Assembly: GCA_037576195.1 (NCBI GenBank) | Contig: CM075104.1 | Span: 7,694,775 to 7,758,774 of the forward strand | Length of the DNA stretch: 64,000 nt | Origin: Phytoseiulus persimilis | Taxonomy: Eukaryota > Arthropoda > Arachnida > Mesostigmata > Phytoseiidae | Reading direction: 5' to 3' | Part shown: positions 1-64,000 of the stretch, one piece after another | Numbering within the stretch: position 1 is the first letter of the stretch | Layout: each line of letters opens with the position of its first letter | The notes under the pieces: generated by a model | The model's input: only the letters and a program-made list of their open reading frames with translations | Told to the model about the DNA's origin: nothing | Database searches by the model: none | Program-made: the position numbers and the translations under genes

Positions 1-1
1 C

Positions 2-136
2 GGTGTCGGGACACCAACCGCGCTCCAGCCGAGTCAGTCTAACGGCGCAGCCTCACAATGTCGACGGAAACGTGCCAAAAACTCATCAAGCAAAACATCA
101 ATGCCGACTGGGAAGTTTACTACACCACCTCGAAAT
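2..136 (+). CDS. 3' part of a coding exon, gene cut by the window edge
   Basis: The frame starting at base 2 is open to base 136 (45 codons). It ends exactly after an AAT codon at the donor AAT|GTATGTG, so the exon ends in phase 0. The peptide is rich in Ser, Thr, Asn and Pro and carries a basic cluster, CRRKRAK, like a nuclear localisation signal; it ends KFTTPPRN. No fold or family is recognised, and such a low-complexity basic stretch would fit a disordered part of a nuclear protein (inference). A TCAGTC initiator-like hexamer at 34-39 followed by ATG at 58 offers an alternative reading as a first exon in another frame (starting MSTETCQKL), but the longer frame fits the donor phase. The recursive splice sites downstream on the same strand suggest that this exon feeds a very long intron. 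Confidence 0.42.
34..39 (+). promoter_or_regulatory. Initiator-like TCAGTC
   Basis: Matches the arthropod initiator TCAGTY, 22 bases before an ATG at 58. It lies inside an open frame, so it may be chance. Confidence 0.15.
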
Positions 137-443
137 GTATGTGATCCAGCACTTGTAGAGTCTTGTTATCCGAATCACTTCTCGCCCAGTGGCTCCAATT
201 CGAGCCCAGAGCAGACGATGAGCGATGAGGCGGCTCAACCGATAGCCGGGATGCCGCCGGTGTTGCAGGTGAACATTTTTTTTGCTAATTATAATAATGC
301 TCAGGAGCGGTACTGGAACACTCAGAACGCTCGGGGCTGACTCACTGTTTACCTGCCTCCGTTGTCGCGTTTGTGTATGTTGTCTCCCGGTACTCGAGTC
401 CCTCACCGCTCCGTACGCTCCTAACCCACCCGGTGAGGTGCCT

Positions 444-454
444 CCCCCCCCCCC
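444..454 (+). repeat. C11 homopolymer
   Basis: Eleven consecutive C, flanked by CCT and TTACC. One of the twelve long G/C runs of the window. Confidence 0.9.
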
Positions 455-2210
455 TTACCGGTGGCGTCATCCAATGGGTACATGTAGTGGAATGCACGGC
501 CCGCTCTCATTGCAGCATATTACCATCCACTTCGTTCAGCCGGCCATGATGTTGCATCCGCGGATGGTTCCACTGTTTTTAGGTGTGTCATGATATAATT
601 CAGGAAAAACTCAGCTACGGCGGGACGATTCCCAGTGGCTCGAGCGCTGTTCGCTGGCCCTCGCACCCGCATGCGGCCCTCGCATGCATCAAACAGAGTT
701 CATGACCGGTTATCGTTGGCGAGTCCGTACCCTGATGAGCTCGAGACGGCGAGCCATTCTTCAACGGGAACTTCGCCGTCCGGTTGTCTGCGAGGCTTCG
801 CGAGATGCGGGACCACTTGGTGCGGACGCCGTGGGCGATACATGCGAGCCGATGGCACGCGGAGCCGCCTTGCTCGCCAAACTGTGGACCCACCCGACGG
901 GCCAAGTGACCCAGCTCGGGTGCTGGAATCTTCGCCGGGGGAAGAGGGGGAGGGGAAGCTGCCGCTGCGGTCTGTCGCAAAGCCCGGGCTGAGACGCAGA
1001 TAATGAAGAGGACACAATTTCCGGCGGCGCAGCCCGGCGAGGAGCTTACTCATAAGCACATGATCCCTTCTTCAATTGAATGTCGTCTTCATGGACATGT
1101 CTCCGCCTCTTTTTCTTTCTTCTCCTTTCTCTTGCGTTCTATGAAAAGGAGGGAAAAAGCGACGACAGCGGCGGAACGACAACGAGTCGCGAACAGCAGC
1201 AGAAGAATACGAAGCGTTCCACACGAGAGGGGAGGAAACGAAGCATATCCTCATCTCGTTCATGTTTATACAATATTCGCATATACTCGCGCCACGTGCA
1301 AAAGGTCTCACGACGGCACGCCGTGGCTTGGCGTATCTATTCATCCGCCTATCTGAGCAATGAAGCTCACGGACTCACAGAAGCGCACAGCGACTGCTCA
1401 CCGGACGGGGTAACCGAGCAAGCATCCCAGGGGATTTTTTGTCCGCCTGGTCTTTTGTCGTTGCTGCCGACGACGGTCCCATTATTTGAGCAAATCACAA
1501 TGCAAAGAATTGAGGGAAACCTACGCCTCAGCCACAGCTGTTCACAAGTGGCGAGGGCGGTTGAAGCTGGAAGGTTCCGAGCGGGTCGCGGTTCTTTGGC
1601 CCCGCTGGCCGCAGATGGGAAACCTCGAAAAGGAGGAAAATGAAAGGAATAAATCGCAACACGAGCTGAACCGCTCGTCAAAGTCGGAAATCGTCGCTCT
1701 CCTCAGCTGCTGACAGCTTTCATGCATACGTTGCCGTACGAACCGGATCGGGATTCATAACACAGCCGTTCGTGCACGGAGTTACCGCACGTTCTCGGCC
1801 TCCCAGGGCCTTGCCATCAGCCCCTCTCCGACTCTTCGTTCTCAGGCAATCGATAGTGTGGGGCGGGAAGTTACGAATTCGTGCAGGAGCGATTCATGCT
1901 GGTCCGGTCGTTCGGCGGTCTTCCTCGTGCACGTCGAGAGCGGGGCGCTTCTGCTTCAGAGTGATGTGACCGTTGGAGCCCGGCCGCCAGGGAGCAGCGC
2001 CGCGGAAGAAACACGGCCTGCGAGGGAGAGACAAGCTCGGCGATGGAGAGCGGGGCTTGAAACTGGGTTGGAAGGCGTTTCATCTCGTTGACCGGCCGCT
2101 ATTGTGACACAGTGTCTCATATACGAATGGCCGCCCAAACAAAATGGATCTCTTGGGATCTCATGAACCCACGGAGCCTATTGGGCGTAAACGACGAGGT
2201 CCGACCCGGA

Positions 2211-2220
2211 GGGGGGGGGG
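2211..2220 (+). repeat. G10 homopolymer
   Basis: Ten consecutive G inside a purine stretch (CCCGGA before, AGGGG after). Confidence 0.9.
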
Positions 2221-5200
2221 AGGGGCTCATCGGAGTCAAAAGGTGAACGTTGAGAAGATATTCACAGGCGCCCGCTGTTCCACAGCTACGTGAGCCCGCT
2301 GGTCGTCGAGCTCCAACCTCGAATAAATTCGACTTCGGGTGGCGGGGCGGCTCCGGGATGTGCGAGCAAGGGTGGCAGCAAGTTGGGATTCATTAGAGTT
2401 TTCATTAGCTCGCCTCTTTGTTCCCGATGCGACGTCGGGGCGGAACGAGATGGCCGACTGTCGGTAGGCTGCTTGCTGTTGAAAGAGCACGCTCTGCCGC
2501 TACGGAGCCCGATTTCGTACAAGGATGTACATCGTGCGCCGAGGCGGACCGACACTCTCCGCGTCCAGGATGCCGGCTCCGATCTGGGCTTTGAAGAGAC
2601 GTTCAAGACTGTGACACGGAGCTCGGTGTGGGGGAAAGCGCATCGCTGCGGGAGATCCCGCTCGAGAGGGACATTCCTTCGTTTGGTAAACCCGGTTGGC
2701 CAAGGCGTGCACTGAAGCGTCAGCGGTGGGTGAGTGAGGGTCCGGCCACGGGATCACGAACGCCCCGAATCGCCCGGAATCGACCAGCTCCCCCTCCAAG
2801 TGTTCGGGGTCTCGACCCACCCCCACCGCCACCGCTTGCGCCGCATTGAGCCAGCAGGTCTGCCAGCGAGGACTGAAAGTCAGTCACCCGCGTGGTCCAT
2901 CCTGTTCGTTGTCGATTCCGACGAAGCTTCCTGACCGGAGAAGTCCGACTAGTCGGATCCAAGGAGAACACATGGTCGCCCCAGGACTCATGCGCCCGCC
3001 AGCCACGGACTGATCGAGCAGAGGACCGCGGGGGAACAGCGCGAAGTTGGCGGCCCCATGCCCGCTTAGAGACACGAGTAGACATCCCCGGACCCCGTTC
3101 GGCCCTGACAGGGTCAAGTCTGACGAACTGCGAGCATATCGATGCTCACGCAGTGATATTCGAAATACTCTCACAGAGAGATGTTGATGGATGTAGTCTT
3201 TCTGGGGCTGTCGATATCGCATCTTGTCCCTCGCTGCCGCAGAACGGGCACCACAGATTAATTATTGGCCCCATTCAGCGGCGAACAGATGCTGCGACCG
3301 TTTTCGTGCAATCGCAGCTTGACGGCAGATAGAGACTTCTCGATGTGTGCTGCTTCGTCGTAAAGAGGAGAGAGGGAAACGGGTCGAGCCGGGCAGTCCG
3401 TTCTCTAACAGACCGGCTGATTGCGACTTCAGCGCATCCTATACAAGAGGATAATTCCAGAAGAGGCAGCAGCCGCCACCGGGCGCGGCAGCGGGCCATC
3501 GATAGCGGGAACCAAAGAGGAGTTCGGAAAGCAATGGGCAACATCATTAAAAGAACAACACGAAAGCTAAGAAGGAAGACAATAAAAACAACATGCCCGT
3601 GTAGAAATATCCTCTCCTCTTTCGGCTGCTCCTTAGCCGATGCTGGTGCTCTCCAGCTCGCAGAGAGCTCATTTTTTTGGTCCAACCAGCAGCGGAAGAA
3701 AAAGTCAAGGCCACTGACAGTTCGGTCTTTGTCCATTTCCATTGGCAGGCCATCCTTGCGATCAGGCCCAGCAATATCCTTCTGCATGGACGCCCCGGAC
3801 ACCGGGTAAACAGAGCCGCGGAGGGGCAGACCGACGTCTTCCAGTCAATATATCCGTCGAGCCCGCTTTATCCCGCCGCTGCTGCTGCGATAGCAGAAAG
3901 CGATCAGCCGAGAGGAGAACCGACAAGACCGCTACCGCTCCGTCTGTCGAAGCTCTCCTCGTCTTCCCTGTTAGTCCTTCCGGGTGTCCATTCAATTGAT
4001 GACGCTTTCTCAAAACTGATAGAGAGACAGAGAGTTCCGTTTGCGATAATCCGAATGGTGTGGCGCTACTATGGGGTATAGATACGTGGCGTCTAAGGCG
4101 TAGAACAGCGTCGAGAATAATTCCAGTCGAGGATCTCCCCGGCGACTCTGGATCTCACTTCTAGACCTTCAGAAAGCAGTTCCGCGGTTCCTCTATTGGG
4201 ACTGTGGTTCAACGTGATCCTTAGAAAACCCCCTCTCCCCTGCTCCTCTCAATCTCTCCCTCTCGCTGTTTCGTTTGCCAACCTAAAACAGACCGAAACT
4301 GTCCCGAACAGGAAGGAAACCACACCAACATCCTGAGCTGAGCGAGAAAACGACGAAAATCCCACGGAGTGGGATGAGTGACGGTTACACTGCTGTCCAC
4401 TCACTCAGCGACTTGGTCGCCCGGTGCGGCTTCCGTTTGTCGGGCTGCTCATGAGACGGGCGGTGGGACCATCATCGAGACGCTCTCGTCCGTCATTGTG
4501 GAGTCAAAACAGTCCCATTGAATTCTCTCACTTGCCGACCAGCTCGCCCCCTGTCTGGCTGGCCGTTCAGTTCCCTGGTTGTCCAGTTTCCTGGTGGACC
4601 GGCGAACGGCTCCAGTCCACGGCTGAGCCTCTAAGATTGATATGTCATCAGCCGCTGCAAAGCCAAGTCAAAGATTGGACTAGGCGGACATCTGTCGTTG
4701 AGAGCAGCGAACGTGACTCATGGACTAGATGCAGGCGAGCAGGCCGCGGGCACGTTGGACAGTTGGCTCCTGTTCTTTCGATGCGCGTCACACATCGTCC
4801 ATCCTCCGTAGCCACCCCTCTCCATCAAGCGGATCCTTGCGTTTTTGCCCGCGACGTCCCAGCTTCGGTCGTGGTGTGGTGAGCCGTCGACTTTGATCCA
4901 TTGGGAATCGCTTTTCCGCGCGAACCATCTGGTTGAGCGCGGCCAATTGAATGTGATGAACTTCTCTGGGCCAATGGACATAGATAAGCTTCCGACAGCA
5001 TGTAAGAACAATGGCTCTGCTCGGGCAACGTCCATCATCTTCACGATACGTGAGTGGTTTCGGAATGGCTGTCATGCGCAGCCGAGGAATTCGGCAGATT
5101 GGGTGACAGATCGAGCGAGCAGCCGCGAGCTCCAAGCCGGGGCAGAAAAGCGGAATCAAGGAAGGATAATGGTCAGGGAAGAGGTACACACACCCACATT

Positions 5201-6630
5201 ATTGACGGTCCATCCAGTCGCACGGATAAGTTTCAATAGCCTCTCGAATGACCTCTTCTCTCTTGCTTGGCAGAAGTTAAGAGCAAATGGAACGATCTTT
5301 ACGTGACCTGATCACTTCCTTAAAGCTCATCTCTCTGTCGGATGGCGTTCCCTCGCTCGCAGGGCCGTCATTCTTCCTGTTCGCCCCTCGGCGCGGCCCC
5401 GCCCCCCCGTTCGCTGCCGACTCGATCGTTTCGAACCTCGCGATAGGGGTAAAAACACTGTCGGTCGAACCGAACGGTACCCGCGACCCGGAGCCAACGA
5501 TGTATGTATACTTCAACGTTAAGGGGTAATTGAGATGAAGTTCGCTTCCATTACAAACACAGCGAGACCATGGACACTTCGTTCGTATGCTTCGAACGTG
5601 GCGGCCGCGGCCCACCCAGTTTTCCTCGAACAAGACCCTCCCCGGAGTAGCTGCCGTCCGGTCTCGTGTCTACAATACGTTCGCTGGACCTTCAGCTCCA
5701 TCGGAGCTGCTTTTTGCTATTGTGTTCGTGGAGCTCCCCCAGCATTAGCGGACTCTCGTTACGGATTGGACTTTCATAATGGAAATGGGATACTCAACTA
5801 GATAAAGCCCATCTGTCGTTGCTCGCCGAGTCGCTGTTCTGCGCCGGTTACATTGAGGTAATGCGACCGTGGTCCGCAGTTGTGCTGCCGTCGGTTTCAT
5901 AAGCCCAGAGACACCTCAGCCGTTCTCCAACGCAGTAGGAGAGAACGAGCGATGAATCGCAGATTTCACTCCGAACACCTTCGCTCCGCACGGGGAGCAC
6001 GAACCGACGAAGCTCAGGCAGAGTCGCTGGTTCACGCAGGACGGCAAACAGGCCGGCAAGTTGCTCGGTGGAGTAGAGGGAGGACGAGACTTGAAAAGAG
6101 AATAGAGTCCCCTCTCGCAGCACATTTCAATAGAAGTTAAACTTTGGACGGGGCTCAGCGCGGGCGATCACGACATGGGCGTGTGAATGAACTGAGCAGC
6201 TCAGGCCCGATACAGGCTCGCCTGGTGTAGAGGGGATGCGAGGCCTACTCGTTCGCTGGTGGTAATGACCGCAGTTGCGGCCAGAGTGTTAAGACTTTCT
6301 GTCTGAGGACGGCTTGCTGGCTAACAGCTGCAGCACCCGCCGCTGGTAAGACGGGTTGGCCACTTGATCGGTGCAGATGACATCCCACCCCACAGACACT
6401 CTGAGTTAGTCGGCTGCGAGCTTGGAGGGTGGGTAGGCTGGCTGACTGCTTGGTTACTTGCCTGATCGGGCGGTCGTTTCGGCAAACCGGGTGGTGGTGA
6501 TGATGGTTGACAACATGACGTCCACCAGTCAGTCAAACAATGTGCTGTCCATTCTCTCAGTCTGCTGCCTCCCGGAAGAGCAGTCCTGCGGGCGTCGGGG
6601 CGGCGAGAAGCGTGCGTGTGTGGGTGAAAG

Positions 6631-7074
6631 AGCGATCAAACAACGCAGGAAAGAATGAAGCGTTGCTGAATGATCTCGGCGACAAGATCGTTCCCTCCTC
6701 CCTAGAGGAAAGCTTGGCCATGGAGGCCGTTCCGGGTGTTTCACAGCAGAGGACGATGGTCAGGCCGCTCGAACCCTCCAGACGGAGACCGGGATTTTGG
6801 TGGGAACGCTATGGAAACACGTTCGGCGTCAGCGGAAGGGTCCAAACCGAGTCTGGCGGTCGATCCGGAAACACCCGAGGAAGTTTTTTCGTCGTGGAGA
6901 CGGGTTCCGGAAATTTGGCCGTTGGGCTCTATAAAAACGGACCGGCGGGCGGCCTCGAGAAGCGGGAGCTAGAACATCGTTTCCCGGTCGGTCGTGTGAT
7001 GAGGAACGAATGGTTGATGGCTTTTAAATTTAGCTTTAATTGCCAAGCATCACGTGGAAGCGATCAAACAACGC
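6631..7074 (+). repeat. 412-bp segment between 16-bp direct repeats
   Basis: AGCGATCAAACAACGC occurs at 6631-6646 and again, without mismatch, at 7059-7074. A 16-bp repeat at this spacing looks like the target-site duplication of a retroposed insert, but the 412 bp between the copies show no A-rich tail and no tRNA-like head. A long plus-strand frame (6540-7292, 250 codons) runs through it. Its codons are rich in G at position 1 but also at position 2, so coding is doubtful. A TATAAAAA at 6930-6937 lies within. It could be an old retroposed copy or a coincidence. Confidence 0.35.
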
Positions 7075-7613
7075 TGAATTCTCTTGTTTCGGTGGCGTGC
7101 AGGCGTGTCCGTGCGCGCGTCTTCGAGAGAGCAGCTCGTTGCACATCGCCTGTGAGTAGAATCGAATGTCCGAGCGAGCAGGGTCTTGGTTCGCTCGGAA
7201 GCCGGTTGTGCCATGTACATCGCCGGGCTGGCCGGTTAGCTTGTTGGCAAACAGACGGACATCGAGATACCGCGTTCCCCATAACAGCGTGAGAGAAATG
7301 ATTGCCCTGTCATTTCCTCTTTGTCCGTCTCTCCGCTCGCTAAACAAACGAATCGAACAATGAGCGGAACAGGGACAAAACGACAGGTAACAAACAATCC
7401 ATCTGCTGCAGCATACAACGACGATGTCGGACTACCAGTTGAGCTCGCTGACTTCTTTGAACTGTTTGATTCTCGTTCGTCTTCGGGATGCTGAATAGGT
7501 CGTGTGGTTTTCCGGTATCTTTAGCTTGTCCCTTCCATGTAGAAGATGAACGAGTCCTGGAAAGAGCGCAAAAGTCCCCGGTTGTGGAGGTGGGGACTCG
7601 AGATAACTCGTTT

Positions 7614-7631
7614 CCCCCCCCCCCCCCCCCC
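7614..7631 (+). repeat. C18 homopolymer
   Basis: Eighteen C in a row, flanked by CGTTT and GATATC. Confidence 0.9.
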
Positions 7632-7956
7632 GATATCTCTGATGAGTGCGAACCGTTAAGTGGGGTGAGGGGGTCACGAGCGGGGTTGCGTCGACTTTGT
7701 GCTGATCAGTACGAGGGTCAGATAACACGAAATGCTGAATACCGAATGATGATCCGTCCCACTTGACGTGGTCGTTTTGCCCCTCCTCCTCCGACTTTTT
7801 CGTTTGTAAATAGGAGGACAGCACGGGCTCGAAGTGGGAAAGCGAGACGGTGAGAGTCGTTGAGAGGACCCCTCTGAGGAACGGGAGAAGCACACGAAAC
7901 AACAACAAGGGTGATCACTCACTAAGGCCGCGGCATCTTTCCTCGGTGGCTACAAA

Positions 7957-8253
7957 ATGATAAATTGCTTCACAAAAATGTCACCTGTTGGTCAAACGCT
8001 TGAAGATGGCCGGCTTGCGGGGCACACTGAACAAACGATTGAACGGCCGGATGGATGGATGGATGGAGGAATTACCGACGGGCTCACGACTGACGAGCAA
8101 ACGAGATTTACCGCGAAAAGTGAGCACTGGCCATTGACAACGGGGCGAGCGCTGATGAATGACGATAATTCAATCAAATTAGGCAGGATGAGAGGGGTAA
8201 CGATAACGACGAAGACATCGGCTCAACAAGAAGAATGGCCCTTCGACAAGTAG
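7957..8253 (+). CDS. Small coding-like open frame, 98 codons
   Basis: ATG at 7957 with A at -3, open to TAG. The product begins MINCFTKMSPVGQTLEDGRL and ends EEWPFDK. By hand count about 32% of codons start with G and 12% with T, and G is 21% at position 2, which is coding-like; however the whole strand is purine-rich here, which mimics this bias. A GGAT tetranucleotide repeat inside encodes part of a DGWMDGG stretch. No membrane segment, signal peptide or known motif. It runs head-to-head into the minus-strand segment ending at 8265, with only 11 bases between the two stop codons. Confidence 0.25.
   Translation: MINCFTKMSPVGQTLEDGRLAGHTEQTIERPDGWMDGGITDGLTTDEQTRFTAKSEHWPLTTGRALMNDDNSIKLGRMRGVTITTKTSAQQEEWPFDK
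8049..8067 (+). repeat. (GGAT)n microsatellite
   Basis: Just over four tandem copies of GGAT, lying in the small open frame. Confidence 0.8.
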
Positions 8254-8264
8254 GGAAAAAGTGG

Positions 8265-8502
8265 AGCTCAGTAGGAAGCTTTGTCATGCGTCGACAGGTT
8301 GCGATACGACGTTCTCTCAGCCGATTTTGCACTGATCCGGCTCCTAACGCCTCCCAGCTTGCCCTTCGTCTCTTGATTCAGGAGATCGCCTGGATTCCTG
8401 TGATCGAGATCGTTATCCTCCGATGGAACAGTCTCGGTGGCACTTTCCAGACTCTGGGCCACATAGAAAGCGAAGATCCCATTCGGAGAAAGAACGGTGA
8501 CT
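8265..8502 (-). CDS. Candidate terminal exon, minus strand
   Basis: On the minus strand an acceptor (AGCTTACCAG) at 8505-8503 is followed by an open frame of 78 codons ending in TGA at 8265. The peptide includes DEVTVLSPNGIFAF and DNDLDHRNPGDLL and ends THDKASY. About 35% of codons start with G, 14% with T, and only 18% have G at position 2, a good coding signature. The first base completes a codon begun by the segment ending at 9750 (GT plus G makes Val), so the two would splice in phase across an intron with a GTGAGTG donor. No family recognised; the tail looks hydrophilic and disordered. Alternative: remnant of a decayed gene. Confidence 0.35.
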
Positions 8503-9749
8503 TCGTCGGGCCTGGTAAGCTCCTGATTGTGGGCGGACGGGGGCCGGCTCGGAACTACTGGAGCGGAGACAGTTTGACAGATAATTCGTAGGATACTTGG
8601 TCAGCGAGGCGGGTGGTGGGATCGAGAAATGCTATTCGAGCGAGCGAGCGGGCGATCGGCTCTAATTTGCCTAATCTCGCCCGTTCCCGGAACATCTCGG
8701 TCACAGCGGTGAGCTCGTGATTCCTCTCTGTTCGTTAGAGAGTCACACACGAGTGCGGTCTATTGGGGAGCCAGTCGCTGACCATTGTTCGGTTGACAGT
8801 CCTCGTGTTCGGGTTTCGCGCAGGAGACGGACGCGCGAATCGACGAACACGGAACCCACAATAAACGGTGGCTGGAAGAACAATGCTTTCCGCCAAAACC
8901 TCTCTGTTTCACTGAATCGGCCTCTCGACCGGCCGATCTGAGTGCCGCGTATCTACTGCCTTCCTCGAGATGAAGAAGATTCTATCTACGTTGGCACATG
9001 TTCCTTCCGGAACCTGATTGGCTTCAGGGTTTGGGCGCCGCGTTTCCGCGGTTGGACCTAATTCAAATATCCTCGCCTTCCTTGCTTCCCGCTGGCAAGT
9101 CCGGTTATGGTCGCTGGCCCGAGTGCCGCCCGCATTGTTTGATTGCTTCGACTAATTTTCATTTATGAGCGATATCGAATCAGAAAGATCGGGAATACAG
9201 CAAACGCGGACCCAGGGCTCGGACCGAGGTTTGTTTGCTTCAGCAACAACTCACCGAGAGATTCCCTCCCGTGCGGGGAGCCCAATTGATTTGCTGGCTG
9301 GCAGGCAGTCAGGGTGGTTGATCATCCGGTTCAGCTGGACGGAGGCTTCGCTCGTTCAGAACTGGAGTGGAAAAAGCTCGGACCACCGCGGCCACCCAGC
9401 GAACTGCGGTTCGCGGCATCGACAGCGAAGCGCGTAAGTCAGCCAGCAACGACGTGTTTACTCTTGTCTGTTCGATCTATCTACATCGTGATGCGAGCGG
9501 ATGAAGCAAGAAAAAACTCGGATGAGATATTACGACAACACTAGGGCTCAGGGCCGGCCCGTCGTTGATTGAGGAATATGGCGAGAATCAGCGCGGAGGA
9601 AGCTTGACGAGAAACCAGAACCTCGATTGACCCGATCGCGGGGCTGATGGACTCGTTAGTGAACTTGTTCCAAGAGCCGTTTGCAGCGTGCCTCGCGAGA
9701 CTACCTCAAAACTGACGACTCTCTGACAGCGGGCCTTCTTTTCACTCAC

Positions 9750-10036
9750 ACTTTGTGTCGCGTTCGGAGAGTTTCCGTTCGCACACCCTCGATGCCGACG
9801 TCACTCCACGGTAAAACATCGGAGGCCATGTGAGGCTCGCGAGTCGGGCGCCCACCAAGATTGGAGACAAGGACCGTGAGTGGCTCGGTCTGATTTCGGT
9901 CAAAACCCTCGACTTCCAAAGCGTGGTCAGGGGACACACGATGCGTGGTTTCCAATACTTTGAGGCTATCTTCGGAGTCTAGAGCTCTCATTGTTATCTG
10001 ACCGTGGAGCGGTTTGAAATAACGCGTCTTTTTCTC
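9750..10036 (-). CDS. Candidate internal exon, minus strand
   Basis: The minus-strand frame is open from above 10036 to the donor AAAGT|GTGAGTG after base 9750. It reads KKTRYFKPLHGQITMRALD and on to TETLRTRHK, with acidic and aliphatic residues well mixed. Codon bias is coding-like (G1 about 32%, T1 12%, G2 19%). An acceptor CTGCAAG at 10037 would start it in phase 0, joining the segment ending at 10305. Against this, its upstream edge coincides with the strong plus-strand recursive splice site at 10022-10049, whose pyrimidine tract is the complement of the GAGAAAAAGACG codons. One of the two readings may be wrong. Confidence 0.28.
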
Positions 10037-10049
10037 CTTGCAGGTGAGT
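10022..10049 (+). promoter_or_regulatory. Recursive splice site (ratchet point) 1
   Basis: A pyrimidine tract (CGTCTTTTTCTCCTTG) leads into CAG at 10041-10043, directly followed by GTGAGT at 10044-10049. A perfect 3' splice site is thus fused to a strong 5' splice site with no exon between. In known families of long introns this arrangement lets the spliceosome remove the intron in steps. The strand matches the exon at 2-136, about 9.9 kb upstream. Alternatively it is the start of a cryptic exon with the donor ignored. Confidence 0.55.
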
Positions 10050-10304
10050 TGTTCTTAACAAGAATACTGTCCATGGTTCAGCACGCTCCCAACGTAATGA
10101 ACTCCATCAGCGAATCATGATTATGGGCACGTTTGCTAGAAAGTTTCTTAGCGAATTCATAGGCAATCAACCGATCTGATGGAATTGAATTTCATCACTC
10201 GATCAGTTGATTGATGCACTCTGAGCGTCTGAAGTTGTTTGCAGAAGGAGCGTATCACGCTGGCACATAGGTACGGTTTTAGTGCTCATCGTTTTGAGAA
10301 TTAC

Positions 10305-10460
10305 CTTATTTGGGTTCTGAATTCCAGAAACATCAAAGTTTCGATAATTTCGAATTCTAATGAGACCATCGAAGGTCGTTCTGGGCGTCAACGGGGGGAT
10401 TAGTCTTCGCTTCTCTCCCGTTGGGCTTTTGGTCACTCGACAAGTGTGAACTTCCGCGAA
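10305..10460 (-). CDS. Candidate internal exon, minus strand
   Basis: The minus-strand frame is open from 10493 to 10203; a donor AAG|GTAATT after 10305 would end the exon in phase 0. The peptide reads FAEVHTCRVTKSPTGEKRR and FDGLIRIRNYRNFDVSG. T is 16% at codon position 1 and A about 40%, moderately coding-like. Two starts are possible: an acceptor GACGTAG at 10494, or an acceptor CCCTGAAG at 10461, which would join it in frame to the segment at 10498-10620 across only 37 bases. No family recognised. Confidence 0.28.
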
Positions 10461-10497
10461 CTTCAGGGATAAAGCTCCGTTACTCCCGGGGGACTAC

Positions 10498-10620
10498 GTC
10501 AAAAATGTAAATTTCCGTCGGCAAATTCAAAGATGGACCAGCTTGAAAGTTATCGTTCCACTGAAGAATGGATACTTTGCGTTCCATCTCCGCCACCAAC
10601 ACATCCTCCAGCGGAGGCGA
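10498..10620 (-). CDS. Coding-like segment, minus strand
   Basis: Forty-one codons follow an acceptor GACTCCATAG on the minus strand. They read EDVLVAEMERKVSILQWND and then TEIYIFDV. Only 3 of 41 codons have G at position 2, a strong coding sign. The frame then meets TAA within seven codons, and the next coding-like segment is in another frame; a GTAGTC at 10497 could be a donor. Either there is a 37-nt intron, or this is a frameshifted relic. Confidence 0.28.
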
Positions 10621-11031
10621 CTATGGAGTCCTGCAGCGGTGAGGGCTCCACAGGCAGCCGAAACATCAGATAACGTTATTTGCCACGATCCTGTCGTCTG
10701 AGAGAGAACTTGAATCGACATCTAAATGTTTTGCCCAATCGAACGAGAGTTGGGGAGAAAATAGTATGAGACCGGAATCTCGCCCAAGAACGGACCGTAC
10801 GGCGCCTTGAAAGCAACGGCGTCATGACTCGTCACATGCCGTGAACAGGCGCCGGGATCGCTGGATACATGGCAAAATTTGAGAAGAACATTACGCCAGC
10901 ATGAAAAACATGAATCGATACTCGAGGGGCCAGAGCGGTTTGGGAGAACCCGGAGCGGATCCCCGAATCCTGGAGTATGCCCAGCCCGGACCTCGTCGAT
11001 ACCGCGACAGACTTCCGCCATTCGCGGGCGA

Positions 11032-11304
11032 TCATTCCCGACGCCTTCCACTTTCTCCGCCGAGCAAATACTCCTTCCGATTTTCGCTGAGGAATTCCTC
11101 GGATAGTGCTTTCATCGCCAGCGAAGAATGCTCATCGGATCGCTCGGGCACAGTTGGGCCGATAATAAATTCGCTTTGAAAGCGGTGAGTTTTGCCGTCT
11201 GCAATTAATTTTAATCCGCCAGCTTGGCGGAATGTCGTGCGACGTACGTTGGCCCGCCCGCCGGACCGCTCATCTGTCCTCTTGGACTGGCCACGGAGAA
11301 AGTT
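11032..11304 (-). CDS. Coding-like open frame, minus strand
   Basis: The frame is open between TAA at 11307 and TGA at 11034, about 90 codons on the minus strand. It reads GGLKLIADGKTHRFQSEF and then SSLAMKALSEEFLSENRKEY, an amphipathic, helix-like run. There is no good donor before the stop and no initiating ATG. It may be a terminal exon or part of the same decayed gene as the segments below it; a possible acceptor is ATTAATTGCAG at 11210. No family recognised. Confidence 0.28.
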   Translation of the reverse strand, partial: NFLRGQSKRTDERSGGRANVRRTTFRQAGGLKLIADGKTHRFQSEFIIGPTVPERSDEHSSLAMKALSEEFLSENRKEYLLGGESGRRRE

Positions 11305-11963
11305 TTACGGCGGCGCGGCACTGATACGCCCAATACCCCCTGTGTCGAGCAAACGTTGCGCCCAAGCTGCCCCCAACGCCATTTTCGATGTTTGCCCTCC
11401 CCCATTCGAGCGGAACCCCACCGCCATCTTTATGGTCACCGCCGCGCCGTGAACTGCTTGATGATGATTCGCTGGCCGCCTGGGTCCTCTGGCATCGTTT
11501 CCCAGGAGTCCCGCTCGGGTTCTCCGTCCGTGTTCCATCACCGTGGGCGCGACACGTCTACCCGCGGAAAGTCTTCGTCGTCGGGGCTGTATTAGTACTC
11601 GTGTCAGCCAGAGAGTTCGTATCGCTCGCCGGTCAGTGAGTTGCTGGTCGGTTGGGTGGCTCAGTTGGGCGACGAACGGAAGGGGCGGCGGAGGGGTAGG
11701 CCAGGGAAATCGAAGGCTCGCTCGACACGGTCTGGCTACGTGGATTGTTCCCGATGAGTTGCCGGATAGAGGTGACTGCGAACTCGCCACCGCGACCCAG
11801 GCTCGGTGCAACACCGCATACAGCAGCACATTAGGCTCATCATTTCGCACGACTAGCCAGCCAGCCACCATGTGCCCCACTCACGGGAAATTCTCACACG
11901 ATTGCCGCCCGAGTATCATCACACCCAGACACAGTTCGGAACGAGAACGATCCAGCGACTCGA

Positions 11964-12212
11964 TTATGTTGGCTCTTTTTCGGTAACATCCTCCCAAAGT
12001 ACATGGGGGTGGTTCTCCGGCACGTTCGGGCGGTGCGGAGCCTGTCCTGGTATCTGAAAGCTGTATTCTACCTGCACGACTGCCGCGGCTGGCGGAGCGA
12101 CCTGAATAAGTTCCTGTTGACTTTGTTGGTTGTGAGGGCTTGCTGCCCATGGACGTGAAGACGTGTCCAGAAATACGTCGACATTGTTCACTTCGGCGGT
12201 GGTTCCCTTTTT
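11964..12212 (-). CDS. Candidate terminal coding exon, minus strand
   Basis: On the minus strand an acceptor GTGATTGCTCCAG (ending 12213) opens a frame of 82 codons in phase 0, ending in TAA at 11964. The peptide starts KKGTTAEVNNVDVFLDTSS, has a Gln-rich run (HNQQSQQELIQ) and a Pro/Ala run, and ends WEDVTEKEPT. By hand count 36% of codons start with G, 8% with T, and G is 11% at position 2; this is the clearest coding signature in the window. The antisense frame in register is interrupted, so the strand is secure if it is coding. It resembles a disordered C-terminal tail. Upstream exons were not identified; the minus strand near 12.6-12.8 kb has weaker coding-like sequence. Confidence 0.45.
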   Translation of the reverse strand, partial: KKGTTAEVNNVDVFLDTSSRPWAASPHNQQSQQELIQVAPPAAAVVQVEYSFQIPGQAPHRPNVPENHPHVLWEDVTEKEPT

Positions 12213-15200
12213 CTGGAGCAATCACGTCCGAACGAAACGGAGCCCGTAGGCTATCCAAGAAGGCCAGGCACTGGTCCCTGTCTGGCTGTAGTTGTCGTTC
12301 GCTTAAGCTGTTAAAAGCTTGTGATGGCACTTCTTCGCTTCGTCACGAGGGCTCAGATCGTTGCTGGCCGACTAATCAAACGCTCCCGAATCGGATGGAC
12401 TCGGTTCGGCAAGAATCCAAGTGTGGTAGCCGACGACGCGACGCTGCATCGGAAAACGAGTGCTCCTCTTTGAAGGCTGTCCTCGTCTTCCTCACCCGGA
12501 GAGACACTCGTTTGGTCGCTTGCCTCGTCGATCTGTCGGTGGGTGGGTGGGTGCGTTCCCCGCCCAGGACGACGTCGCTGACGACGATAGGAAAAGAGGC
12601 TCGGAAAGAAGAACTTCAACGGGAAGAGGGGCTTGATTTATATGCCACACTGTGGTGGGGTAGTTGGAACCTGACTTCAAAGTTCTTTTTCTTCCCTTTT
12701 CCCTCCTGAAAAGGCCAAGGATCGCCAGGATAGATGGAGTGGATTCTATTTTACGGCCTCTCACTGAGTTTGCGACGGTCGTGGCGGCGGATTTACTGCC
12801 ATTAGACAAGGATAGCGGCAGCCAGAGTCGACTCGGTGGATTCGTGGGTGGATTCCATTGGATATCCCGCCGGTGGATGTCTGCTTGAAGGTTCGTTCCC
12901 GCTCGGAGCAAAGGGGACATGTCAAACGAGCCAACGAACGAGGCAAAGCTTGGCTTTCAAGGAGGAAGAGCAACATTTGAATTGCGCGCCGCCGCTACTG
13001 CGCCCGCTGTAACCGGTGGATTGCTGGTGGATCCAAAGCTCGGGTTCCCCTCGTCTCTCCCGCCATGTGAAACGGAATGAGTTGGAGAGGAAGATAAAGG
13101 AACCGATCGTCTGAACGTCGCTATGGGATAGCTTGATCGGGTCGAGTCTAGCGACGGGGACGAGCGTGGACGCACAGCAGCTCCAGAGACAAAAACTACA
13201 ACGGCTGATCGCTTGCTTGGTTGAATAGCGGCAGCCCGGCTGAATGGTCGACCGGGCACGCAGCCTGTTCGCAAAGTGGCTGGCTGCGGAGGAATCTTCC
13301 GGAGCCGTTTGATGGATGTGACAAGAGCCATGTGAGCTGCTGCTGCTTCAAGGAGCAGCAATGAACGAGGTAATTTGATGATAAATACCATCCCGTCCTG
13401 GGCGGCCGCCGCAGGTGTTCCCGCGAGCTCCGGACGGGTCGCTCCCGGCACCCGGGGGAGGCGGCGGCGGAGGTGTCCCCGAAAGTAGCTGAGGTTGAGG
13501 CCTGTAGGCGAGTCTCGAATGCCCTCCCGCCAGTCTTGAGTGACCGCCGGGATAGAGGAACCGAAACGAAGAGAACGTCAAGGGAAAGTACCGACTGACC
13601 AACCTGACCCGAACCAACCACAGGATGAGGGAAACTAGCTCCTGACTGGACAGCCGCCTCCTTGACTGTCCGTCGGTGAGTCGGTCGAGCTCACTCGCTC
13701 GCAAGCTCCTGGATAGATAGCGTCCCCGGGCAGTTCTTTCTTAATTAAGCTTCCTGCGGCCCGCGCTCGGCCGCCTGTTCGGCCCGTGGCTCGGAGACGG
13801 CCAAGTCGGTGTTGATAGATGTAACGTACCATAATACTCTCTTTGAATCCCCTCCCATCTTCGTGCTGCTGCCGCCGCCGCCGTCGGTCCTCGCGATCCC
13901 GCCGGGACTCTCGCAGGCGTAGTTAGCGATAGAGAGCAGCTCAGTGCCTTTTGTCGTCCACTTGGTTCGGAGTCGACTTCACTCGACTCCAGCGCTCACA
14001 GGCATCTTCGGTCAGCAGACTGATTGAGTGATTTAACCGCTAGCCAACGACGACAGACCAACCCGGTCTGAGAGGCTCAAAACGTCCTGACGGAGGTCAG
14101 GACCCATCCCATGTAGGATTCTCCCCGGGCGCTTCGACGACTCATAACAGTTTCTTGTCCGCGATACCTGTCCTCCACGATCTAGGGCGGGATTTCCAGC
14201 ACCGAAGCAGCGCGTTGTTCCTCGTGTCGCGCTGGCCTGTTCCGATTCTTTCTCCTGGCGCAGGGGAAAATATCAAATTCTGTTTGCTCTTTCCTGCTGC
14301 GATGGAAAACGTATCGTCGCTCGACCGAGTTGAATTGAAACGCAACTTGCCGCGCGGCCGGGGAACGAGGTTTGGAGTGGTCCGTCCTTCTTTTCGTCGT
14401 CGTCTTCTCCTCTTCGCCCACCCGGACTCATGATGTCGGCGGAATCCTATTTCCTCTTCTTCGCAATATGACCAAGTTCCTGAGAAAAGACAGCTACAGA
14501 GCGAGCCGGAGGAGGAAGTTCTCATAGAGATTCTTTTGCGGTGCCAGCAACAGTCGCACAGCACATTTCTTAAATAGTGGAGGAAAGGAGTCACGATTCG
14601 GTCCATCTCGCTAAACATGGTCACGTACGCTGCGAGCTCCTTCTGCTTTTGACGAGCTAAATGCAACCGGGATGATGCTGTCCAACGCTCTGCTGCCAGT
14701 CTGGTCGGGCGGGCGGGCGGGCGGTCAGTCAACCGGAGAGACGAGAGGAGCCAGCTCGCCAGCATATGGCGCAGCGTTCGGCCACATCCACCCTTTTACA
14801 GATGAGTTTCCCTCGGCCATGCGTCAGTGGTTGCGGCCTCGCAGAAGTGCTACTGCCGGCTCCACTGCTAGTAATAGTTATGGTGGTGGTGCAAGTAGGC
14901 AGCAGTTGTAGTCGGTAGGATCGCCGAGAGGAGGCCTGCCGGTGGTCTTGGCCCGGCCCGGTATGTCTTAGCAAGCGGACACGCAGCCATTTGGGCTGTT
15001 GCATAATTGAGAAGCACTTCGTCATTTTGGTAATGCTCTGAAATATTAACCTCGTTACTGCGGCGGCTACTGACCCAATGCCTGATCGGCTGAACGCCGT
15101 TTGCGTCTGCTTGCCGACCGACGCGGAGTTCACCCACCTTCGCGACGCGCCGCGAGCGCTCTACGTCGCCGTCGCGCAGTGGCCTATACGCCGCGGAGCC

Positions 15201-16830
15201 CTCGGCGTTACGCTGGAGCATCCGCTCCGCAACTAGTTCCTCCCTCCTCTCCGTCTCAACTGATCCACGTGCAGCGGCGTGGAGTCGGGTACTCGCGCAT
15301 CGCTGAATGGACGAATGCGTTCATTTTCGAATGAGCGTGCGATCGGGAGCTTTTTCCTCCCTCGTCGCTCCGATGATGAGGCAATAAAGCCCCGATGCCG
15401 TTGGGGTTCAAGAAACGGACGTGAACATTTAGGTGTCCAATTATGGTCCGAGACGAACGCCACTTGCAATCCTGCCGGAACGACCAACAACAATCTGTGC
15501 TTCTCGTGCTCGCCTCTGCGAATGAATGCCTCGATCGGGATCGTTGTTCTCGTGCGGGTTTCCCTGATCGTTGAGTTTCCGCGGGAGGAACTCGAGGAAT
15601 TTTTATTTTCTTCTGTGTTCAAGGCACTTTGCCGCGTTCATGACCCGAGGAGCGTTTTTTCTCGCGAGCCGAGCGTGAGACCCGCTTGCAGATCAAACAA
15701 AGGAATAAGGGGGTTACTTCACCGGAGTAACCCGTCGTTCGCCGTCCGTCCGACCGCCGAGCCCCGGCCGGGCCCTGCAGACTGCTCGTCCTGCTCGATG
15801 ACCTCCTCCTCGTCTGTGGCCGCAGACTCGAATGCCCTCCTGTCACGTCACCGAATTCCGTTCCAGGATTCTCGAGATCACTATGATGAGAATTTTTCCT
15901 CCGTCCTCTCTTGCTATATATAGTATGCGGGATCTCGTTCGTTCGGCTCTCGTAGAGGACAGCAACCAGCCGAAGTGGATGTCCCAGAGCAGAGGCTCGG
16001 ACGTCGACGTGATACTCGGCCGCTCCACGAATTCGTTAAATTATGTAAAAGCGAATGTCAACCTCAGCTGTGATTACAGCCGCTATCGCTGTCGACGACG
16101 GGACGCGTTTGTTCGTTCTCGCCCCGGTCGACTGTTCCTGAAACTTCTCATTTTCCATCATCTTACTGTATCTCATTCTTCCTGTTTCGGCTGAACTTGT
16201 GGATTTCCTATCTGAATACGTTCTCATAGACTCGCTTCTATTTTCACTTCACTGACCCATCGGACTGCTTCGACGAATCCCAGTCCTCGGCATTGATTCC
16301 CGCACATTCCTCCCCGCACCTCGAGGTGTTCCATTCTGGTATGGCTAGTTTTCCTGCGCATGCGAACTTCGGATTCGGCGATTGCAGGGCCACCTTGTGA
16401 CTGCAGATTCGATTCGAATATTGTAATGTTCCGCCTCGCATGTTTCAGCACTCTGGGAGAATGTATTCCTCGACACCCCCGAGATGCTTCGCCTGCAGTC
16501 TTGCGAATGAATATGGACGGGGTTCGCAATGTTTTCTCCGCTCAGAACATGCTCAAATCCGAGGCACTCGTCGCATATTCGTTGCACTGGATCCTAGACT
16601 TCTTTCTCATAGAAACCCCGTCCTCAAACTTCCTCCCCCACGCCTCTACCCCACGCTTGAAGTGGCCATGTGAAATCTCACGCAGTCTTGCTACCGCTTC
16701 CGTTTTTCACTCTATTCGCTGCTTCGTTGCTATTGGTCTCTGTGTGTTCGCCATCTCGCTGATCGTCACTGCTTTTCGCTGGACTCCCTCGTTACACAAT
16801 CTTTCTCTATTCTCCATCCTCGCAATCGGT
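12213..16830. other. Noncoding stretch
   Basis: Holds short tetranucleotide repeats (GGTG near 12540, GGGC at 14707-14723 followed by a TCAGTC) and a TATATATAG at 15915. The segment 16200-16860 is rich in T and C and yields hydrophobic frames by composition alone. No gene seen apart from weak minus-strand candidates near 12.7 kb. Confidence 0.4.
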
Positions 16831-16836
16831 ATTTAT

Positions 16837-16880
16837 CTAACCGGTTTCATTCTTCCTATTTCTAGTCGGCGAAGAAAAAG
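16837..16880 (+). CDS. Candidate 15-nt microexon with its acceptor
   Basis: A branch-point match CTAAC at 16837-16841 lies 24 bases before TTTCTAG (AG at 16864-16865), with a clean pyrimidine tract between. Only 15 bases later comes AAG|GTAAGA (donor at 16881). The exon body would be 16866-16880, 15 bases, a multiple of three, so it keeps the phase-0 frame of the exon at 2-136 and would add Ser-Ala-Lys-Lys-Lys. Microexons of this size are known from neural genes. All longer readings hit a stop soon after. It could be a decoy splice pair in a long intron. Confidence 0.35.
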
Positions 16881-19421
16881 GTAAGAGCATTTTCTTAGTA
16901 TTTGGAATGTTCTTGACAATCTGTCTCTCTTCAATATACTATTAAACGGAACTCGCCTCGCAATGGTAACTTGGATCATACACTCTTAGATACTAGAATA
17001 GTCTAGACTGCCGACATCCAGCTCGCCAGAAAAGCCTGAAGAGGCCGTTCACCTGCAAAACGATTATGATTCGATGGAATCCAGCCCGGGTCGTTCTGAG
17101 AACGAACTGTGGCACCTCAAGGATTTGGGAGCTCCCGAGAGCACTTCGAGATCGAACGGATGTCAGTTGTGAGCACACTATCTCTCTCGAGTTTGTTGCA
17201 GAATACTTTCATGGGAGCATGGCGTTTTGGAGCTCGTTGTCGCACATATGAGCTCAGGGGAGAGGATCTCTTTGACGTGAGGCCATGAAGGCCAGATGCG
17301 ACTGATAAGGCTCCGTGAGATCCTGGCGGTGATGCCGATCGATGCGAGGCAAACGAGCATCAGATATTGGTGGGGGCGGTTGCCACGGCTGTTCATCGAG
17401 GATCTTGTCTCAGGTCCTCCTAGCGCGCAGGGAGCGACTGTTTGACCGCGCTGATGTGGCAGATAACGACGGTCGACGCGTCGCGCAGCTCAGCTTTCCC
17501 GCTGCCGCAGGAAAGCAAGCGCGCTCGCTTCGAAGTATTGCCCGCCATGGCTCTATCTGATTCCGTGTTTTTCCCTCTCTCTCATTCGCCTCCAGTGAGC
17601 ACACCCGGGCGTCCGGGAGTGCGTGCATTCAAACAAAGCCTCGCAAGGAAGGGAACTGTCAGAAATCCGACTTCATTCTGTACTCTTCCACTCTGTCACT
17701 CGCGGTTCCCTTCCCGTTGTTTCCTGGGACCGTTTTTTGAAACGGCGACTCTTGCCCCAAAAGCCCTTCCGATACTGTTGTTATCAGCCTCCGTTGAGTT
17801 CCACCCCGTATCAGAACGGGTCTGACTTCCACACACGCTTGATGAGTTTGCTCCGCGTGCGCCGTTTTGACAGATACATGAACCAATGTCCTCGCACGGA
17901 AACCGCGCACAAACCAGCAGACGGACGGAACAAAGCGAGGATAAGAGGAGTAATAACAAAGAAGTTCGCCGCATCCTCGTCCACGGGTGCTCCCAATCGA
18001 ATCCTGTACCGGAGCCCGGCGTCGGGCACGCGAGCTCGTTCTCCGGATAGTTTTTGATGCGGGCAAGTCCCGCAAGCTTCTCGTGGAGTCCTCCGGCGTT
18101 GGATTTTTGAGTTTCGAGAATCGTTCTCCTCACCCTCCTTGAAATTAGTGGGAGAATAGGCACTCCGGTTGGCGCCAGAAATGGTGGGTGTAGTTTCGGA
18201 GACCCTCATTCCTTTGTCGTTCCTGTCGGGGGTTGTGCCACGTCAGATTCCCCGTGAGGGAGGCGAGTGCGGCGAGTTCTCTTCTGGAAACGGCGGGCCA
18301 GGTTTCTATTCCTGGATTCTCCGCCGCTCTGGTGGCGAACCTCGTCGTCTTGATGCGCTTCATCTCTCGCGCACCCCGCCTCCGTCCCCGTTCTCGGTCG
18401 TCTGTCGCGTCCTTTTTCCGTCGTATTCGGCCGTTTTCGTTCGCAGGAAAAGCGGAAATGACTGTAGAACCCGCAACTCACTGCCCGAAGGCACTTCGGT
18501 ACTCGAAGCGAGGCTCACTTGACTCTTTAGAACCTACGAGGAGCTTTTTGGAATCATACCCATCTTGAGCTGCTATCCTCATCGTACCGACACTCGGTCC
18601 GTCTCCTCCCCGCCCGGAGGACAGGAAATGGAAAAGCTCCTCCATTGTTTCCAAGCTCTCGACTGATGGCTTTGTTGCACGGAATTCATTTTTCTTGCGC
18701 CTGCGTTCGTTCCGTCGCTCTCGTTCCCTCTGCCGAAGAACGCACTCTTCTCGTCGGTCTTCCGGAGCCCGATTCTCCTTCTGAAGTTAGCCGACTGTAA
18801 TTGCCAGAGCTCACGTCTGGAGGGAACTCGTGGGTCACGAGCCAGGTCCGGGGAAGTTCGATATTCGTCGATCGTTTCTCCGATCGGAAATCTTCGAACT
18901 CCCGGTTGTGTTCGAAGTTTTGGCCGTCATCATCGGACAGCCACTTCTTTTCACTCATGACCATGATTTATGTACGCGAGGAATCGATCGGGAACTCCGA
19001 TTTCGAGTGAGTACATGACCGGACTTTAGGAGTGCTTCTGCGGGGAATGGTTTCGATTCGACTGAACGCGGAGACTTTGACGATTTCGCGCTTGTCGAGT
19101 CGATCGAGTGTGAGCTCGGCGAACGATGGTCGATTGCTGGTTTGAATATTGGACGCGTGCTCAGACCAGAAGCTTCTCGGTCCCATGCCTGACCATCAAC
19201 TCGGACGGGGAGCGCGAGTCCGTGGTCACGTCGACCAGCCAGGCTCCGAGCCCAACCCGGCGGGGAGAGCGGGCCGAGTCTCAGTAATATCATCGGTGTG
19301 CTGGCTTGAAGGAGACGTCCCGGTTCCGCCGCGAGAACGGAAGGATTTTTTGGAACGCCAGAAAGCCGAACGACCGGAACGAGGCGAGCTGTACTCTGGT
19401 TTCGATTTCCCTCTAACACAG

Positions 19422-19744
19422 GTCAAACGATCGCCGCCGCCCACGAAGATGATGCGGATCCGTTCCCTGGAGCTCATAGGACGACTGCTGACGTCAGGAG
19501 CGGAAGGAGAATGTGGCGCAATTGTGAAAACTGGGTCGGGACGGTCGAGCGGAACAGCGCAGCAAAATTAATCGAACTTGTAATATTCGATGAGAATGAG
19601 CCATCGGGGCTGGCCGGCCGGTCGTGCCGCTGCCCCCCACCGCCACCTGGGTCCGGAATATTGTTAATTGTCGAGAGGGAGTTCAATGACAAAGACACGC
19701 TCGGAGTCGTGCTCGACAGCGCTCCGACAAACAGGGGCTCCTGA
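19422..19744 (+). CDS. Candidate terminal coding exon, plus strand
   Basis: A strong acceptor (GATTTCCCTCTAACACAG, ending 19421) opens a frame of 107 codons, phase 1, to TGA at 19744. The peptide includes AAHEDDADPFPGAHRTTADV, KLIELVIFDENEPSG, a CRCPPPPPG run and LLIVEREFNDKDTLGVVLD. Codons starting with G are about 39% and with T about 14%. A second frame from the same acceptor, phase 0 (VKRSPPPTKMM to TAQQN), is open to 19571 and would match the phase of the exon at 2-136, so the frame is not settled. The antisense strand is also open (19474-19953, Ser/Asn-rich). No domain recognised. A perfect TGACGTCA lies inside at 19490-19497. Confidence 0.38.
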
Positions 19745-20280
19745 ACGAGCGCGTATGGAGCTCCGACAGAAATGAAATTGGAATTGCTAATCGTGCTGTT
19801 GCTTAGGAGAGCGCTTTTCCCTCTGCTCCTGGTCGCCGGCCAAGAACTCAGCTGTCCCGATTGGGTTTTTTCCGAGCCTCTCATGGTGTCATCGCGCGCG
19901 CGAGCTCGTCTGCCCGCCGTCTCACCCCGCGACCATCTTGATATTATGCGCACCGCGAGTGGGTGGACCCGGGGTTCGTCATTGTGTTGTACTTATTGAT
20001 ACGTCGTGCATTCCCCGATCGGGAGTCGTAAGGGGAAATTGGCGAGGCTTGTTAGTTGTCGTCGTGCTTGCCTAGGCGTTAATATCCGTCGCAAGGCAAG
20101 AAACTCAAGCTGCCAACCACTTATAGCATCAACCCGGCAGCTCGATATGACAGCTGCTACAAGCCGGAGTGTAACCGCGCTTGACACCGTCGAAGGCTCA
20201 GGTTAAGCGAAGCGAGCGGGCGGCCCACCCCACTCACCGTCGCGCGGATGGATAAATGAGCGGAGGGAGAACGAATGAAG

Positions 20281-20342
20281 CGAGACCCGCCTGGCCACGA
20301 GGCGAGACCCGCGTGGCCACGAGGCGAGACCCGCGTGGCCAA
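20281..20342 (+). repeat. 22-bp minisatellite, about 2.8 copies
   Basis: The unit CGAGACCCGCGTGGCCACGA plus GG starts at 20281, 20303 and 20325. The first copy has one change (CCTGG for CGTGG) and the last is truncated. In one plus-strand frame it reads as Arg/Pro/Thr-rich repeats. No other copy seen in the window. Confidence 0.85.
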
Positions 20343-20862
20343 AGGGTGACTTGGGTTGAAACGCAGACGGCGAAAACCCCTCCGCGACGTTCGCCGCTTC
20401 GGACTAACCACGGCGAGTTTCGGCTCCGACGTCCGTTCGGTCGTGGAGTTTTATCACTCTCTGTCCGGAGATCAGCGCGGAGTTGAATAGGGCCCGAGCT
20501 TGCGGGAGTGTCTGCGTGCTCGGGAGCCTCCGATGCGGCTTAGTCCACTTTTACCATCGTTCCGGGAACGCCGGTTGGTTGCGTTGCGTCGCGCACTATT
20601 CCTCTCCCCGCGCCATGCCTCGAGCGGACGCCGCTGGGGAAATACACTAGGAGTTTTGTCACCGTGATAGCCACACTTTTTGTTCGGATGCTCTCCGACC
20701 GGGGTTGGTCAAGCAACTGATCCGACGAGGGTTTAGCAGCTCACATGCGGCCAAAAATAAAATTAAATAACAAAAGCCGAGTCCTTTTTTTCCGAACGGA
20801 GTTCCACTCCACCCGCGGGGCGCAGCTTCTGCCCGGGCTTACCGAGGTTGAATGACGTGCCG

Positions 20863-20873
20863 CCCCCCCCCCC
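20863..20873 (+). repeat. C11 homopolymer
   Basis: Eleven C, followed by TTCCCCC. Confidence 0.9.
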
Positions 20874-21690
20874 TTCCCCCAGAGCCGGAAGATTGCAGGC
20901 GCTCGAACTCTTCGAAGAGAGCAGATTTGTTCCGAGCTAGCTGGCTGGTTGGCTGCTCGTTCGTTCGAACTAAACGCAAACCTTCATACGAAGGCTTTAG
21001 CCGCTTGCGGAGCCCGCAGCGGCGAACGAAAGGCTTGGGATGCGTGCGTATGGCAGGCCTAAGCAGTTTATGTCCAAAGTAAGCCCCACTCGACGTAAAC
21101 GTGAACGACGACGAAGACGGCGGAAGCAACGACATCCGAGGGTGCTGAGGTTGGCTCCCAACTCTTGGTCCTGCGAACGCTCTGCTAGGAGCCAAATAGC
21201 CCTGCGAGCAGGTAGGCCCTGCGAGCTAGTTTGTCGCCACATAAAGTGTGTGCTCTCGGAAAAATGCATTCCCTCTCCTGGGCCCGCGAGATCGGGACAG
21301 GTGAGCACTTGGCGCTGTCGACGACGACTAAATGACTCAGTCCAAGGGCTCTCCGGGCCGGTCGGTCTGGCAGGGATCCCGGTTTCCACGCGTGAGCTTA
21401 CACACGCACGGCCGAGCTGTGCCTGAAGTCCTCATCTCACAGAGGCGTTCGAGGGGACGAGCTGTGTCAGCCCGTCGACGTCGCGAAGGTCACGCGAAGG
21501 CCGATTCGTAAAGAGGCCCCATTTCGGACACGCGAGAGTCTTCGGGCCGCTTTGTTGCGTGGTCGATGGCTCGAGGACGGCGGCCCCAGTAATGATGTTG
21601 ATAGACATCCAATGCAAAGCACACCAAATATACTCAGAGCGTGTTATCCGATGCGTGCATAACACTACTGCCAACACGTCCCAACGTCTC

Positions 21691-21774
21691 CGCCATTGGC
21701 GAACCACGTCAAGCGGCAATATAAAGATTGGATTTCAAGGCGACCGTTCCATTGGTCCGCTAAGTCAGTCAGTC
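21691..21774 (+). promoter_or_regulatory. Candidate promoter with two inverted CCAAT boxes and an initiator
   Basis: ATTGG occurs at about 21694 and at 21751, a TATAAAG at 21720-21726, and an overlapping double TCAGTC initiator at 21765-21774. The TATA element is about 47 bases from the initiator, too far for a classical pair. The order CCAAT, initiator, exon with donor (at 21934) resembles the better case at 43.2 kb. Confidence 0.25.
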
Positions 21775-21870
21775 GGTCCGTCGGTTTCGCCGCGGAGGAC
21801 TCGAACCCCGTCCCGGGCGACGGGCTCCGTCTGCACGGGGTCAGCCTGGGGAGAATTGAATTGGCGAACG

Positions 21871-21933
21871 ATGCACGACGTCCGGCAGTCCTCTTGCACG
21901 CAACTGCCAAGCCGACTGTTCTCCGTGCATAAG
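21871..21933 (+). CDS. Possible first coding exon, 21 codons
   Basis: ATG at 21871 is followed by 21 codons, MHDVRQSSCTQLPSRLFSV and HK, ending in phase 0 at a good donor, AAG|GTACGG. It lies about 100 bases after a double TCAGTC initiator. The exon is too short for codon statistics. It could be a noncoding first exon or chance. The next exon was not found. Confidence 0.2.
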
Positions 21934-24140
21934 GTACGGATTGGAGCCTACGACGTGTTCCGATGTGAAACATCCAGGATGGAGTTTGCAGAGGAGTCAG
22001 ATCGGACGGACTGCACGGAGTGAACGACTGAACGTGGAAGTAGACAGGCGAATGGAGGAAGGAGGAAAACGACGGAAAAACGCGGAAACGAAAATGCGCT
22101 CGTTTCACCTTTCGGCTGACTGAATCGATTCCAGTCGTTTCACTCAGTCACTCACAGACGGGGAGACTGACTGGCTCCTTATCCGTGCTGGCTTACTTCA
22201 GGAGCTCGCAGTAGTGAACGAATGCGTTCGGGCAGAGAGGCGAAGCAGGAAAAAACCCGGCAACGGAGAGAGATGGCCAGACATGCAGGCAGGAAGCCCG
22301 GCGTTCACAACACATCGAGATACACTTCGTCCTTGACGTGTTCGTTCGGAAGTCCGCTCGGGCCTCGTCGCTCGAGCGGGCCGGCCGAGGTCTCTTTGAC
22401 GTAGGAGCGGAATCCGGCCTCCAACCTTCAGAGCAGGTGTATCTAGAACAGACGACTCTTGGAGCATTGCGAGCGAGCGCCTCCTGGCCGACCGAGAGAA
22501 CGTCTAGTCGTCCAATTCGTTCTCTAGGCCCACACTCCATTCATTCCGAGCGAGTGCCGCACACTTCCCAAAACGCCCGGGTCGAGCCCTTCCCTCAAAA
22601 CTCGAAAACTCCCGCGGTGTCGCGCCCTTGCGCTCGGGCGGAGATCGGGCAACGATGTCTGTTTGGAGCGTCGCGCGCAGCGTCGAGGCGGCTTTCGGTG
22701 TGCGGCCGTGATGCAGGAAGGTTCGTCGGCACGTCCCGGGGACCGTTCCTCGGATCCTCCTTCCATGTGGTTCGTTAATAGCACTCCGTCTTTATAGATC
22801 TGATAGGCTATCTTGACGAGCACGAGGCTTCTTGTGCACCGGCGTATCTCCTCCAAGTGGCTTCCTCGATAGTTTCCTCTGCGCGCTCATCTAGAACCGA
22901 ACGAACTCTCGTGCGCGTTCACTCTCATTCGGTGGGAGGAAGCGGGACGGGAATCTCATGCCGTCGCTCCAGTTCGTGACCGAAGGGATCGAGCACGGGA
23001 TTCCGTCCGTGGGTTCAAGAAGAGACCGCCGGCGAACAAACGAGCGGAGTGGATCGCACTGTTGCGAGCGGTGCTCGACCCAAGCCAACGGGGATCTTGG
23101 ACTCTGCCTCCTCCCCCTCTCCAGATAAGCTTTTCCCGGGCTCGTCCGCGGAGTGTGCGGAGGAGAACGCTGTGACCAGTGGCTGTTGCGGGCGCTGCTG
23201 CGCGGAGAGGAACACCGGGCCAAAGAGGGAGCGAGCCGAGCGAGAAGAAAGCGAGGAATAAGAGTACGTCGACAGCAACGACAACAAACGAAGATCTCTT
23301 GTATGTAATGTCCCTTCCAACTAATGGAACTAACGTGTCGCTGGCCGCCGCGTCAACAATTTAGAGCTGCAGCAGTAGCCCGACAGAAGTGCTCACACTA
23401 ACGACCGCCACCAGCCCGAAGTTCGCCGAGAAGGGATCGAGACGATTCAAGCGGCCGGCAGCGGTTGTAAAGCTCCGTCGAGCTCCTCTGGAGCCGAGCT
23501 CCTCTCGTTGCCCGACGAGGCCACCCGACCTCGGGGAAACGTGTGAGCGTCCAGTATTTGGCACACGTATCAAGTTTCGGGGGAACGCGCGACGAGCGAA
23601 GGTCAAGGGCGGCCGTCCTTTCTTCGCGAAAGCTACACGTCCTCCCGGTTCCTGTCTCGCCCACCGAGCTCGGCCGATGGTCGATTCGGTCACTCAATCA
23701 GTGATGTCAGTCCGGACATCTCGGTACCACTACGTTCGCTAATCAAGCCTTCCTCTGTCTGTCTCTCTGAGAGAGATTACGAGGTGTCCTCCGATCGCCT
23801 AATTGGCCCCGCGATAACGGAACGCCACGTCGTTCGTTTAGTCGGTGGCCAACCGGTTGTGCTTGCTCGTTACAACAGTTGGCAGACCTTCCGCGTCGGC
23901 TCATCGATCGGAACGAAAAGATAGTCGGCCGCTCCGGCGTTCCTCAAGTTCGGGGCGACGTGGTCGTCGTGACGGAATCTACTAAACCGAAAGCCGACAA
24001 GGGCGCGCGGACGGGAGGAAACGCGGGCGAGGTACTCGGCGAGGCTGCCGCAGCCGCCGCCTGCCTTCAATGGCCTATCTGAAGGGGTTGCTTATGCGGA
24101 GCAAGTTTCTACTCGATTTCCACGCCGCCGTTCTGCGCGA

Positions 24141-24153
24141 GGGGGGGGGGGGG
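24141..24153 (+). repeat. G13 homopolymer
   Basis: Thirteen G followed by AGGG, a possible G-quadruplex former. Confidence 0.9.
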
Positions 24154-25328
24154 AGGGTTCCAGGCAGCTCGAGCTCTTTCTTGCGTCCACGAACGGCGCC
24201 GTCGTCGACTCGGTGTCGAGACCGCGTGAAACCGGGACGTCGGCGGCAACGACGCCGTTTTTGTCGTCATCATCCTCATGCACAACAACGACTGCTAGTG
24301 AACATCCGACCGAGGAAAGCGTACACCGACGATAGGAAGGGGCTGCGCAGATTTCGCAGATAGGCCGGGCACCAGCGGCGGCAAGGCAAACCCATTCGGC
24401 TTCAGGCTTGGATGGCCAGTTTAGCGAACGCAACCGTCTGGAAGAAGGAGAGAACGCAGCCCGCGGCTTTGGCATGCAGGGACATGTCCGTGCTGCTGTC
24501 AGTTAGGTTGGAGCAACGACGGTCAGTCACCCGGCCGAAATCCTCTTCTCCGAGCGAGTCGCTCACTCACGGCCGAGGAAAAAATCCCCATGAAAAAGCC
24601 CGGCGTCGACCAAGGACGCACGCCTTGACAACGTCTCCTCATTTTCTCTTATTCCTCGCTGCTGTGTCGACCACCGAAACCGAGCAGGAGAGAAAAACTC
24701 CTGAGCAGTGAGAAAAAAAAACGGCTGCAGATGTGCTATTCCCGAATCCGGCAAGAGCACGTCATTCGTTCGTGTCACCCATGAGACCGAGAGTTTCTTA
24801 GGCCGAGCCGATGCCGAGTGGGTAAGGATAGCCGAGGCGATAACCGCCGTCAGCGGCGCCGGATAAAGACCGCTGGATGAACAGACGGACACGCGGCGGC
24901 GGACGACGACGGGTCCGGACAGCGCGTTATGGGGCGCACGGGCGTACACAACTTCTCCCAATTACCCATGATGGATAGAAGCTCGCTGCTGGCCTCTGCT
25001 TCCGTCTTTGGACTACCGAGGGAAAAGGGAGCCAGATCATGCAAGTGTTGTGGACAAAGCCATCCGCGACGTAGAAAGAACACGAGGAAGAAGAAAAATT
25101 AGGACTAGGCGTGGGAGGCGGCAACCCTCACAAGTGTTTCACGCACCCGTCTTTGCATGTTGTCCGTTTGTCCATGTCGTCGTCGTCGTTCATCTATCCA
25201 TCCGTCCGGCCGGTCTTCGCGTCTGTCGACAGGCCTGAAAGAAGAGTCTTGTGACGGGTGCTGTTACTGCACCACCAACTGCTGCCGCTGCTCGTTAGTG
25301 AATATCAGATTGTTATCTGTTTTTTGTT

Positions 25329-25347
25329 TCTCTCTCTCTCTCTCTCT
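25329..25347 (+). repeat. (TC)n microsatellite
   Basis: About nine TC units in a T-rich context. Confidence 0.85.
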
Positions 25348-25963
25348 GATCTGCCGGCGTCTCGACCGGGCCATTCTGCTCTACATGACGTGTCCTCGAC
25401 CAGCGACGCAGCCGGTGATGCCGGCGAAGCCCGCATGCGGGTCTACCGTCCTTCTCTTCCCTCGTTTTCCTTGTCGTCGTCGTTGCTGCTGCCGCCGCCT
25501 AACGATGTTTGTTCTCCTAAAAACTGGTTGGCTGTTTATTTTAGCATAAAAACCTCTGGAGCTCAACGAACGCCCAGATGCAGGCGGCAACGGCCCGCGG
25601 CTAGCGCGAGACGGCAGCGAAGCGTGCCGAGGATTTCTCGGGAAATAAATACATGACGAAAGGGAGAAGAGCAGCAAGAACTCTCCGTAAACAGACTAGT
25701 CGACGTTAAGAAACCGTCGGACTCAGCAGTTGCCGACTCCAACGAGGAAGGCTGCCGTCTCTATTTTTTACACTTCCCGAGGAGTCACATACGAGCCAAC
25801 GACACCGCGGCTCTTGTTGTTGCTCGAGACATAGTCTCGACGAGCGACGGTGGCGAACCGCTCGGCCGTTGGGAGAACTGAGACGAAACGCGACGTCGAC
25901 GACTAATTCGATGCCGTTTCTTCTGCCAACGGTGAAAGCAAGAAGAGGGTGAAAGTATTCGAG

Positions 25964-26004
25964 TATATATATACGCCCGGCCATATATGGTTGTAACCAT
26001 ATGG
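25964..26004 (-). promoter_or_regulatory. CArG box beside a TATA-like tract
   Basis: CCATATATGG (25981-25990) is a perfect CArG box, the serum-response-factor/MADS site. It is followed in minus-strand order, seven bases on, by TATATATATA (25973-25964). CArG then TATA is the layout of actin and immediate-early promoters, which would place a minus-strand start near 25940. A second palindrome, CCATATGG, sits at 25997-26004, and the two form an imperfect inverted repeat. No clear exon follows on either strand. It may instead be an enhancer or an AT-rich chance cluster. Confidence 0.35.
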
Positions 26005-26922
26005 AAACGTGCGTTTTCCCGCCCCCTCCCCTCCTCGCTGAGGCGGCTATCAGTCCCACTCCTGTCACCAACCGAGCCAGCGGGACGGTTTGGCTAATTC
26101 ACTAGAGCTCTTCAGAAACCCCTGCGTCGGGTCAAGTCCGCCCGCTTCGGCCGACCGAGCGGTGAGGACACTCCGAGATCCCTCGGGGAAATCGGTCGCA
26201 GCCCCCTCCCGGGAGGTGAGGCGCGAGGAAATGCTCCGGATCCAGAGTCGAGTTCCAATATTCGACACATTCGACTGTTCCTCCCGCCTCCTAGGAGGGC
26301 TCTTGAAGCTTGCTGACGTCCGCGAGGACGGCTTCTTCGTCGAGGGCAGCTGACGTCCTCACTCCATGCCCGTAGACTCTTCGCATTCATGGGGTTTGTT
26401 CGCCATCTCGAGATTCTTCGGCAAATACACTCACGGAGCGACGGGTCCTGGGATCTGTGTCTCCTTGACTCAACTCCCCCGCTGCGGTCGTGGCAAGGGG
26501 TGAAAAGCGGCCTGAGTTTAAGATGTGCTGAACTATCAGTAGGTCTTCCGCACTCGGGACGGGCGCTGTCTCCCGCTCTTCATCTTCTCACCCGCCCCGT
26601 CCCTCGTATATGGCAGTCCAGGACACTAAAAGCCGTCTTGTTCAAACACTGCTCCTGTTTACCGTTCCCCTTGACTGCCAAGAAAAATAGCTCCACTTTC
26701 CTGAGGAGGCGAGGAAAACTAGAGACACGGAAAAGAGCTCTACTGCAGTAGTGGAGAAACCCCTCCACCTGAGCAAATCAGCCCGCACCCAGGAATCTCA
26801 CAAGGCGGGAGAGTTCTGAAATCATGTGGGTGACTGAGATTTCGAATGTTGATCCAGATTTCGAGACATTCCACCTTCACCGTGCTTGAGCCGGGTTCAT
26901 TTTCCCCGGAATCTTTGGAGAG

Positions 26923-27110
26923 ATGTCTGAGAGGACGAGAGGAAAGAACGGACAGAAGCGTCATCAAACCAGAGGCATTTCGATGGGGGCGGGGTCGCCG
27001 GAGGTAGCATTTGCTCTTGCAGTTTGCGTGCTACGCAGAGAACAAGGAAGCGCTAACATGCAGGCCGGAAGTGGAGCGAGGTATCCTGGAGAAGTACACG
27101 GTGTGAGCCT
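26923..27110 (+). CDS. Possible short coding exon
   Basis: ATG at 26923 opens 63 codons (MSERTRGKNGQKRHQ, later SPEVAFALAVCVLRREQGS) up to a donor CCT|GTGAGT near 27110. About 47% of codons begin with G and 10% with T, but G is also high (34%) at position 2 because the strand is purine-rich, so coding is uncertain. No upstream promoter is evident. The G18 tract begins about 45 bases after the donor. Confidence 0.2.
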
Positions 27111-27156
27111 GTGAGTGAGACTACTCAAGTCGACCGGGCTGGTTGACTGGGGAGGA

Positions 27157-27174
27157 GGGGGGGGGGGGGGGGGG
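27157..27174 (+). repeat. G18 homopolymer
   Basis: Eighteen G in a row within a G/A-rich tract starting at 27149; a potential G-quadruplex. The other strand is a C18 tract. Confidence 0.9.
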
Positions 27175-28160
27175 AAGATCACTTCGAAAGTCTTACTTAT
27201 CTCCCAGTCCTAGAGCCGTCTGGCCAAGCCGAGCGAACGGAACGAGAGGTCTCCGGCTCTGACGAACTTGAGACGCACGGGGGGAAGCCAGACGTGCGCG
27301 TGCAAATGCTGCAAAACCAAGTGGTCATACACAGCTGCATTCGCAGAACGCGTTCGCGCGCCGTCATGGGGAATCCACCGACCTGCGAACGCCAATCGTG
27401 ATGCCCCAGATTGTTCAGGAGATGCGTTCTCCAAATTAAAATCGACTCCGCGGTTTCGACTCGGGTCTGCTGTTGTTGAATCAGCTCCGGAAAACATTTC
27501 CGCGTGTTCGGTAGAGACGGTTCGCCTCGTTCGGCTGCAGAGGTTTCATTTGCTCAGGTGGAATCCGAGCGATAGGAGTAAGATTGATTGTTCGCGCTCA
27601 GAGCACCGCTCCTGTTCTGTGAGTTCTCCTCCCTGGCCTGGTTCGGGCGAATAAACGCGAGCCGGAGCATCGAGCGAACGCCAACATGAGAAAAAGCTCT
27701 CCTCCGCCCGGGAAAACGAAAACCTTGTAAAGATTGAAAGCACTTAGATCAGTGTTCATCTCTCACAGCGATCTCGGCGCACCTTCCCCCCGGAGTGGCT
27801 TTTCGCGAAGCTGAACAAGCTGTACGCAGTGTACCGCTACCGTACTCGACCAACGCTCCTGTAGACTCTTTGCAGTTTGGAGAGATTGCGGACGTTTTGT
27901 TCCGTCTCGGTTGCAAGGAATGACTGGCAATGTCTTCTCGAAACAAACAGAACGAGATGTCGTTAGACGTTGTTGTCCGCTAAATAGAATCTTTTCCCGT
28001 CCTGTTTGCCGCGCGCGCGCGCTCACGTCTCCGGGAGGCTCGTTTGTTCCTTGACTCAATGGCCTTGTTCTGTCGACTGGTTGTTCGGAGTGGTCGGCCG
28101 GAGTCGGTCTGTTCCTAATGTGACTTTGATAGGATGGATGCGTGCGCGCTGTAGCCGCGG

Positions 28161-28168
28161 TATAAATA
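28161..28168 (+). promoter_or_regulatory. TATA box, TATAAATA
   Basis: A canonical TATAAATA in a GC-rich setting (CCGCGG immediately before). It predicts a start near 28190, about 10 bases before an open frame of 136 codons. No initiator match is seen. Confidence 0.35.
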
Positions 28169-28200
28169 TACAAACTCTTGGAGCGAATGCGATGCAATTG

Positions 28201-28609
28201 ACCCTCGACTTCCTCTACGGTCGGCTCGAGAGGTCCGGCTCGCGAGAGTCGATGTCAGGAACAGACCTCCCCACTTCGCGCTGACGCAGCCCGCCGCCAC
28301 CCAGGACCGTCGGTCGAGTCTCGGCAAACATTGGAACACAAAAACATCGCGAGGACGACCGGGGCGCCGGAGAAATCGCCCGACCCATTACTTGGAGGAG
28401 AAACCTTGACTTTGGAACTGTCATCGCGAGACCGAACGGGCGAAGTCCTCCTCCCAGCGGAGGCAGGAGATCACCACTCGAGGCGGACCGAAGTCGTCAA
28501 AACAGAACAATCTCGATATGGAAGTAGACCGAGCCGCCGGGATGGAAGAAGAAGCAGCGAACTGATGGCCGGCGAACGTAAATTGTGTTTTGAATTCACG
28601 CGCTGTTAG
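28201..28609 (+). CDS. Open frame downstream of a TATA box
   Basis: The frame is open from just after TGA at about 28200 to TAG at 28609, 136 codons. The later two thirds look coding-like: TLEHKNIARTTGAPEKSPD, LLGGETLTLELSSRDRTGE, ELMAGERKLCFEFTRC. Codons with G first are 32% and with T first 15%; G at position 2 is 26%, so support is moderate. There is no early ATG (the only in-frame ATG is near the end), so an acceptor such as GATGTCAG at about 28258 would be needed. No family recognised. Confidence 0.22.
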
Positions 28610-30639
28610 ATCCAGTCGTAAAACGAGAAATTGTGCCGTGAGTGCTTGCTGCTGGTGTAAGTAGATTTGGCTTTAGACTTGCCTTGGGCTTGCTGCTCGC
28701 TCGGGAACGCGGGAGGAGTTCGTGCGAGAGAGGAAACTGGGTTAACCGAGGCGCATGCCCACCATGCGGCAGGATCAGATGCGGGTGGCTTTTCGGCGAG
28801 CGCGATGCCGAGTAGACGCAAGCGGAATTCCTCCATCTCGTTTCTCGGTCGCTCGAAGCGATCGCAGTGAGTGAATGATCAGAGTCGGGGCTGTCATCGT
28901 TGTTGAGAGAGAGAGAGATGTTCACCCAGGGCAGGCGACGTACGGTACGCTTTGGTGGCCGCCCTGAAAAGAAGGAATTTGGATGATGCTCTCAAATCAT
29001 TCAGACACACAATCCCCGAACGAGATCTAATTACGTTCGGGGCTGCGGCTTTTCTGCCGTTCCCGGCTTTGCGCTACGAGAACGCGGAGGATGCGAGCGG
29101 AATGGAATCGTCGAACCGCCACCGCGCACGAGATGAGCGAACTCGTTGCTCAGAATCCTGTCTGGTGGTCTCCGAATGTTCCTCCAAACTATCTCGGAGC
29201 TCTTCATGACGTCCGGCGGATCCGGAATCGATCCGAACGAGATCCGTCGAAGCGAAGTTCGAAGTTGTTTTATTCCCGCGCAGCGAGCGAGCCGAGATTT
29301 TCCCGCAGAGGGAACAGAACGAGCGGGAAGAGGGAGAACTCGGAGCCGGCTCGGGTCCGCTCTGCTCCTTCGGAAAGAACTCCGATACAAGGTGGCAAGG
29401 AGAACTTAATGGATATTAATCTTGCATCCATTTGCACTACTCGCGAAGATCCTCCGATAAGGTCAGTTGTTCGCGTCCCTGAGGTCATCAGGTGAGAACG
29501 CGTCCGGCGAAGTTCGCGTGACTCCTGGCAGCAATGAAAGAAGGAGAAAGAAAACTGTGTCGTGTACGAAGGAGATGGATAATTGTCTTCCAATTACCCT
29601 CACTAGCGAGCCACTCCGCCGGCGAGCCGCCCGCTGCGAGTCAGTCCGTTAGTCAACCAGCCCGGTAAGCAGAGGCGATTCGCAACTGAGCCGAGGGAAT
29701 AAGAAATCGGCCACCTAGTGAGGGCGGCCGACGAGGCTCTTACACGGCACTTTCTTGGAGTTCTTGAGCTCCTCGAGCCGACGTTAACTCAGTCGAGGGG
29801 GAGCAATTATCCACAAAGTTAACTCTCCCTCGCTTCGTCTTTTTGGTGACCAGGAGTCCTGTGTATGGCTCCCGCTGCCAGGACGGAGTAGTTCCCGTTC
29901 CGCTCGCGAGTTCCCTACGGGGAAGCGCCTTCGGGACGCCAAACAGACTTCGTTTGAGAACCTTTCCGGCGAAAACACTCCGCTGGGTCATCATGAACCC
30001 ATGTTTCCCGTGCTCGAACCGGAGTTGACGAAGCCGCCCGCCAGACGACGAGCTCAACTTCTCACTGTCCGGCGAGCGAGTGCAGGAGAAGAAGGACCTC
30101 CTACAGTTGGAGCGTTGCGACAGGGTACGCGATCCCGCAGAGGCAATAGCGGTGGTCATTCTCCTGGCCACCCGCGTGGCGTCTTGTCCGAATTCCGGGT
30201 CTGAGGGCTCGTTTGCTGCCCTTCGAACGAACGCAATCGATCAATGAGAGTGAGTCTCACTCGGTGAGAGGCCATCCCTCAAGCCGACGCGACGTGCAAA
30301 CTCTTCACGCCCGCGTTTTTCGCTGCGACGAAGAAGCTCTTGAAGAAGCCGGCCGGCCGGACGGCCTTTCGGTCGCTCGTCCGATCGGTTGGTCGAGAAC
30401 CACCTCAGGAAAAAGGCCAAGGAAGCCAAAGGAGAGAGCAGCAGGAGGATGTAACGAGAGCCTGCTGCAGGCCAGCAATAGATTCAGCCTCCATCCGTAT
30501 CGAGGGGAGAATCCTCGCTGCTCCCCTTATGCCTCACCGAGTTCTCGTCATGTTCAAGAGCCTGCGAAGAGCTCGCTCCGCGCAGAACGTGCGTTCAAAG
30601 TCTCATTAAGGAGTGACCTCAGCCTTCCCTCGGCGATTG

Positions 30640-30659
30640 AACGAACGAACGAACGAACA
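30640..30659 (+). repeat. (GAAC)n microsatellite
   Basis: Five tandem copies of GAAC/ACGA. Confidence 0.8.
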
Positions 30660-33600
30660 GCGGGTGCGGAGGAGCCAGCCTTCCATCATAAAGTTCGTAC
30701 ATAAATTGATGCAAACTCACGAACATATAGCCAGAAAGGAGAGCGAGCAAGTTGATCAGCTGTTGTCTGCTGCACACCTCGCGGCCACAGAACCCCTCGC
30801 GCGCGGTCCTCTCCGTGCCTTTTCATCAGAAGCCGCTGAGTTTCGGAGCATTGTCCCTTGGTTCGTTTCAGCGTCTGACGACATCTTTCCGGAGCATCCG
30901 TTGAGAACGTCCAAACAACTCTCTGTGATGCCTCGCGGAGTTTCTTCTTCTGTTGTTGATAAGTCGTTCCAGACAGGAGGGGCTCGCGACGGCGGGAGCT
31001 CCCCGCTCTCCCGTAGTGTCCACGTGTTCCGTCTTACCCTCAGCACGGTCCACGTCACCCACGACGGCTACGGCGACCGAGTCCGCATTGACTGAGCTCC
31101 GGAGAAGCAATCACGGAGGGGCGGTCTTCGCTGTCAGCTCCAGTCTACGGTCGCATTGAGTCGTCTGAGCAAGCCCTGCCGGCATCCAGTTTGCAAGAAG
31201 AGCCGAGTGAAGGGCTTACTCGCCGGCCCGGCGAGCAGCGAGGCCTCCTCGCCGCTTCCCGACTTCCACAGCGAGCGAAGCATAAAAAGCAGGCGGCGGC
31301 GCTGGCGGCAGGACAGCCGTCATCCACAAGGCTTTACTCCGGCCCGACGTCGTGATGGCCAGTGGCATCGCCGCTGCAAATGATCGCGGCCGCTATGTAC
31401 CTGCGCGCTGCTCAACTGACTGATTGCGGCTGCGGCGTCGGTCGGTGGTTTCGGTGCGAGTGCTCTCTTTTTGGCCAAAAATCAGCGAAGGCGGCGGCAA
31501 CGGCCATCTATAACGGCGTGTTCAGCCGACAGGCTCCCGCGCCGCCATCGAACCTAGAGGAATTCATCCATTCATTCATGAAGTTCATACAGGCACAGCT
31601 GACTCGGATCGCGAACGTACGCCGCGTCGACCACCGGTCGCGGAGCCGGCCGAGCGTCACCCGCTCGAGCTGATTGGTATCACATGAAGTTGCCGGTTGA
31701 AACTGCCAGAACTCCGCTGCTCCCATTGTTTCCAGCGGCCGCATCAGCGCGACCTTCGCAGGGAGCAGATCCTTAGCAGAAGATCCCCCGACTGCGGACG
31801 CACATTCAAGCGGCACTGCACTCCGCCATAATTGGGACCTCTTGCTTCCATTTCGACCAGCGGCACGGCGGCAGGCCCCGGAGCAGAATCAACACTGCCT
31901 CGGTCAGAAGCTCCGGAGGCGAGCCACGACCAACCACCACGCGCTCCACGGGGGCAGCGCAGCGGCGGGGAGGCAATGACGGCCGGTAACAGAGGAGAAC
32001 AACAGCGCTCCTATTCAGCCATTCAGTGCCTCCATTCCGCCGCGGACGCCGCACCGTCCTCTCGATGGAGATCGTGAGTGGTTCCTCGAGCCGCCGCCGC
32101 CGCTTGTTTTTCTCCCCACTCTCGTTCATTGTTTCAGGAAGTAAACTCGCCGGTTCCGTCCTGTGGGAGCGCAGTGACGGAGGCCAGGAGCTGGGCGAGA
32201 AGCGGGAATGGACGAGCCAGCGCTCGCAACGGAAATTCGTACAATGAGCAAGTGGTCACCATCAAATTTTAATGAGCACATGTGGTCGACCTCCACCCTC
32301 TATTCGAACCGCCGACCTCTCTGGCGTGCCTGGCACGGAGTGGCTCCGAGTTTCGCCTCTGCTTGCGAGCTTTACGGCTGTTGGAGGCGCAATGTTGAGA
32401 AAGTCGACCTGTGACTGGATCGCGTCCTGTTCGGCCGGAAGACAGGCCGATGCACGCAGACTCTATTGTGCTGCGGCGACGTGCGATCGTTTGAACATGC
32501 CCGGACATGCCAGGGCGCTCCGGGAGCTCCTGACGACGCCCTCGACCAGAGCCGAGGAGCCATGATCTCTCTTGTGGCGTGCATACCCCGGCGCATGCCG
32601 CCGTTGTGCAGCCCACTTGTTGTGGAACTCTCGTGGCAAGCGGGAGCTGCTCACCGACCGAGTTGTGGCGTTCGCGTCCATTCTTGCACTCAACTGTGAA
32701 CTAATTGCGTCTAGTTCGGTCGTGCGAACACGGCACAGCCAGCCGTGCTCACCAACGTGGCCAGCTATGTTGGACACAAATTGCTATCCGAAAATAGTAA
32801 GAGGTTCGCTAACTTAGCCCTCCGCCCTGCTCGGCCACCAGCTTGCACTTTCGCTCGTGTTCATGGACATGTCATAAAGGCTCGTTCGCGCATATTATCC
32901 TATCGGAAAATCACAAGCGGGGAGGCAGTCACGTTGGGGACCCCGTGGGCACCGACTCGACGGCGGAATCACTAAAAACAAAAGGGATCCGGCGTTCGTT
33001 CTCCGGGGATCGCTTCGGGCTATTCCGAGCACTGGAGCGAGTCCCGCTGAGATTGAACTCGAACGCGCGGAATCTCGAGCGCAAAATGAATCAGTCGCGA
33101 AACTAGTTGAACCGAGAGAGTTTCGGGACGCCTGTTTGTCGTCGCCTCCTTTGTTGTGATTCCGCAGCGACACCAACTAGCTCCACCAAATGAGATACGG
33201 GGCCTGGCGGCTGCGGACGCCGAACTGAATGGGAGAGAACATTGAGTGGTACCAAGAAGGAACGAGCGTGACTCTTGATTTATCGTTAGGCTTCCTGAAA
33301 GTGGCAGCGGAAGTCCTGGCGGCGCGCCGCAACACCCGTTTCCGCCAACTTTAATGACAATCTAACTTCAAATGCAACGAGGGTCGAGCACGCGAACCGA
33401 ATCTGAACGGACACTCCACCAGCCGCGAGTACGTGTGGGAGGCTTTCTCGCGAGTCGTTCGGACCGTGGTCTGAGTTCCTTGCTCGATATTCAGTGTTCT
33501 TCGTTGCAAGGGTGGGTCCTCGACGAGGATTTCGATCTGAAAGCCTCGGCTTTCATACCGGGAACGTTCTCGCTCCGGGAGACAGGGCTTCCAGGTTCGA

Positions 33601-34224
33601 ACCCGCGCTCGAGAAACTTCTCGCGTCTGAGGTTCATGAGCCGGTGGAGGGGCCGCCGATTAGGGTATTCCGAAATGAAAGCTCCGCGAGCCCCTTCGGC
33701 GGGTTCAAAACGGAGTCGAGATAGTTTGCTGCAGGAACAAGCTCCTCTACGACTCGAAGTTTCCTCGCCTCGTTCCGGAGCAGTTTAACGACCCTCATTA
33801 GATCGCAGGTTAAAGAGAGTTTGCTCGAGTTGTCGCCGCTGCTGACGCTGCATAGTTCAACGCTATTTAGCCGGCAGGCGAGCTAACGCCGGAGCGACCA
33901 AACCAGACAGAGCCCGCTCGGGATCCTCTGCGCAGTCAGTGCTCGGGGAGACTTGCCAGTTATCTCGGGGAGAACAAAGAAAACGAGGCCAGGCGTTTGA
34001 AAGGCAAAAATGTTCGAGAGAGTTCGGAATGGATCTCTTGAACTCCTTGTTACGAGTCGGCTCGGATCAGCAACCAGAGCAGCGAGCGCGATGATAACTT
34101 TCGACTTTAGGTTTGAAAGCCCCGCTCCGCGGAACTTCCCTCGAGCCCTCCTTTTGCGATCTCACCTAACCGTCCTTCTTCGGTTCCCTGCGTCCGTTCT
34201 TCCGTCCGCCTGCCTGCTTGTTCG

Positions 34225-34236
34225 CCCCCCCCCCCC
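34225..34236 (+). repeat. C12 homopolymer
   Basis: Twelve C, followed by TCCCCC. Confidence 0.9.
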
Positions 34237-35737
34237 TCCCCCATCCGGCTCACTCCCGGAGTTCGCGCGCCGTCGCCTCTGCCGGTCGGCCTGAAGTGGG
34301 CCAGCACGACGAGGAGAAGTAATGTTATTATCTTGAGTGCTAAAGAGGAGCTTGCGGCTTATAATCCTGAGATAATTAAGGTTAAACCATCTCGTGCGCA
34401 CCTTCTTACGAACGCTCGACCTAGCGGCGAAGGTGGTCGGAAGGGCCCCAAGCGGCCAGTCGCAGGAGACGAACGAGGATAGGGGAAAGCGGCCGACCTA
34501 CACCAGTAGGCTTATGTAAATTCTGAAGATTTTCGTGCGATGGCTCCAGATAAGCTAAGACCTTCGAGCTCGTTGTCCGCCTGCCTGTCGTAGACGATTG
34601 CCCGGTTAGTGAACTGCTCCAGATGGCTGGAAGAAAGTAAGCTGCTATTCTCTTCGGGGAACCGTTCTCCAGCCGAGGCCGACCGTCGAACCCACCACCG
34701 TTCTGCTCGGACACCGGTCAGCCGAGAACCGGGCTTCTGCCCTGAAAGACCGGTCTCCATATTGTTATCACCTGGAAAGGAGGCCCAGGTCTCGAGGGAT
34801 TATGCCCGAGCACAGCGTTCTGCCGGCTGGACAACCGATCGGCAGGGTAAGCGACCAACCGAGCCCCCGAGTGGCAAACGGAGCTAGAGACCAATCGACG
34901 AAGCTCCGGCTCGAGGTGGGCCCCGAACACCCGACTGAGGAAGGCTTCATGTTCCCGATGATTCCGGCAGCCATTCGTTAGCTATAATGGGAACTCCTCG
35001 CCGCTTTGCTTCCGTTGGCAAGTCTGACAGCATCAATAACGATCTCCAACGTCAACGAACGATATCCACTAATTACAAGAGCTCTGAAACCGTAGGACGT
35101 GGAATCGCCCGGCCTGAATGTTGTGCTCCCGCCCGCCGAGAGATTCTCGAGAGAGCTCGCTGGAGGTCGGTCTGGGGCACCGAAACCCGGGATCAGCAAA
35201 TCAGGTTTGGGAATTTGCGAATTTGCAGCGTGTAACGTAATTTCCCGATTTATTCGCGGCTTCTCCGGGCGGCTTCCGCCAACGAATACAGCTTACCTGC
35301 GTCGAATGCTTTCCTGCGTGCTGTGCTCTACCTTCGGTAGTGTGCAGCATGCATACAGCCCACCCAGTCAGGTGTGCCATCGCCCGTTCGAGTACAATAC
35401 ACGAACATGGAGTACACACGATCCGCACCGTTCCATGCCGGTGTGTGGGCTCTACATGATGTGTACGTAACGTGCCCACAGGCAAAACGAGCCATGCAGG
35501 ATGACAATTGGTTGAGTAAACTATGAGAGACGAGGAGGAAGCTTTATAAAATATTCGACGGGGCGCCTCCGAGCTGCGAGTATATTTCGACGCCTCGGGC
35601 TTTTCGAGACGTGAACGACGACGAGCGCACGGACGCTCGGATAGATAGACGAGGGGCCTTACGGACGAGCGACATTTTACGATGGGTTCGCTACGTGGTG
35701 CGCCGGGAGAGGACAGCGCTCCATGGCTGCCCGATCG

Positions 35738-35758
35738 GCAAGCAAGCAAGCAAGCAAA
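35738..35758 (+). repeat. (GCAA)n microsatellite
   Basis: Five tandem copies of GCAA. Confidence 0.85.
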
Positions 35759-37060
35759 CGACCAACGAAGTCAGAGTGAGTGAGCGGCGCTCCAACAATT
35801 AGGAATAGCCGCGGGCCGTCGGCGACCGACGCCCACCAATTTAGTGCTCAATAAATGATCAATAGATTCTGTCCCCGAGGGCGAAAATTCTCCTTCTTGC
35901 CCTGCTCTTCCACGTCATCGGCGGCATCGTCGTCGTTGTTCTCCCCCTCCTCCTGCTCGGTCGGTCGTATAATTCGCCTCCTGGTGACCTCCTGCGGCGG
36001 CATCTGTGGGGCGGACAGGGGAGGAGTCGGGGCCGGAAGGAGGCGACCGGCACTAGAAACGAACGACATTTGAGAGAAACAAAGACAGTCTCCTAAGAAT
36101 CGCCCAAGAAACCCTCCGAGCCGACTGCGGGCGCTTGATTGGACCAACGGGGGTTCGGGCCCTCTCCCCCTCGATTCGTTCGAACGATCGGACCAGATTC
36201 TGACGAAGGGGCAGCGGTCGATGCCGGCTCATCTTTGGCGAAATCGGGCGTCGTTCGATGGAACCTAATTTCCAGCGGGCGGTCGCCGATCGCGCCGAAC
36301 AACCCGAGATAGTTAGCCCAGGTAAATAAGAGGAGGATAACGGCGGAAATCGGGCAAACACACTGTGGGTTGCCTAAATCGGATCCTCTGCCTGCTTTCA
36401 TTGAGAATCGACCGATTGCTCCCACGTTTGCTCGGCCATGCCGAACACGCACGGCCGGCGGGTCATCACGTCAAGACGGTTCCCAGTTCAAGGCCAGCAC
36501 GAAGGTGTTCAGGATGAACCCAATAGCGCGAAGTTGGAAGTGAGCTTGAATCGATAACGACCTGCTCCAGCTTCTCCTCTGATCCGGAAGGGAGCCCGTT
36601 TTTGAATCACTCGTCCCCGCGAAAAAATTGGTGTCAGCGGATGAAAGGAGTCGGATGATGCCGGGGCGAACCGAGGAAGTGGAAACGTCGAACCGGCGTA
36701 GGAATGCGGCTCCACGTGTCCGATGCTGAATCAGGAACATTTCATCTGCTGCGTTGGCGGGAGTGGTTCTCCTCGCTCATCCTTTTCTCCCCGCGACCGA
36801 CTCTTTCGCTTGCTCGTTCACTCTGGGCTGTTGGCGGGGCTCCTCCGCCGGGTCGCTCCGGTGGAAGGTAAAATATTGAAAAGTTTTTCGACGGCGGATA
36901 TAAATTGTTTTTCGGCCAGCTTGCCACTTCGGCGCAGTGCGTCAGCGGCTGCGGTGGTTGGCGTTACCCCGCCATTCTCTTTCGATTCTTTCCATTTCTC
37001 TTCGGCGATCGCTATCTGGCTATCTATCGCTCACTCTAATGCAATATTTAGCCGCGTTTG

Positions 37061-37068
37061 TATATAAA
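37061..37068 (+). promoter_or_regulatory. TATA-like TATATAAA
   Basis: A good TATA match in an AT-rich island that also holds ATGCAATATT at about 37039. No initiator or coding exon was recognised within 100 bases. Confidence 0.22.
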
Positions 37069-39387
37069 TTGCGCATCTCAGAATTCGGAGCGCAGAAGCG
37101 AGCTGCTCTTCCCCACCCGCGCCGGCCCGTTCACCCGTCAGCCGGTCTCCCTTTCACCGATGTTTCCCTTCTCCGCCTACCTCGGAGCTTCCTCTTGTGG
37201 ATTCTCTTCTACGTTTCCGCCTTTCTTCGCCCAAGTCGAAGCGAATGTCACACAACAGCTTCGCTCACTGCTGCTGAGGCGGGTTCGTTGTCATTTAAAT
37301 GCTTCGCGTTGAGACTTATTCTGTTCGGGCGATTCAGGGCACCAGGCCATTACCACTTTGCATTCACATCGATTCCTGGGTTCGTCGGAACTCGAGCTGA
37401 CTCGGGCATCGCAGTTGGGCCGGCGCAGAGTTTATTTTTTTCCTTTCCTGTTCCCGAATCGGGGTTGAGGGCAGAAGAGGAACGGAAAATATTTCTGCTC
37501 GAACTAGAGCGCCGATAGGACATCTGCTGCGGCAACTTCCTCCTATATGCCACCCGAGAGCTACCGAGCCAATCCTCAACCGAAAGTGCTGACTTCGAAT
37601 GAACGCTCGCAACTCTGCTCTCACCTCCCCCGTAGGATGAATTTAGAGCAACAAAGTATTGGGAGCAGAGCTCAAGTTTCAGATCGGAACCGCCGGCACA
37701 CCGAGAGCGTTCCTCGCCTGTGAGAGGATGGGTGGGGGAGGGGTGGTGGAAGGGGGTGGGGGTAAAGAAAGTTCGGCGCTCTTGGCAGTCACCCCCGTGC
37801 CAGAGTACGACAACAAGACAGCCAGCTCTTCACGCGGCTTCTGTTTGTCCGTCTTACACGGTATGGTAGGGCAGCACGACTTCCTCTCCGTGGGACGAAC
37901 GCAGCTGCGCCGCCCTGAGCGGAGAATTTTTTCTCGCGAACTCTTGCTCATATATTCCTGTATTTCATCCGAACTCGTGAGGGCCTCTGCGCACTGCAGC
38001 CGAGAGACGAGGCAAGCGGCTTAAAAGTGGCTGGGAAACGAAAAGCCGAGCTCTGGCATCCGCTGTTGTTTACAGAATGCTGTAGAACTTCGGGTGTAGC
38101 GGAGACAAGGCATTGGGGAGTGGATCAAGAGGAGGAGGAATTGTAGCGCCGAGCATCGAGGCGGGAAGCGGAAAAGTGGGCTTAGGCCGTAGCCCAAGCT
38201 GAAAGCGGGGCGATGTTCAGTCGGGGGTTCGGGCTCGGGCGCGAGGGGGTGCGAGCGCTAACAGGTAATAAATTGCGTCGTTGTTCTCTCGTTGTCATAG
38301 GCTTCTTCTCGACGCTGAAATTGCCACTGTACCGCCGGCGGCACGACTCCCTGAGGGACTTCAATGAGATATGGGCCCCGTGTTCGTGGGACTGATTGCA
38401 GGCCCTCAGTGCCGCTGTCGGGACGACGTTCGCTCGGTCCGTCTATCTGTCGACTTTCTCCCGTTTCGTGCTCCCCATGTCAGCCTTCAAGTTTTCCCAG
38501 TCGCGATTCTCCTGGAAGCTACAACGAGTGGCCTTCCTGTATCCGAGGCTCGGGAACATTCCCGGCAGCTGTAGCTTCCTCGAAGTTTCTCAGGAGGCAA
38601 CCAGCGCGGAAAGCTCCACAAACGCGGCAAGCTTCACCAGCCTGGTGTTAATGGCGAAATCAGGTTGTCGCAGCCAGCGTAGACGAGCGGGGTGCCTTCC
38701 AGGACGATCTCTCGAATCTCCGCGGCTTCCAGCAGCCGGATCCCGTTGTTTTTACTCAGACCGCCGAATGGGAACGAACACACGAGTGAAACGCCGCAGC
38801 TCGATCAAGTCGGATTTTCGCAGAAAAATTTCGTTCCCTCGTCCGCTCCCGTTCTGAGTACTGGAAACCACCTCAGAAGAGCTGCGGATGCTCCAGAGCC
38901 TCAAGAGAACGATTTGGGAGCGCATCTGGACTCCAGAATAGTTTTCGTGATAACTCGAGCCCCAGCAAGACCCCACCCCATCCTCGAAGAGAGGCTCGTC
39001 AGCGACCCCATTGAATAAAACTCGAAGGCAAACTAGGGCAGCGAGAAGTTCCGAGGCTGTCCGCATCTTCCCGTTGAATTGAGGTCTGAGTGCGTCTCTT
39101 TTGCTGCGGGAGCTCCCGCTGAGAGGAGGAGGACAACTTGCTGGAAAACGAGTCAGACATTCGCGAATTGAGATGCGAGATTTTGTATGCATCGAGCGAG
39201 AAGCGCAGACGATGTATCATGCGGCCCCGGAAAACGAGGAAAGCGGCGCCTCGCGACCCTCCCGCGCCCTCGAACGAACGATATTCTGATCGCGATCCGG
39301 CGGTGGTCTAACGAACATCGTGATGATCGGGCTTAGGGCGCGTCGCTGTCCCTCCCAAGCCCTGAGCAGCTGATGGAATACCGGGGC

Positions 39388-39446
39388 TGATTAAATTTTA
39401 ATGTGTATTTAGCACAGCCAATGCATCTATTAATAATCATTCTCTG
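39388..39446. promoter_or_regulatory. AT-rich island with homeodomain-type cores
   Basis: About 60 bases of mostly A/T sequence in a GC-rich region, with ATTAAATTTTAAT and TATTAATAATCAT, several TAAT cores and an ATGCAT. Such islands are often intronic enhancers; this is inference only. Confidence 0.25.
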
Positions 39447-40430
39447 CTTCACTCCCGGAACCGTCTGGCTTTTCTCATCGCACACCTAAGCCGTCCGACG
39501 GCCTCCTATTATTCTCGTATTCGATTCTAATACCGACCATCGCCCGCCAAAGTACCCGCCGGGGGATGTGCGAACGACGGGCAGATCCATTTTGACGGGA
39601 ATGAAAAATGAAGAGTTGAGCTCTTCCTGAAGAGCAGCTTACCTGGAATTACGTCAAGGTCACGATGCTGCTCCCAACGAAGGAGGGTCCCGATGCTCCC
39701 AGCGCCTTAATCAGGAAAACATCCGCGGCGAAATCAACTGGGACAACGGATCGCGAGTTTCCAAGCAGGCGCAGCGAACGAGCGTCCCTGATCGCGCGAC
39801 CGTGACGAATTCCCTCGCTCACGAGACGCTGGGTCCCGAAGCTTGGTATCAGAGGTGCCAGTGGCCGAATCTCGATTCGCGCGCAAAGCGAAGGCTCAGC
39901 CGGAAAACCGTCGCCGGCTTCCTAAGGCTCTTTCCGTCCGTTCGGTAACGACGCCTTGCTCAGTCGCTATCTGCGGCGCTGTTTCCCTGCCCAGCAGCTT
40001 GACCGGCTGCGAACGCTGTATTATCGCGTTCACGTAAAATCATTATTTGCTATGCATACATTACGAGCGTGTCAGGCTCAAGCAAGCTGTTGGAACGAAC
40101 AGAGCAAACGAGGTAAGGCAGCGGGCAAGCCAGCTGCTCGCTCACGCACCTGCGAGAAGCAGGAAGAGAAATAACGGTTCCGCACTTGGAACATACATAC
40201 GTTACGCGGCGCCAGCAGTTCCAGCGACACCAGTGGAGCCCGACGGAAAAAATATCGTCGTGCATAATAAACTCGCCTAAGGGAATCGACACATCGGGCT
40301 CCAAGTGGAAAGTGACATTTTTCCTTCTCCGGAAACGAAGGCGCGCGCTTGCAGAAGTTGCTCTAATGAGTTCACTTTCCGTGGGTCGATTTTCCCACGG
40401 CGCGATCTCTGCACACGCAGTCTGATCGGG

Positions 40431-40663
40431 CTAAACGATGTGCTCTCCCTGAGACGCTCGAGTGGCGGACAACCTGGGAGTCCATTTGAAGAGAATCGTT
40501 GTTCGAAAATCGAACGCTCCTCGGTGGATCCGCAACTTCCCTCTACTTGAACTCTCTCGTCCGAGTTGGGTTGCAAGAAAGATAACCATCACGGTCATCG
40601 CGATTCCGTTGGCCATCGTCAGAAAAAAAATCACAAGTGAAAATCGTATATCAGAGTGCTGAA
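40431..40663 (-). CDS. Possible exon with one membrane segment, minus strand
   Basis: On the minus strand a good acceptor (TATCACCGTGTTTCAG, ending 40664) opens a frame of 77 codons to TAG at 40431. The start is strongly hydrophobic (FSLVIFFLTMANGIAMTVMV, then IFLATQLG), long enough for a transmembrane helix, followed by a basic tail that begins GRESSSRGKLRIHRG and ends ASQGEHIV. Codon bias is moderate (G1 25%, T1 19%, G2 21%). It would be a single-pass membrane C-terminus if real. It lies on the same strand as, and downstream of, the gene ending at 41774. No family recognised. Confidence 0.25.
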
Positions 40664-41360
40664 ACACGGTGATACATCTCGGAGCCATCCATCGTGCTGG
40701 CTGGTTTCCGAGTTGACCCTTTGACCCGAAATGTGCTGGTCTGACTGAACAGCAGAGGGGTACGCAAGAGGAGAAAAAGGATTCCGAACGGTGGATCAGC
40801 GAGGGCGTGTGCTGTAAGAGGTGGGTGTCTGGGTTTTTTCGTCCGTTGGACCCTCGGTAGATCTCGGCGGATGGGCGCGTGCGTGGGTGGGTATCTATGT
40901 ATGACAAAGAGAGATATTCAGCAGCCGGAGCCCAAATGGAGCTTCATCCATCAGCTATTTAAACTTGCTGCTGCTTAAATTCGTTTCCCGCGGCGGCTGC
41001 TGCGACAGCGACCGGGCGAGCCATCGGCAACGACGGCGACCTGCTCGGGGCTGCCTTCTATGGGAAAGAAGAGCCGCGGCGCCAACTTGAAGGATCACCT
41101 CTTCTCATGTTAACGAGAGGACGCATTAGAAATAGAAAGAAGCGCTGTTCGAGGCCTGCCGCTTGGCCGGCACTTCGACATTGCACTCTTCGGGAACTTG
41201 AGAGCACAAGCCTAGCCGGGAGGAAGAATGCACGAACCGTCTCGAGGATGGGCGCGCGCGTTGGGAGGATCATGATTCACATAGATTGGCTGATCTCGTT
41301 CGCTACCGCAACTCGATCGGCACTGAACGCTCGGTTGCTACCCTCGAATCCCTCGCACTT

Positions 41361-41396
41361 CTAAGTCTTCCCTTATCTATCTCGTTGCAGGTGAGT
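41361..41396 (+). promoter_or_regulatory. Recursive splice site (ratchet point) 2
   Basis: The sequence runs CTAAG (branch-like, 41361), a pyrimidine tract of TCTTCCCTTATCTATCTCG, TTGCAG ending at 41390, then at once GTGAGT at 41391-41396. It has the same zero-length-exon structure and strand as the site at 10.04 kb, about 31 kb further on. It sits about 380 bases beyond the end of the minus-strand gene, which is compatible with that gene being nested in a plus-strand intron. Confidence 0.55.
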
Positions 41397-41773
41397 TACA
41401 GAGGAGAGTCTTCGGATTGCATGAACAACTCCACCACCTGACGAATGCTTCAACTTCCTCAAAGTCCTGAGCTCTGATCCTACGATGTACGCGTGGCCCG
41501 GCAGTCGGCTGCCACAACTTCACCTCAGGCGGACACTCCACCCAAACAGGAGTTTTCTGTGAGCTCGCGCAGCAAGTCGAAGAAGTTGCTTGTCATTAAA
41601 GAGTTTCGCCTGGCCGCGCTCGAATGTTCAGAGGCCCGGATTCAGTTCGGAGTTTCAAGCCCCAGACGCCATGTCCAACTCCTTTCAGAGGAGGAACGCC
41701 CTTCGAGCGCATCCACGATCCCTTCACTCGCTTGCTACCTCTCCTCAAGGTGTCTCTTCTATTACGCTCGTTC

Positions 41774-42027
41774 TCAGATGGCGTCGTTCTCGAGCCGAAC
41801 CAAATTGACGCTCCGTATGTGAGGCTTTGGAGCCGAGTCGTGTCCCAGCGAACCCGCCGGATCGAAATTGGTCAGGCCGAAGAACAGGCTTGGCTGCGTC
41901 GAGGCGCTGGGAGAGCGCACCGCGCTGGATCCTCCTTGAAGCTTAGGTTCCTCCTTCATTTGAGGACCTATTGCATACAAACACCACGGTTCCTTCTGCC
42001 CGCATCCTGCAGGACTCACGGGCGCTC
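41774..42027 (-). CDS. Terminal coding exon of a minus-strand gene
   Basis: On the minus strand a near-ideal acceptor, TTTATTTCCTTCTTGTGACT then GAACAG (ending 42028), opens a frame of 84 codons to TGA at 41774, phase 1 at entry. The peptide reads APVSPAGCGQKEPWCLYAIG, then MKEEPKLQGGSSAVRSPSAS, SLFFGLTNFDPAGSLGHDS and ends SVNLVRLENDAI. About 33% of codons start with G and 17% with T, and third positions favour C and G. The antisense frame in register is also open but less protein-like and has no splice signals. It looks like a Ser/Pro-rich regulatory tail; no family recognised. The start exon at 42726-42908 ends in phase 0, so at least one exon between them is missing from this model. Confidence 0.45.
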
Positions 42028-42261
42028 CTGTTCAGTCACAAGAAGGAAATAAACTGTTCCGGAGAGCAGCAGGGGGTTAGGCCGCGATGTAAGCCGTGCC
42101 TCGCACAGCACTGAGTAGCACGGGCTGGTCAAGCAAGCGAGGTGTCCGCATACCTCGGGAGCGCAACGCAAGCGAGAGCGCGCCGACGCTCAAAGGAACA
42201 CCGAGAGCGGAAACTGTTTTTTCCGCTGTCCTCCGTGAGCGTGGCTCTATTATATCAAAAT

Positions 42262-42273
42262 GAGGAAGGCTTT
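42262..42273 (+). repeat. Left target-site duplication of the SINE
   Basis: GAGGAAGGCTTT, identical to 42547-42558. It abuts the element start. Confidence 0.75.
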
Positions 42274-42546
42274 AGGTCGGCTCGTTGGCCGTGTGGCATA
42301 AACCAACGCCTTGGGTGCCACGCTAAGCTAGCAATCGCGGGTTCGATCCCCGGCCGGGACAACAAAATTTCTTAAGTGGTAAAAAAAAGATTTAATTTAC
42401 ATCAGAATTAAATCTGAACCATCTTAAGACCCAAGCCCACCGCCCGCAATGGGATTTGCGAGGCGATAGGGAGTGTCACTGAAGCAATACCGAAAGGTGA
42501 TTCCGGGACACTCCTGAGGGCTGGCTGAGAGGTTCAGCCGAAAACA
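42274..42546 (+). mobile_element. Complete tRNA-derived SINE, 273 bp
   Basis: Head: about 86 bases (42276-42361) shaped like a class II tRNA. It has an A box TGGCCGTGTGG (42287-42296 region) and a B box GGTTCGATCCC at 42340-42350. A D-arm stem GTTGG/CCAAC (42284-42288 with 42303-42307), an anticodon-like stem CTTGG/CTAAG and a T arm are visible; only the outer three acceptor pairs remain. Body: three hairpins (42371-42428, 42470-42514, 42523-42539). Tail: GAAAACA. It is flanked by a perfect 12-bp duplication, GAGGAAGGCTTT, so this is a full-length insertion made by a LINE-type machinery (known for SINEs). It has no poly-A tail. It lies antisense in the first intron of the minus-strand gene. 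No second copy seen in this window. Family not recognised. Confidence 0.75.
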
Positions 42547-42558
42547 GAGGAAGGCTTT
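42547..42558 (+). repeat. Right target-site duplication of the SINE
   Basis: GAGGAAGGCTTT, identical to 42262-42273. Confidence 0.75.
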
Positions 42559-42725
42559 GTTCGGACAGGGATGTTACCACGACCTGTCTCGGCTGTTAGA
42601 TTCAGCGCGCCTCTCCTCCGGCTTCGTCGGGGGCAAGTGGTTGTTAGGGAACCAAACAGAGGATTCGGAGTCGTGATTCTGGTCTCCTGTTTCTTCGTTT
42701 ACCGTCGAAGCGTTATTGAACATAC

Positions 42726-42908
42726 CTCACTGTCGTCAAAACGATTTCTCTTTTTGCCCTCCGGTGTTTCCCCTCTGATTGGTTCTGTGTCGAGCCGTTG
42801 CACGCCGGGCAAGCGTAACCGCTTCCGCTCGAACGCCATCTCCAACGGTAACCCTCCCAAAGCCCCGGCGTCCTTGTCCTCTTCATCCTCCGAGTTACTT
42901 GTTCCCAT
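42726..42908 (-). CDS. First coding exon of a minus-strand gene
   Basis: ATG at 42908-42906, with an in-frame TAA just before it, opens 61 codons ending in phase 0 at an excellent donor, GTGAG|GTATGT. The peptide starts MGTSNSEDEEDKDAGALGG, continues LEMAFERKRLRLPGVQRLD and ends EGKKRNRFDDSE: an acidic start followed by two basic clusters, typical of a nuclear protein N-terminus (inference). About 43% of codons start with G and 13% with T. A perfect CRE, TGACGTCA, lies 9-16 bases upstream of the ATG. The intron that follows holds the SINE. Last exon: 41774-42027. A possible middle exon at 42154-42225 has a good donor (CCCGAG|GTATGC) but does not fit the phase. Family unknown. Confidence 0.48.
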
Positions 42909-42916
42909 TTACGTGA

Positions 42917-42924
42917 TGACGTCA
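42917..42924. promoter_or_regulatory. CRE palindrome TGACGTCA
   Basis: A perfect cAMP-response/ATF site directly upstream of the minus-strand start codon. Other perfect copies at 19490 and 50437 lie inside candidate exons. Confidence 0.4.
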
Positions 42925-43203
42925 CGAAAGAGGGGACAGGGTTCTTGAAAAGGGTTGGGATAAGAAGAAAAGACGACGTCAACGATAAGAAGCAGCGACT
43001 GCGGTCGCGGTGATGGCCGACGATGGGTGGAAAGTGCAGCGGGGGAATGACGGCGGTGGCGTCGGGAGCAACGACAGGAGGTGCTTCTAAATCAAGAGTG
43101 GAAAAAGAGAGCGGGCAGGACGGAGGGGGTGCGAGTGGTCGGGTGAGTGAGTGGACAATTTCTTGATCGAGATTACGGCCACAAAGGAAATCCTTTGAGT
43201 GTA

Positions 43204-43213
43204 ATTGGCCAAT
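43204..43213. promoter_or_regulatory. Back-to-back CCAAT boxes, ATTGGCCAAT
   Basis: Two CCAAT boxes (NF-Y type) facing away from each other, about 95 bases upstream of the TCAGTC initiator at 43302 and about 300 upstream of the opposite ATG. This is a common arrangement in divergent promoters. Confidence 0.4.
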
Positions 43214-43301
43214 CAGCGGAGCGAACCGCCGCGATTTGGCTGCCAGAGGAGAAGGAGCCACGGCGAGCACCAGCAACGGACTGGTCGCTTAGATCTTTCG
43301 T

Positions 43302-43391
43302 TCAGTCGTCCAGCCGTCGTTTCGTCCGCCTCCCCAGCCGTTGGTTCCCGGGTAGAGTCGCCCGCGCAAAAAGGGAAACCAGCGGCACGGG
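43302..43391 (+). other. Initiator and candidate noncoding first exon
   Basis: TTCAGTCG at 43301-43308 matches the arthropod initiator, predicting a start at A43304. The transcript would run 88 bases to a good donor, GGG|GTAAGC (GT at 43392-43393). There is no ATG in this stretch, so it would be a 5' untranslated exon. With the CCAAT pair upstream and the opposite gene starting at 42908, the interval 42909-43303 looks like a bidirectional promoter. The next exon of the plus-strand gene is not identified; the frame at 45.86 kb is a candidate. Confidence 0.33.
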
Positions 43392-44989
43392 GTAAGCCTG
43401 GCGAGCCTACAACGGTTTGCTTCGTTGGAGAAAGTCCAGCCGCCGCCGGCCAGCGCTCGAGAACAAGGACTCCGAAGTTCCTCTTTTCGTCTTCTTTCGT
43501 CCACGACGACAATCGATTACGTTGAAGACCTTTGTGAGGTGGCTAAGGGCCTGCAGTGTCCGATAAGACGTTGTGTTTACTTTCCTTGTTCCTCTTTCTC
43601 CTCTTTCCCCTTTCAAGCTTTTCCAGGAGCTTAACCGAACACGGCTCGTGGCCCGGCGGCCGATCTGTAATATACCGGGCCAGGTCTCTCGGCCGGTCCG
43701 GCGGCCTTTGAGCGTGGGCTGTAACTCCGCTCGCAGTCTCGGGTGAGGGTCGTTCGACGTCAGCGTTTGAAACCCTCTGTCGTCAACGATTTCCGACGCG
43801 CATTGTTGGAGAGGGGGATGTTCATCCGTGACGATATCGCGGCGTCTGGAATTGTTCGCACGGTCCGCTGAGTTCCCGCCCGTCCTGTATCCAAACTCAA
43901 AAACAGATTGACTGATTGACTGGATTTGAATGTTTGTTTTCGGATGATTGGACGCGATCGTCGACCGTTCGCTTGCCTCATTGTTCACATTGTCGGAAAT
44001 TTTCAGTTTCCATCCACTGAAGCGGCGAAACCCGAGGATTCTGGAGAGAGGGAGAGCTGGAGGAGGGGTTGGTGACGGCGCATACGACTGCGAGCCATTT
44101 GCATGAACGAGAAAGTTCTCCGAGCCAGTTCATTGTAGTTACGGAATAACGTTGCATCGTTAGACGCGAGCGGGAGAATGCATTCGGAGCTCGTTTGTCA
44201 TCATTTGCGAAACTAGCTGAACTCCAATTATCCGAGCTTCCTTTTTTCTTCCGCACTCCTCGTCTCCTGCCGGCTCAACTCTTTGCGGCTCGTGCCGCCC
44301 GTCCTCTACTCCGGAGGGGGCGCGATGGAAGCGCGCACGGAGCCGGATCACTCCAGTTCCTCACATCTCCTTTGAGTTGTCACCTCGATCATGTGTCGGG
44401 AACAATTGCTCTGCCGCACAGATGTCACGTTCGCTCTCTGTCTCCGAACACAGGAGTGCAACAAAGTGCGATCGTAGCAGGCCGAGCCCGCTGCGCTCAT
44501 GTCCTACATGCGCGAGGCGAGTCTTTCATGAAATTGGCTGTCTGGCCCTCCTTTCCTTCGGCTGAGGTGGAATTGAATCTGTTTTCTCCGCTGTCAAAAC
44601 ATATTGACTCCCAACTCGGGGCCAGCTCGACCGGTTCGCATGTGGAACATATTTCTCCTCCAGACTCCTCGAGGGCCTCGCGTGTGGCACGCCAGCCGAA
44701 GAGTTTGTTTCGCCGCTCGCCGGACCCCTCGCTTGTTGGCTGCTCGGGGTTCGCTGCAGTCCGTCGGTGAACGAGTTATAGGAGACGTTAATACTCCTTC
44801 ATACTCCCACGCGGCCTCTACTTTTCTCTCCTGGGCCTAAACGCTCTTTCTACTCCTCTATCTGGAACCGATGCGAATGAACGAACGTGGCACCGACGCA
44901 ATCCTCTATAGAAGCATTCAACGTGTCACAGAGATTACACAGTTGCCGAGTGGATCACGTATATCATAGCCCAGCGAACAAAGGAAATT

Positions 44990-45004
44990 GACACACACAC
45001 ACAT
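44990..45004 (+). repeat. (AC)n microsatellite
   Basis: About seven AC units. Confidence 0.8.
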
Positions 45005-45861
45005 ACACAAACTTAGAAGCAGACAGCTGAAAGTTCCCGTGGGATTGCTCCTTGGAGCCGAACATCTAGGTTTGCTCGACGACTTTATGAGAAATCAGAG
45101 ATGCCGGGAATTTCGCCCTCCTCTGCGCTGAGTATGACTCCCCCAATCGGTGGCTCAAATTCACGACTATGTATTCTGGTGAGCTGAACAACAACGCCTT
45201 CGATTCACCCGCGGAGACTGTCGTCGTTATTTCTCTCAAAACTTTGAGCTTTCCGCGAGAATTTCTTGGAGTTCCGGGGGGAAGGGCAAATAAAATGAAG
45301 TTATCCGAGCTGAGCTGGTTCGCTCACCCAAGTCCCTCCTTTTCATCGAAATTTCTCGTCGTGTGTGTAATGATGGTGTGCAGGGAAATGTCGAGTTACT
45401 GTACGTACATGACATGCCAAAAACGGTCTGCTGAGAGGATCAGTCGTCCGGGCCCATGGAGGACGAGGTTAGTCGCTGTTGAGTCTGAGCGGTCATCTAT
45501 TAGGAGTTCAGGGTTCAAGCCAACTCTTTTCACGACGCGCTACACGTTCAGTAATTGAAGTTCACTCTCCTGGGCGGGAATCTCGGACCAAACGTTCGAG
45601 CCCGCGATCACCTCTCCCTCACAGCTCCGTCGCTCCTATCTTTAGTTGAGTCCGCACGCTGAGAGTGAGAACTATGACAGCCGCTGGTGCATGCCAGTGA
45701 GCGTTCGTTGCTCCCTCCGGGTTTCGCTCCGCCAGTCAGTCACACAATCGGTCACGTCCGGCGTAAGAGCAAGCGCCTTCTGGGTCAATGGTACCAACTC
45801 GATTAGTTGAGGTGCCACGCACCGGCTGCAACGTAGACCGCTCCCGAACAGTGCGAGGAAT

Positions 45862-46236
45862 TTGAGGAATTTAATTCAAGATGTAGTGGACGCATTCTTG
45901 CCGCAGCCGCCCGTGCCTGAAGAGGAACGACTGGCTTGCCACCCGGACATCCACCTGTCTGTATCGGACACACCTCCCGAGAATGGGAACCTCTCGAGAG
46001 GTCAAACAATCATCGACGCCCGGGCAGTGAACGAGCATGAGATCCAGACGAGCGATGGAAAATCGGATACGCGCAAGGAAACCCACGACATTTGGTCCAC
46101 CGTCCAGTCTGGGGACCCCAGACTCCACAGGGTCGCTCTGGAATTAGGTTTCCATGGGGAGGATCAAACGCAGTCCGGAAGCGGCCATTTTGGCAGCCGT
46201 AGCGGGGGAGGGGGGGGGGCGTACGGCCCGGAATGA
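45862..46236 (+). CDS. Coding-like open frame, plus strand
   Basis: The frame is open from about 45810 to TGA at 46236. From 45862 it reads LIQDVVDAFLPQPPVPEEER, then DIHLSVSDTPPENGNLSRGQ, TIIDARAVNEHEIQTSDGK and VALELGFHGEDQTQSGSG, ending in a Gly run made by a G10 tract. About 35% of codons start with G, 13% with T, and G is 17% at position 2. The antisense frame in register is also open but richer in Arg, Val and Cys. No ATG opens it, so it would be a 3' exon; a possible acceptor is GCTCCCGAACAG near 45850. Family not recognised; mostly polar and probably disordered. Confidence 0.35.
   Translation: MRNLIQDVVDAFLPQPPVPEEERLACHPDIHLSVSDTPPENGNLSRGQTIIDARAVNEHEIQTSDGKSDTRKETHDIWSTVQSGDPRLHRVALELGFHGEDQTQSGSGHFGSRSGGGGGAYGPE
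46210..46219 (+). repeat. G10 homopolymer
   Basis: Ten G after GGGGGA, at the 3' end of the preceding open frame. Confidence 0.9.
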
Positions 46237-46997
46237 AGCTGAAGTTCGAGGGGAGACGAAGGAACGAACACGACACCGCCCCCAAGCGGCTGTTGGTGAG
46301 CGACGTGCGAACGCGCTTAGGCAAAAACTTCCTCATTCCGAAGACAATATCGAATCGGTGGGGGTGCACAGCCTGTCTGCGCGCCTTTTCGTCCGCTTGC
46401 TCGGGCTCCAGTGACGCGGGCCACCCCGACCGCCGAGTTTGTTGCCGGCCTCGCGGGCGCCAAAAGCCATAAGACAATCCTTCATTTTTTGCATATTGCG
46501 TGGAAGACTCCAAGACCGAAGAGCCGCAGCCAAGCAGCAGCGGGGTTGGCGCCCATGGTAAGATGGAGGAGAGGGAAGGAAAAAATTGAACGGGCTTTCA
46601 GAATGCGCGTGGGAGGTGGTGGGTTGCGGTGGCGTGAGTTGAGGAGTCAGGAGCACTCACTCGAGGAGTTTGCGGGAACCTGATCACAAGCGCCGCCACT
46701 ACTCGAGGGTAGAAGCTCGAGGTGGGCAACGCGAAGACCAGGAGATGGATTCGGGCGGACACTTTTGTCAGTATTTTTCTGTAAAACTTTCGACTCCCTC
46801 TGGAAGTGCTATTCTGCTCTTGGCTCCTAGTACGGCCGAATTCGCCGCAACTGCCGCCCCCGCTGTCGCAGTAGCCGTTACTCCTAAGTCGCGACGCTCT
46901 CGGCTCCGACACATCAAAAGTAATAGAGATTGTCTCCACGTTTCACCTCCTCCTAGAAGTGCATGTGCCGTCGAAGCTCATCGGTCTATATGACGAT

Positions 46998-47198
46998 TCA
47001 TGGATCGTCTCGCTCGTCCTCGTTGCCTTCAACGAGATCGACCCCTCCATACGCCTGTCGGCTCGCGTTCCGTGCCGTAGCCATGTCGTGTAATGCGTGC
47101 ACTTCAATCGGAACGACCGTCGGCAGCGGATCCTCCCTCTGCCGGCGACGCTTCTCCGCCTCGGCTCGCAGATCTCCTGCGCGATATCCGATGGACAC
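46998..47198 (-). CDS. Candidate terminal coding exon, minus strand
   Basis: The minus-strand frame reads GYRAGDLRAEAEKRRRQRED, then LPTVVPIEVHALHDMATARN and ends YGGVDLVEGNEDERDDP at TGA. Nearly half of the codons (49%) start with G and only 5% with T, the most extreme bias in the window. A possible acceptor (GGATATCGCGCAG) lies at about 47180. An Arg/Glu-rich helix-like region precedes an acidic C-terminus. Plus-strand frames overlap but have weaker bias. It converges with the plus-strand frame ending at 46236. Family not recognised. Confidence 0.38.
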   Translation of the reverse strand: MSIGYRAGDLRAEAEKRRRQREDPLPTVVPIEVHALHDMATARNASRQAYGGVDLVEGNEDERDDP

Positions 47199-47724
47199 GA
47201 CTCGGAGTCAAATGCGCTCTGAGCGAAGGGCGGGGGGATCAGATTCGAAGCTCGGAGAAGTTGATTCGAGAACCTTCCGATACACGGACGGTAGAGTTTT
47301 TCGGCGATTCGTGGACGCTTTCGACCTCGTTACCTCGATCGAGGCTGACCGATACTGTACGATAAGGCAGACAAGATTAGAGAATTAAAGAGCTCGGCTC
47401 CGAGCGGCGACTTGTCACGCCCCGTGGCTACTTGTCAGCCTTGGATTCCGCTGGAGCCATCCGCGGCGGGTATGAACTCATTAGAAAACTCGTTCAACAC
47501 CTTGAAAAAAGTAAATGAAGTCTTCGTCATCGAATCGGAATCTCCAAAAAACATTACCAACGGGGTCTTGATTCTCGAGCACTGATCATCTACGGATGAG
47601 GCTCGCTCTTGCGGCAGCCAGCAAGTGAGGATGATTATCAGGAGAACAGTTAGCGGGAGTCGCGGAGGAAAATAACTGCTTCAACCCCGATAGTCAGGCT
47701 GGCTGGCCTTGGAGAGAAGTTCGG

Positions 47725-47934
47725 CTAATTATTCATCTGGCACGTAGAATGAACCGGTGCAATTTCATTAGTACTCTCTTGTTCAATCAAGTCGCTAGGT
47801 CCGTCGCTCGGTCGATCGGTTGGTTGGTTGGTTGGTTGCTCGCTCGCTCGATGGTGAGGTCTTGACTGTATCAGAAGCGAGGAGATCACTTTCATCGGCA
47901 AAGTTGCCACCGCAGCCGCGGAACTGTTTGTCAT
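47725..47934 (-). CDS. Small coding-like frame, minus strand
   Basis: ATG at 47934 with A at -3 (GGAACAATGA) opens 69 codons to TAG. The product is MTNSSAAAVATLPMKVISSL followed by a Gln/Pro/Thr/Asp-rich repeat (QPTNQPTDRPSDGPSD) encoded by the GGTT microsatellite, and ends HSTCQMNN. T is 12% at codon position 1 and G 14% at position 2. No strong donor inside. It could be a first coding exon of the gene ending at 46998, or chance. Confidence 0.25.
   Translation of the reverse strand: MTNSSAAAVATLPMKVISSLLIQSRPHHRASEQPTNQPTDRPSDGPSDLIEQESTNEIAPVHSTCQMNN
47818..47851 (+). repeat. (GGTT)n then (GCTC)n compound microsatellite
   Basis: About five GGTT units followed by three CTCG units. On the minus strand they encode a Gln-Pro-Thr-Asn repeat. 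Confidence 0.85.
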
Positions 47935-50398
47935 TGTTCCATTTCCATATTGAATTATGACGGGCTGCTTGGAATCGTCGTTGGCTGGCTGCTTGCTTGT
48001 CTGACTTCTCGGTTCGTTGTGCTTATATTGATTTCATGATGAAATCGGATGATGCGGCCTCGGCGGCCACACTGGACGCCGTCGTGGCGTTCGCACACAT
48101 CGGCCGCGCCTCACTCAGCCGCCACCTAATACGTCCGCCCGCGTGGCTCGTCGTGCTTTTCCGCAGACTGGAAGGCTGGGGCTTGACACCGCCTGAGGCT
48201 TCGGCACAAAGAGCTCTTCTCTAGTCGAGCCCCAGTCGGTCGGTCGGCTCTGGCTCCGGTGGGTTTTGTTATTTGCTCAAAGCATATTTGCACTCGGAGA
48301 GATCATATCGCATCATCTCTGAGGCGGCGACTGGGCGGTCGTCCTTCAGTCGAGTTTTCTCCTGTAGTTTGTGGACTGGTTGGTAGATTCCTCCTTTCAC
48401 GTCTCATGTTTCGAGCAGACCTGCGTCGCTCGGGGTGCGGGCTCCGGAAAGCGCGTCCTTGGAGAACACAAAACAACCTTAGAACTCGCACAGGTTTCTC
48501 TTCGGCGTCCGAGGCTCTCTCAAAGGGTCTCACCAAGCTGACAAAACAAACCTGAACCCCATCGGAGGGCTGCTGTGAGATGGGGGAGTTTCGCTTGCCC
48601 TGACCCGAGAGCGCCATTCCTGGCTGAAGACACTCCTGGAACAATACCAAACATGTGCCAAACCTGAAGCGGGTTCCCTTCGCCGGAACCGAACTGTATA
48701 TGAGCCATTAAAAGTTTTCTGAAGGAGCGACACGTGGAAGAGCTTCCGGCACTGGCCGGAATGGCGAAGAGCGATAAGCAGCTTGAGCTTTTTATCAATC
48801 CCAGAGCGCGCAGGACGCCCGGAAAGCTCCCGCTTGCAGGGCTGCTTGCTTGGATCAAGGCGGAGTTGTTGTTGTTGCTTTTATTGAAACTAATGAAGTC
48901 ACTCCGGCTTCCCGCACCGCTCTCCACTTGGACTGGGCCGGATCAAGGCCGTCGAGGCGATCTCGGCGCTTTGTGGCACCCCATTACGGAATCTCGGGAG
49001 CTTTGGGCGCGGAAAGTGCCGCGAACGCCACCACTAAACGAACGGACCGAGTCCCGGTAGCGATACCAGAGCTTTCTGGAAAGTCAGGCAGGAAAAACCT
49101 CGACGGACTGCCGTATATCGACGCTCCAGTCCCCTCGCTGCGCCGGTGGTCGACGCTCGTGGCGTGGACTCTGTTTTGGGACTCGGAGGGGAACCGGAGA
49201 AACTAACAATAGAAACTTCCCACGGGGGGAAAAGCCCCCGACAGATCGAATCACAGGGGATCCGTCTCAGTTTACGGCGATGCGCCGATCTGCCAAGGGA
49301 CGGTAACTCGGGCTTCGTAAGGAATTTTTGTGGAAGCTCACTGTCAGGCTTGGGAGGACGGTTTGTTCTAGAATTCTCTCGTCACCTCGTCGATCGCACG
49401 GGCTTGAAGAGGAGCCGAAACCCCGAGTCTTTCGAGGGAGCCCCTGTGGAGAGTTCCGAAGGTACAACGCCAGCAGATTTCTCCGATGGCTGAGTCGGGG
49501 CGGCGCCATATTCCAGCTTGGGCGAGCACTCGCCGACGATCCGATGTTGGAAAAAATATTATCATCCGCGGCTGGTCGTGTTACACGAGGAATTAGGGGA
49601 AGGATTCGGGTGGTTGGTATTACGAAATGGAACTCTCTGTTCTCCCCTCCCATCGCAGAAGCAAATTACCCACGAGAAGCGCGGACCCGCAGCGTGCGCC
49701 AGTGGTAATTGAAACCGATGGAGAAAAGTGCTGAGGTAGATCTTGCGGAGCCTCGGACCGATGAGCCCGTCGAACGACCGACGAGCTAGCAACCCACCGA
49801 CTGAGGGTGGAAGAATCTTCTCGATCCCTCCAGGGAACTTCGCGTTAACTCCAGAAGCGGAACGACTACAATTCATGAGAGGGGAAAAAGCGAGCGAAAC
49901 TCAGCAACGAACTTGTTCTCGATTCACGAGAATTCTTTCGCGGCGAGCTGAGAACCTCGCCGACCCGATAAGTACCCTGCGAGGATCACGCTTTGAACAG
50001 CGGGCAAACACGATCGCGGGAGTGCGAGTTCTCTGTTTCAGCCCACCCGTCCATTGACACCACGCGGTGACATTCTTGGAAGAGCACCATCTGTCCCCGA
50101 ATTCGTCTGAATGTGATATTACTCTGCCGCGTGTGCGCTCGTTCCCCTTGTCGCGAAAAGTTGTTGCACCGAAATGTGTTCAGACGCTGGCGCTAGTAGG
50201 CCGCGTGAGGCGAGGTCTGGTTTTTGAGGCACTTAAGAAGCCCCGGCTGACTAACGGGCCCGACGGCCGGCTGCTCCGTCGGCTCTCATTTCTCCATCCG
50301 CTCGCAAATCCGTCAAAATGGCAAACGTAGCCAACCCCGACGAAGAATATATGTTCAGCGGAGAGACTAATTCAATTATCACTATTAAAGATGTCTAA

Positions 50399-50710
50399 GC
50401 GGGCTGGACCGGATGCCTAGATGAGCACACCCAAGATGACGTCAGAGCAATTTCCTTGCAGCGCGGCGCTTCGAGCGACTCGGTAGAGGTCCCAGCTCGG
50501 AGCTTTATTTCCAAAGTTACGGCGAGTATTAAACCGGGAGCGATGGCGAAACAGAGGGCTGAGGCGAGCAGACTGCAGATTCCAGTTAGCCTGGACCGCG
50601 CCCTTAGAGAATCGCTGACTGTGGTGGCGATTCGCGAGTGCATCGCCGGCGAGCCGCGGCCATCTTGTCGCTCTTTGGAAAAGTCTCCAAACCGCGGTGT
50701 CAACAGTTGA
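50399..50710 (+). CDS. Coding-like open frame, plus strand
   Basis: After TAA at 50396-50398 the plus-strand frame is open for 103 codons to TGA at 50710. It reads CLDEHTQDDVRAISLQRGAS, then SFISKVTASIKPGAMAKQRA and SLDRALRESLTVVAIRECI. About 35% of codons start with G and 13% with T over the last 84 codons. The antisense frame (50395-50703) is open too and contains a hydrophobic run, ICSLLASALCFAIAPGLILA, so the strand is unsure. No acceptor stands out. Family not recognised. Confidence 0.27.
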   Translation, partial: AGWTGCLDEHTQDDVRAISLQRGASSDSVEVPARSFISKVTASIKPGAMAKQRAEASRLQIPVSLDRALRESLTVVAIRECIAGEPRPSCRSLEKSPNRGVNS

Positions 50711-51506
50711 GCGCGTTGCGCTCCAGAGCGGTTCTCACCCTGGAAGACGTATCGCAGAAGAGCTCAGCTGTCGACTGAGGATCCATCTCCTCTGAGAGTC
50801 CGCCAAAGCCAAGACTGGGGCCACCTCCGCCTTGATGCAGATGCTTTTCTAGCTGAGAGGTGTCCCTGTTCGGTGATAGAGTCCAGCGAGTTCTTCGACG
50901 GATCCCGGACCCACTGCTGCGTTGCGATTGTTTCTGAAAGAACGGCAAATGGCAGACATACGAGTTCACAGCCCCATAGGAAAGGTTTCGAGCGGGTTCA
51001 GTCAACAGTGCGATAGAGCAAGGTCTCGAAGCTTCGGTACCGCTGTCGGCTGGGTCATGGAAAGCAGCAGCGGAAGAGGAAAAAAGCTCTTGTCCGTTAA
51101 GTCTAATTCCATTACAATGTTTCTCAGCTCTGGTCATGGCCATTACTGCGACGACGGAGAATTTCATTACATTGTACTTTATATGATTGCGAATCATCCA
51201 GGAACGTTTTGCTCAATGGCCTTTCATCTCGCGCCGAGTCGCGCCAGCTCGATTCACTGTCCGCCTTCTGCGCCTGCTTCCGTTGCCTCACGAGCGGGAA
51301 GCGAGTTTCTCGGCTTCGGAGGAACAACGGTCGCCGACCAAGTTCGGAAGGCAACAAAAATATTCCGGCGTTCGCCATTAGGGAATTATTCCCCCCTCCT
51401 CACGTTGCTCTTTCTACTGCTCCTCGAAGTGCTGCTGGTGTCGTCGTCATGTAGTTGTGGTGGTGGCGGCAATTGCCTTTTGCACAGACGTCCCGCCACG
51501 CGTTTG

Positions 51507-51516
51507 CCCCCCCCCC
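51507..51516 (+). repeat. C10 homopolymer
   Basis: Ten C followed by TTCGG. Confidence 0.9.
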
Positions 51517-51649
51517 TTCGGCCCCTCGGCTCTGCGTTCGCGCCCGCTTCGCCCGTTGAGCATAAAAACCGCACTCGCTCCTCCTTGCGTATATCATTTA
51601 ACCCACATAGTCACCCGCACATGTACGCGACTGCAGGGACCGACGAGCG

Positions 51650-51668
51650 TACATACATACATACATGT
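51650..51668 (+). repeat. (ACAT)n microsatellite
   Basis: About four tandem copies of ACAT ending ATGTATG. Confidence 0.8.
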
Positions 51669-52916
51669 ATGCCCTCCACAAACAAATGTTCCTCCAACCG
51701 AACGAACGACCCAGTGTCTCTCGCAGAACGTTTTTGCTCTCGCTACAATTGTCACCCCTCGCAGATTCGGGCCGAGCCGCCGCCGTCCCGATAAAAGTCC
51801 CGCGGAATACCATCAATTTTCCAGATCGATAGGACCGCTAATGAGTGAAATGGGAAAAGTTGAGCGAGTCTGGTTCTGTACAAGAGCCTCGCCGGTCCGC
51901 AGGTCCTGTTATTGGCAGGCATATCGCAGAGACCGTTGTGGAGTAGAGCGGCAACGACGCCATTGTTGTTGTTGGTGCGGCGGCCATAGCTGCCGGTGGT
52001 GCGGTCGTCGAGTGATGACCGTCGACACCATTACGGCATTCCGGTCGTTGCACAGATCTCTCGTTTTTTTCTCGACGCACTTCGTCATCCAGGCCAGAAT
52101 TAATTTGCGGTGGCACTCAGCTAAGAAACGTGACTGTTCTCCCGGGTCGTCGGAGTACGTTACTACGCTCCAGGATGCGATCGTTGCTTCGTTCCTTCTC
52201 CCCTCAACTCTCGAGCTGCGTGCTCATTACAAAGGTCTCGGAATTGACAACCGAGAAGGAGAGAGCGTGGAGGGGGAGGAAGAAGGTCGGACACTGTTGC
52301 TCTCTTGGCGCCGCTCTCGGCCGAGAAGTCGTCGCTTCGCGTCTCAGGCCCCAAACTACACTGCGCTGCGGCGAGCTTCCTCTGAATAAGTTCCTGAGTG
52401 GTGCTGCTCGAGTGAGCGGATGAGAGACAGAGGCCAGGGAGCTGGACGCAGGAGCGCCCGAATCCCGGTAACCGGATTCTAGGTTCCCTGAAAAGTTTGA
52501 TCGTTAATTCGTTTTTATTCTCGGTGATTCCCGGACCGTTTCGGCGGAGCCATTCGACTTGCCGTGTCATCTGTAGCTTTCGGGGAACGGAGGCAGATTG
52601 CAGCCAACTTCGAAGGTCTTTCTTGACTGGAGATAGTTCATTGCGAGCGTTCTTGCCGAGAGGCTCCTCTACACACCGGCGACAACGACAGCTCCTTCTT
52701 CCCCGGGTTAGGGGAGGGGAGGGAAGAGCAAATACTGCGAATTCCGAAACGTTTCCGGGAAAAACAAAGCGGGCGCGGGTGGGCGATGTCGCCACCGGCC
52801 CTCTGTGTTGAACGGCGACCCGGTTCGATGTGTAACATTTCGAACAGAACCGTAAGCGAGGGCGATGTGAAGGATTTGCCAGAGAGCTTGATTACAGCCT
52901 TCCGCATATCGTGTGT

Positions 52917-52929
52917 CCCCCCCCCCCCC
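52917..52929 (+). repeat. C13 homopolymer
   Basis: Thirteen C flanked by GTGTGT and GTCC. Confidence 0.9.
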
Positions 52930-54555
52930 GTCCATCCGTTCCTCGACCGAGGCTTGCCGACGTCTACAAACGATAACCGCCCCCTTCCTCGAACGTTCCT
53001 CCAGACCTACGATGCGTTGGGGTTCGCTCTTCGAGCAAAGTAGAGGTTCGCGAACGATTTTACTTACTTCATGGAACATTCTGTGAGCTGTCATCCTTTT
53101 GTCTGATGGCCGACTCAAACAAAGCGTTGCTGAGAGCGCGGAGAACCGGTGGCGGCACCTCTGACTCGCTGGCTCTTTTTCTCGCCCGAACCTCGAGCAT
53201 GACAATGAGCCCGTCTCAGTGTCAACCTTCCCTAAAAGGTTCGCGTCCCCGTGCAGGACTTCGGGGCTTCTGCGGTCCGAAACGTACGCAGTCGCAAGTT
53301 GACGTTCCGGAAAGCGGTGGATTCTCGAGGCGGGGGGACTCCCGACGCGGGAACACTCAAATCACTAGCTAAACGCTTGAGGTCCATCTCAAACTTGAAG
53401 TTCAGCCCTCAGGCCCGAGAAGACGTGGGAACGGAGTCAATCAAACGGTTATTATAAAACCGAAGATGGCTTGAGATCTCCGCCAAGATGGGAGCGAATC
53501 GTACCACTGGCTGCAAACATCGTTTCGTGATGTTCTCGCGTCAGAGCTCCGCTGCTTCACGGCTCCCGCTCTCGAAACTCTGTTCCTGCCTCCCCGTCCT
53601 TTCTTTTGTGCGTCGGCCGACGTCGTCCCGAAATCTCGAATCCTCGATACAGTGACGGCTGCGGTGAAGACTACGACGAACCGGCAGCGGCAAGCCTCTC
53701 TGTTCCAAATCAGCCATGCGGATAAATCAAATATTGAGACAACACAAAAAGGCAAGCCGAACCGAGGCCCGACAGAGGAAAGCAGGCGAGCGAGCGAACG
53801 GACCGCAGTGACTGATTCGGGCACTGCGCAACAGAAATTTTTGAAAGCGAGCAGAAAACTTGGAAGGGGGTGGCTCCCAATATGAATGCTTTCGAGCAGA
53901 GTCTTTTCTCTCAAGCTCTCTTCATTTTTCCCGCTGGTTCAGAAGCAGCCGCTTCGGCAACGATTTTTTTCGGACATATTGTGTATGGAGATGAGTGCGA
54001 CGCGGCTTCATCCGGGAGTGATATTGGCCGGATGGTTACACCATCCACATTTCAGATGAAAGCGCCATCTTGTTTTGGGCTCCTGCCCCATTCCGGATGG
54101 CGCCGCCATCTCGAGAAAAAACCACGCGGCTGACTGCGGAATTAGACGACGGCCAACAAACGGATCCCCTCCTCGGCATTCTTCATTTCCTGCCGAGAAT
54201 TCTACTCCGCCTCAGAGATCTATGCCACGACCCACGGTTCTCCTTATCGCGTTCAGGGTGGCGGATCCGGCTTGTCGCTCCGTTCAAGTGGCGAGCCTAA
54301 TGAAGTTCCCAGCACGCGTCTTCTCAATATCGCGGCCGGGAGCCTCCTTGTCTCGGTTGCCATTCATCAGAGAAAAAAAGAGCGAAGACCCATTGTGCGC
54401 GCGGGTTCACTTCGCTGTAGCCATTTCAAATATCAACACCTCAGTCTCACTCCGAGAACCTCACGTAGCGGGGAGAGGGGGAGAGGGAACCGCGTTTCGG
54501 AGATCGGCGAGCTCCGTGGAGCGAGGGGAGAAACAGAGCTGAATGATCACAGAAT

Positions 54556-54577
54556 TCGATTTCGTTTTCAGGTAAGT
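54556..54577 (+). promoter_or_regulatory. Recursive splice site (ratchet point) 3
   Basis: GATTTCGTTTTCAG ends at 54571 and is followed directly by the ideal donor GTAAGT at 54572-54577. Same structure and strand as the sites at 10.04 and 41.39 kb. The closest match of the three to the textbook AG|GTAAGT ratchet motif, though with a shorter pyrimidine tract. Confidence 0.55.
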
Positions 54578-54817
54578 CGCACCACCAGTCGTCCTCCGTG
54601 GTTCACTCGGGCAAGAGGGAGGCCGTAACACCGCGCGCAGCCCTTCTTGACCCGCATCTTCGTCACTGATGAGGAAGGCGGGAGAGGAGGAAACGCAAGA
54701 CTGAACGGAAGATTTCAGTTCGCGCAAACTTCACGGGGAGCAGGAAGAATCGACACCCATCGGATGAGAGTCTTCGATATGATGTAGATAGGAGGAGATC
54801 TATTTATACAGCACCCA

Positions 54818-54824
54818 TATAAAA
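54818..54824 (+). promoter_or_regulatory. TATA-like TATAAAA
   Basis: CATATAAAACC in an AT-rich patch after CTATTTATAC. No initiator or exon recognised downstream within 100 bases. Confidence 0.2.
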
Positions 54825-55871
54825 CCTCAAAGGAACAAACCCGGAACCCGTTTCCGAGCCTCCCCTTGTGGTAGATCGGGAAACGAAACATGACTCATCT
54901 ACGTAGGTAACGCGCAACGACTATTTGACGGCTGCTCTTGAGCCGCGTCGGCGAGTTTCGCTGATCAGAATGTGAGGGTTCGGTGCAGAGTATTTCTGGA
55001 AACCGTAGTCCGAACCCCTGTAAAAGTTGCTCAGTCGGATGCGGGTCGAACACCGAAGAGAATTCGCAAATGGACGACGCGATGAACTCGAATGAAGGAA
55101 GAACGCCCGCGTGACGCCAATATCCGCTGGTCATCGGAGTGCGCAGTGAGATCGTTGAACGAGGAAAAGGTCAACCGTTATCTACTTCGTGGGATTCCCG
55201 GCCGTTCGCAGACAGACGAGCCCGGTCGATCGTTTCCATCGTTTGTCTCTACTCTTCCAATGGGAATGTTCTATCGGAGCGGCTGATATCAATGCAAACG
55301 CGATGTTGAACAGGCGACATGCTGTAAATGAAGGAGAACTAACGGCCGCGACGGTGTCCGAGGTGGACGATGACGGTGGTCGAGAACAGGAGACGACGGC
55401 GACGACGACGACAGTTGCCGAAGGGACTACTGGACGGAGACAGCGGCGGAGACGTGGGCGGTCGGGAAGGAAGACGAGTGGAAGGCCGGCAGGGAGGACG
55501 AAGGTGGACGTTGAGCAAGTGTCCTCGATACTAACTGATTCATCTCCTTTTCTATCATCTTCTCTCGATACCTCTGGCTTTCCGTCGATTCAATCATGAC
55601 CGAGCGACCTACGTACCTGACAGCAGTTCCCTTGAGGGATCAATCAGCTCTATTAGGCAATGACTAATGTGAGTGAGGATGTTACCCATCCTGCGAGGCG
55701 CAGCGAAAGAGAGAAAGCTGGACAACGACGACGACCAGATAGAGCGGTGGAGCCGAGTGCAGTGACACTTACCCTTGTCAGGCCCTTGCCAAGCAGTAGC
55801 CCGGTGAACTGGCTTCTGCGAAGTGACGTGGCCTTCTCGGTCAGGAACGAGTCCTGCAGCTGCTCAGCCGG

Positions 55872-56519
55872 ATGGAAGGTCGAGCACCCGTGTCTGGTCG
55901 CGGAGAAGTCCTTGGCGTTTCGAATCGATCGGCTCGAGTTCTCACCCGGAACCTACTGTTCTCCGTTGACCTGCGGGAGAGGGGAAGACCGAAGGACAAA
56001 TACAATAATTCCGGTCTCCCCTTCCCGAGGCTTCTAGTTTGGAGCTGCCCTGAATTCCCTTTGCTTGCTTTCGGTTATGTTGTTACTACTGTTGAAGCGA
56101 CTCGTGCGGCGAGGGCTGGTCTCTCACCATTTTCGATGGAAATAGAAGCGGCACGGTTGGTGCTTAGAATCCCAGCGGCGGCAGTCAAGTTCGAATTGGA
56201 AGTCGACGTGCGCCGCATGCCGGGTGCATTGCGAATTACTCTCTTGATCGCAACAGCCGATGCTCTGGTGGTTGTTGTTGGTCAGCAGCCCTGCGAGATC
56301 GAACACTCCGCATTCGACAAACCCACTGAGGGAGAGGACAGAGGGGATCCACCGCCTCGGCTCGAGTGGTCGGTGGAAACAAGTCGAAGCTTGCCAACAG
56401 GGAGCAGCGTTCTGGGACGAGCGCTTGAATCGAAACGAACGCGTGGTCTCTGGCATGTCTCGCGACGATTCGGGCTGACACTACCGAGGCACATACGAAG
56501 CAGCAAACTCGCATCATAA
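55872..56519 (+). CDS. Open frame of 215 codons, coding-like in its second half
   Basis: ATG at 55872, TAA at 56519. The first 60 residues are unremarkable; then comes FGYVVTTVEATRAARAG, MEIEAARLVLRIPAAAVKFE, LEVDVRRMPGALRITLLIA and ADALVVVVGQQPCEIEHSAF, with well-mixed Ala, Val, Glu and Leu, and a basic end (RHIRSSKLAS). Over the last 158 codons G is first in 37% and T in 14%. The antisense frame in register (56124-56456) is open and C-rich at third positions, so the strand is not certain: an antisense Cys-containing protein is an alternative. No signal peptide, repeat or known domain. If real it could be a single-exon gene or a terminal exon. Confidence 0.33.
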   Translation: MEGRAPVSGRGEVLGVSNRSARVLTRNLLFSVDLRERGRPKDKYNNSGLPFPRLLVWSCPEFPLLAFGYVVTTVEATRAARAGLSPFSMEIEAARLVLRIPAAAVKFELEVDVRRMPGALRITLLIATADALVVVVGQQPCEIEHSAFDKPTEGEDRGDPPPRLEWSVETSRSLPTGSSVLGRALESKRTRGLWHVSRRFGLTLPRHIRSSKLAS

Positions 56520-57355
56520 TTGACATTCTAATTTCGAAGAGCTGCTTGATATCCGGTGATTCGGTGTCTGGCTGTTCCCCGTGATCGGGATTCGCGATTC
56601 ATGGTTCGGTCGGCGTTCGATGCGGCGATAACATCCTGAGAGCGAGCTGGCACGAGTCCGCGGGCCGAGCTCACGAGGAATTCCTCGCACTGCCCAAGTC
56701 GTTCTGCAGAAGTTCCTCCCCCGAGTATGTCGTGGTCATCTCGACAGAGATCGTCGTCATGGTCACCCGTCTCTGGCCGCCCGTAGCGGCGGGACATTGC
56801 GGAGTTGACGATGGTGGTGGTGGAAGAGACAAATTTGCAAATAAATCACTCACCACTGCCGAGAGCGCGCAGGGGGAAAACATCGTTGAACAAAACCTTT
56901 TGAGTGACCGTTGTCGCGGCTGGCCGACATCATCTTCTCTTGCGTTCTCCCTTTTTCTGCGCTCTCCGGCGCCGAACAATGGAGCAGCAGACCAGCTGCT
57001 ATTTCGCACTCGCGTCACGGAATACCTCAATGGCATTCTTTCTCTCGAGCTTCAGCTCCCGTTCCCGTATTTCAAGCTGCTCTACTCGCACCGTCTCCAG
57101 GAGTCCTTTGATAAGCCCCCCCGAGCTCCTAATCGAGCATCCCCACATCGGCTGCAGGACAAAACGTTGCGCATCTTGCCCTAGATGGCTCCCCACTCGA
57201 CTTCTATAATTACGAGGTTCCGGTTCGGGGCTGCCGTGTGGAGTTCGCTCGCCCGAGCGGAGTTCACAGCTATTTCCGCTCGTGGCGATCGAAGGTATTG
57301 TACAAGTCACTCGTGTTTGCTGAGTGCTCGCCTGTCACCATCATCTCTCAACAGT

Positions 57356-57365
57356 CCCCCCCCCC
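57356..57365 (+). repeat. C10 homopolymer
   Basis: Ten C between AACAGT and ATCC. Confidence 0.9.
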
Positions 57366-57785
57366 ATCCACCGTACAGCAGTTGGTCGGCGGGTCGACCA
57401 CCCACCCACTCACCCATCGAAGCTTTCAGACAACGACTACGGTACCATTAAGAAAGCGACATTGTTCTTTCTCCTTTTTCAAGTCTCCACCCCACCCATT
57501 CAAATCGAGCGAACGACGAAGGGAGATAGTATCGCGAAGTCGAGACAGACAATAACTGCACCGAGCCGACGTCGCGAGCGCCGTCGTTGTCGATTCCGTT
57601 TCCCTATTCCTCGAGCTGCGCTCCGTCCGCGGTTGTGCTTAGTAGATCGGCTGCCTCCCTGTCTGTCTGCTTGCTCACTCACTCAGCCGGCCCGAACGTC
57701 GTTGGTGGCTCTGTCTTACTCCTCGATCCCGTCGTCGCTCTCGGAAACTGTAGAGTGACAACGCTCCCGTCGAAGGGCCCCGAAG

Positions 57786-58043
57786 TTAACGAAGACAATG
57801 GGTCCCGAGATAGCGGTCGGCGGTGTTCCCTTCAAATATTTCGGCAGGGTTGGCGTTCGCGGCATCTTCCTGCGCGAAAGCGATTCGAGGCAATGTATCT
57901 ATCAATGCCACCTTCTCTCGCCAGTAAGCCTTGTGCCGAAAAGCAGACGATCCCTGGTGGACGATATGCATGGGGAGTCGGGGCGACGTGCACCGCGGAC
58001 CGTTTCCGTTGCTTGATTCGACGCGAATCCGAAACTCTCTCAC
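57786..58043 (-). CDS. Coding-like frame with both strands open
   Basis: The minus frame (85 codons to TAA at 57786) reads KAYWREKVALIDTLPRIAFA then AQEDAANANPAEIFEGNTAD; 33% of codons start with G and 33% end with C. The in-register plus frame (57798-58016) reads MGPEIAVGGVPFKYFGRVGV and is open as well. Purine-any-pyrimidine codons are symmetric on both strands, so the strand cannot be decided by eye. A 237-codon plus frame (57587-58300) also covers the region but lacks codon bias. Confidence 0.2.
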   Translation of the reverse strand: MREFRIRVESSNGNGPRCTSPRLPMHIVHQGSSAFRHKAYWREKVALIDTLPRIAFAQEDAANANPAEIFEGNTADRYLGTHCLR

Positions 58044-58300
58044 CTGCTCGTGCCGCTGAACCCCTATTCCACCGAAGACGGACTCTTAGTCGTGAGCGAG
58101 GCTGCGCGAAATTCATTGACATCACCGTCCGAGTGATTCGCGATTGCCAATGTTGGAGCCGCAATTATATCCCGACTCACCAGGGCGGGCGACAGCTCTA
58201 TTCGGTTACTTCTTACGCGTTCGGCAAATACACGCACGTCTCCCTTGATGAGTGTGTCATCTTGCTGCTAGTCGCCCCTCCGACGAGGTGTTGTACCTAG

Positions 58301-61020
58301 TAGTGTACACAGAGTCCGTATGTGTCTCGCTGGCGTCCGTGCACACGCGCTGAGCCGGGCGACAGCTCGTCCTCTCTGCAAACGAATTTCCTCAGCCTCA
58401 AGCCCTTCGGAGGATTAGGACATTTCATTATAGCTTCCTCCGCCCACCCCGGAGGTGGCGGGCATTTGCCTCACAGGCCTGTTGGCGGGCAGTCGCTCAG
58501 ACACTCTTGCCGCGCATCCAGTCAGTCACTCGGATCCGGCGGGGCGTAAAAGAAAGATAATAACAACGTCGATAAGATTAGACGCAGGGCAGTCGGAGCC
58601 CCGTGAGCGACTCGACGATTGAGTCGCCCCCGAGCTCCCCTCTCGCCGATCCTGTCATTGGTTTTATCTCCGTCAGCCGTTGCCTGGTCTTCTCAACTCA
58701 GTTTTGAACAGAAGCGGGAGTTTGACCACTGCGATCGAGCCAACCAAGCAGCGGGGATTGGTAACGGCTCACGTCGAGCGATAAGCTCCTCGATGCGAAC
58801 CAGTCGAATTGATCAGTGAGCTCTCCGGAGATTATGGGCCTCCTACTGGACTCGTTGATGAACTCCATGCTAAATCTGAATACGCAGAAATATGTTGCGG
58901 GGCGGGGAAGAACAACCCAACCAAGTCTCAGAACGCCTTTCCGGCCCGTGACGAGGTCGGCGCCGACTTAGCCGACATCAGATCGAGTTTCACGCGCCAT
59001 CCAGGTGCTTTGGCGCCCAAGTCGCCGAGCGGCGGAGTGACAACCGTCTTCCGTCTCTCGTTTTGTCTCATCAGTTCGCAGCCCGCGGCCGAGTCGCTGA
59101 GGCTGACGGAAGTAGATATTCTCATCTTATTTCCCTCCTGTCCCCAGCACATTCGAGGGGGAACGGAACTTTGGGTATGGTTTGACTGACAGCACGATAA
59201 GCGATCCCTCTTATGCCTCGTCTCTTTCTGCCTTCCATGTTCCATCTAGAGTTTTCGGTCCATTCCGATCTCATTCTGATGTTTCGTTCGTCGTCCCCGA
59301 CGCAGCAGGAACGATTGTCGGGCTTTTCCTCTCGGCCGGGGCACGTATTCAAAAATGTTTTTTCGTTTCCGCACGCCTCTTCCATCAATCACTTATTCAC
59401 GCCCCGAAGAGAACGCGGGAAATGTACGACCACCTCGAGAAGAACAAAAGTACTCGAGCATCTCCGACACACGTATGGGAGAAAAGGGACAAGAAGAACC
59501 GCGTCAAGCGGGCGCAGACAGCGACGACGTCGACGAGTAACGCAATCTCAGCTTTCTCGAGCGAACCGTGAATTTTCGAGAACAACAGAGGCTGCGCAGA
59601 TTTCTTTGGCTCGGAGCGAAAACATCAAGACCGTCGTTTCGTTTTCCTCGTTTGCGAAAATCTCAGAGTACCAGAAAACACAAACTCGCGGCACTCGTTT
59701 CCCAACTGAGCTCGTAGCGTTGTACAGACTTCTCGCAATGTTCCAGGATGGACAAGGGTGTTGATTCCCGGAGTTTCCAAGCCGATCCTGCCATTTCGAG
59801 TGGAACAGCCCACGTTACTTCGCTGCCGAACATTCACGGCCCTTCGCGAGCGATTCCCCCCCCCCCCCCCCCCCCCCACCAGGACTCGTATGAGCTGTGC
59901 TCATGTATCGTGGGGGCTCCACTCGTGCGCGAAAATTTCCCCTCTGTTGAGATAACCCCACGCGGTCGTCGCTACACAGTCGAACCGTTCCTGCACCTCA
60001 TCTATCAGGGATATCCTGGACTGCTCACTCACGAGCGCCGTTTGGGGGAGCCGAATACCGACCAGTTGGAATTCATTCCCGTTCCTTGGTTTTGTCGCCT
60101 GAGCAGACAGATTTGCCACGTCCCGGGACGTGATCAGGCATACAGTGTACTCGTTCGGCTCGAGCTGGCTCGCTTCGCCCACATTCTCTGGTGGGTTCCA
60201 TCGTTGATGTGTTCATCGCCGCCTCGAGTCGCTGTTCGGCCAACATAATTTCTCGAAGGGGAGCTGGAGAAAAAATTCAACGACTCTTGCCACTTGGCTG
60301 TGAAGGAAAAAATCGAGAGCCTGGCGCTGAGATGTCCTCGCTGGTGGGCTCCTTCAGCTCCTGCCATTCCACCCTCACAGCAGGGTAAACACAGAAGCTA
60401 GCAAAATGCTGTCCGGACAGAGTTTCCCTGGACGTCGGTATGAACAGGAGAGCTGAGGGTGAGGCTCTTCATTGCGGTGATCCAGCTCAATTCCCAACGC
60501 CACTCATGGAGAGTTGAGACAAAGGCTGAAAAATCACAAAAACGTTCATGATTGTGACACTGGCAGCCACTGGTATTGAATTGGTTCTCCGCCGCGGGCT
60601 CCCGTTGTCTTCCTCCCCGGATCCTCTTCCCCCGTTCTCCGTCCTCTTCGCTCACTCCGTATAATTGAGGAGCTGGAAACGACGGCCACAGTTCTGAGCT
60701 CGGCGCAAACCTCTCCTCAAATAATTTCACAACTGTTGGGGAACAAGTTCGAGAATAATTCCGCCGAGCTACTTGGAGGGAGCGGACTCGGGGCTCCCCG
60801 AACCTGATGTTGCGATGATTCCGTTCGCGACGGTACGGAGGAATGAGACAGAAGAATGCAGTGGCCACGAGGAACCGTCAGCAACCTTCTGCTCCTCATT
60901 CTGTCCGAACGCTGTTCTGTCCAGCTCCTCTGAGTTGAAACACAAGATATCGCCCTAATATCAGGGATTTTCGGAACCAGGGCGAATTGACCGGACCTCC
61001 TGAAAACTTGGACAAACTCT
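58301..61020. other. Noncoding stretch
   Basis: Only weakly protein-like short frames. Contains a TCAGTC initiator-like hexamer near 58534 and the 22-base C tract. Confidence 0.4.
59856..59877 (+). repeat. C22 homopolymer
   Basis: Twenty-two C between GCGATT and ACCAGG, the longest mononucleotide run in the window. Confidence 0.9.
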
Positions 61021-61030
61021 GGATTCGTTC

Positions 61031-61066
61031 AGTTTTTCCTCTCCGTCGCCTCTCGAACAGGTATTG
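61031..61066 (+). promoter_or_regulatory. Weaker recursive splice site candidate
   Basis: A long pyrimidine tract (TTTTTCCTCTCCGTCGCCTC) leads to GAACAG at 61060, followed at once by GTATTG. The acceptor is strong; the donor is below consensus. Same strand as the three good sites. Confidence 0.25.
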
Positions 61067-61114
61067 GCAAAACGGGCGGCTCGCTTTTTCCGTCTTATGG
61101 AATATCGAACTCTG

Positions 61115-61122
61115 TTAATTAG
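61115..61122. promoter_or_regulatory. TTAATTAG homeodomain-type site
   Basis: A palindromic TAATTA core in a small AT-rich island (GTTAATTAGTAAATTATAG) next to the tRNA-like relic. Confidence 0.2.
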
Positions 61123-61170
61123 TAAATTATAGATTTCCGCTGGCCCGCGTCCCGTTCCGCCCGCGCCGAG

Positions 61171-61218
61171 GGACGAACCCTGGGAAACGATGTAGCGTCG
61201 ACGGCTGAGCTACGTCCA
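61171..61218 (-). mobile_element. tRNA-like relic (possible SINE head)
   Basis: On the minus strand GTAGCTCAGCC resembles an A box with a perfect GTAGC/GCTAC D-arm stem, and GGGTTCGTCCC resembles a B box closed by AGGG/CCCT. The anticodon arm is missing: only about ten bases separate the arms. No target-site duplication was found. Not a functional tRNA. Confidence 0.3.
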
Positions 61219-62051
61219 TTGGGCTGGTGGTGGTCTGGGGAGCAAACAACGGGCTAACCGAACAAAGAGGACGAAGCAGAAAGAGAGCACCCTGGCTCGC
61301 ATCCCGGTCGGGTGCTGGATGGATGTACTGCCGAGGGATATCCTCGATAAAACTTCGCTCCCTTGGCTGGCCGTTCGTTTCTTCGTTGCTCGCCATCGAG
61401 TGAATTATTACCGGCGCCGCTGAGGTGGTGGCCTCATCTCATGGAGACGAGGGGCGACGGTATCGGAGGGGTGAACTTTTCGGCCAGTTTTCCTCGATGT
61501 GTTCTTCTGTTGAACTTCTGCTCTCGCTGGCCACGTCCCATGTGACTTTCCTTGCTAGTCATCATCCTCTGAGCGGCGGCGACGGCGGCTGAGCTCGGAC
61601 GCTCATCCGTTTGCCACGGGGCTTGGGTGGCCGCTCGGGGTTGGCCGCTTCCCGCACTCGATGCGGGGACGTGGAGGTTGGGACGAGTTTTCCGATAGAA
61701 TTAATTCCACTTTAGGTTTATTATCCGTGACCGTCCTGCGTATAGCGTCGGACGGCGTCTCGTCCGCAGTCAGGCCACGTCCGGAGGATTGTCCTAGGCC
61801 GGACGCGAACTCTGAGGGAAGACCCGCTACTTGCCTCTCCTCACTCGTTGTGTGTATTGCCAACTTATTCGTTCGTCCGTTGCTCCTATCTAAACCGGTT
61901 CCCACTCAGTCAGTGTTATGGTTGGATAAGGACAGTGCGGCTCGTTGAAGGAACTACACTGTGTAGGCTTTGATTGGGCGTTGCATCCAATGTATCAGCC
62001 GGTTGGTCGGCCGGTCAGTCGGCAGCCCAACCGTCTGGCCGACTGCTCCGG

Positions 62052-62082
62052 TCTCTCTCTCTCTCTCGGTCGGTCGGTCGGC
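62052..62082 (+). repeat. (TC)n then (GGTC)n compound microsatellite
   Basis: About seven TC units followed by three GGTC units. Confidence 0.8.
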
Positions 62083-62260
62083 GAAAGAGTTCGGCCGACA
62101 AGCGCACATGTCAGATAACCTGAAACCGTTTGGAAAAACGATATCCGACCGAAGCGACCTGAACACAGCGGCTCAACCGATAGTGCCCCGGCACACAAAG
62201 GAACGATGCTGTGATTATAATGAGTTGCTCAGTGATTTTATTCCAGAAAAAGTATCCGCG

Positions 62261-62345
62261 CCCGATGGTGGCAGTAGTCGGCTAGGGACTCGCTGCGAGG
62301 GCCTAGAGCCGTGTTCGAGTCCTATGAGGGCCGATTCGCTTCATG
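62261..62345 (+). mobile_element. Degenerate tRNA-like segment
   Basis: An A-box-like TGGCAGTAGTCGG at 62269-62281 and a B-box-like GTTCGAGTCC at 62313-62322 are correctly spaced. An anticodon-like CTCG/CGAG stem lies between, and a hairpin TTCGC/GCGAA follows. The T-arm and acceptor stems do not pair well, so this is at most an old tRNA pseudogene or SINE head. Confidence 0.22.
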
Positions 62346-62569
62346 CGAAGGAGCAAAAACGTGAGACGAGACGAAGAAAGAGGAGATGGAGGAAAACTAC
62401 GAGATCCTTGACGAAATTCCTCACTCGATCACTGGGCCGGCTCCTATGCAAAAAAGTTCCACTTTCTCTCCTCCTTACTTCTTCGACCTGGCTGAATCTC
62501 TTCTATCTCACGATCAGTAACTCTGGTGGGTCCGCACGTTGTGTACGCAGCCCGGTTGGAGGGATTTGA

Positions 62570-64000
62570 GATGAAAGTGGTTGCGTGAGACCGAATAGCC
62601 TGTTTCCAGGCTGATGACCGTACTCGCGCCCTCGACTTGACATGGCCTACCTGCAAAACAGGAAATCGAGGCGGACACGAATTATCACCGCGGATAACGA
62701 CGATAACAAATGATGTTGACATGTGCTCCGTCTTGTGCGGGCTGACAAGCAAGTGAGCGAACAGGGGAACGAATGTCCGAACGAACCAGCCAGCGAGGCA
62801 GGTGGAGAGATGCAAGTGAACGACGTCGCGGGCCTTCGCTCGAGACCTGTTTTATTTTCGTACTCCGGCTCTCCGTTGGGCACTCGATGACGATTCCTCG
62901 CCCTGCACTCGCAAAGTTCGGTCAAAGCAGAAGCTTCGGAAGCTCAGCTGGGAAGTCGACCAATCCAGGCCGACCGTCAGAGGAATGAGCGCAGGAGGAG
63001 GGGAGGGGGGTAGGGCGGAGACCTCGCAGACTGATTTAAGCTCATCCAAATATAGAGAACGAGAGATTTCGGACCGGGCTCGGTTTGAGCGCCGCAGACT
63101 TCGTTTGGATGGGCAGTCAGAGTGGAAACTTGATCTGTTGTCAGCTCGGAGAGTCCTGAACCGTGATGAGATTTTGATAGCTTGCGCCGCTCTCAATCGG
63201 ACGACTGGCGGGGGGGCGCACCGTTAGTTGTTGGAGTCGTCTGTGTTCATCTCCAGCGACCGCTTTCGGCCGACCTGAAGAAAGAGCTTGGTGTCAGGCC
63301 AGTGAAGCTAGCTCAACATTAGGACAGCGACAAGGGAATGAACGTCCCCGCAGACTTGATAGTTCGCTATCATCGTCCGTAAATCGGTTCCTCCCACATC
63401 CATTGAGACCTCGATGCCTCGAGCAACGCACTAGCTCGTCACGGACGTCCCCTCTTCCGCAGGGAAAACAACACCACGTACAAAAAAAAAACGCGGGACT
63501 GAAACGTTCAAGCGGGAAATGCCCGATTCGGTGAGTTATCGAGAAGTAGGACCAAGAATGGACCCCGCGCCCGAAGTACGCTCAGAATCGAAGCACCCGA
63601 GTACGGCTTTGTGGCAGTTGTCGACTGCACGGCAAGTGCCCGGATTCGCGGTCCTTGCGGAGACGCTATCGCTCGTTATCTCCTCCATCCAGCTCGCTCC
63701 AGCGCAGGCAGCCGGGCGGCTCGCCGGCTGCTGGGGTGGAGATCTGAGCAGAAATCTTATCTTATCTCGATGCTCCTGAGCGTCGTCTCCGCCGCCCCCG
63801 TCCTGCTCTAACTCCCAACGTCGGCCGCTGTTGGCGCTGCCATAGCTTCCTATTCTTTTTCCACGGGAAGCAAGAGATACGCAACTTACGCTTCCGCGTC
63901 CTGGGGGAAAACCGAGAGGGCGCTCGGAGCGGAGTCTCCTCAACTCACTCAGTGAGGGAGATGCCACGAAAGTCTTATTTTCTTGTTCTCTCCCGTTGTT
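62570..64000. other. Noncoding window end
   Basis: No exon with splice support seen. The only long A run of the window (ten A at 63482-63491) is here, followed by a CG|GTGAGT donor-like site at 63531 that lacks an acceptor. Confidence 0.35.
63482..63491 (+). repeat. A10 homopolymer
   Basis: The single A/T mononucleotide run of ten or more in the window. Confidence 0.9.

Follow-up and report, generated by a model that had tools for sequence, protein, structure and literature searches.

Recursive splicing, in which an intron is removed stepwise, has for the most part been documented in Drosophila, mouse and human, according to the excerpt of PMC13149111. For Drosophila, the excerpts of PMC8605326 and PMC6110457 describe zero-nucleotide ratchet points (Ubx, kuz, Bx, Tet and others) in introns of tens of kilobases, with one to several points in each intron: kuz contains two in a ~50-kb intron and Tet three in a ~55-kb intron. 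An enrichment of RP-sites was also reported for the large introns of mosquito, honey bee, beetle and sea urchin, and no significant RP accumulation is stated for vertebrates in the excerpt of PMC2773006. Vertebrate recursive splicing is presented with RS-exons, as in cadm2 and others, to judge from parts of PMC6110457 and PMC13149111; a further recursive-splicing paper, as excerpted, deals with human data (PMC13105047). Our literature search for recursive splicing together with chelicerates gave no match; together with mites it returned only a piRNA review, and with stomatin only a tumour paper, by its title.

We here describe an array of ratchet-point-like sites in the predatory mite Phytoseiulus persimilis. 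The window, i.e. the whole stretch of 64,000 nucleotides that was analyzed, contains three of them, and three more are found in its flanks (all positions in window coordinates).

10022 to 10049, junction 10043/10044, plus strand: ratchet-point-like site, pyrimidine tract CAG/GTGAGT, score 19.1
41367 to 41396, junction 41390/41391, plus strand: ratchet-point-like site, CAG/GTGAGT, score 14.0
54555 to 54577, junction 54571/54572, plus strand: ratchet-point-like site, CAG/GTAAGT, score 15.2
-32741 and -11290, plus strand: sites outside the window on its left, acceptor+donor score of at least 13
77357/77358, plus strand: site outside the window on its right, acceptor+donor score of at least 13

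An array of six sites on one strand

The original prediction had named three junctions without a gap between acceptor and donor, all on the plus strand, and the sequence is exactly as described: a direct check found CAG/GTGAGT or CAG/GTAAGT after a pyrimidine tract at 10043, 41390 and 54571, and YAGGTRAGT occurs three times on the plus strand of the 64-kb window and never on the minus strand. It had further claimed no equal on the minus strand, and indeed the best minus-strand AG/GT in 264 kb scores 11.7 compared to 19.1, 14.0 and 15.2. Motifs and strand thus stand, and the number has to be revised. If the region from -150 to +164 kb (314 kb) is regarded, six plus-strand AG/GT sites reach a joint acceptor+donor score of at least 13 (-32741, -11290, 10043, 41390, 54571 and 77357; range 13.7 to 19.1) versus none on the complementary strand, so that the array overruns both ends of the window. 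In all six sites the acceptor and donor motifs are juxtaposed at AG/GT, as in a zero-nucleotide ratchet point. These scores rest on generic matrices that were not trained on P. persimilis.

All six sites fall into the 120-kb stretch between -33 kb and +87 kb, where the minus strand has none at this threshold. An order-3 Markov model leads to a mean of 0.067 sites per 120-kb strand, with a maximum of 2 in 60 simulations, and the array is therefore beyond chance. The next-best matches on the plus strand score 12.4 each: 87182 is the ordinary coding donor of a hydrophobic exon, and 91375 is its duplicate. They illustrate how closely an ordinary donor can imitate the ratchet motif.

The donor hexamer is GTGAGT in five out of six sites. 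A branch-point-like CTRAY at -60 to -15 is present in one of them (9% of random places have it), and the looser pattern YTNAY in three. As to a repeat origin, each site with 400 bp on either side matched only itself when compared with the 314 kb and with the loci that were sampled. Rfam at gathering thresholds matched nothing in the window. Donors 25-150 nt downstream of the six sites are no better than those at random places (percentiles 0.22, 0.93, 0.66, 0.54, 0.08 and 0.43), only one site exceeding the 90th percentile. The RS-exon feature of flies is therefore not evident here; since a generic donor matrix was used, this is not a firm negative.

Like sites across the genome

We further counted 137 pyrimidine-type sites in the 181 Mb of the genome, 133 of which lie on the large contigs C1-C4, compared to 47 matches of a purine-type control pattern and 68 of the reversed looser pattern. 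A strict pattern yields 57 sites. The site at 10043 belongs to the latter (C4:7704806) and that at 54571 is among the genome-wide matches as C4:7749334, while 41390 was missed by the patterns used because a purine interrupts its tract. Kinase genes of this genome are intron-poor, which recalls the phytoseiid mites of PMC6902594, where 173 Mb and about three introns per gene are given; that paper states three chromosomes for males, compared to four large contigs here.

Adjacent pairs closer than 35 kb on C1-C4 are on the same strand in 13 cases and on opposite strands in 3, with 1.92 and 1.70 expected at random. The value of 13 was reached in none of 2000 simulations, and none of these 13 pairs is spaced by less than 10 kb. 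The purine-type controls (44 sites) contain no close pair. Taken by themselves, the 16 close pairs give a modest result in a sign test (P = 0.011). An early clustering test with 100 out of 137 looser and 54 out of 57 strict sites is superseded by this full-set test.

Agreement in strand with selected gene families was weak. A homeobox, RRM or I-set exon was found within 50 kb of 16 out of 114 sites, 10 on the same and 6 on the opposite strand; for the purine-type controls these numbers are 5 out of 44, with 2 and 3, respectively. The test covered 114 of the 137 sites, 44 of the 47 controls and 224 exon places, which were obtained from 95 homeobox, 133 RRM and at least 151 I-set matches after small-contig matches and near-duplicate matches of one gene had been removed by hand. 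A search for Meis/homothorax located an N-terminal domain (C1:45555867, plus strand); the nearest plus-strand site listed lies 229 kb downstream of it, too distant for a conclusion.

The stomatin-like gene and its predicted giant intron

A further hint towards the role of the sites arises from the gene that follows them on the same strand.

58 to 136, plus strand: predicted first coding exon of the stomatin-like gene, 26 codons plus one base, phase 1, donor AAAT/GTATGT
137 to 64000 in the window and on to 87078, plus strand: predicted giant intron, 86,942 nt in total, by the gene model from sequence
87079 to 87182, plus strand: first recognised stomatin-like exon, start phase T/CG

Plus-strand stomatin-like exons start at 87079, beyond the last site at 77357, and all six sites are upstream of them. 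A PDB search with the joined protein found Stomatin (7.5e-122), in an alignment that spans the hydrophobic stretch, and Pfam gave Band_7 with 132.1 bits (cut-off 23.6); the protein thus carries a Band_7 domain behind a membrane hairpin, as is characteristic of the stomatin family (SPFH/Band 7). A whole-genome family search places Band_7 at C4:7807017-7807340, plus strand. All internal junctions of the gene model carry AG and GT, and joining the exons gives a frame that is free of stops until its end.

The exon donor at 136 that had been claimed on the plus strand belongs to the top-ranked predicted first exon. Exon 58-136 is rank 1 of 89 phase-1 ATG-to-donor candidates on the plus strand of ~236 kb (donor score >2.5, length 30-450 nt) and also ranks above all 65 minus-strand candidates; its phase is compatible with the exon at 87079, and the 258 bases 5' of it contain no AG acceptor scoring above 1.8. 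On the other side its donor is only moderate (3.6), and a PDB search with the peptide of 58-135 returned nothing up to an E of 10. A weak further candidate exon extends from -62113 to -62044.

The predicted 86.9-kb intron contains four sites (10043, 41390, 54571 and 77357), which are flanked by phase-compatible exons of one gene model, and a coding scan detected no plus-strand exon from 136 to 87079. The proposal that the window is the inside of a giant intron removed in steps is in agreement with the motif, the strand bias, the downstream gene on the same strand and the genome-wide clustering. As -32741 and -11290 are upstream of the exon at 136, this exon is not the sole 5' end if all six sites serve one gene, and in this respect the proposal has to be modified.

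Probable stepwise removal and other explanations

In our view the sites are likely ratchet points, recursive splice sites of zero length, within the long first intron of the stomatin-like gene. In a first step the donor at 136/137, which ends the first exon, would be joined to the AG at 10043, creating a new donor GTGAGT at 10044, which in turn would be joined to 41390, then 54571 and then 77357, until the last donor (77358) reaches the coding exon at 87079. The 86.9-kb intron would thereby leave as pieces of 9.9, 31.3, 13.2, 22.8 and 9.7 kb. As for -32741 and -11290, they could perhaps be used by transcripts from an earlier promoter. It is this use in splicing, together with the order of the steps, the first exon and the assignment of all six sites to this gene, that we infer, whereas the motifs with their strand bias and excess, the downstream gene with its phase and the genome-wide class are observed.

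The sites might also be genuine ratchet points of another plus-strand transcript, which could be a long non-coding RNA or stem from a gene that was not recognised, or the stomatin-like gene might use just part of the six. Two of them lie upstream of the first exon, itself a prediction, and another plus-strand site is found ~200 kb upstream (C4:7495084), so that the region may comprise more than one transcription unit. We nevertheless regard this explanation as unlikely, because no other plus-strand exon among those listed from -100 kb to 87 kb is above a weak coding score, those listed from -150 to -100 kb comprise only weak open frames, and the exons on either side of the four sites right of 136 belong to one gene and are compatible in phase. 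Within the window, to which the homology search applies, Pfam at E up to 0.001 matched none of 35 plus-strand open frames of at least 150 aa, nor any of the five out of six shorter plus-strand frames that were tried (the frame at 55392 was left out).

CAG/GTRAGT is the donor consensus itself, and the coding donor at 87182 of the same gene shows that a high score can come from an ordinary site. The six could be donors of unannotated exons whose last bases happen to be a pyrimidine run plus CAG, or else acceptors of exons starting with GTGAGT. This we think quite improbable, as a scan for coding exons (acceptor and donor score >3, coding score at least 4; -100 to +164 kb), which untranslated exons would escape, lists none ending at these donors, the downstream donors are at random level, and neither the preponderance of pyrimidine over purine tracts nor the avoidance of spacings below 10 kb is expected for ordinary donors. 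Chance matches finally appear highly improbable: one site would be unremarkable in 181 Mb, where even the reversed looser pattern finds its matches, yet chance does not account for six sites on a single strand or for the same-strand clustering genome-wide. Functional zero-length ratchet points are thus the likeliest reading of the six sites from DNA alone, and the array probably enables the cell to excise a single very long intron of the stomatin-like gene piece by piece.

If RNA confirms this, recursive splicing would gain another animal, in which a single gene has up to six sites. The 137 sites listed genome-wide, together with their same-strand clusters, represent a ready test set for the generality of the mechanism in invertebrates and for the need for RS-exons.

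The stepwise mechanism as such is already known from flies and vertebrates, as far as the cited excerpts go; the array described here is from another animal, a mite, lies in another host gene by the gene model and is seen in DNA only. Like the Drosophila ratchet points in these excerpts, the mite sites juxtapose acceptor and donor at AG/GT, with several sites in what is here a predicted intron of tens of kilobases. Flies, in contrast, have an RS-exon donor ~50 nt downstream, for which the mite sites give no evident counterpart, and the consensus gtaagt printed in the excerpt of PMC2773006 differs from the GTGAGT prevailing here. We share with that study, as excerpted, the computational approach, the comparison of sense against complement and the motif; the mite array differs in being tied to a gene model and in that clustering was tested genome-wide. 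With vertebrate recursive splicing it has in common that very long introns would be removed stepwise, whereas the human cases discussed in the excerpts of PMC6110457 and PMC13149111 are recognised via RS-exons and exon definition. A rather doubtful extension of this difference is that ratchet points in the P. persimilis lineage might be true exons of zero length whose recognition involves no RS-exon donor downstream, across tens of kilobases of an otherwise compact genome, a mode of recognition unlike the exon definition of flies and vertebrates.

Juxtaposed splice-site motifs on the plus strand

The window (C4:7694775-7758774, C4 being CM075104.1; 56% GC; the assembly comprises 181 Mb in 127 contigs) was analysed together with flanks of 150 kb on the left and 100 kb on the right, 314 kb in total; negative coordinates lie in the left flank and those above 64000 in the right. 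We scored AG|GT sites at which acceptor and donor adjoin with zero length between them (ratchet-point-like sites) by a generic acceptor and donor matrix that was not trained on Phytoseiulus persimilis. At a joint score of at least 13, six sites occur on the plus strand over the 314 kb and none on the minus strand, where the best AG|GT reaches 11.7.

Ratchet-point-like sites and their joint scores
-32741, plus strand, score 18.5
-11290, plus strand, score 13.7
10043, plus strand, score 19.1
41390, plus strand, score 14.0
54571, plus strand, score 15.2
77357, plus strand, score 16.3, TAG

The three candidate recursive splice sites of the original prediction (10043, 41390 and 54571, plus strand) are present in the sequence exactly as claimed, and its statement that the minus strand offers no equally good case is borne out by YAGGTRAGT, found three times on the plus and never on the minus strand of the window. 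In 60 order-3 Markov simulations of 120 kb (-33 to +87 kb), a strand carried on average 0.067 sites scoring at least 13, and never more than 2. Two plus-strand matches scoring 12.4, one at 87182 and one at its duplicate 91375, represent coding donors of the ordinary kind. No second copies of the six sites, taken with 400 bp on either side, were found in the 314 kb and the sampled loci. The genome-wide pattern listing adds a plus-strand site at C4:7495084, approximately at -199.7 kb. A tandem repeat of a 22-bp unit (2.8 copies) lies at 20280-20341.

A stomatin-like gene and its predicted intron

An exon scan based on splice sites and coding score led, with subsequent peptide pattern searches and a reading of the sequence, to a stomatin-like gene on the plus strand.

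Stomatin-like exons
87079-87182, plus strand, hydrophobic hairpin
89326-89398, plus strand
89533-89615, plus strand
112309-112568, plus strand
112765-112843, plus strand
112952-113218, plus strand, ends with the stop

AG and GT are present at all junctions of the model, and the joined frame, including a predicted exon 58-136, is free of premature stops. The joined protein matches Stomatin chains (7.5e-122) and contains Band_7 (132.1 bits, cut-off 23.6), which the genome-wide family search places at C4:7807017-7807340 on the plus strand, that is, in the exon at 112309. The exon scan lists no exons between 136 and 87079, and none of the 35 plus-strand open frames of at least 150 aa within the window has a Pfam match. 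The first three listed exons lie in a stretch of 4192 bp that occurs twice, head to tail (85528-93910, 99.95% identical); a single N at 89718 separates the copies. This duplication looks like an assembly artefact, and all ratchet-point-like sites lie outside it. A T-box gene (349-codon open frame, 105855-106901, minus) is nested between stomatin exons on the opposite strand. Further downstream are a GDT1 (TMEM165-like) gene (134528-135209, plus) and transposase open frames (147028-148341, minus), of which the portion searched matches HTH_Tnp_Tc5.

The phase of the exon at 87079 demands an upstream exon ending with one codon base. Among ATG-to-donor candidates of matching phase (30-450 nt, donor above 2.5, -150 kb to 86 kb), exon 58-136 ranks first of 89 on the plus strand and above all 65 on the minus strand. 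The exon donor originally proposed at 136 thus belongs to the top-ranked phase-matched plus-strand candidate, although the donor itself is moderate (3.6); the second-ranked candidate, -62113 to -62044, has a better one (6.6). No AG scores above 1.8 in the 258 bases 5' of the ATG, so that 58-136 would be a first exon. A search of the PDB gave no homologue of its peptide.

The simplest model, drawn from the DNA, is a predicted intron 137-87078 of 86,942 nt, which four putative ratchet points would divide into segments of 9.9, 31.3, 13.2, 22.8 and 9.7 kb. The proposal that the window lies inside a giant intron is in agreement with this model for four sites, but two sites lie upstream of 58-136; those at -32741 and -11290 might serve transcripts from an earlier promoter. 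The best reading of the ratchet-point-like sites is that of putative ratchet points for stepwise intron removal. The AG of each site would serve as acceptor, and the GT behind the spliced AG would become the next donor.

The class of sites in the genome

The strict pattern YYYYYYYYNCAGGTRAGT has 57 matches compared to 32 for the reversed pattern, and the looser pattern YYYYNNYYNCAGGTRAGT has 137 compared to 68. The purine mirror RRRRNNRRNCAGGTRAGT has 47 compared to 70 for its own reversed control. All 137 looser sites, with an imbalance of 86 plus to 51 minus, were listed via a split pattern (87 + 50). The clustering test included the 133 sites on the large contigs C1-C4 and excluded four on small contigs; for random placement the lengths of C1-C3 were approximated from the furthest match. 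Adjacent pairs closer than 35 kb number 13 on the same strand and 3 on opposite strands, where random placement gives 1.92 and 1.70, and 13 same-strand pairs were reached in 0 of 2000 simulations (sign test on the 16 close pairs alone, P = 0.011). Pairs at 35-100 kb show a slight excess, with 6 on the same strand against 3.40 at random, a number reached in 249 of 2000 simulations, and 1 on opposite strands against 3.09. The 44 purine-type sites on C1-C4 form no pair below 35 kb, a weak control as only 0.17 and 0.19 are expected.

The same-strand clustering could also reflect ordinary donors of one gene. The preference for a pyrimidine tract is, however, not expected of ordinary donors, nor is the avoidance of spacings below 10 kb: all 13 same-strand close pairs are 10-29 kb apart. 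Ratchet-point-like sites agree weakly in strand with neighbouring exons that encode homeobox, RRM or I-set domains. The presence of homeodomains and I-set domains, along with a T-box gene, fits an animal genome.

The largest cluster listed holds four plus-strand sites within 53 kb (C1:35684738-35737893). Three plus-strand sites cluster at C4:17147244-17177095; approximately 161 kb downstream lie four consecutive homeodomain matches (C4:17338109-17343978, plus), one of them within a 1672-aa open frame which we take to be zfh-like.

Relation to known ratchet points

Among the open-licence papers searched, "recursive splicing" does not co-occur with "chelicerat"; with "mites" it leads to one paper, a piRNA review, and with "stomatin" to one, a tumour study by its title. 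In flies, a short exon downstream of the ratchet point (RS-exon) is described as defined by a further donor, which is generally weaker than the donor at the ratchet point itself (PMC8605326; PMC6110457). At the six mite sites, the generic matrix ranks the strongest donor 25-150 nt downstream no higher than donors at random places; one of the six exceeds the 90th percentile. Recognition without an RS-exon is conceivable, though with low probability. PMC2773006 reports the ratchet-point motif and a sense-strand test for large introns in the fly, the mosquito, the honey bee, a beetle and the sea urchin. The mite sites resemble these in both motif and sense-strand test, and the array would represent a further example, predicted from DNA, of this already known type of ratchet point.
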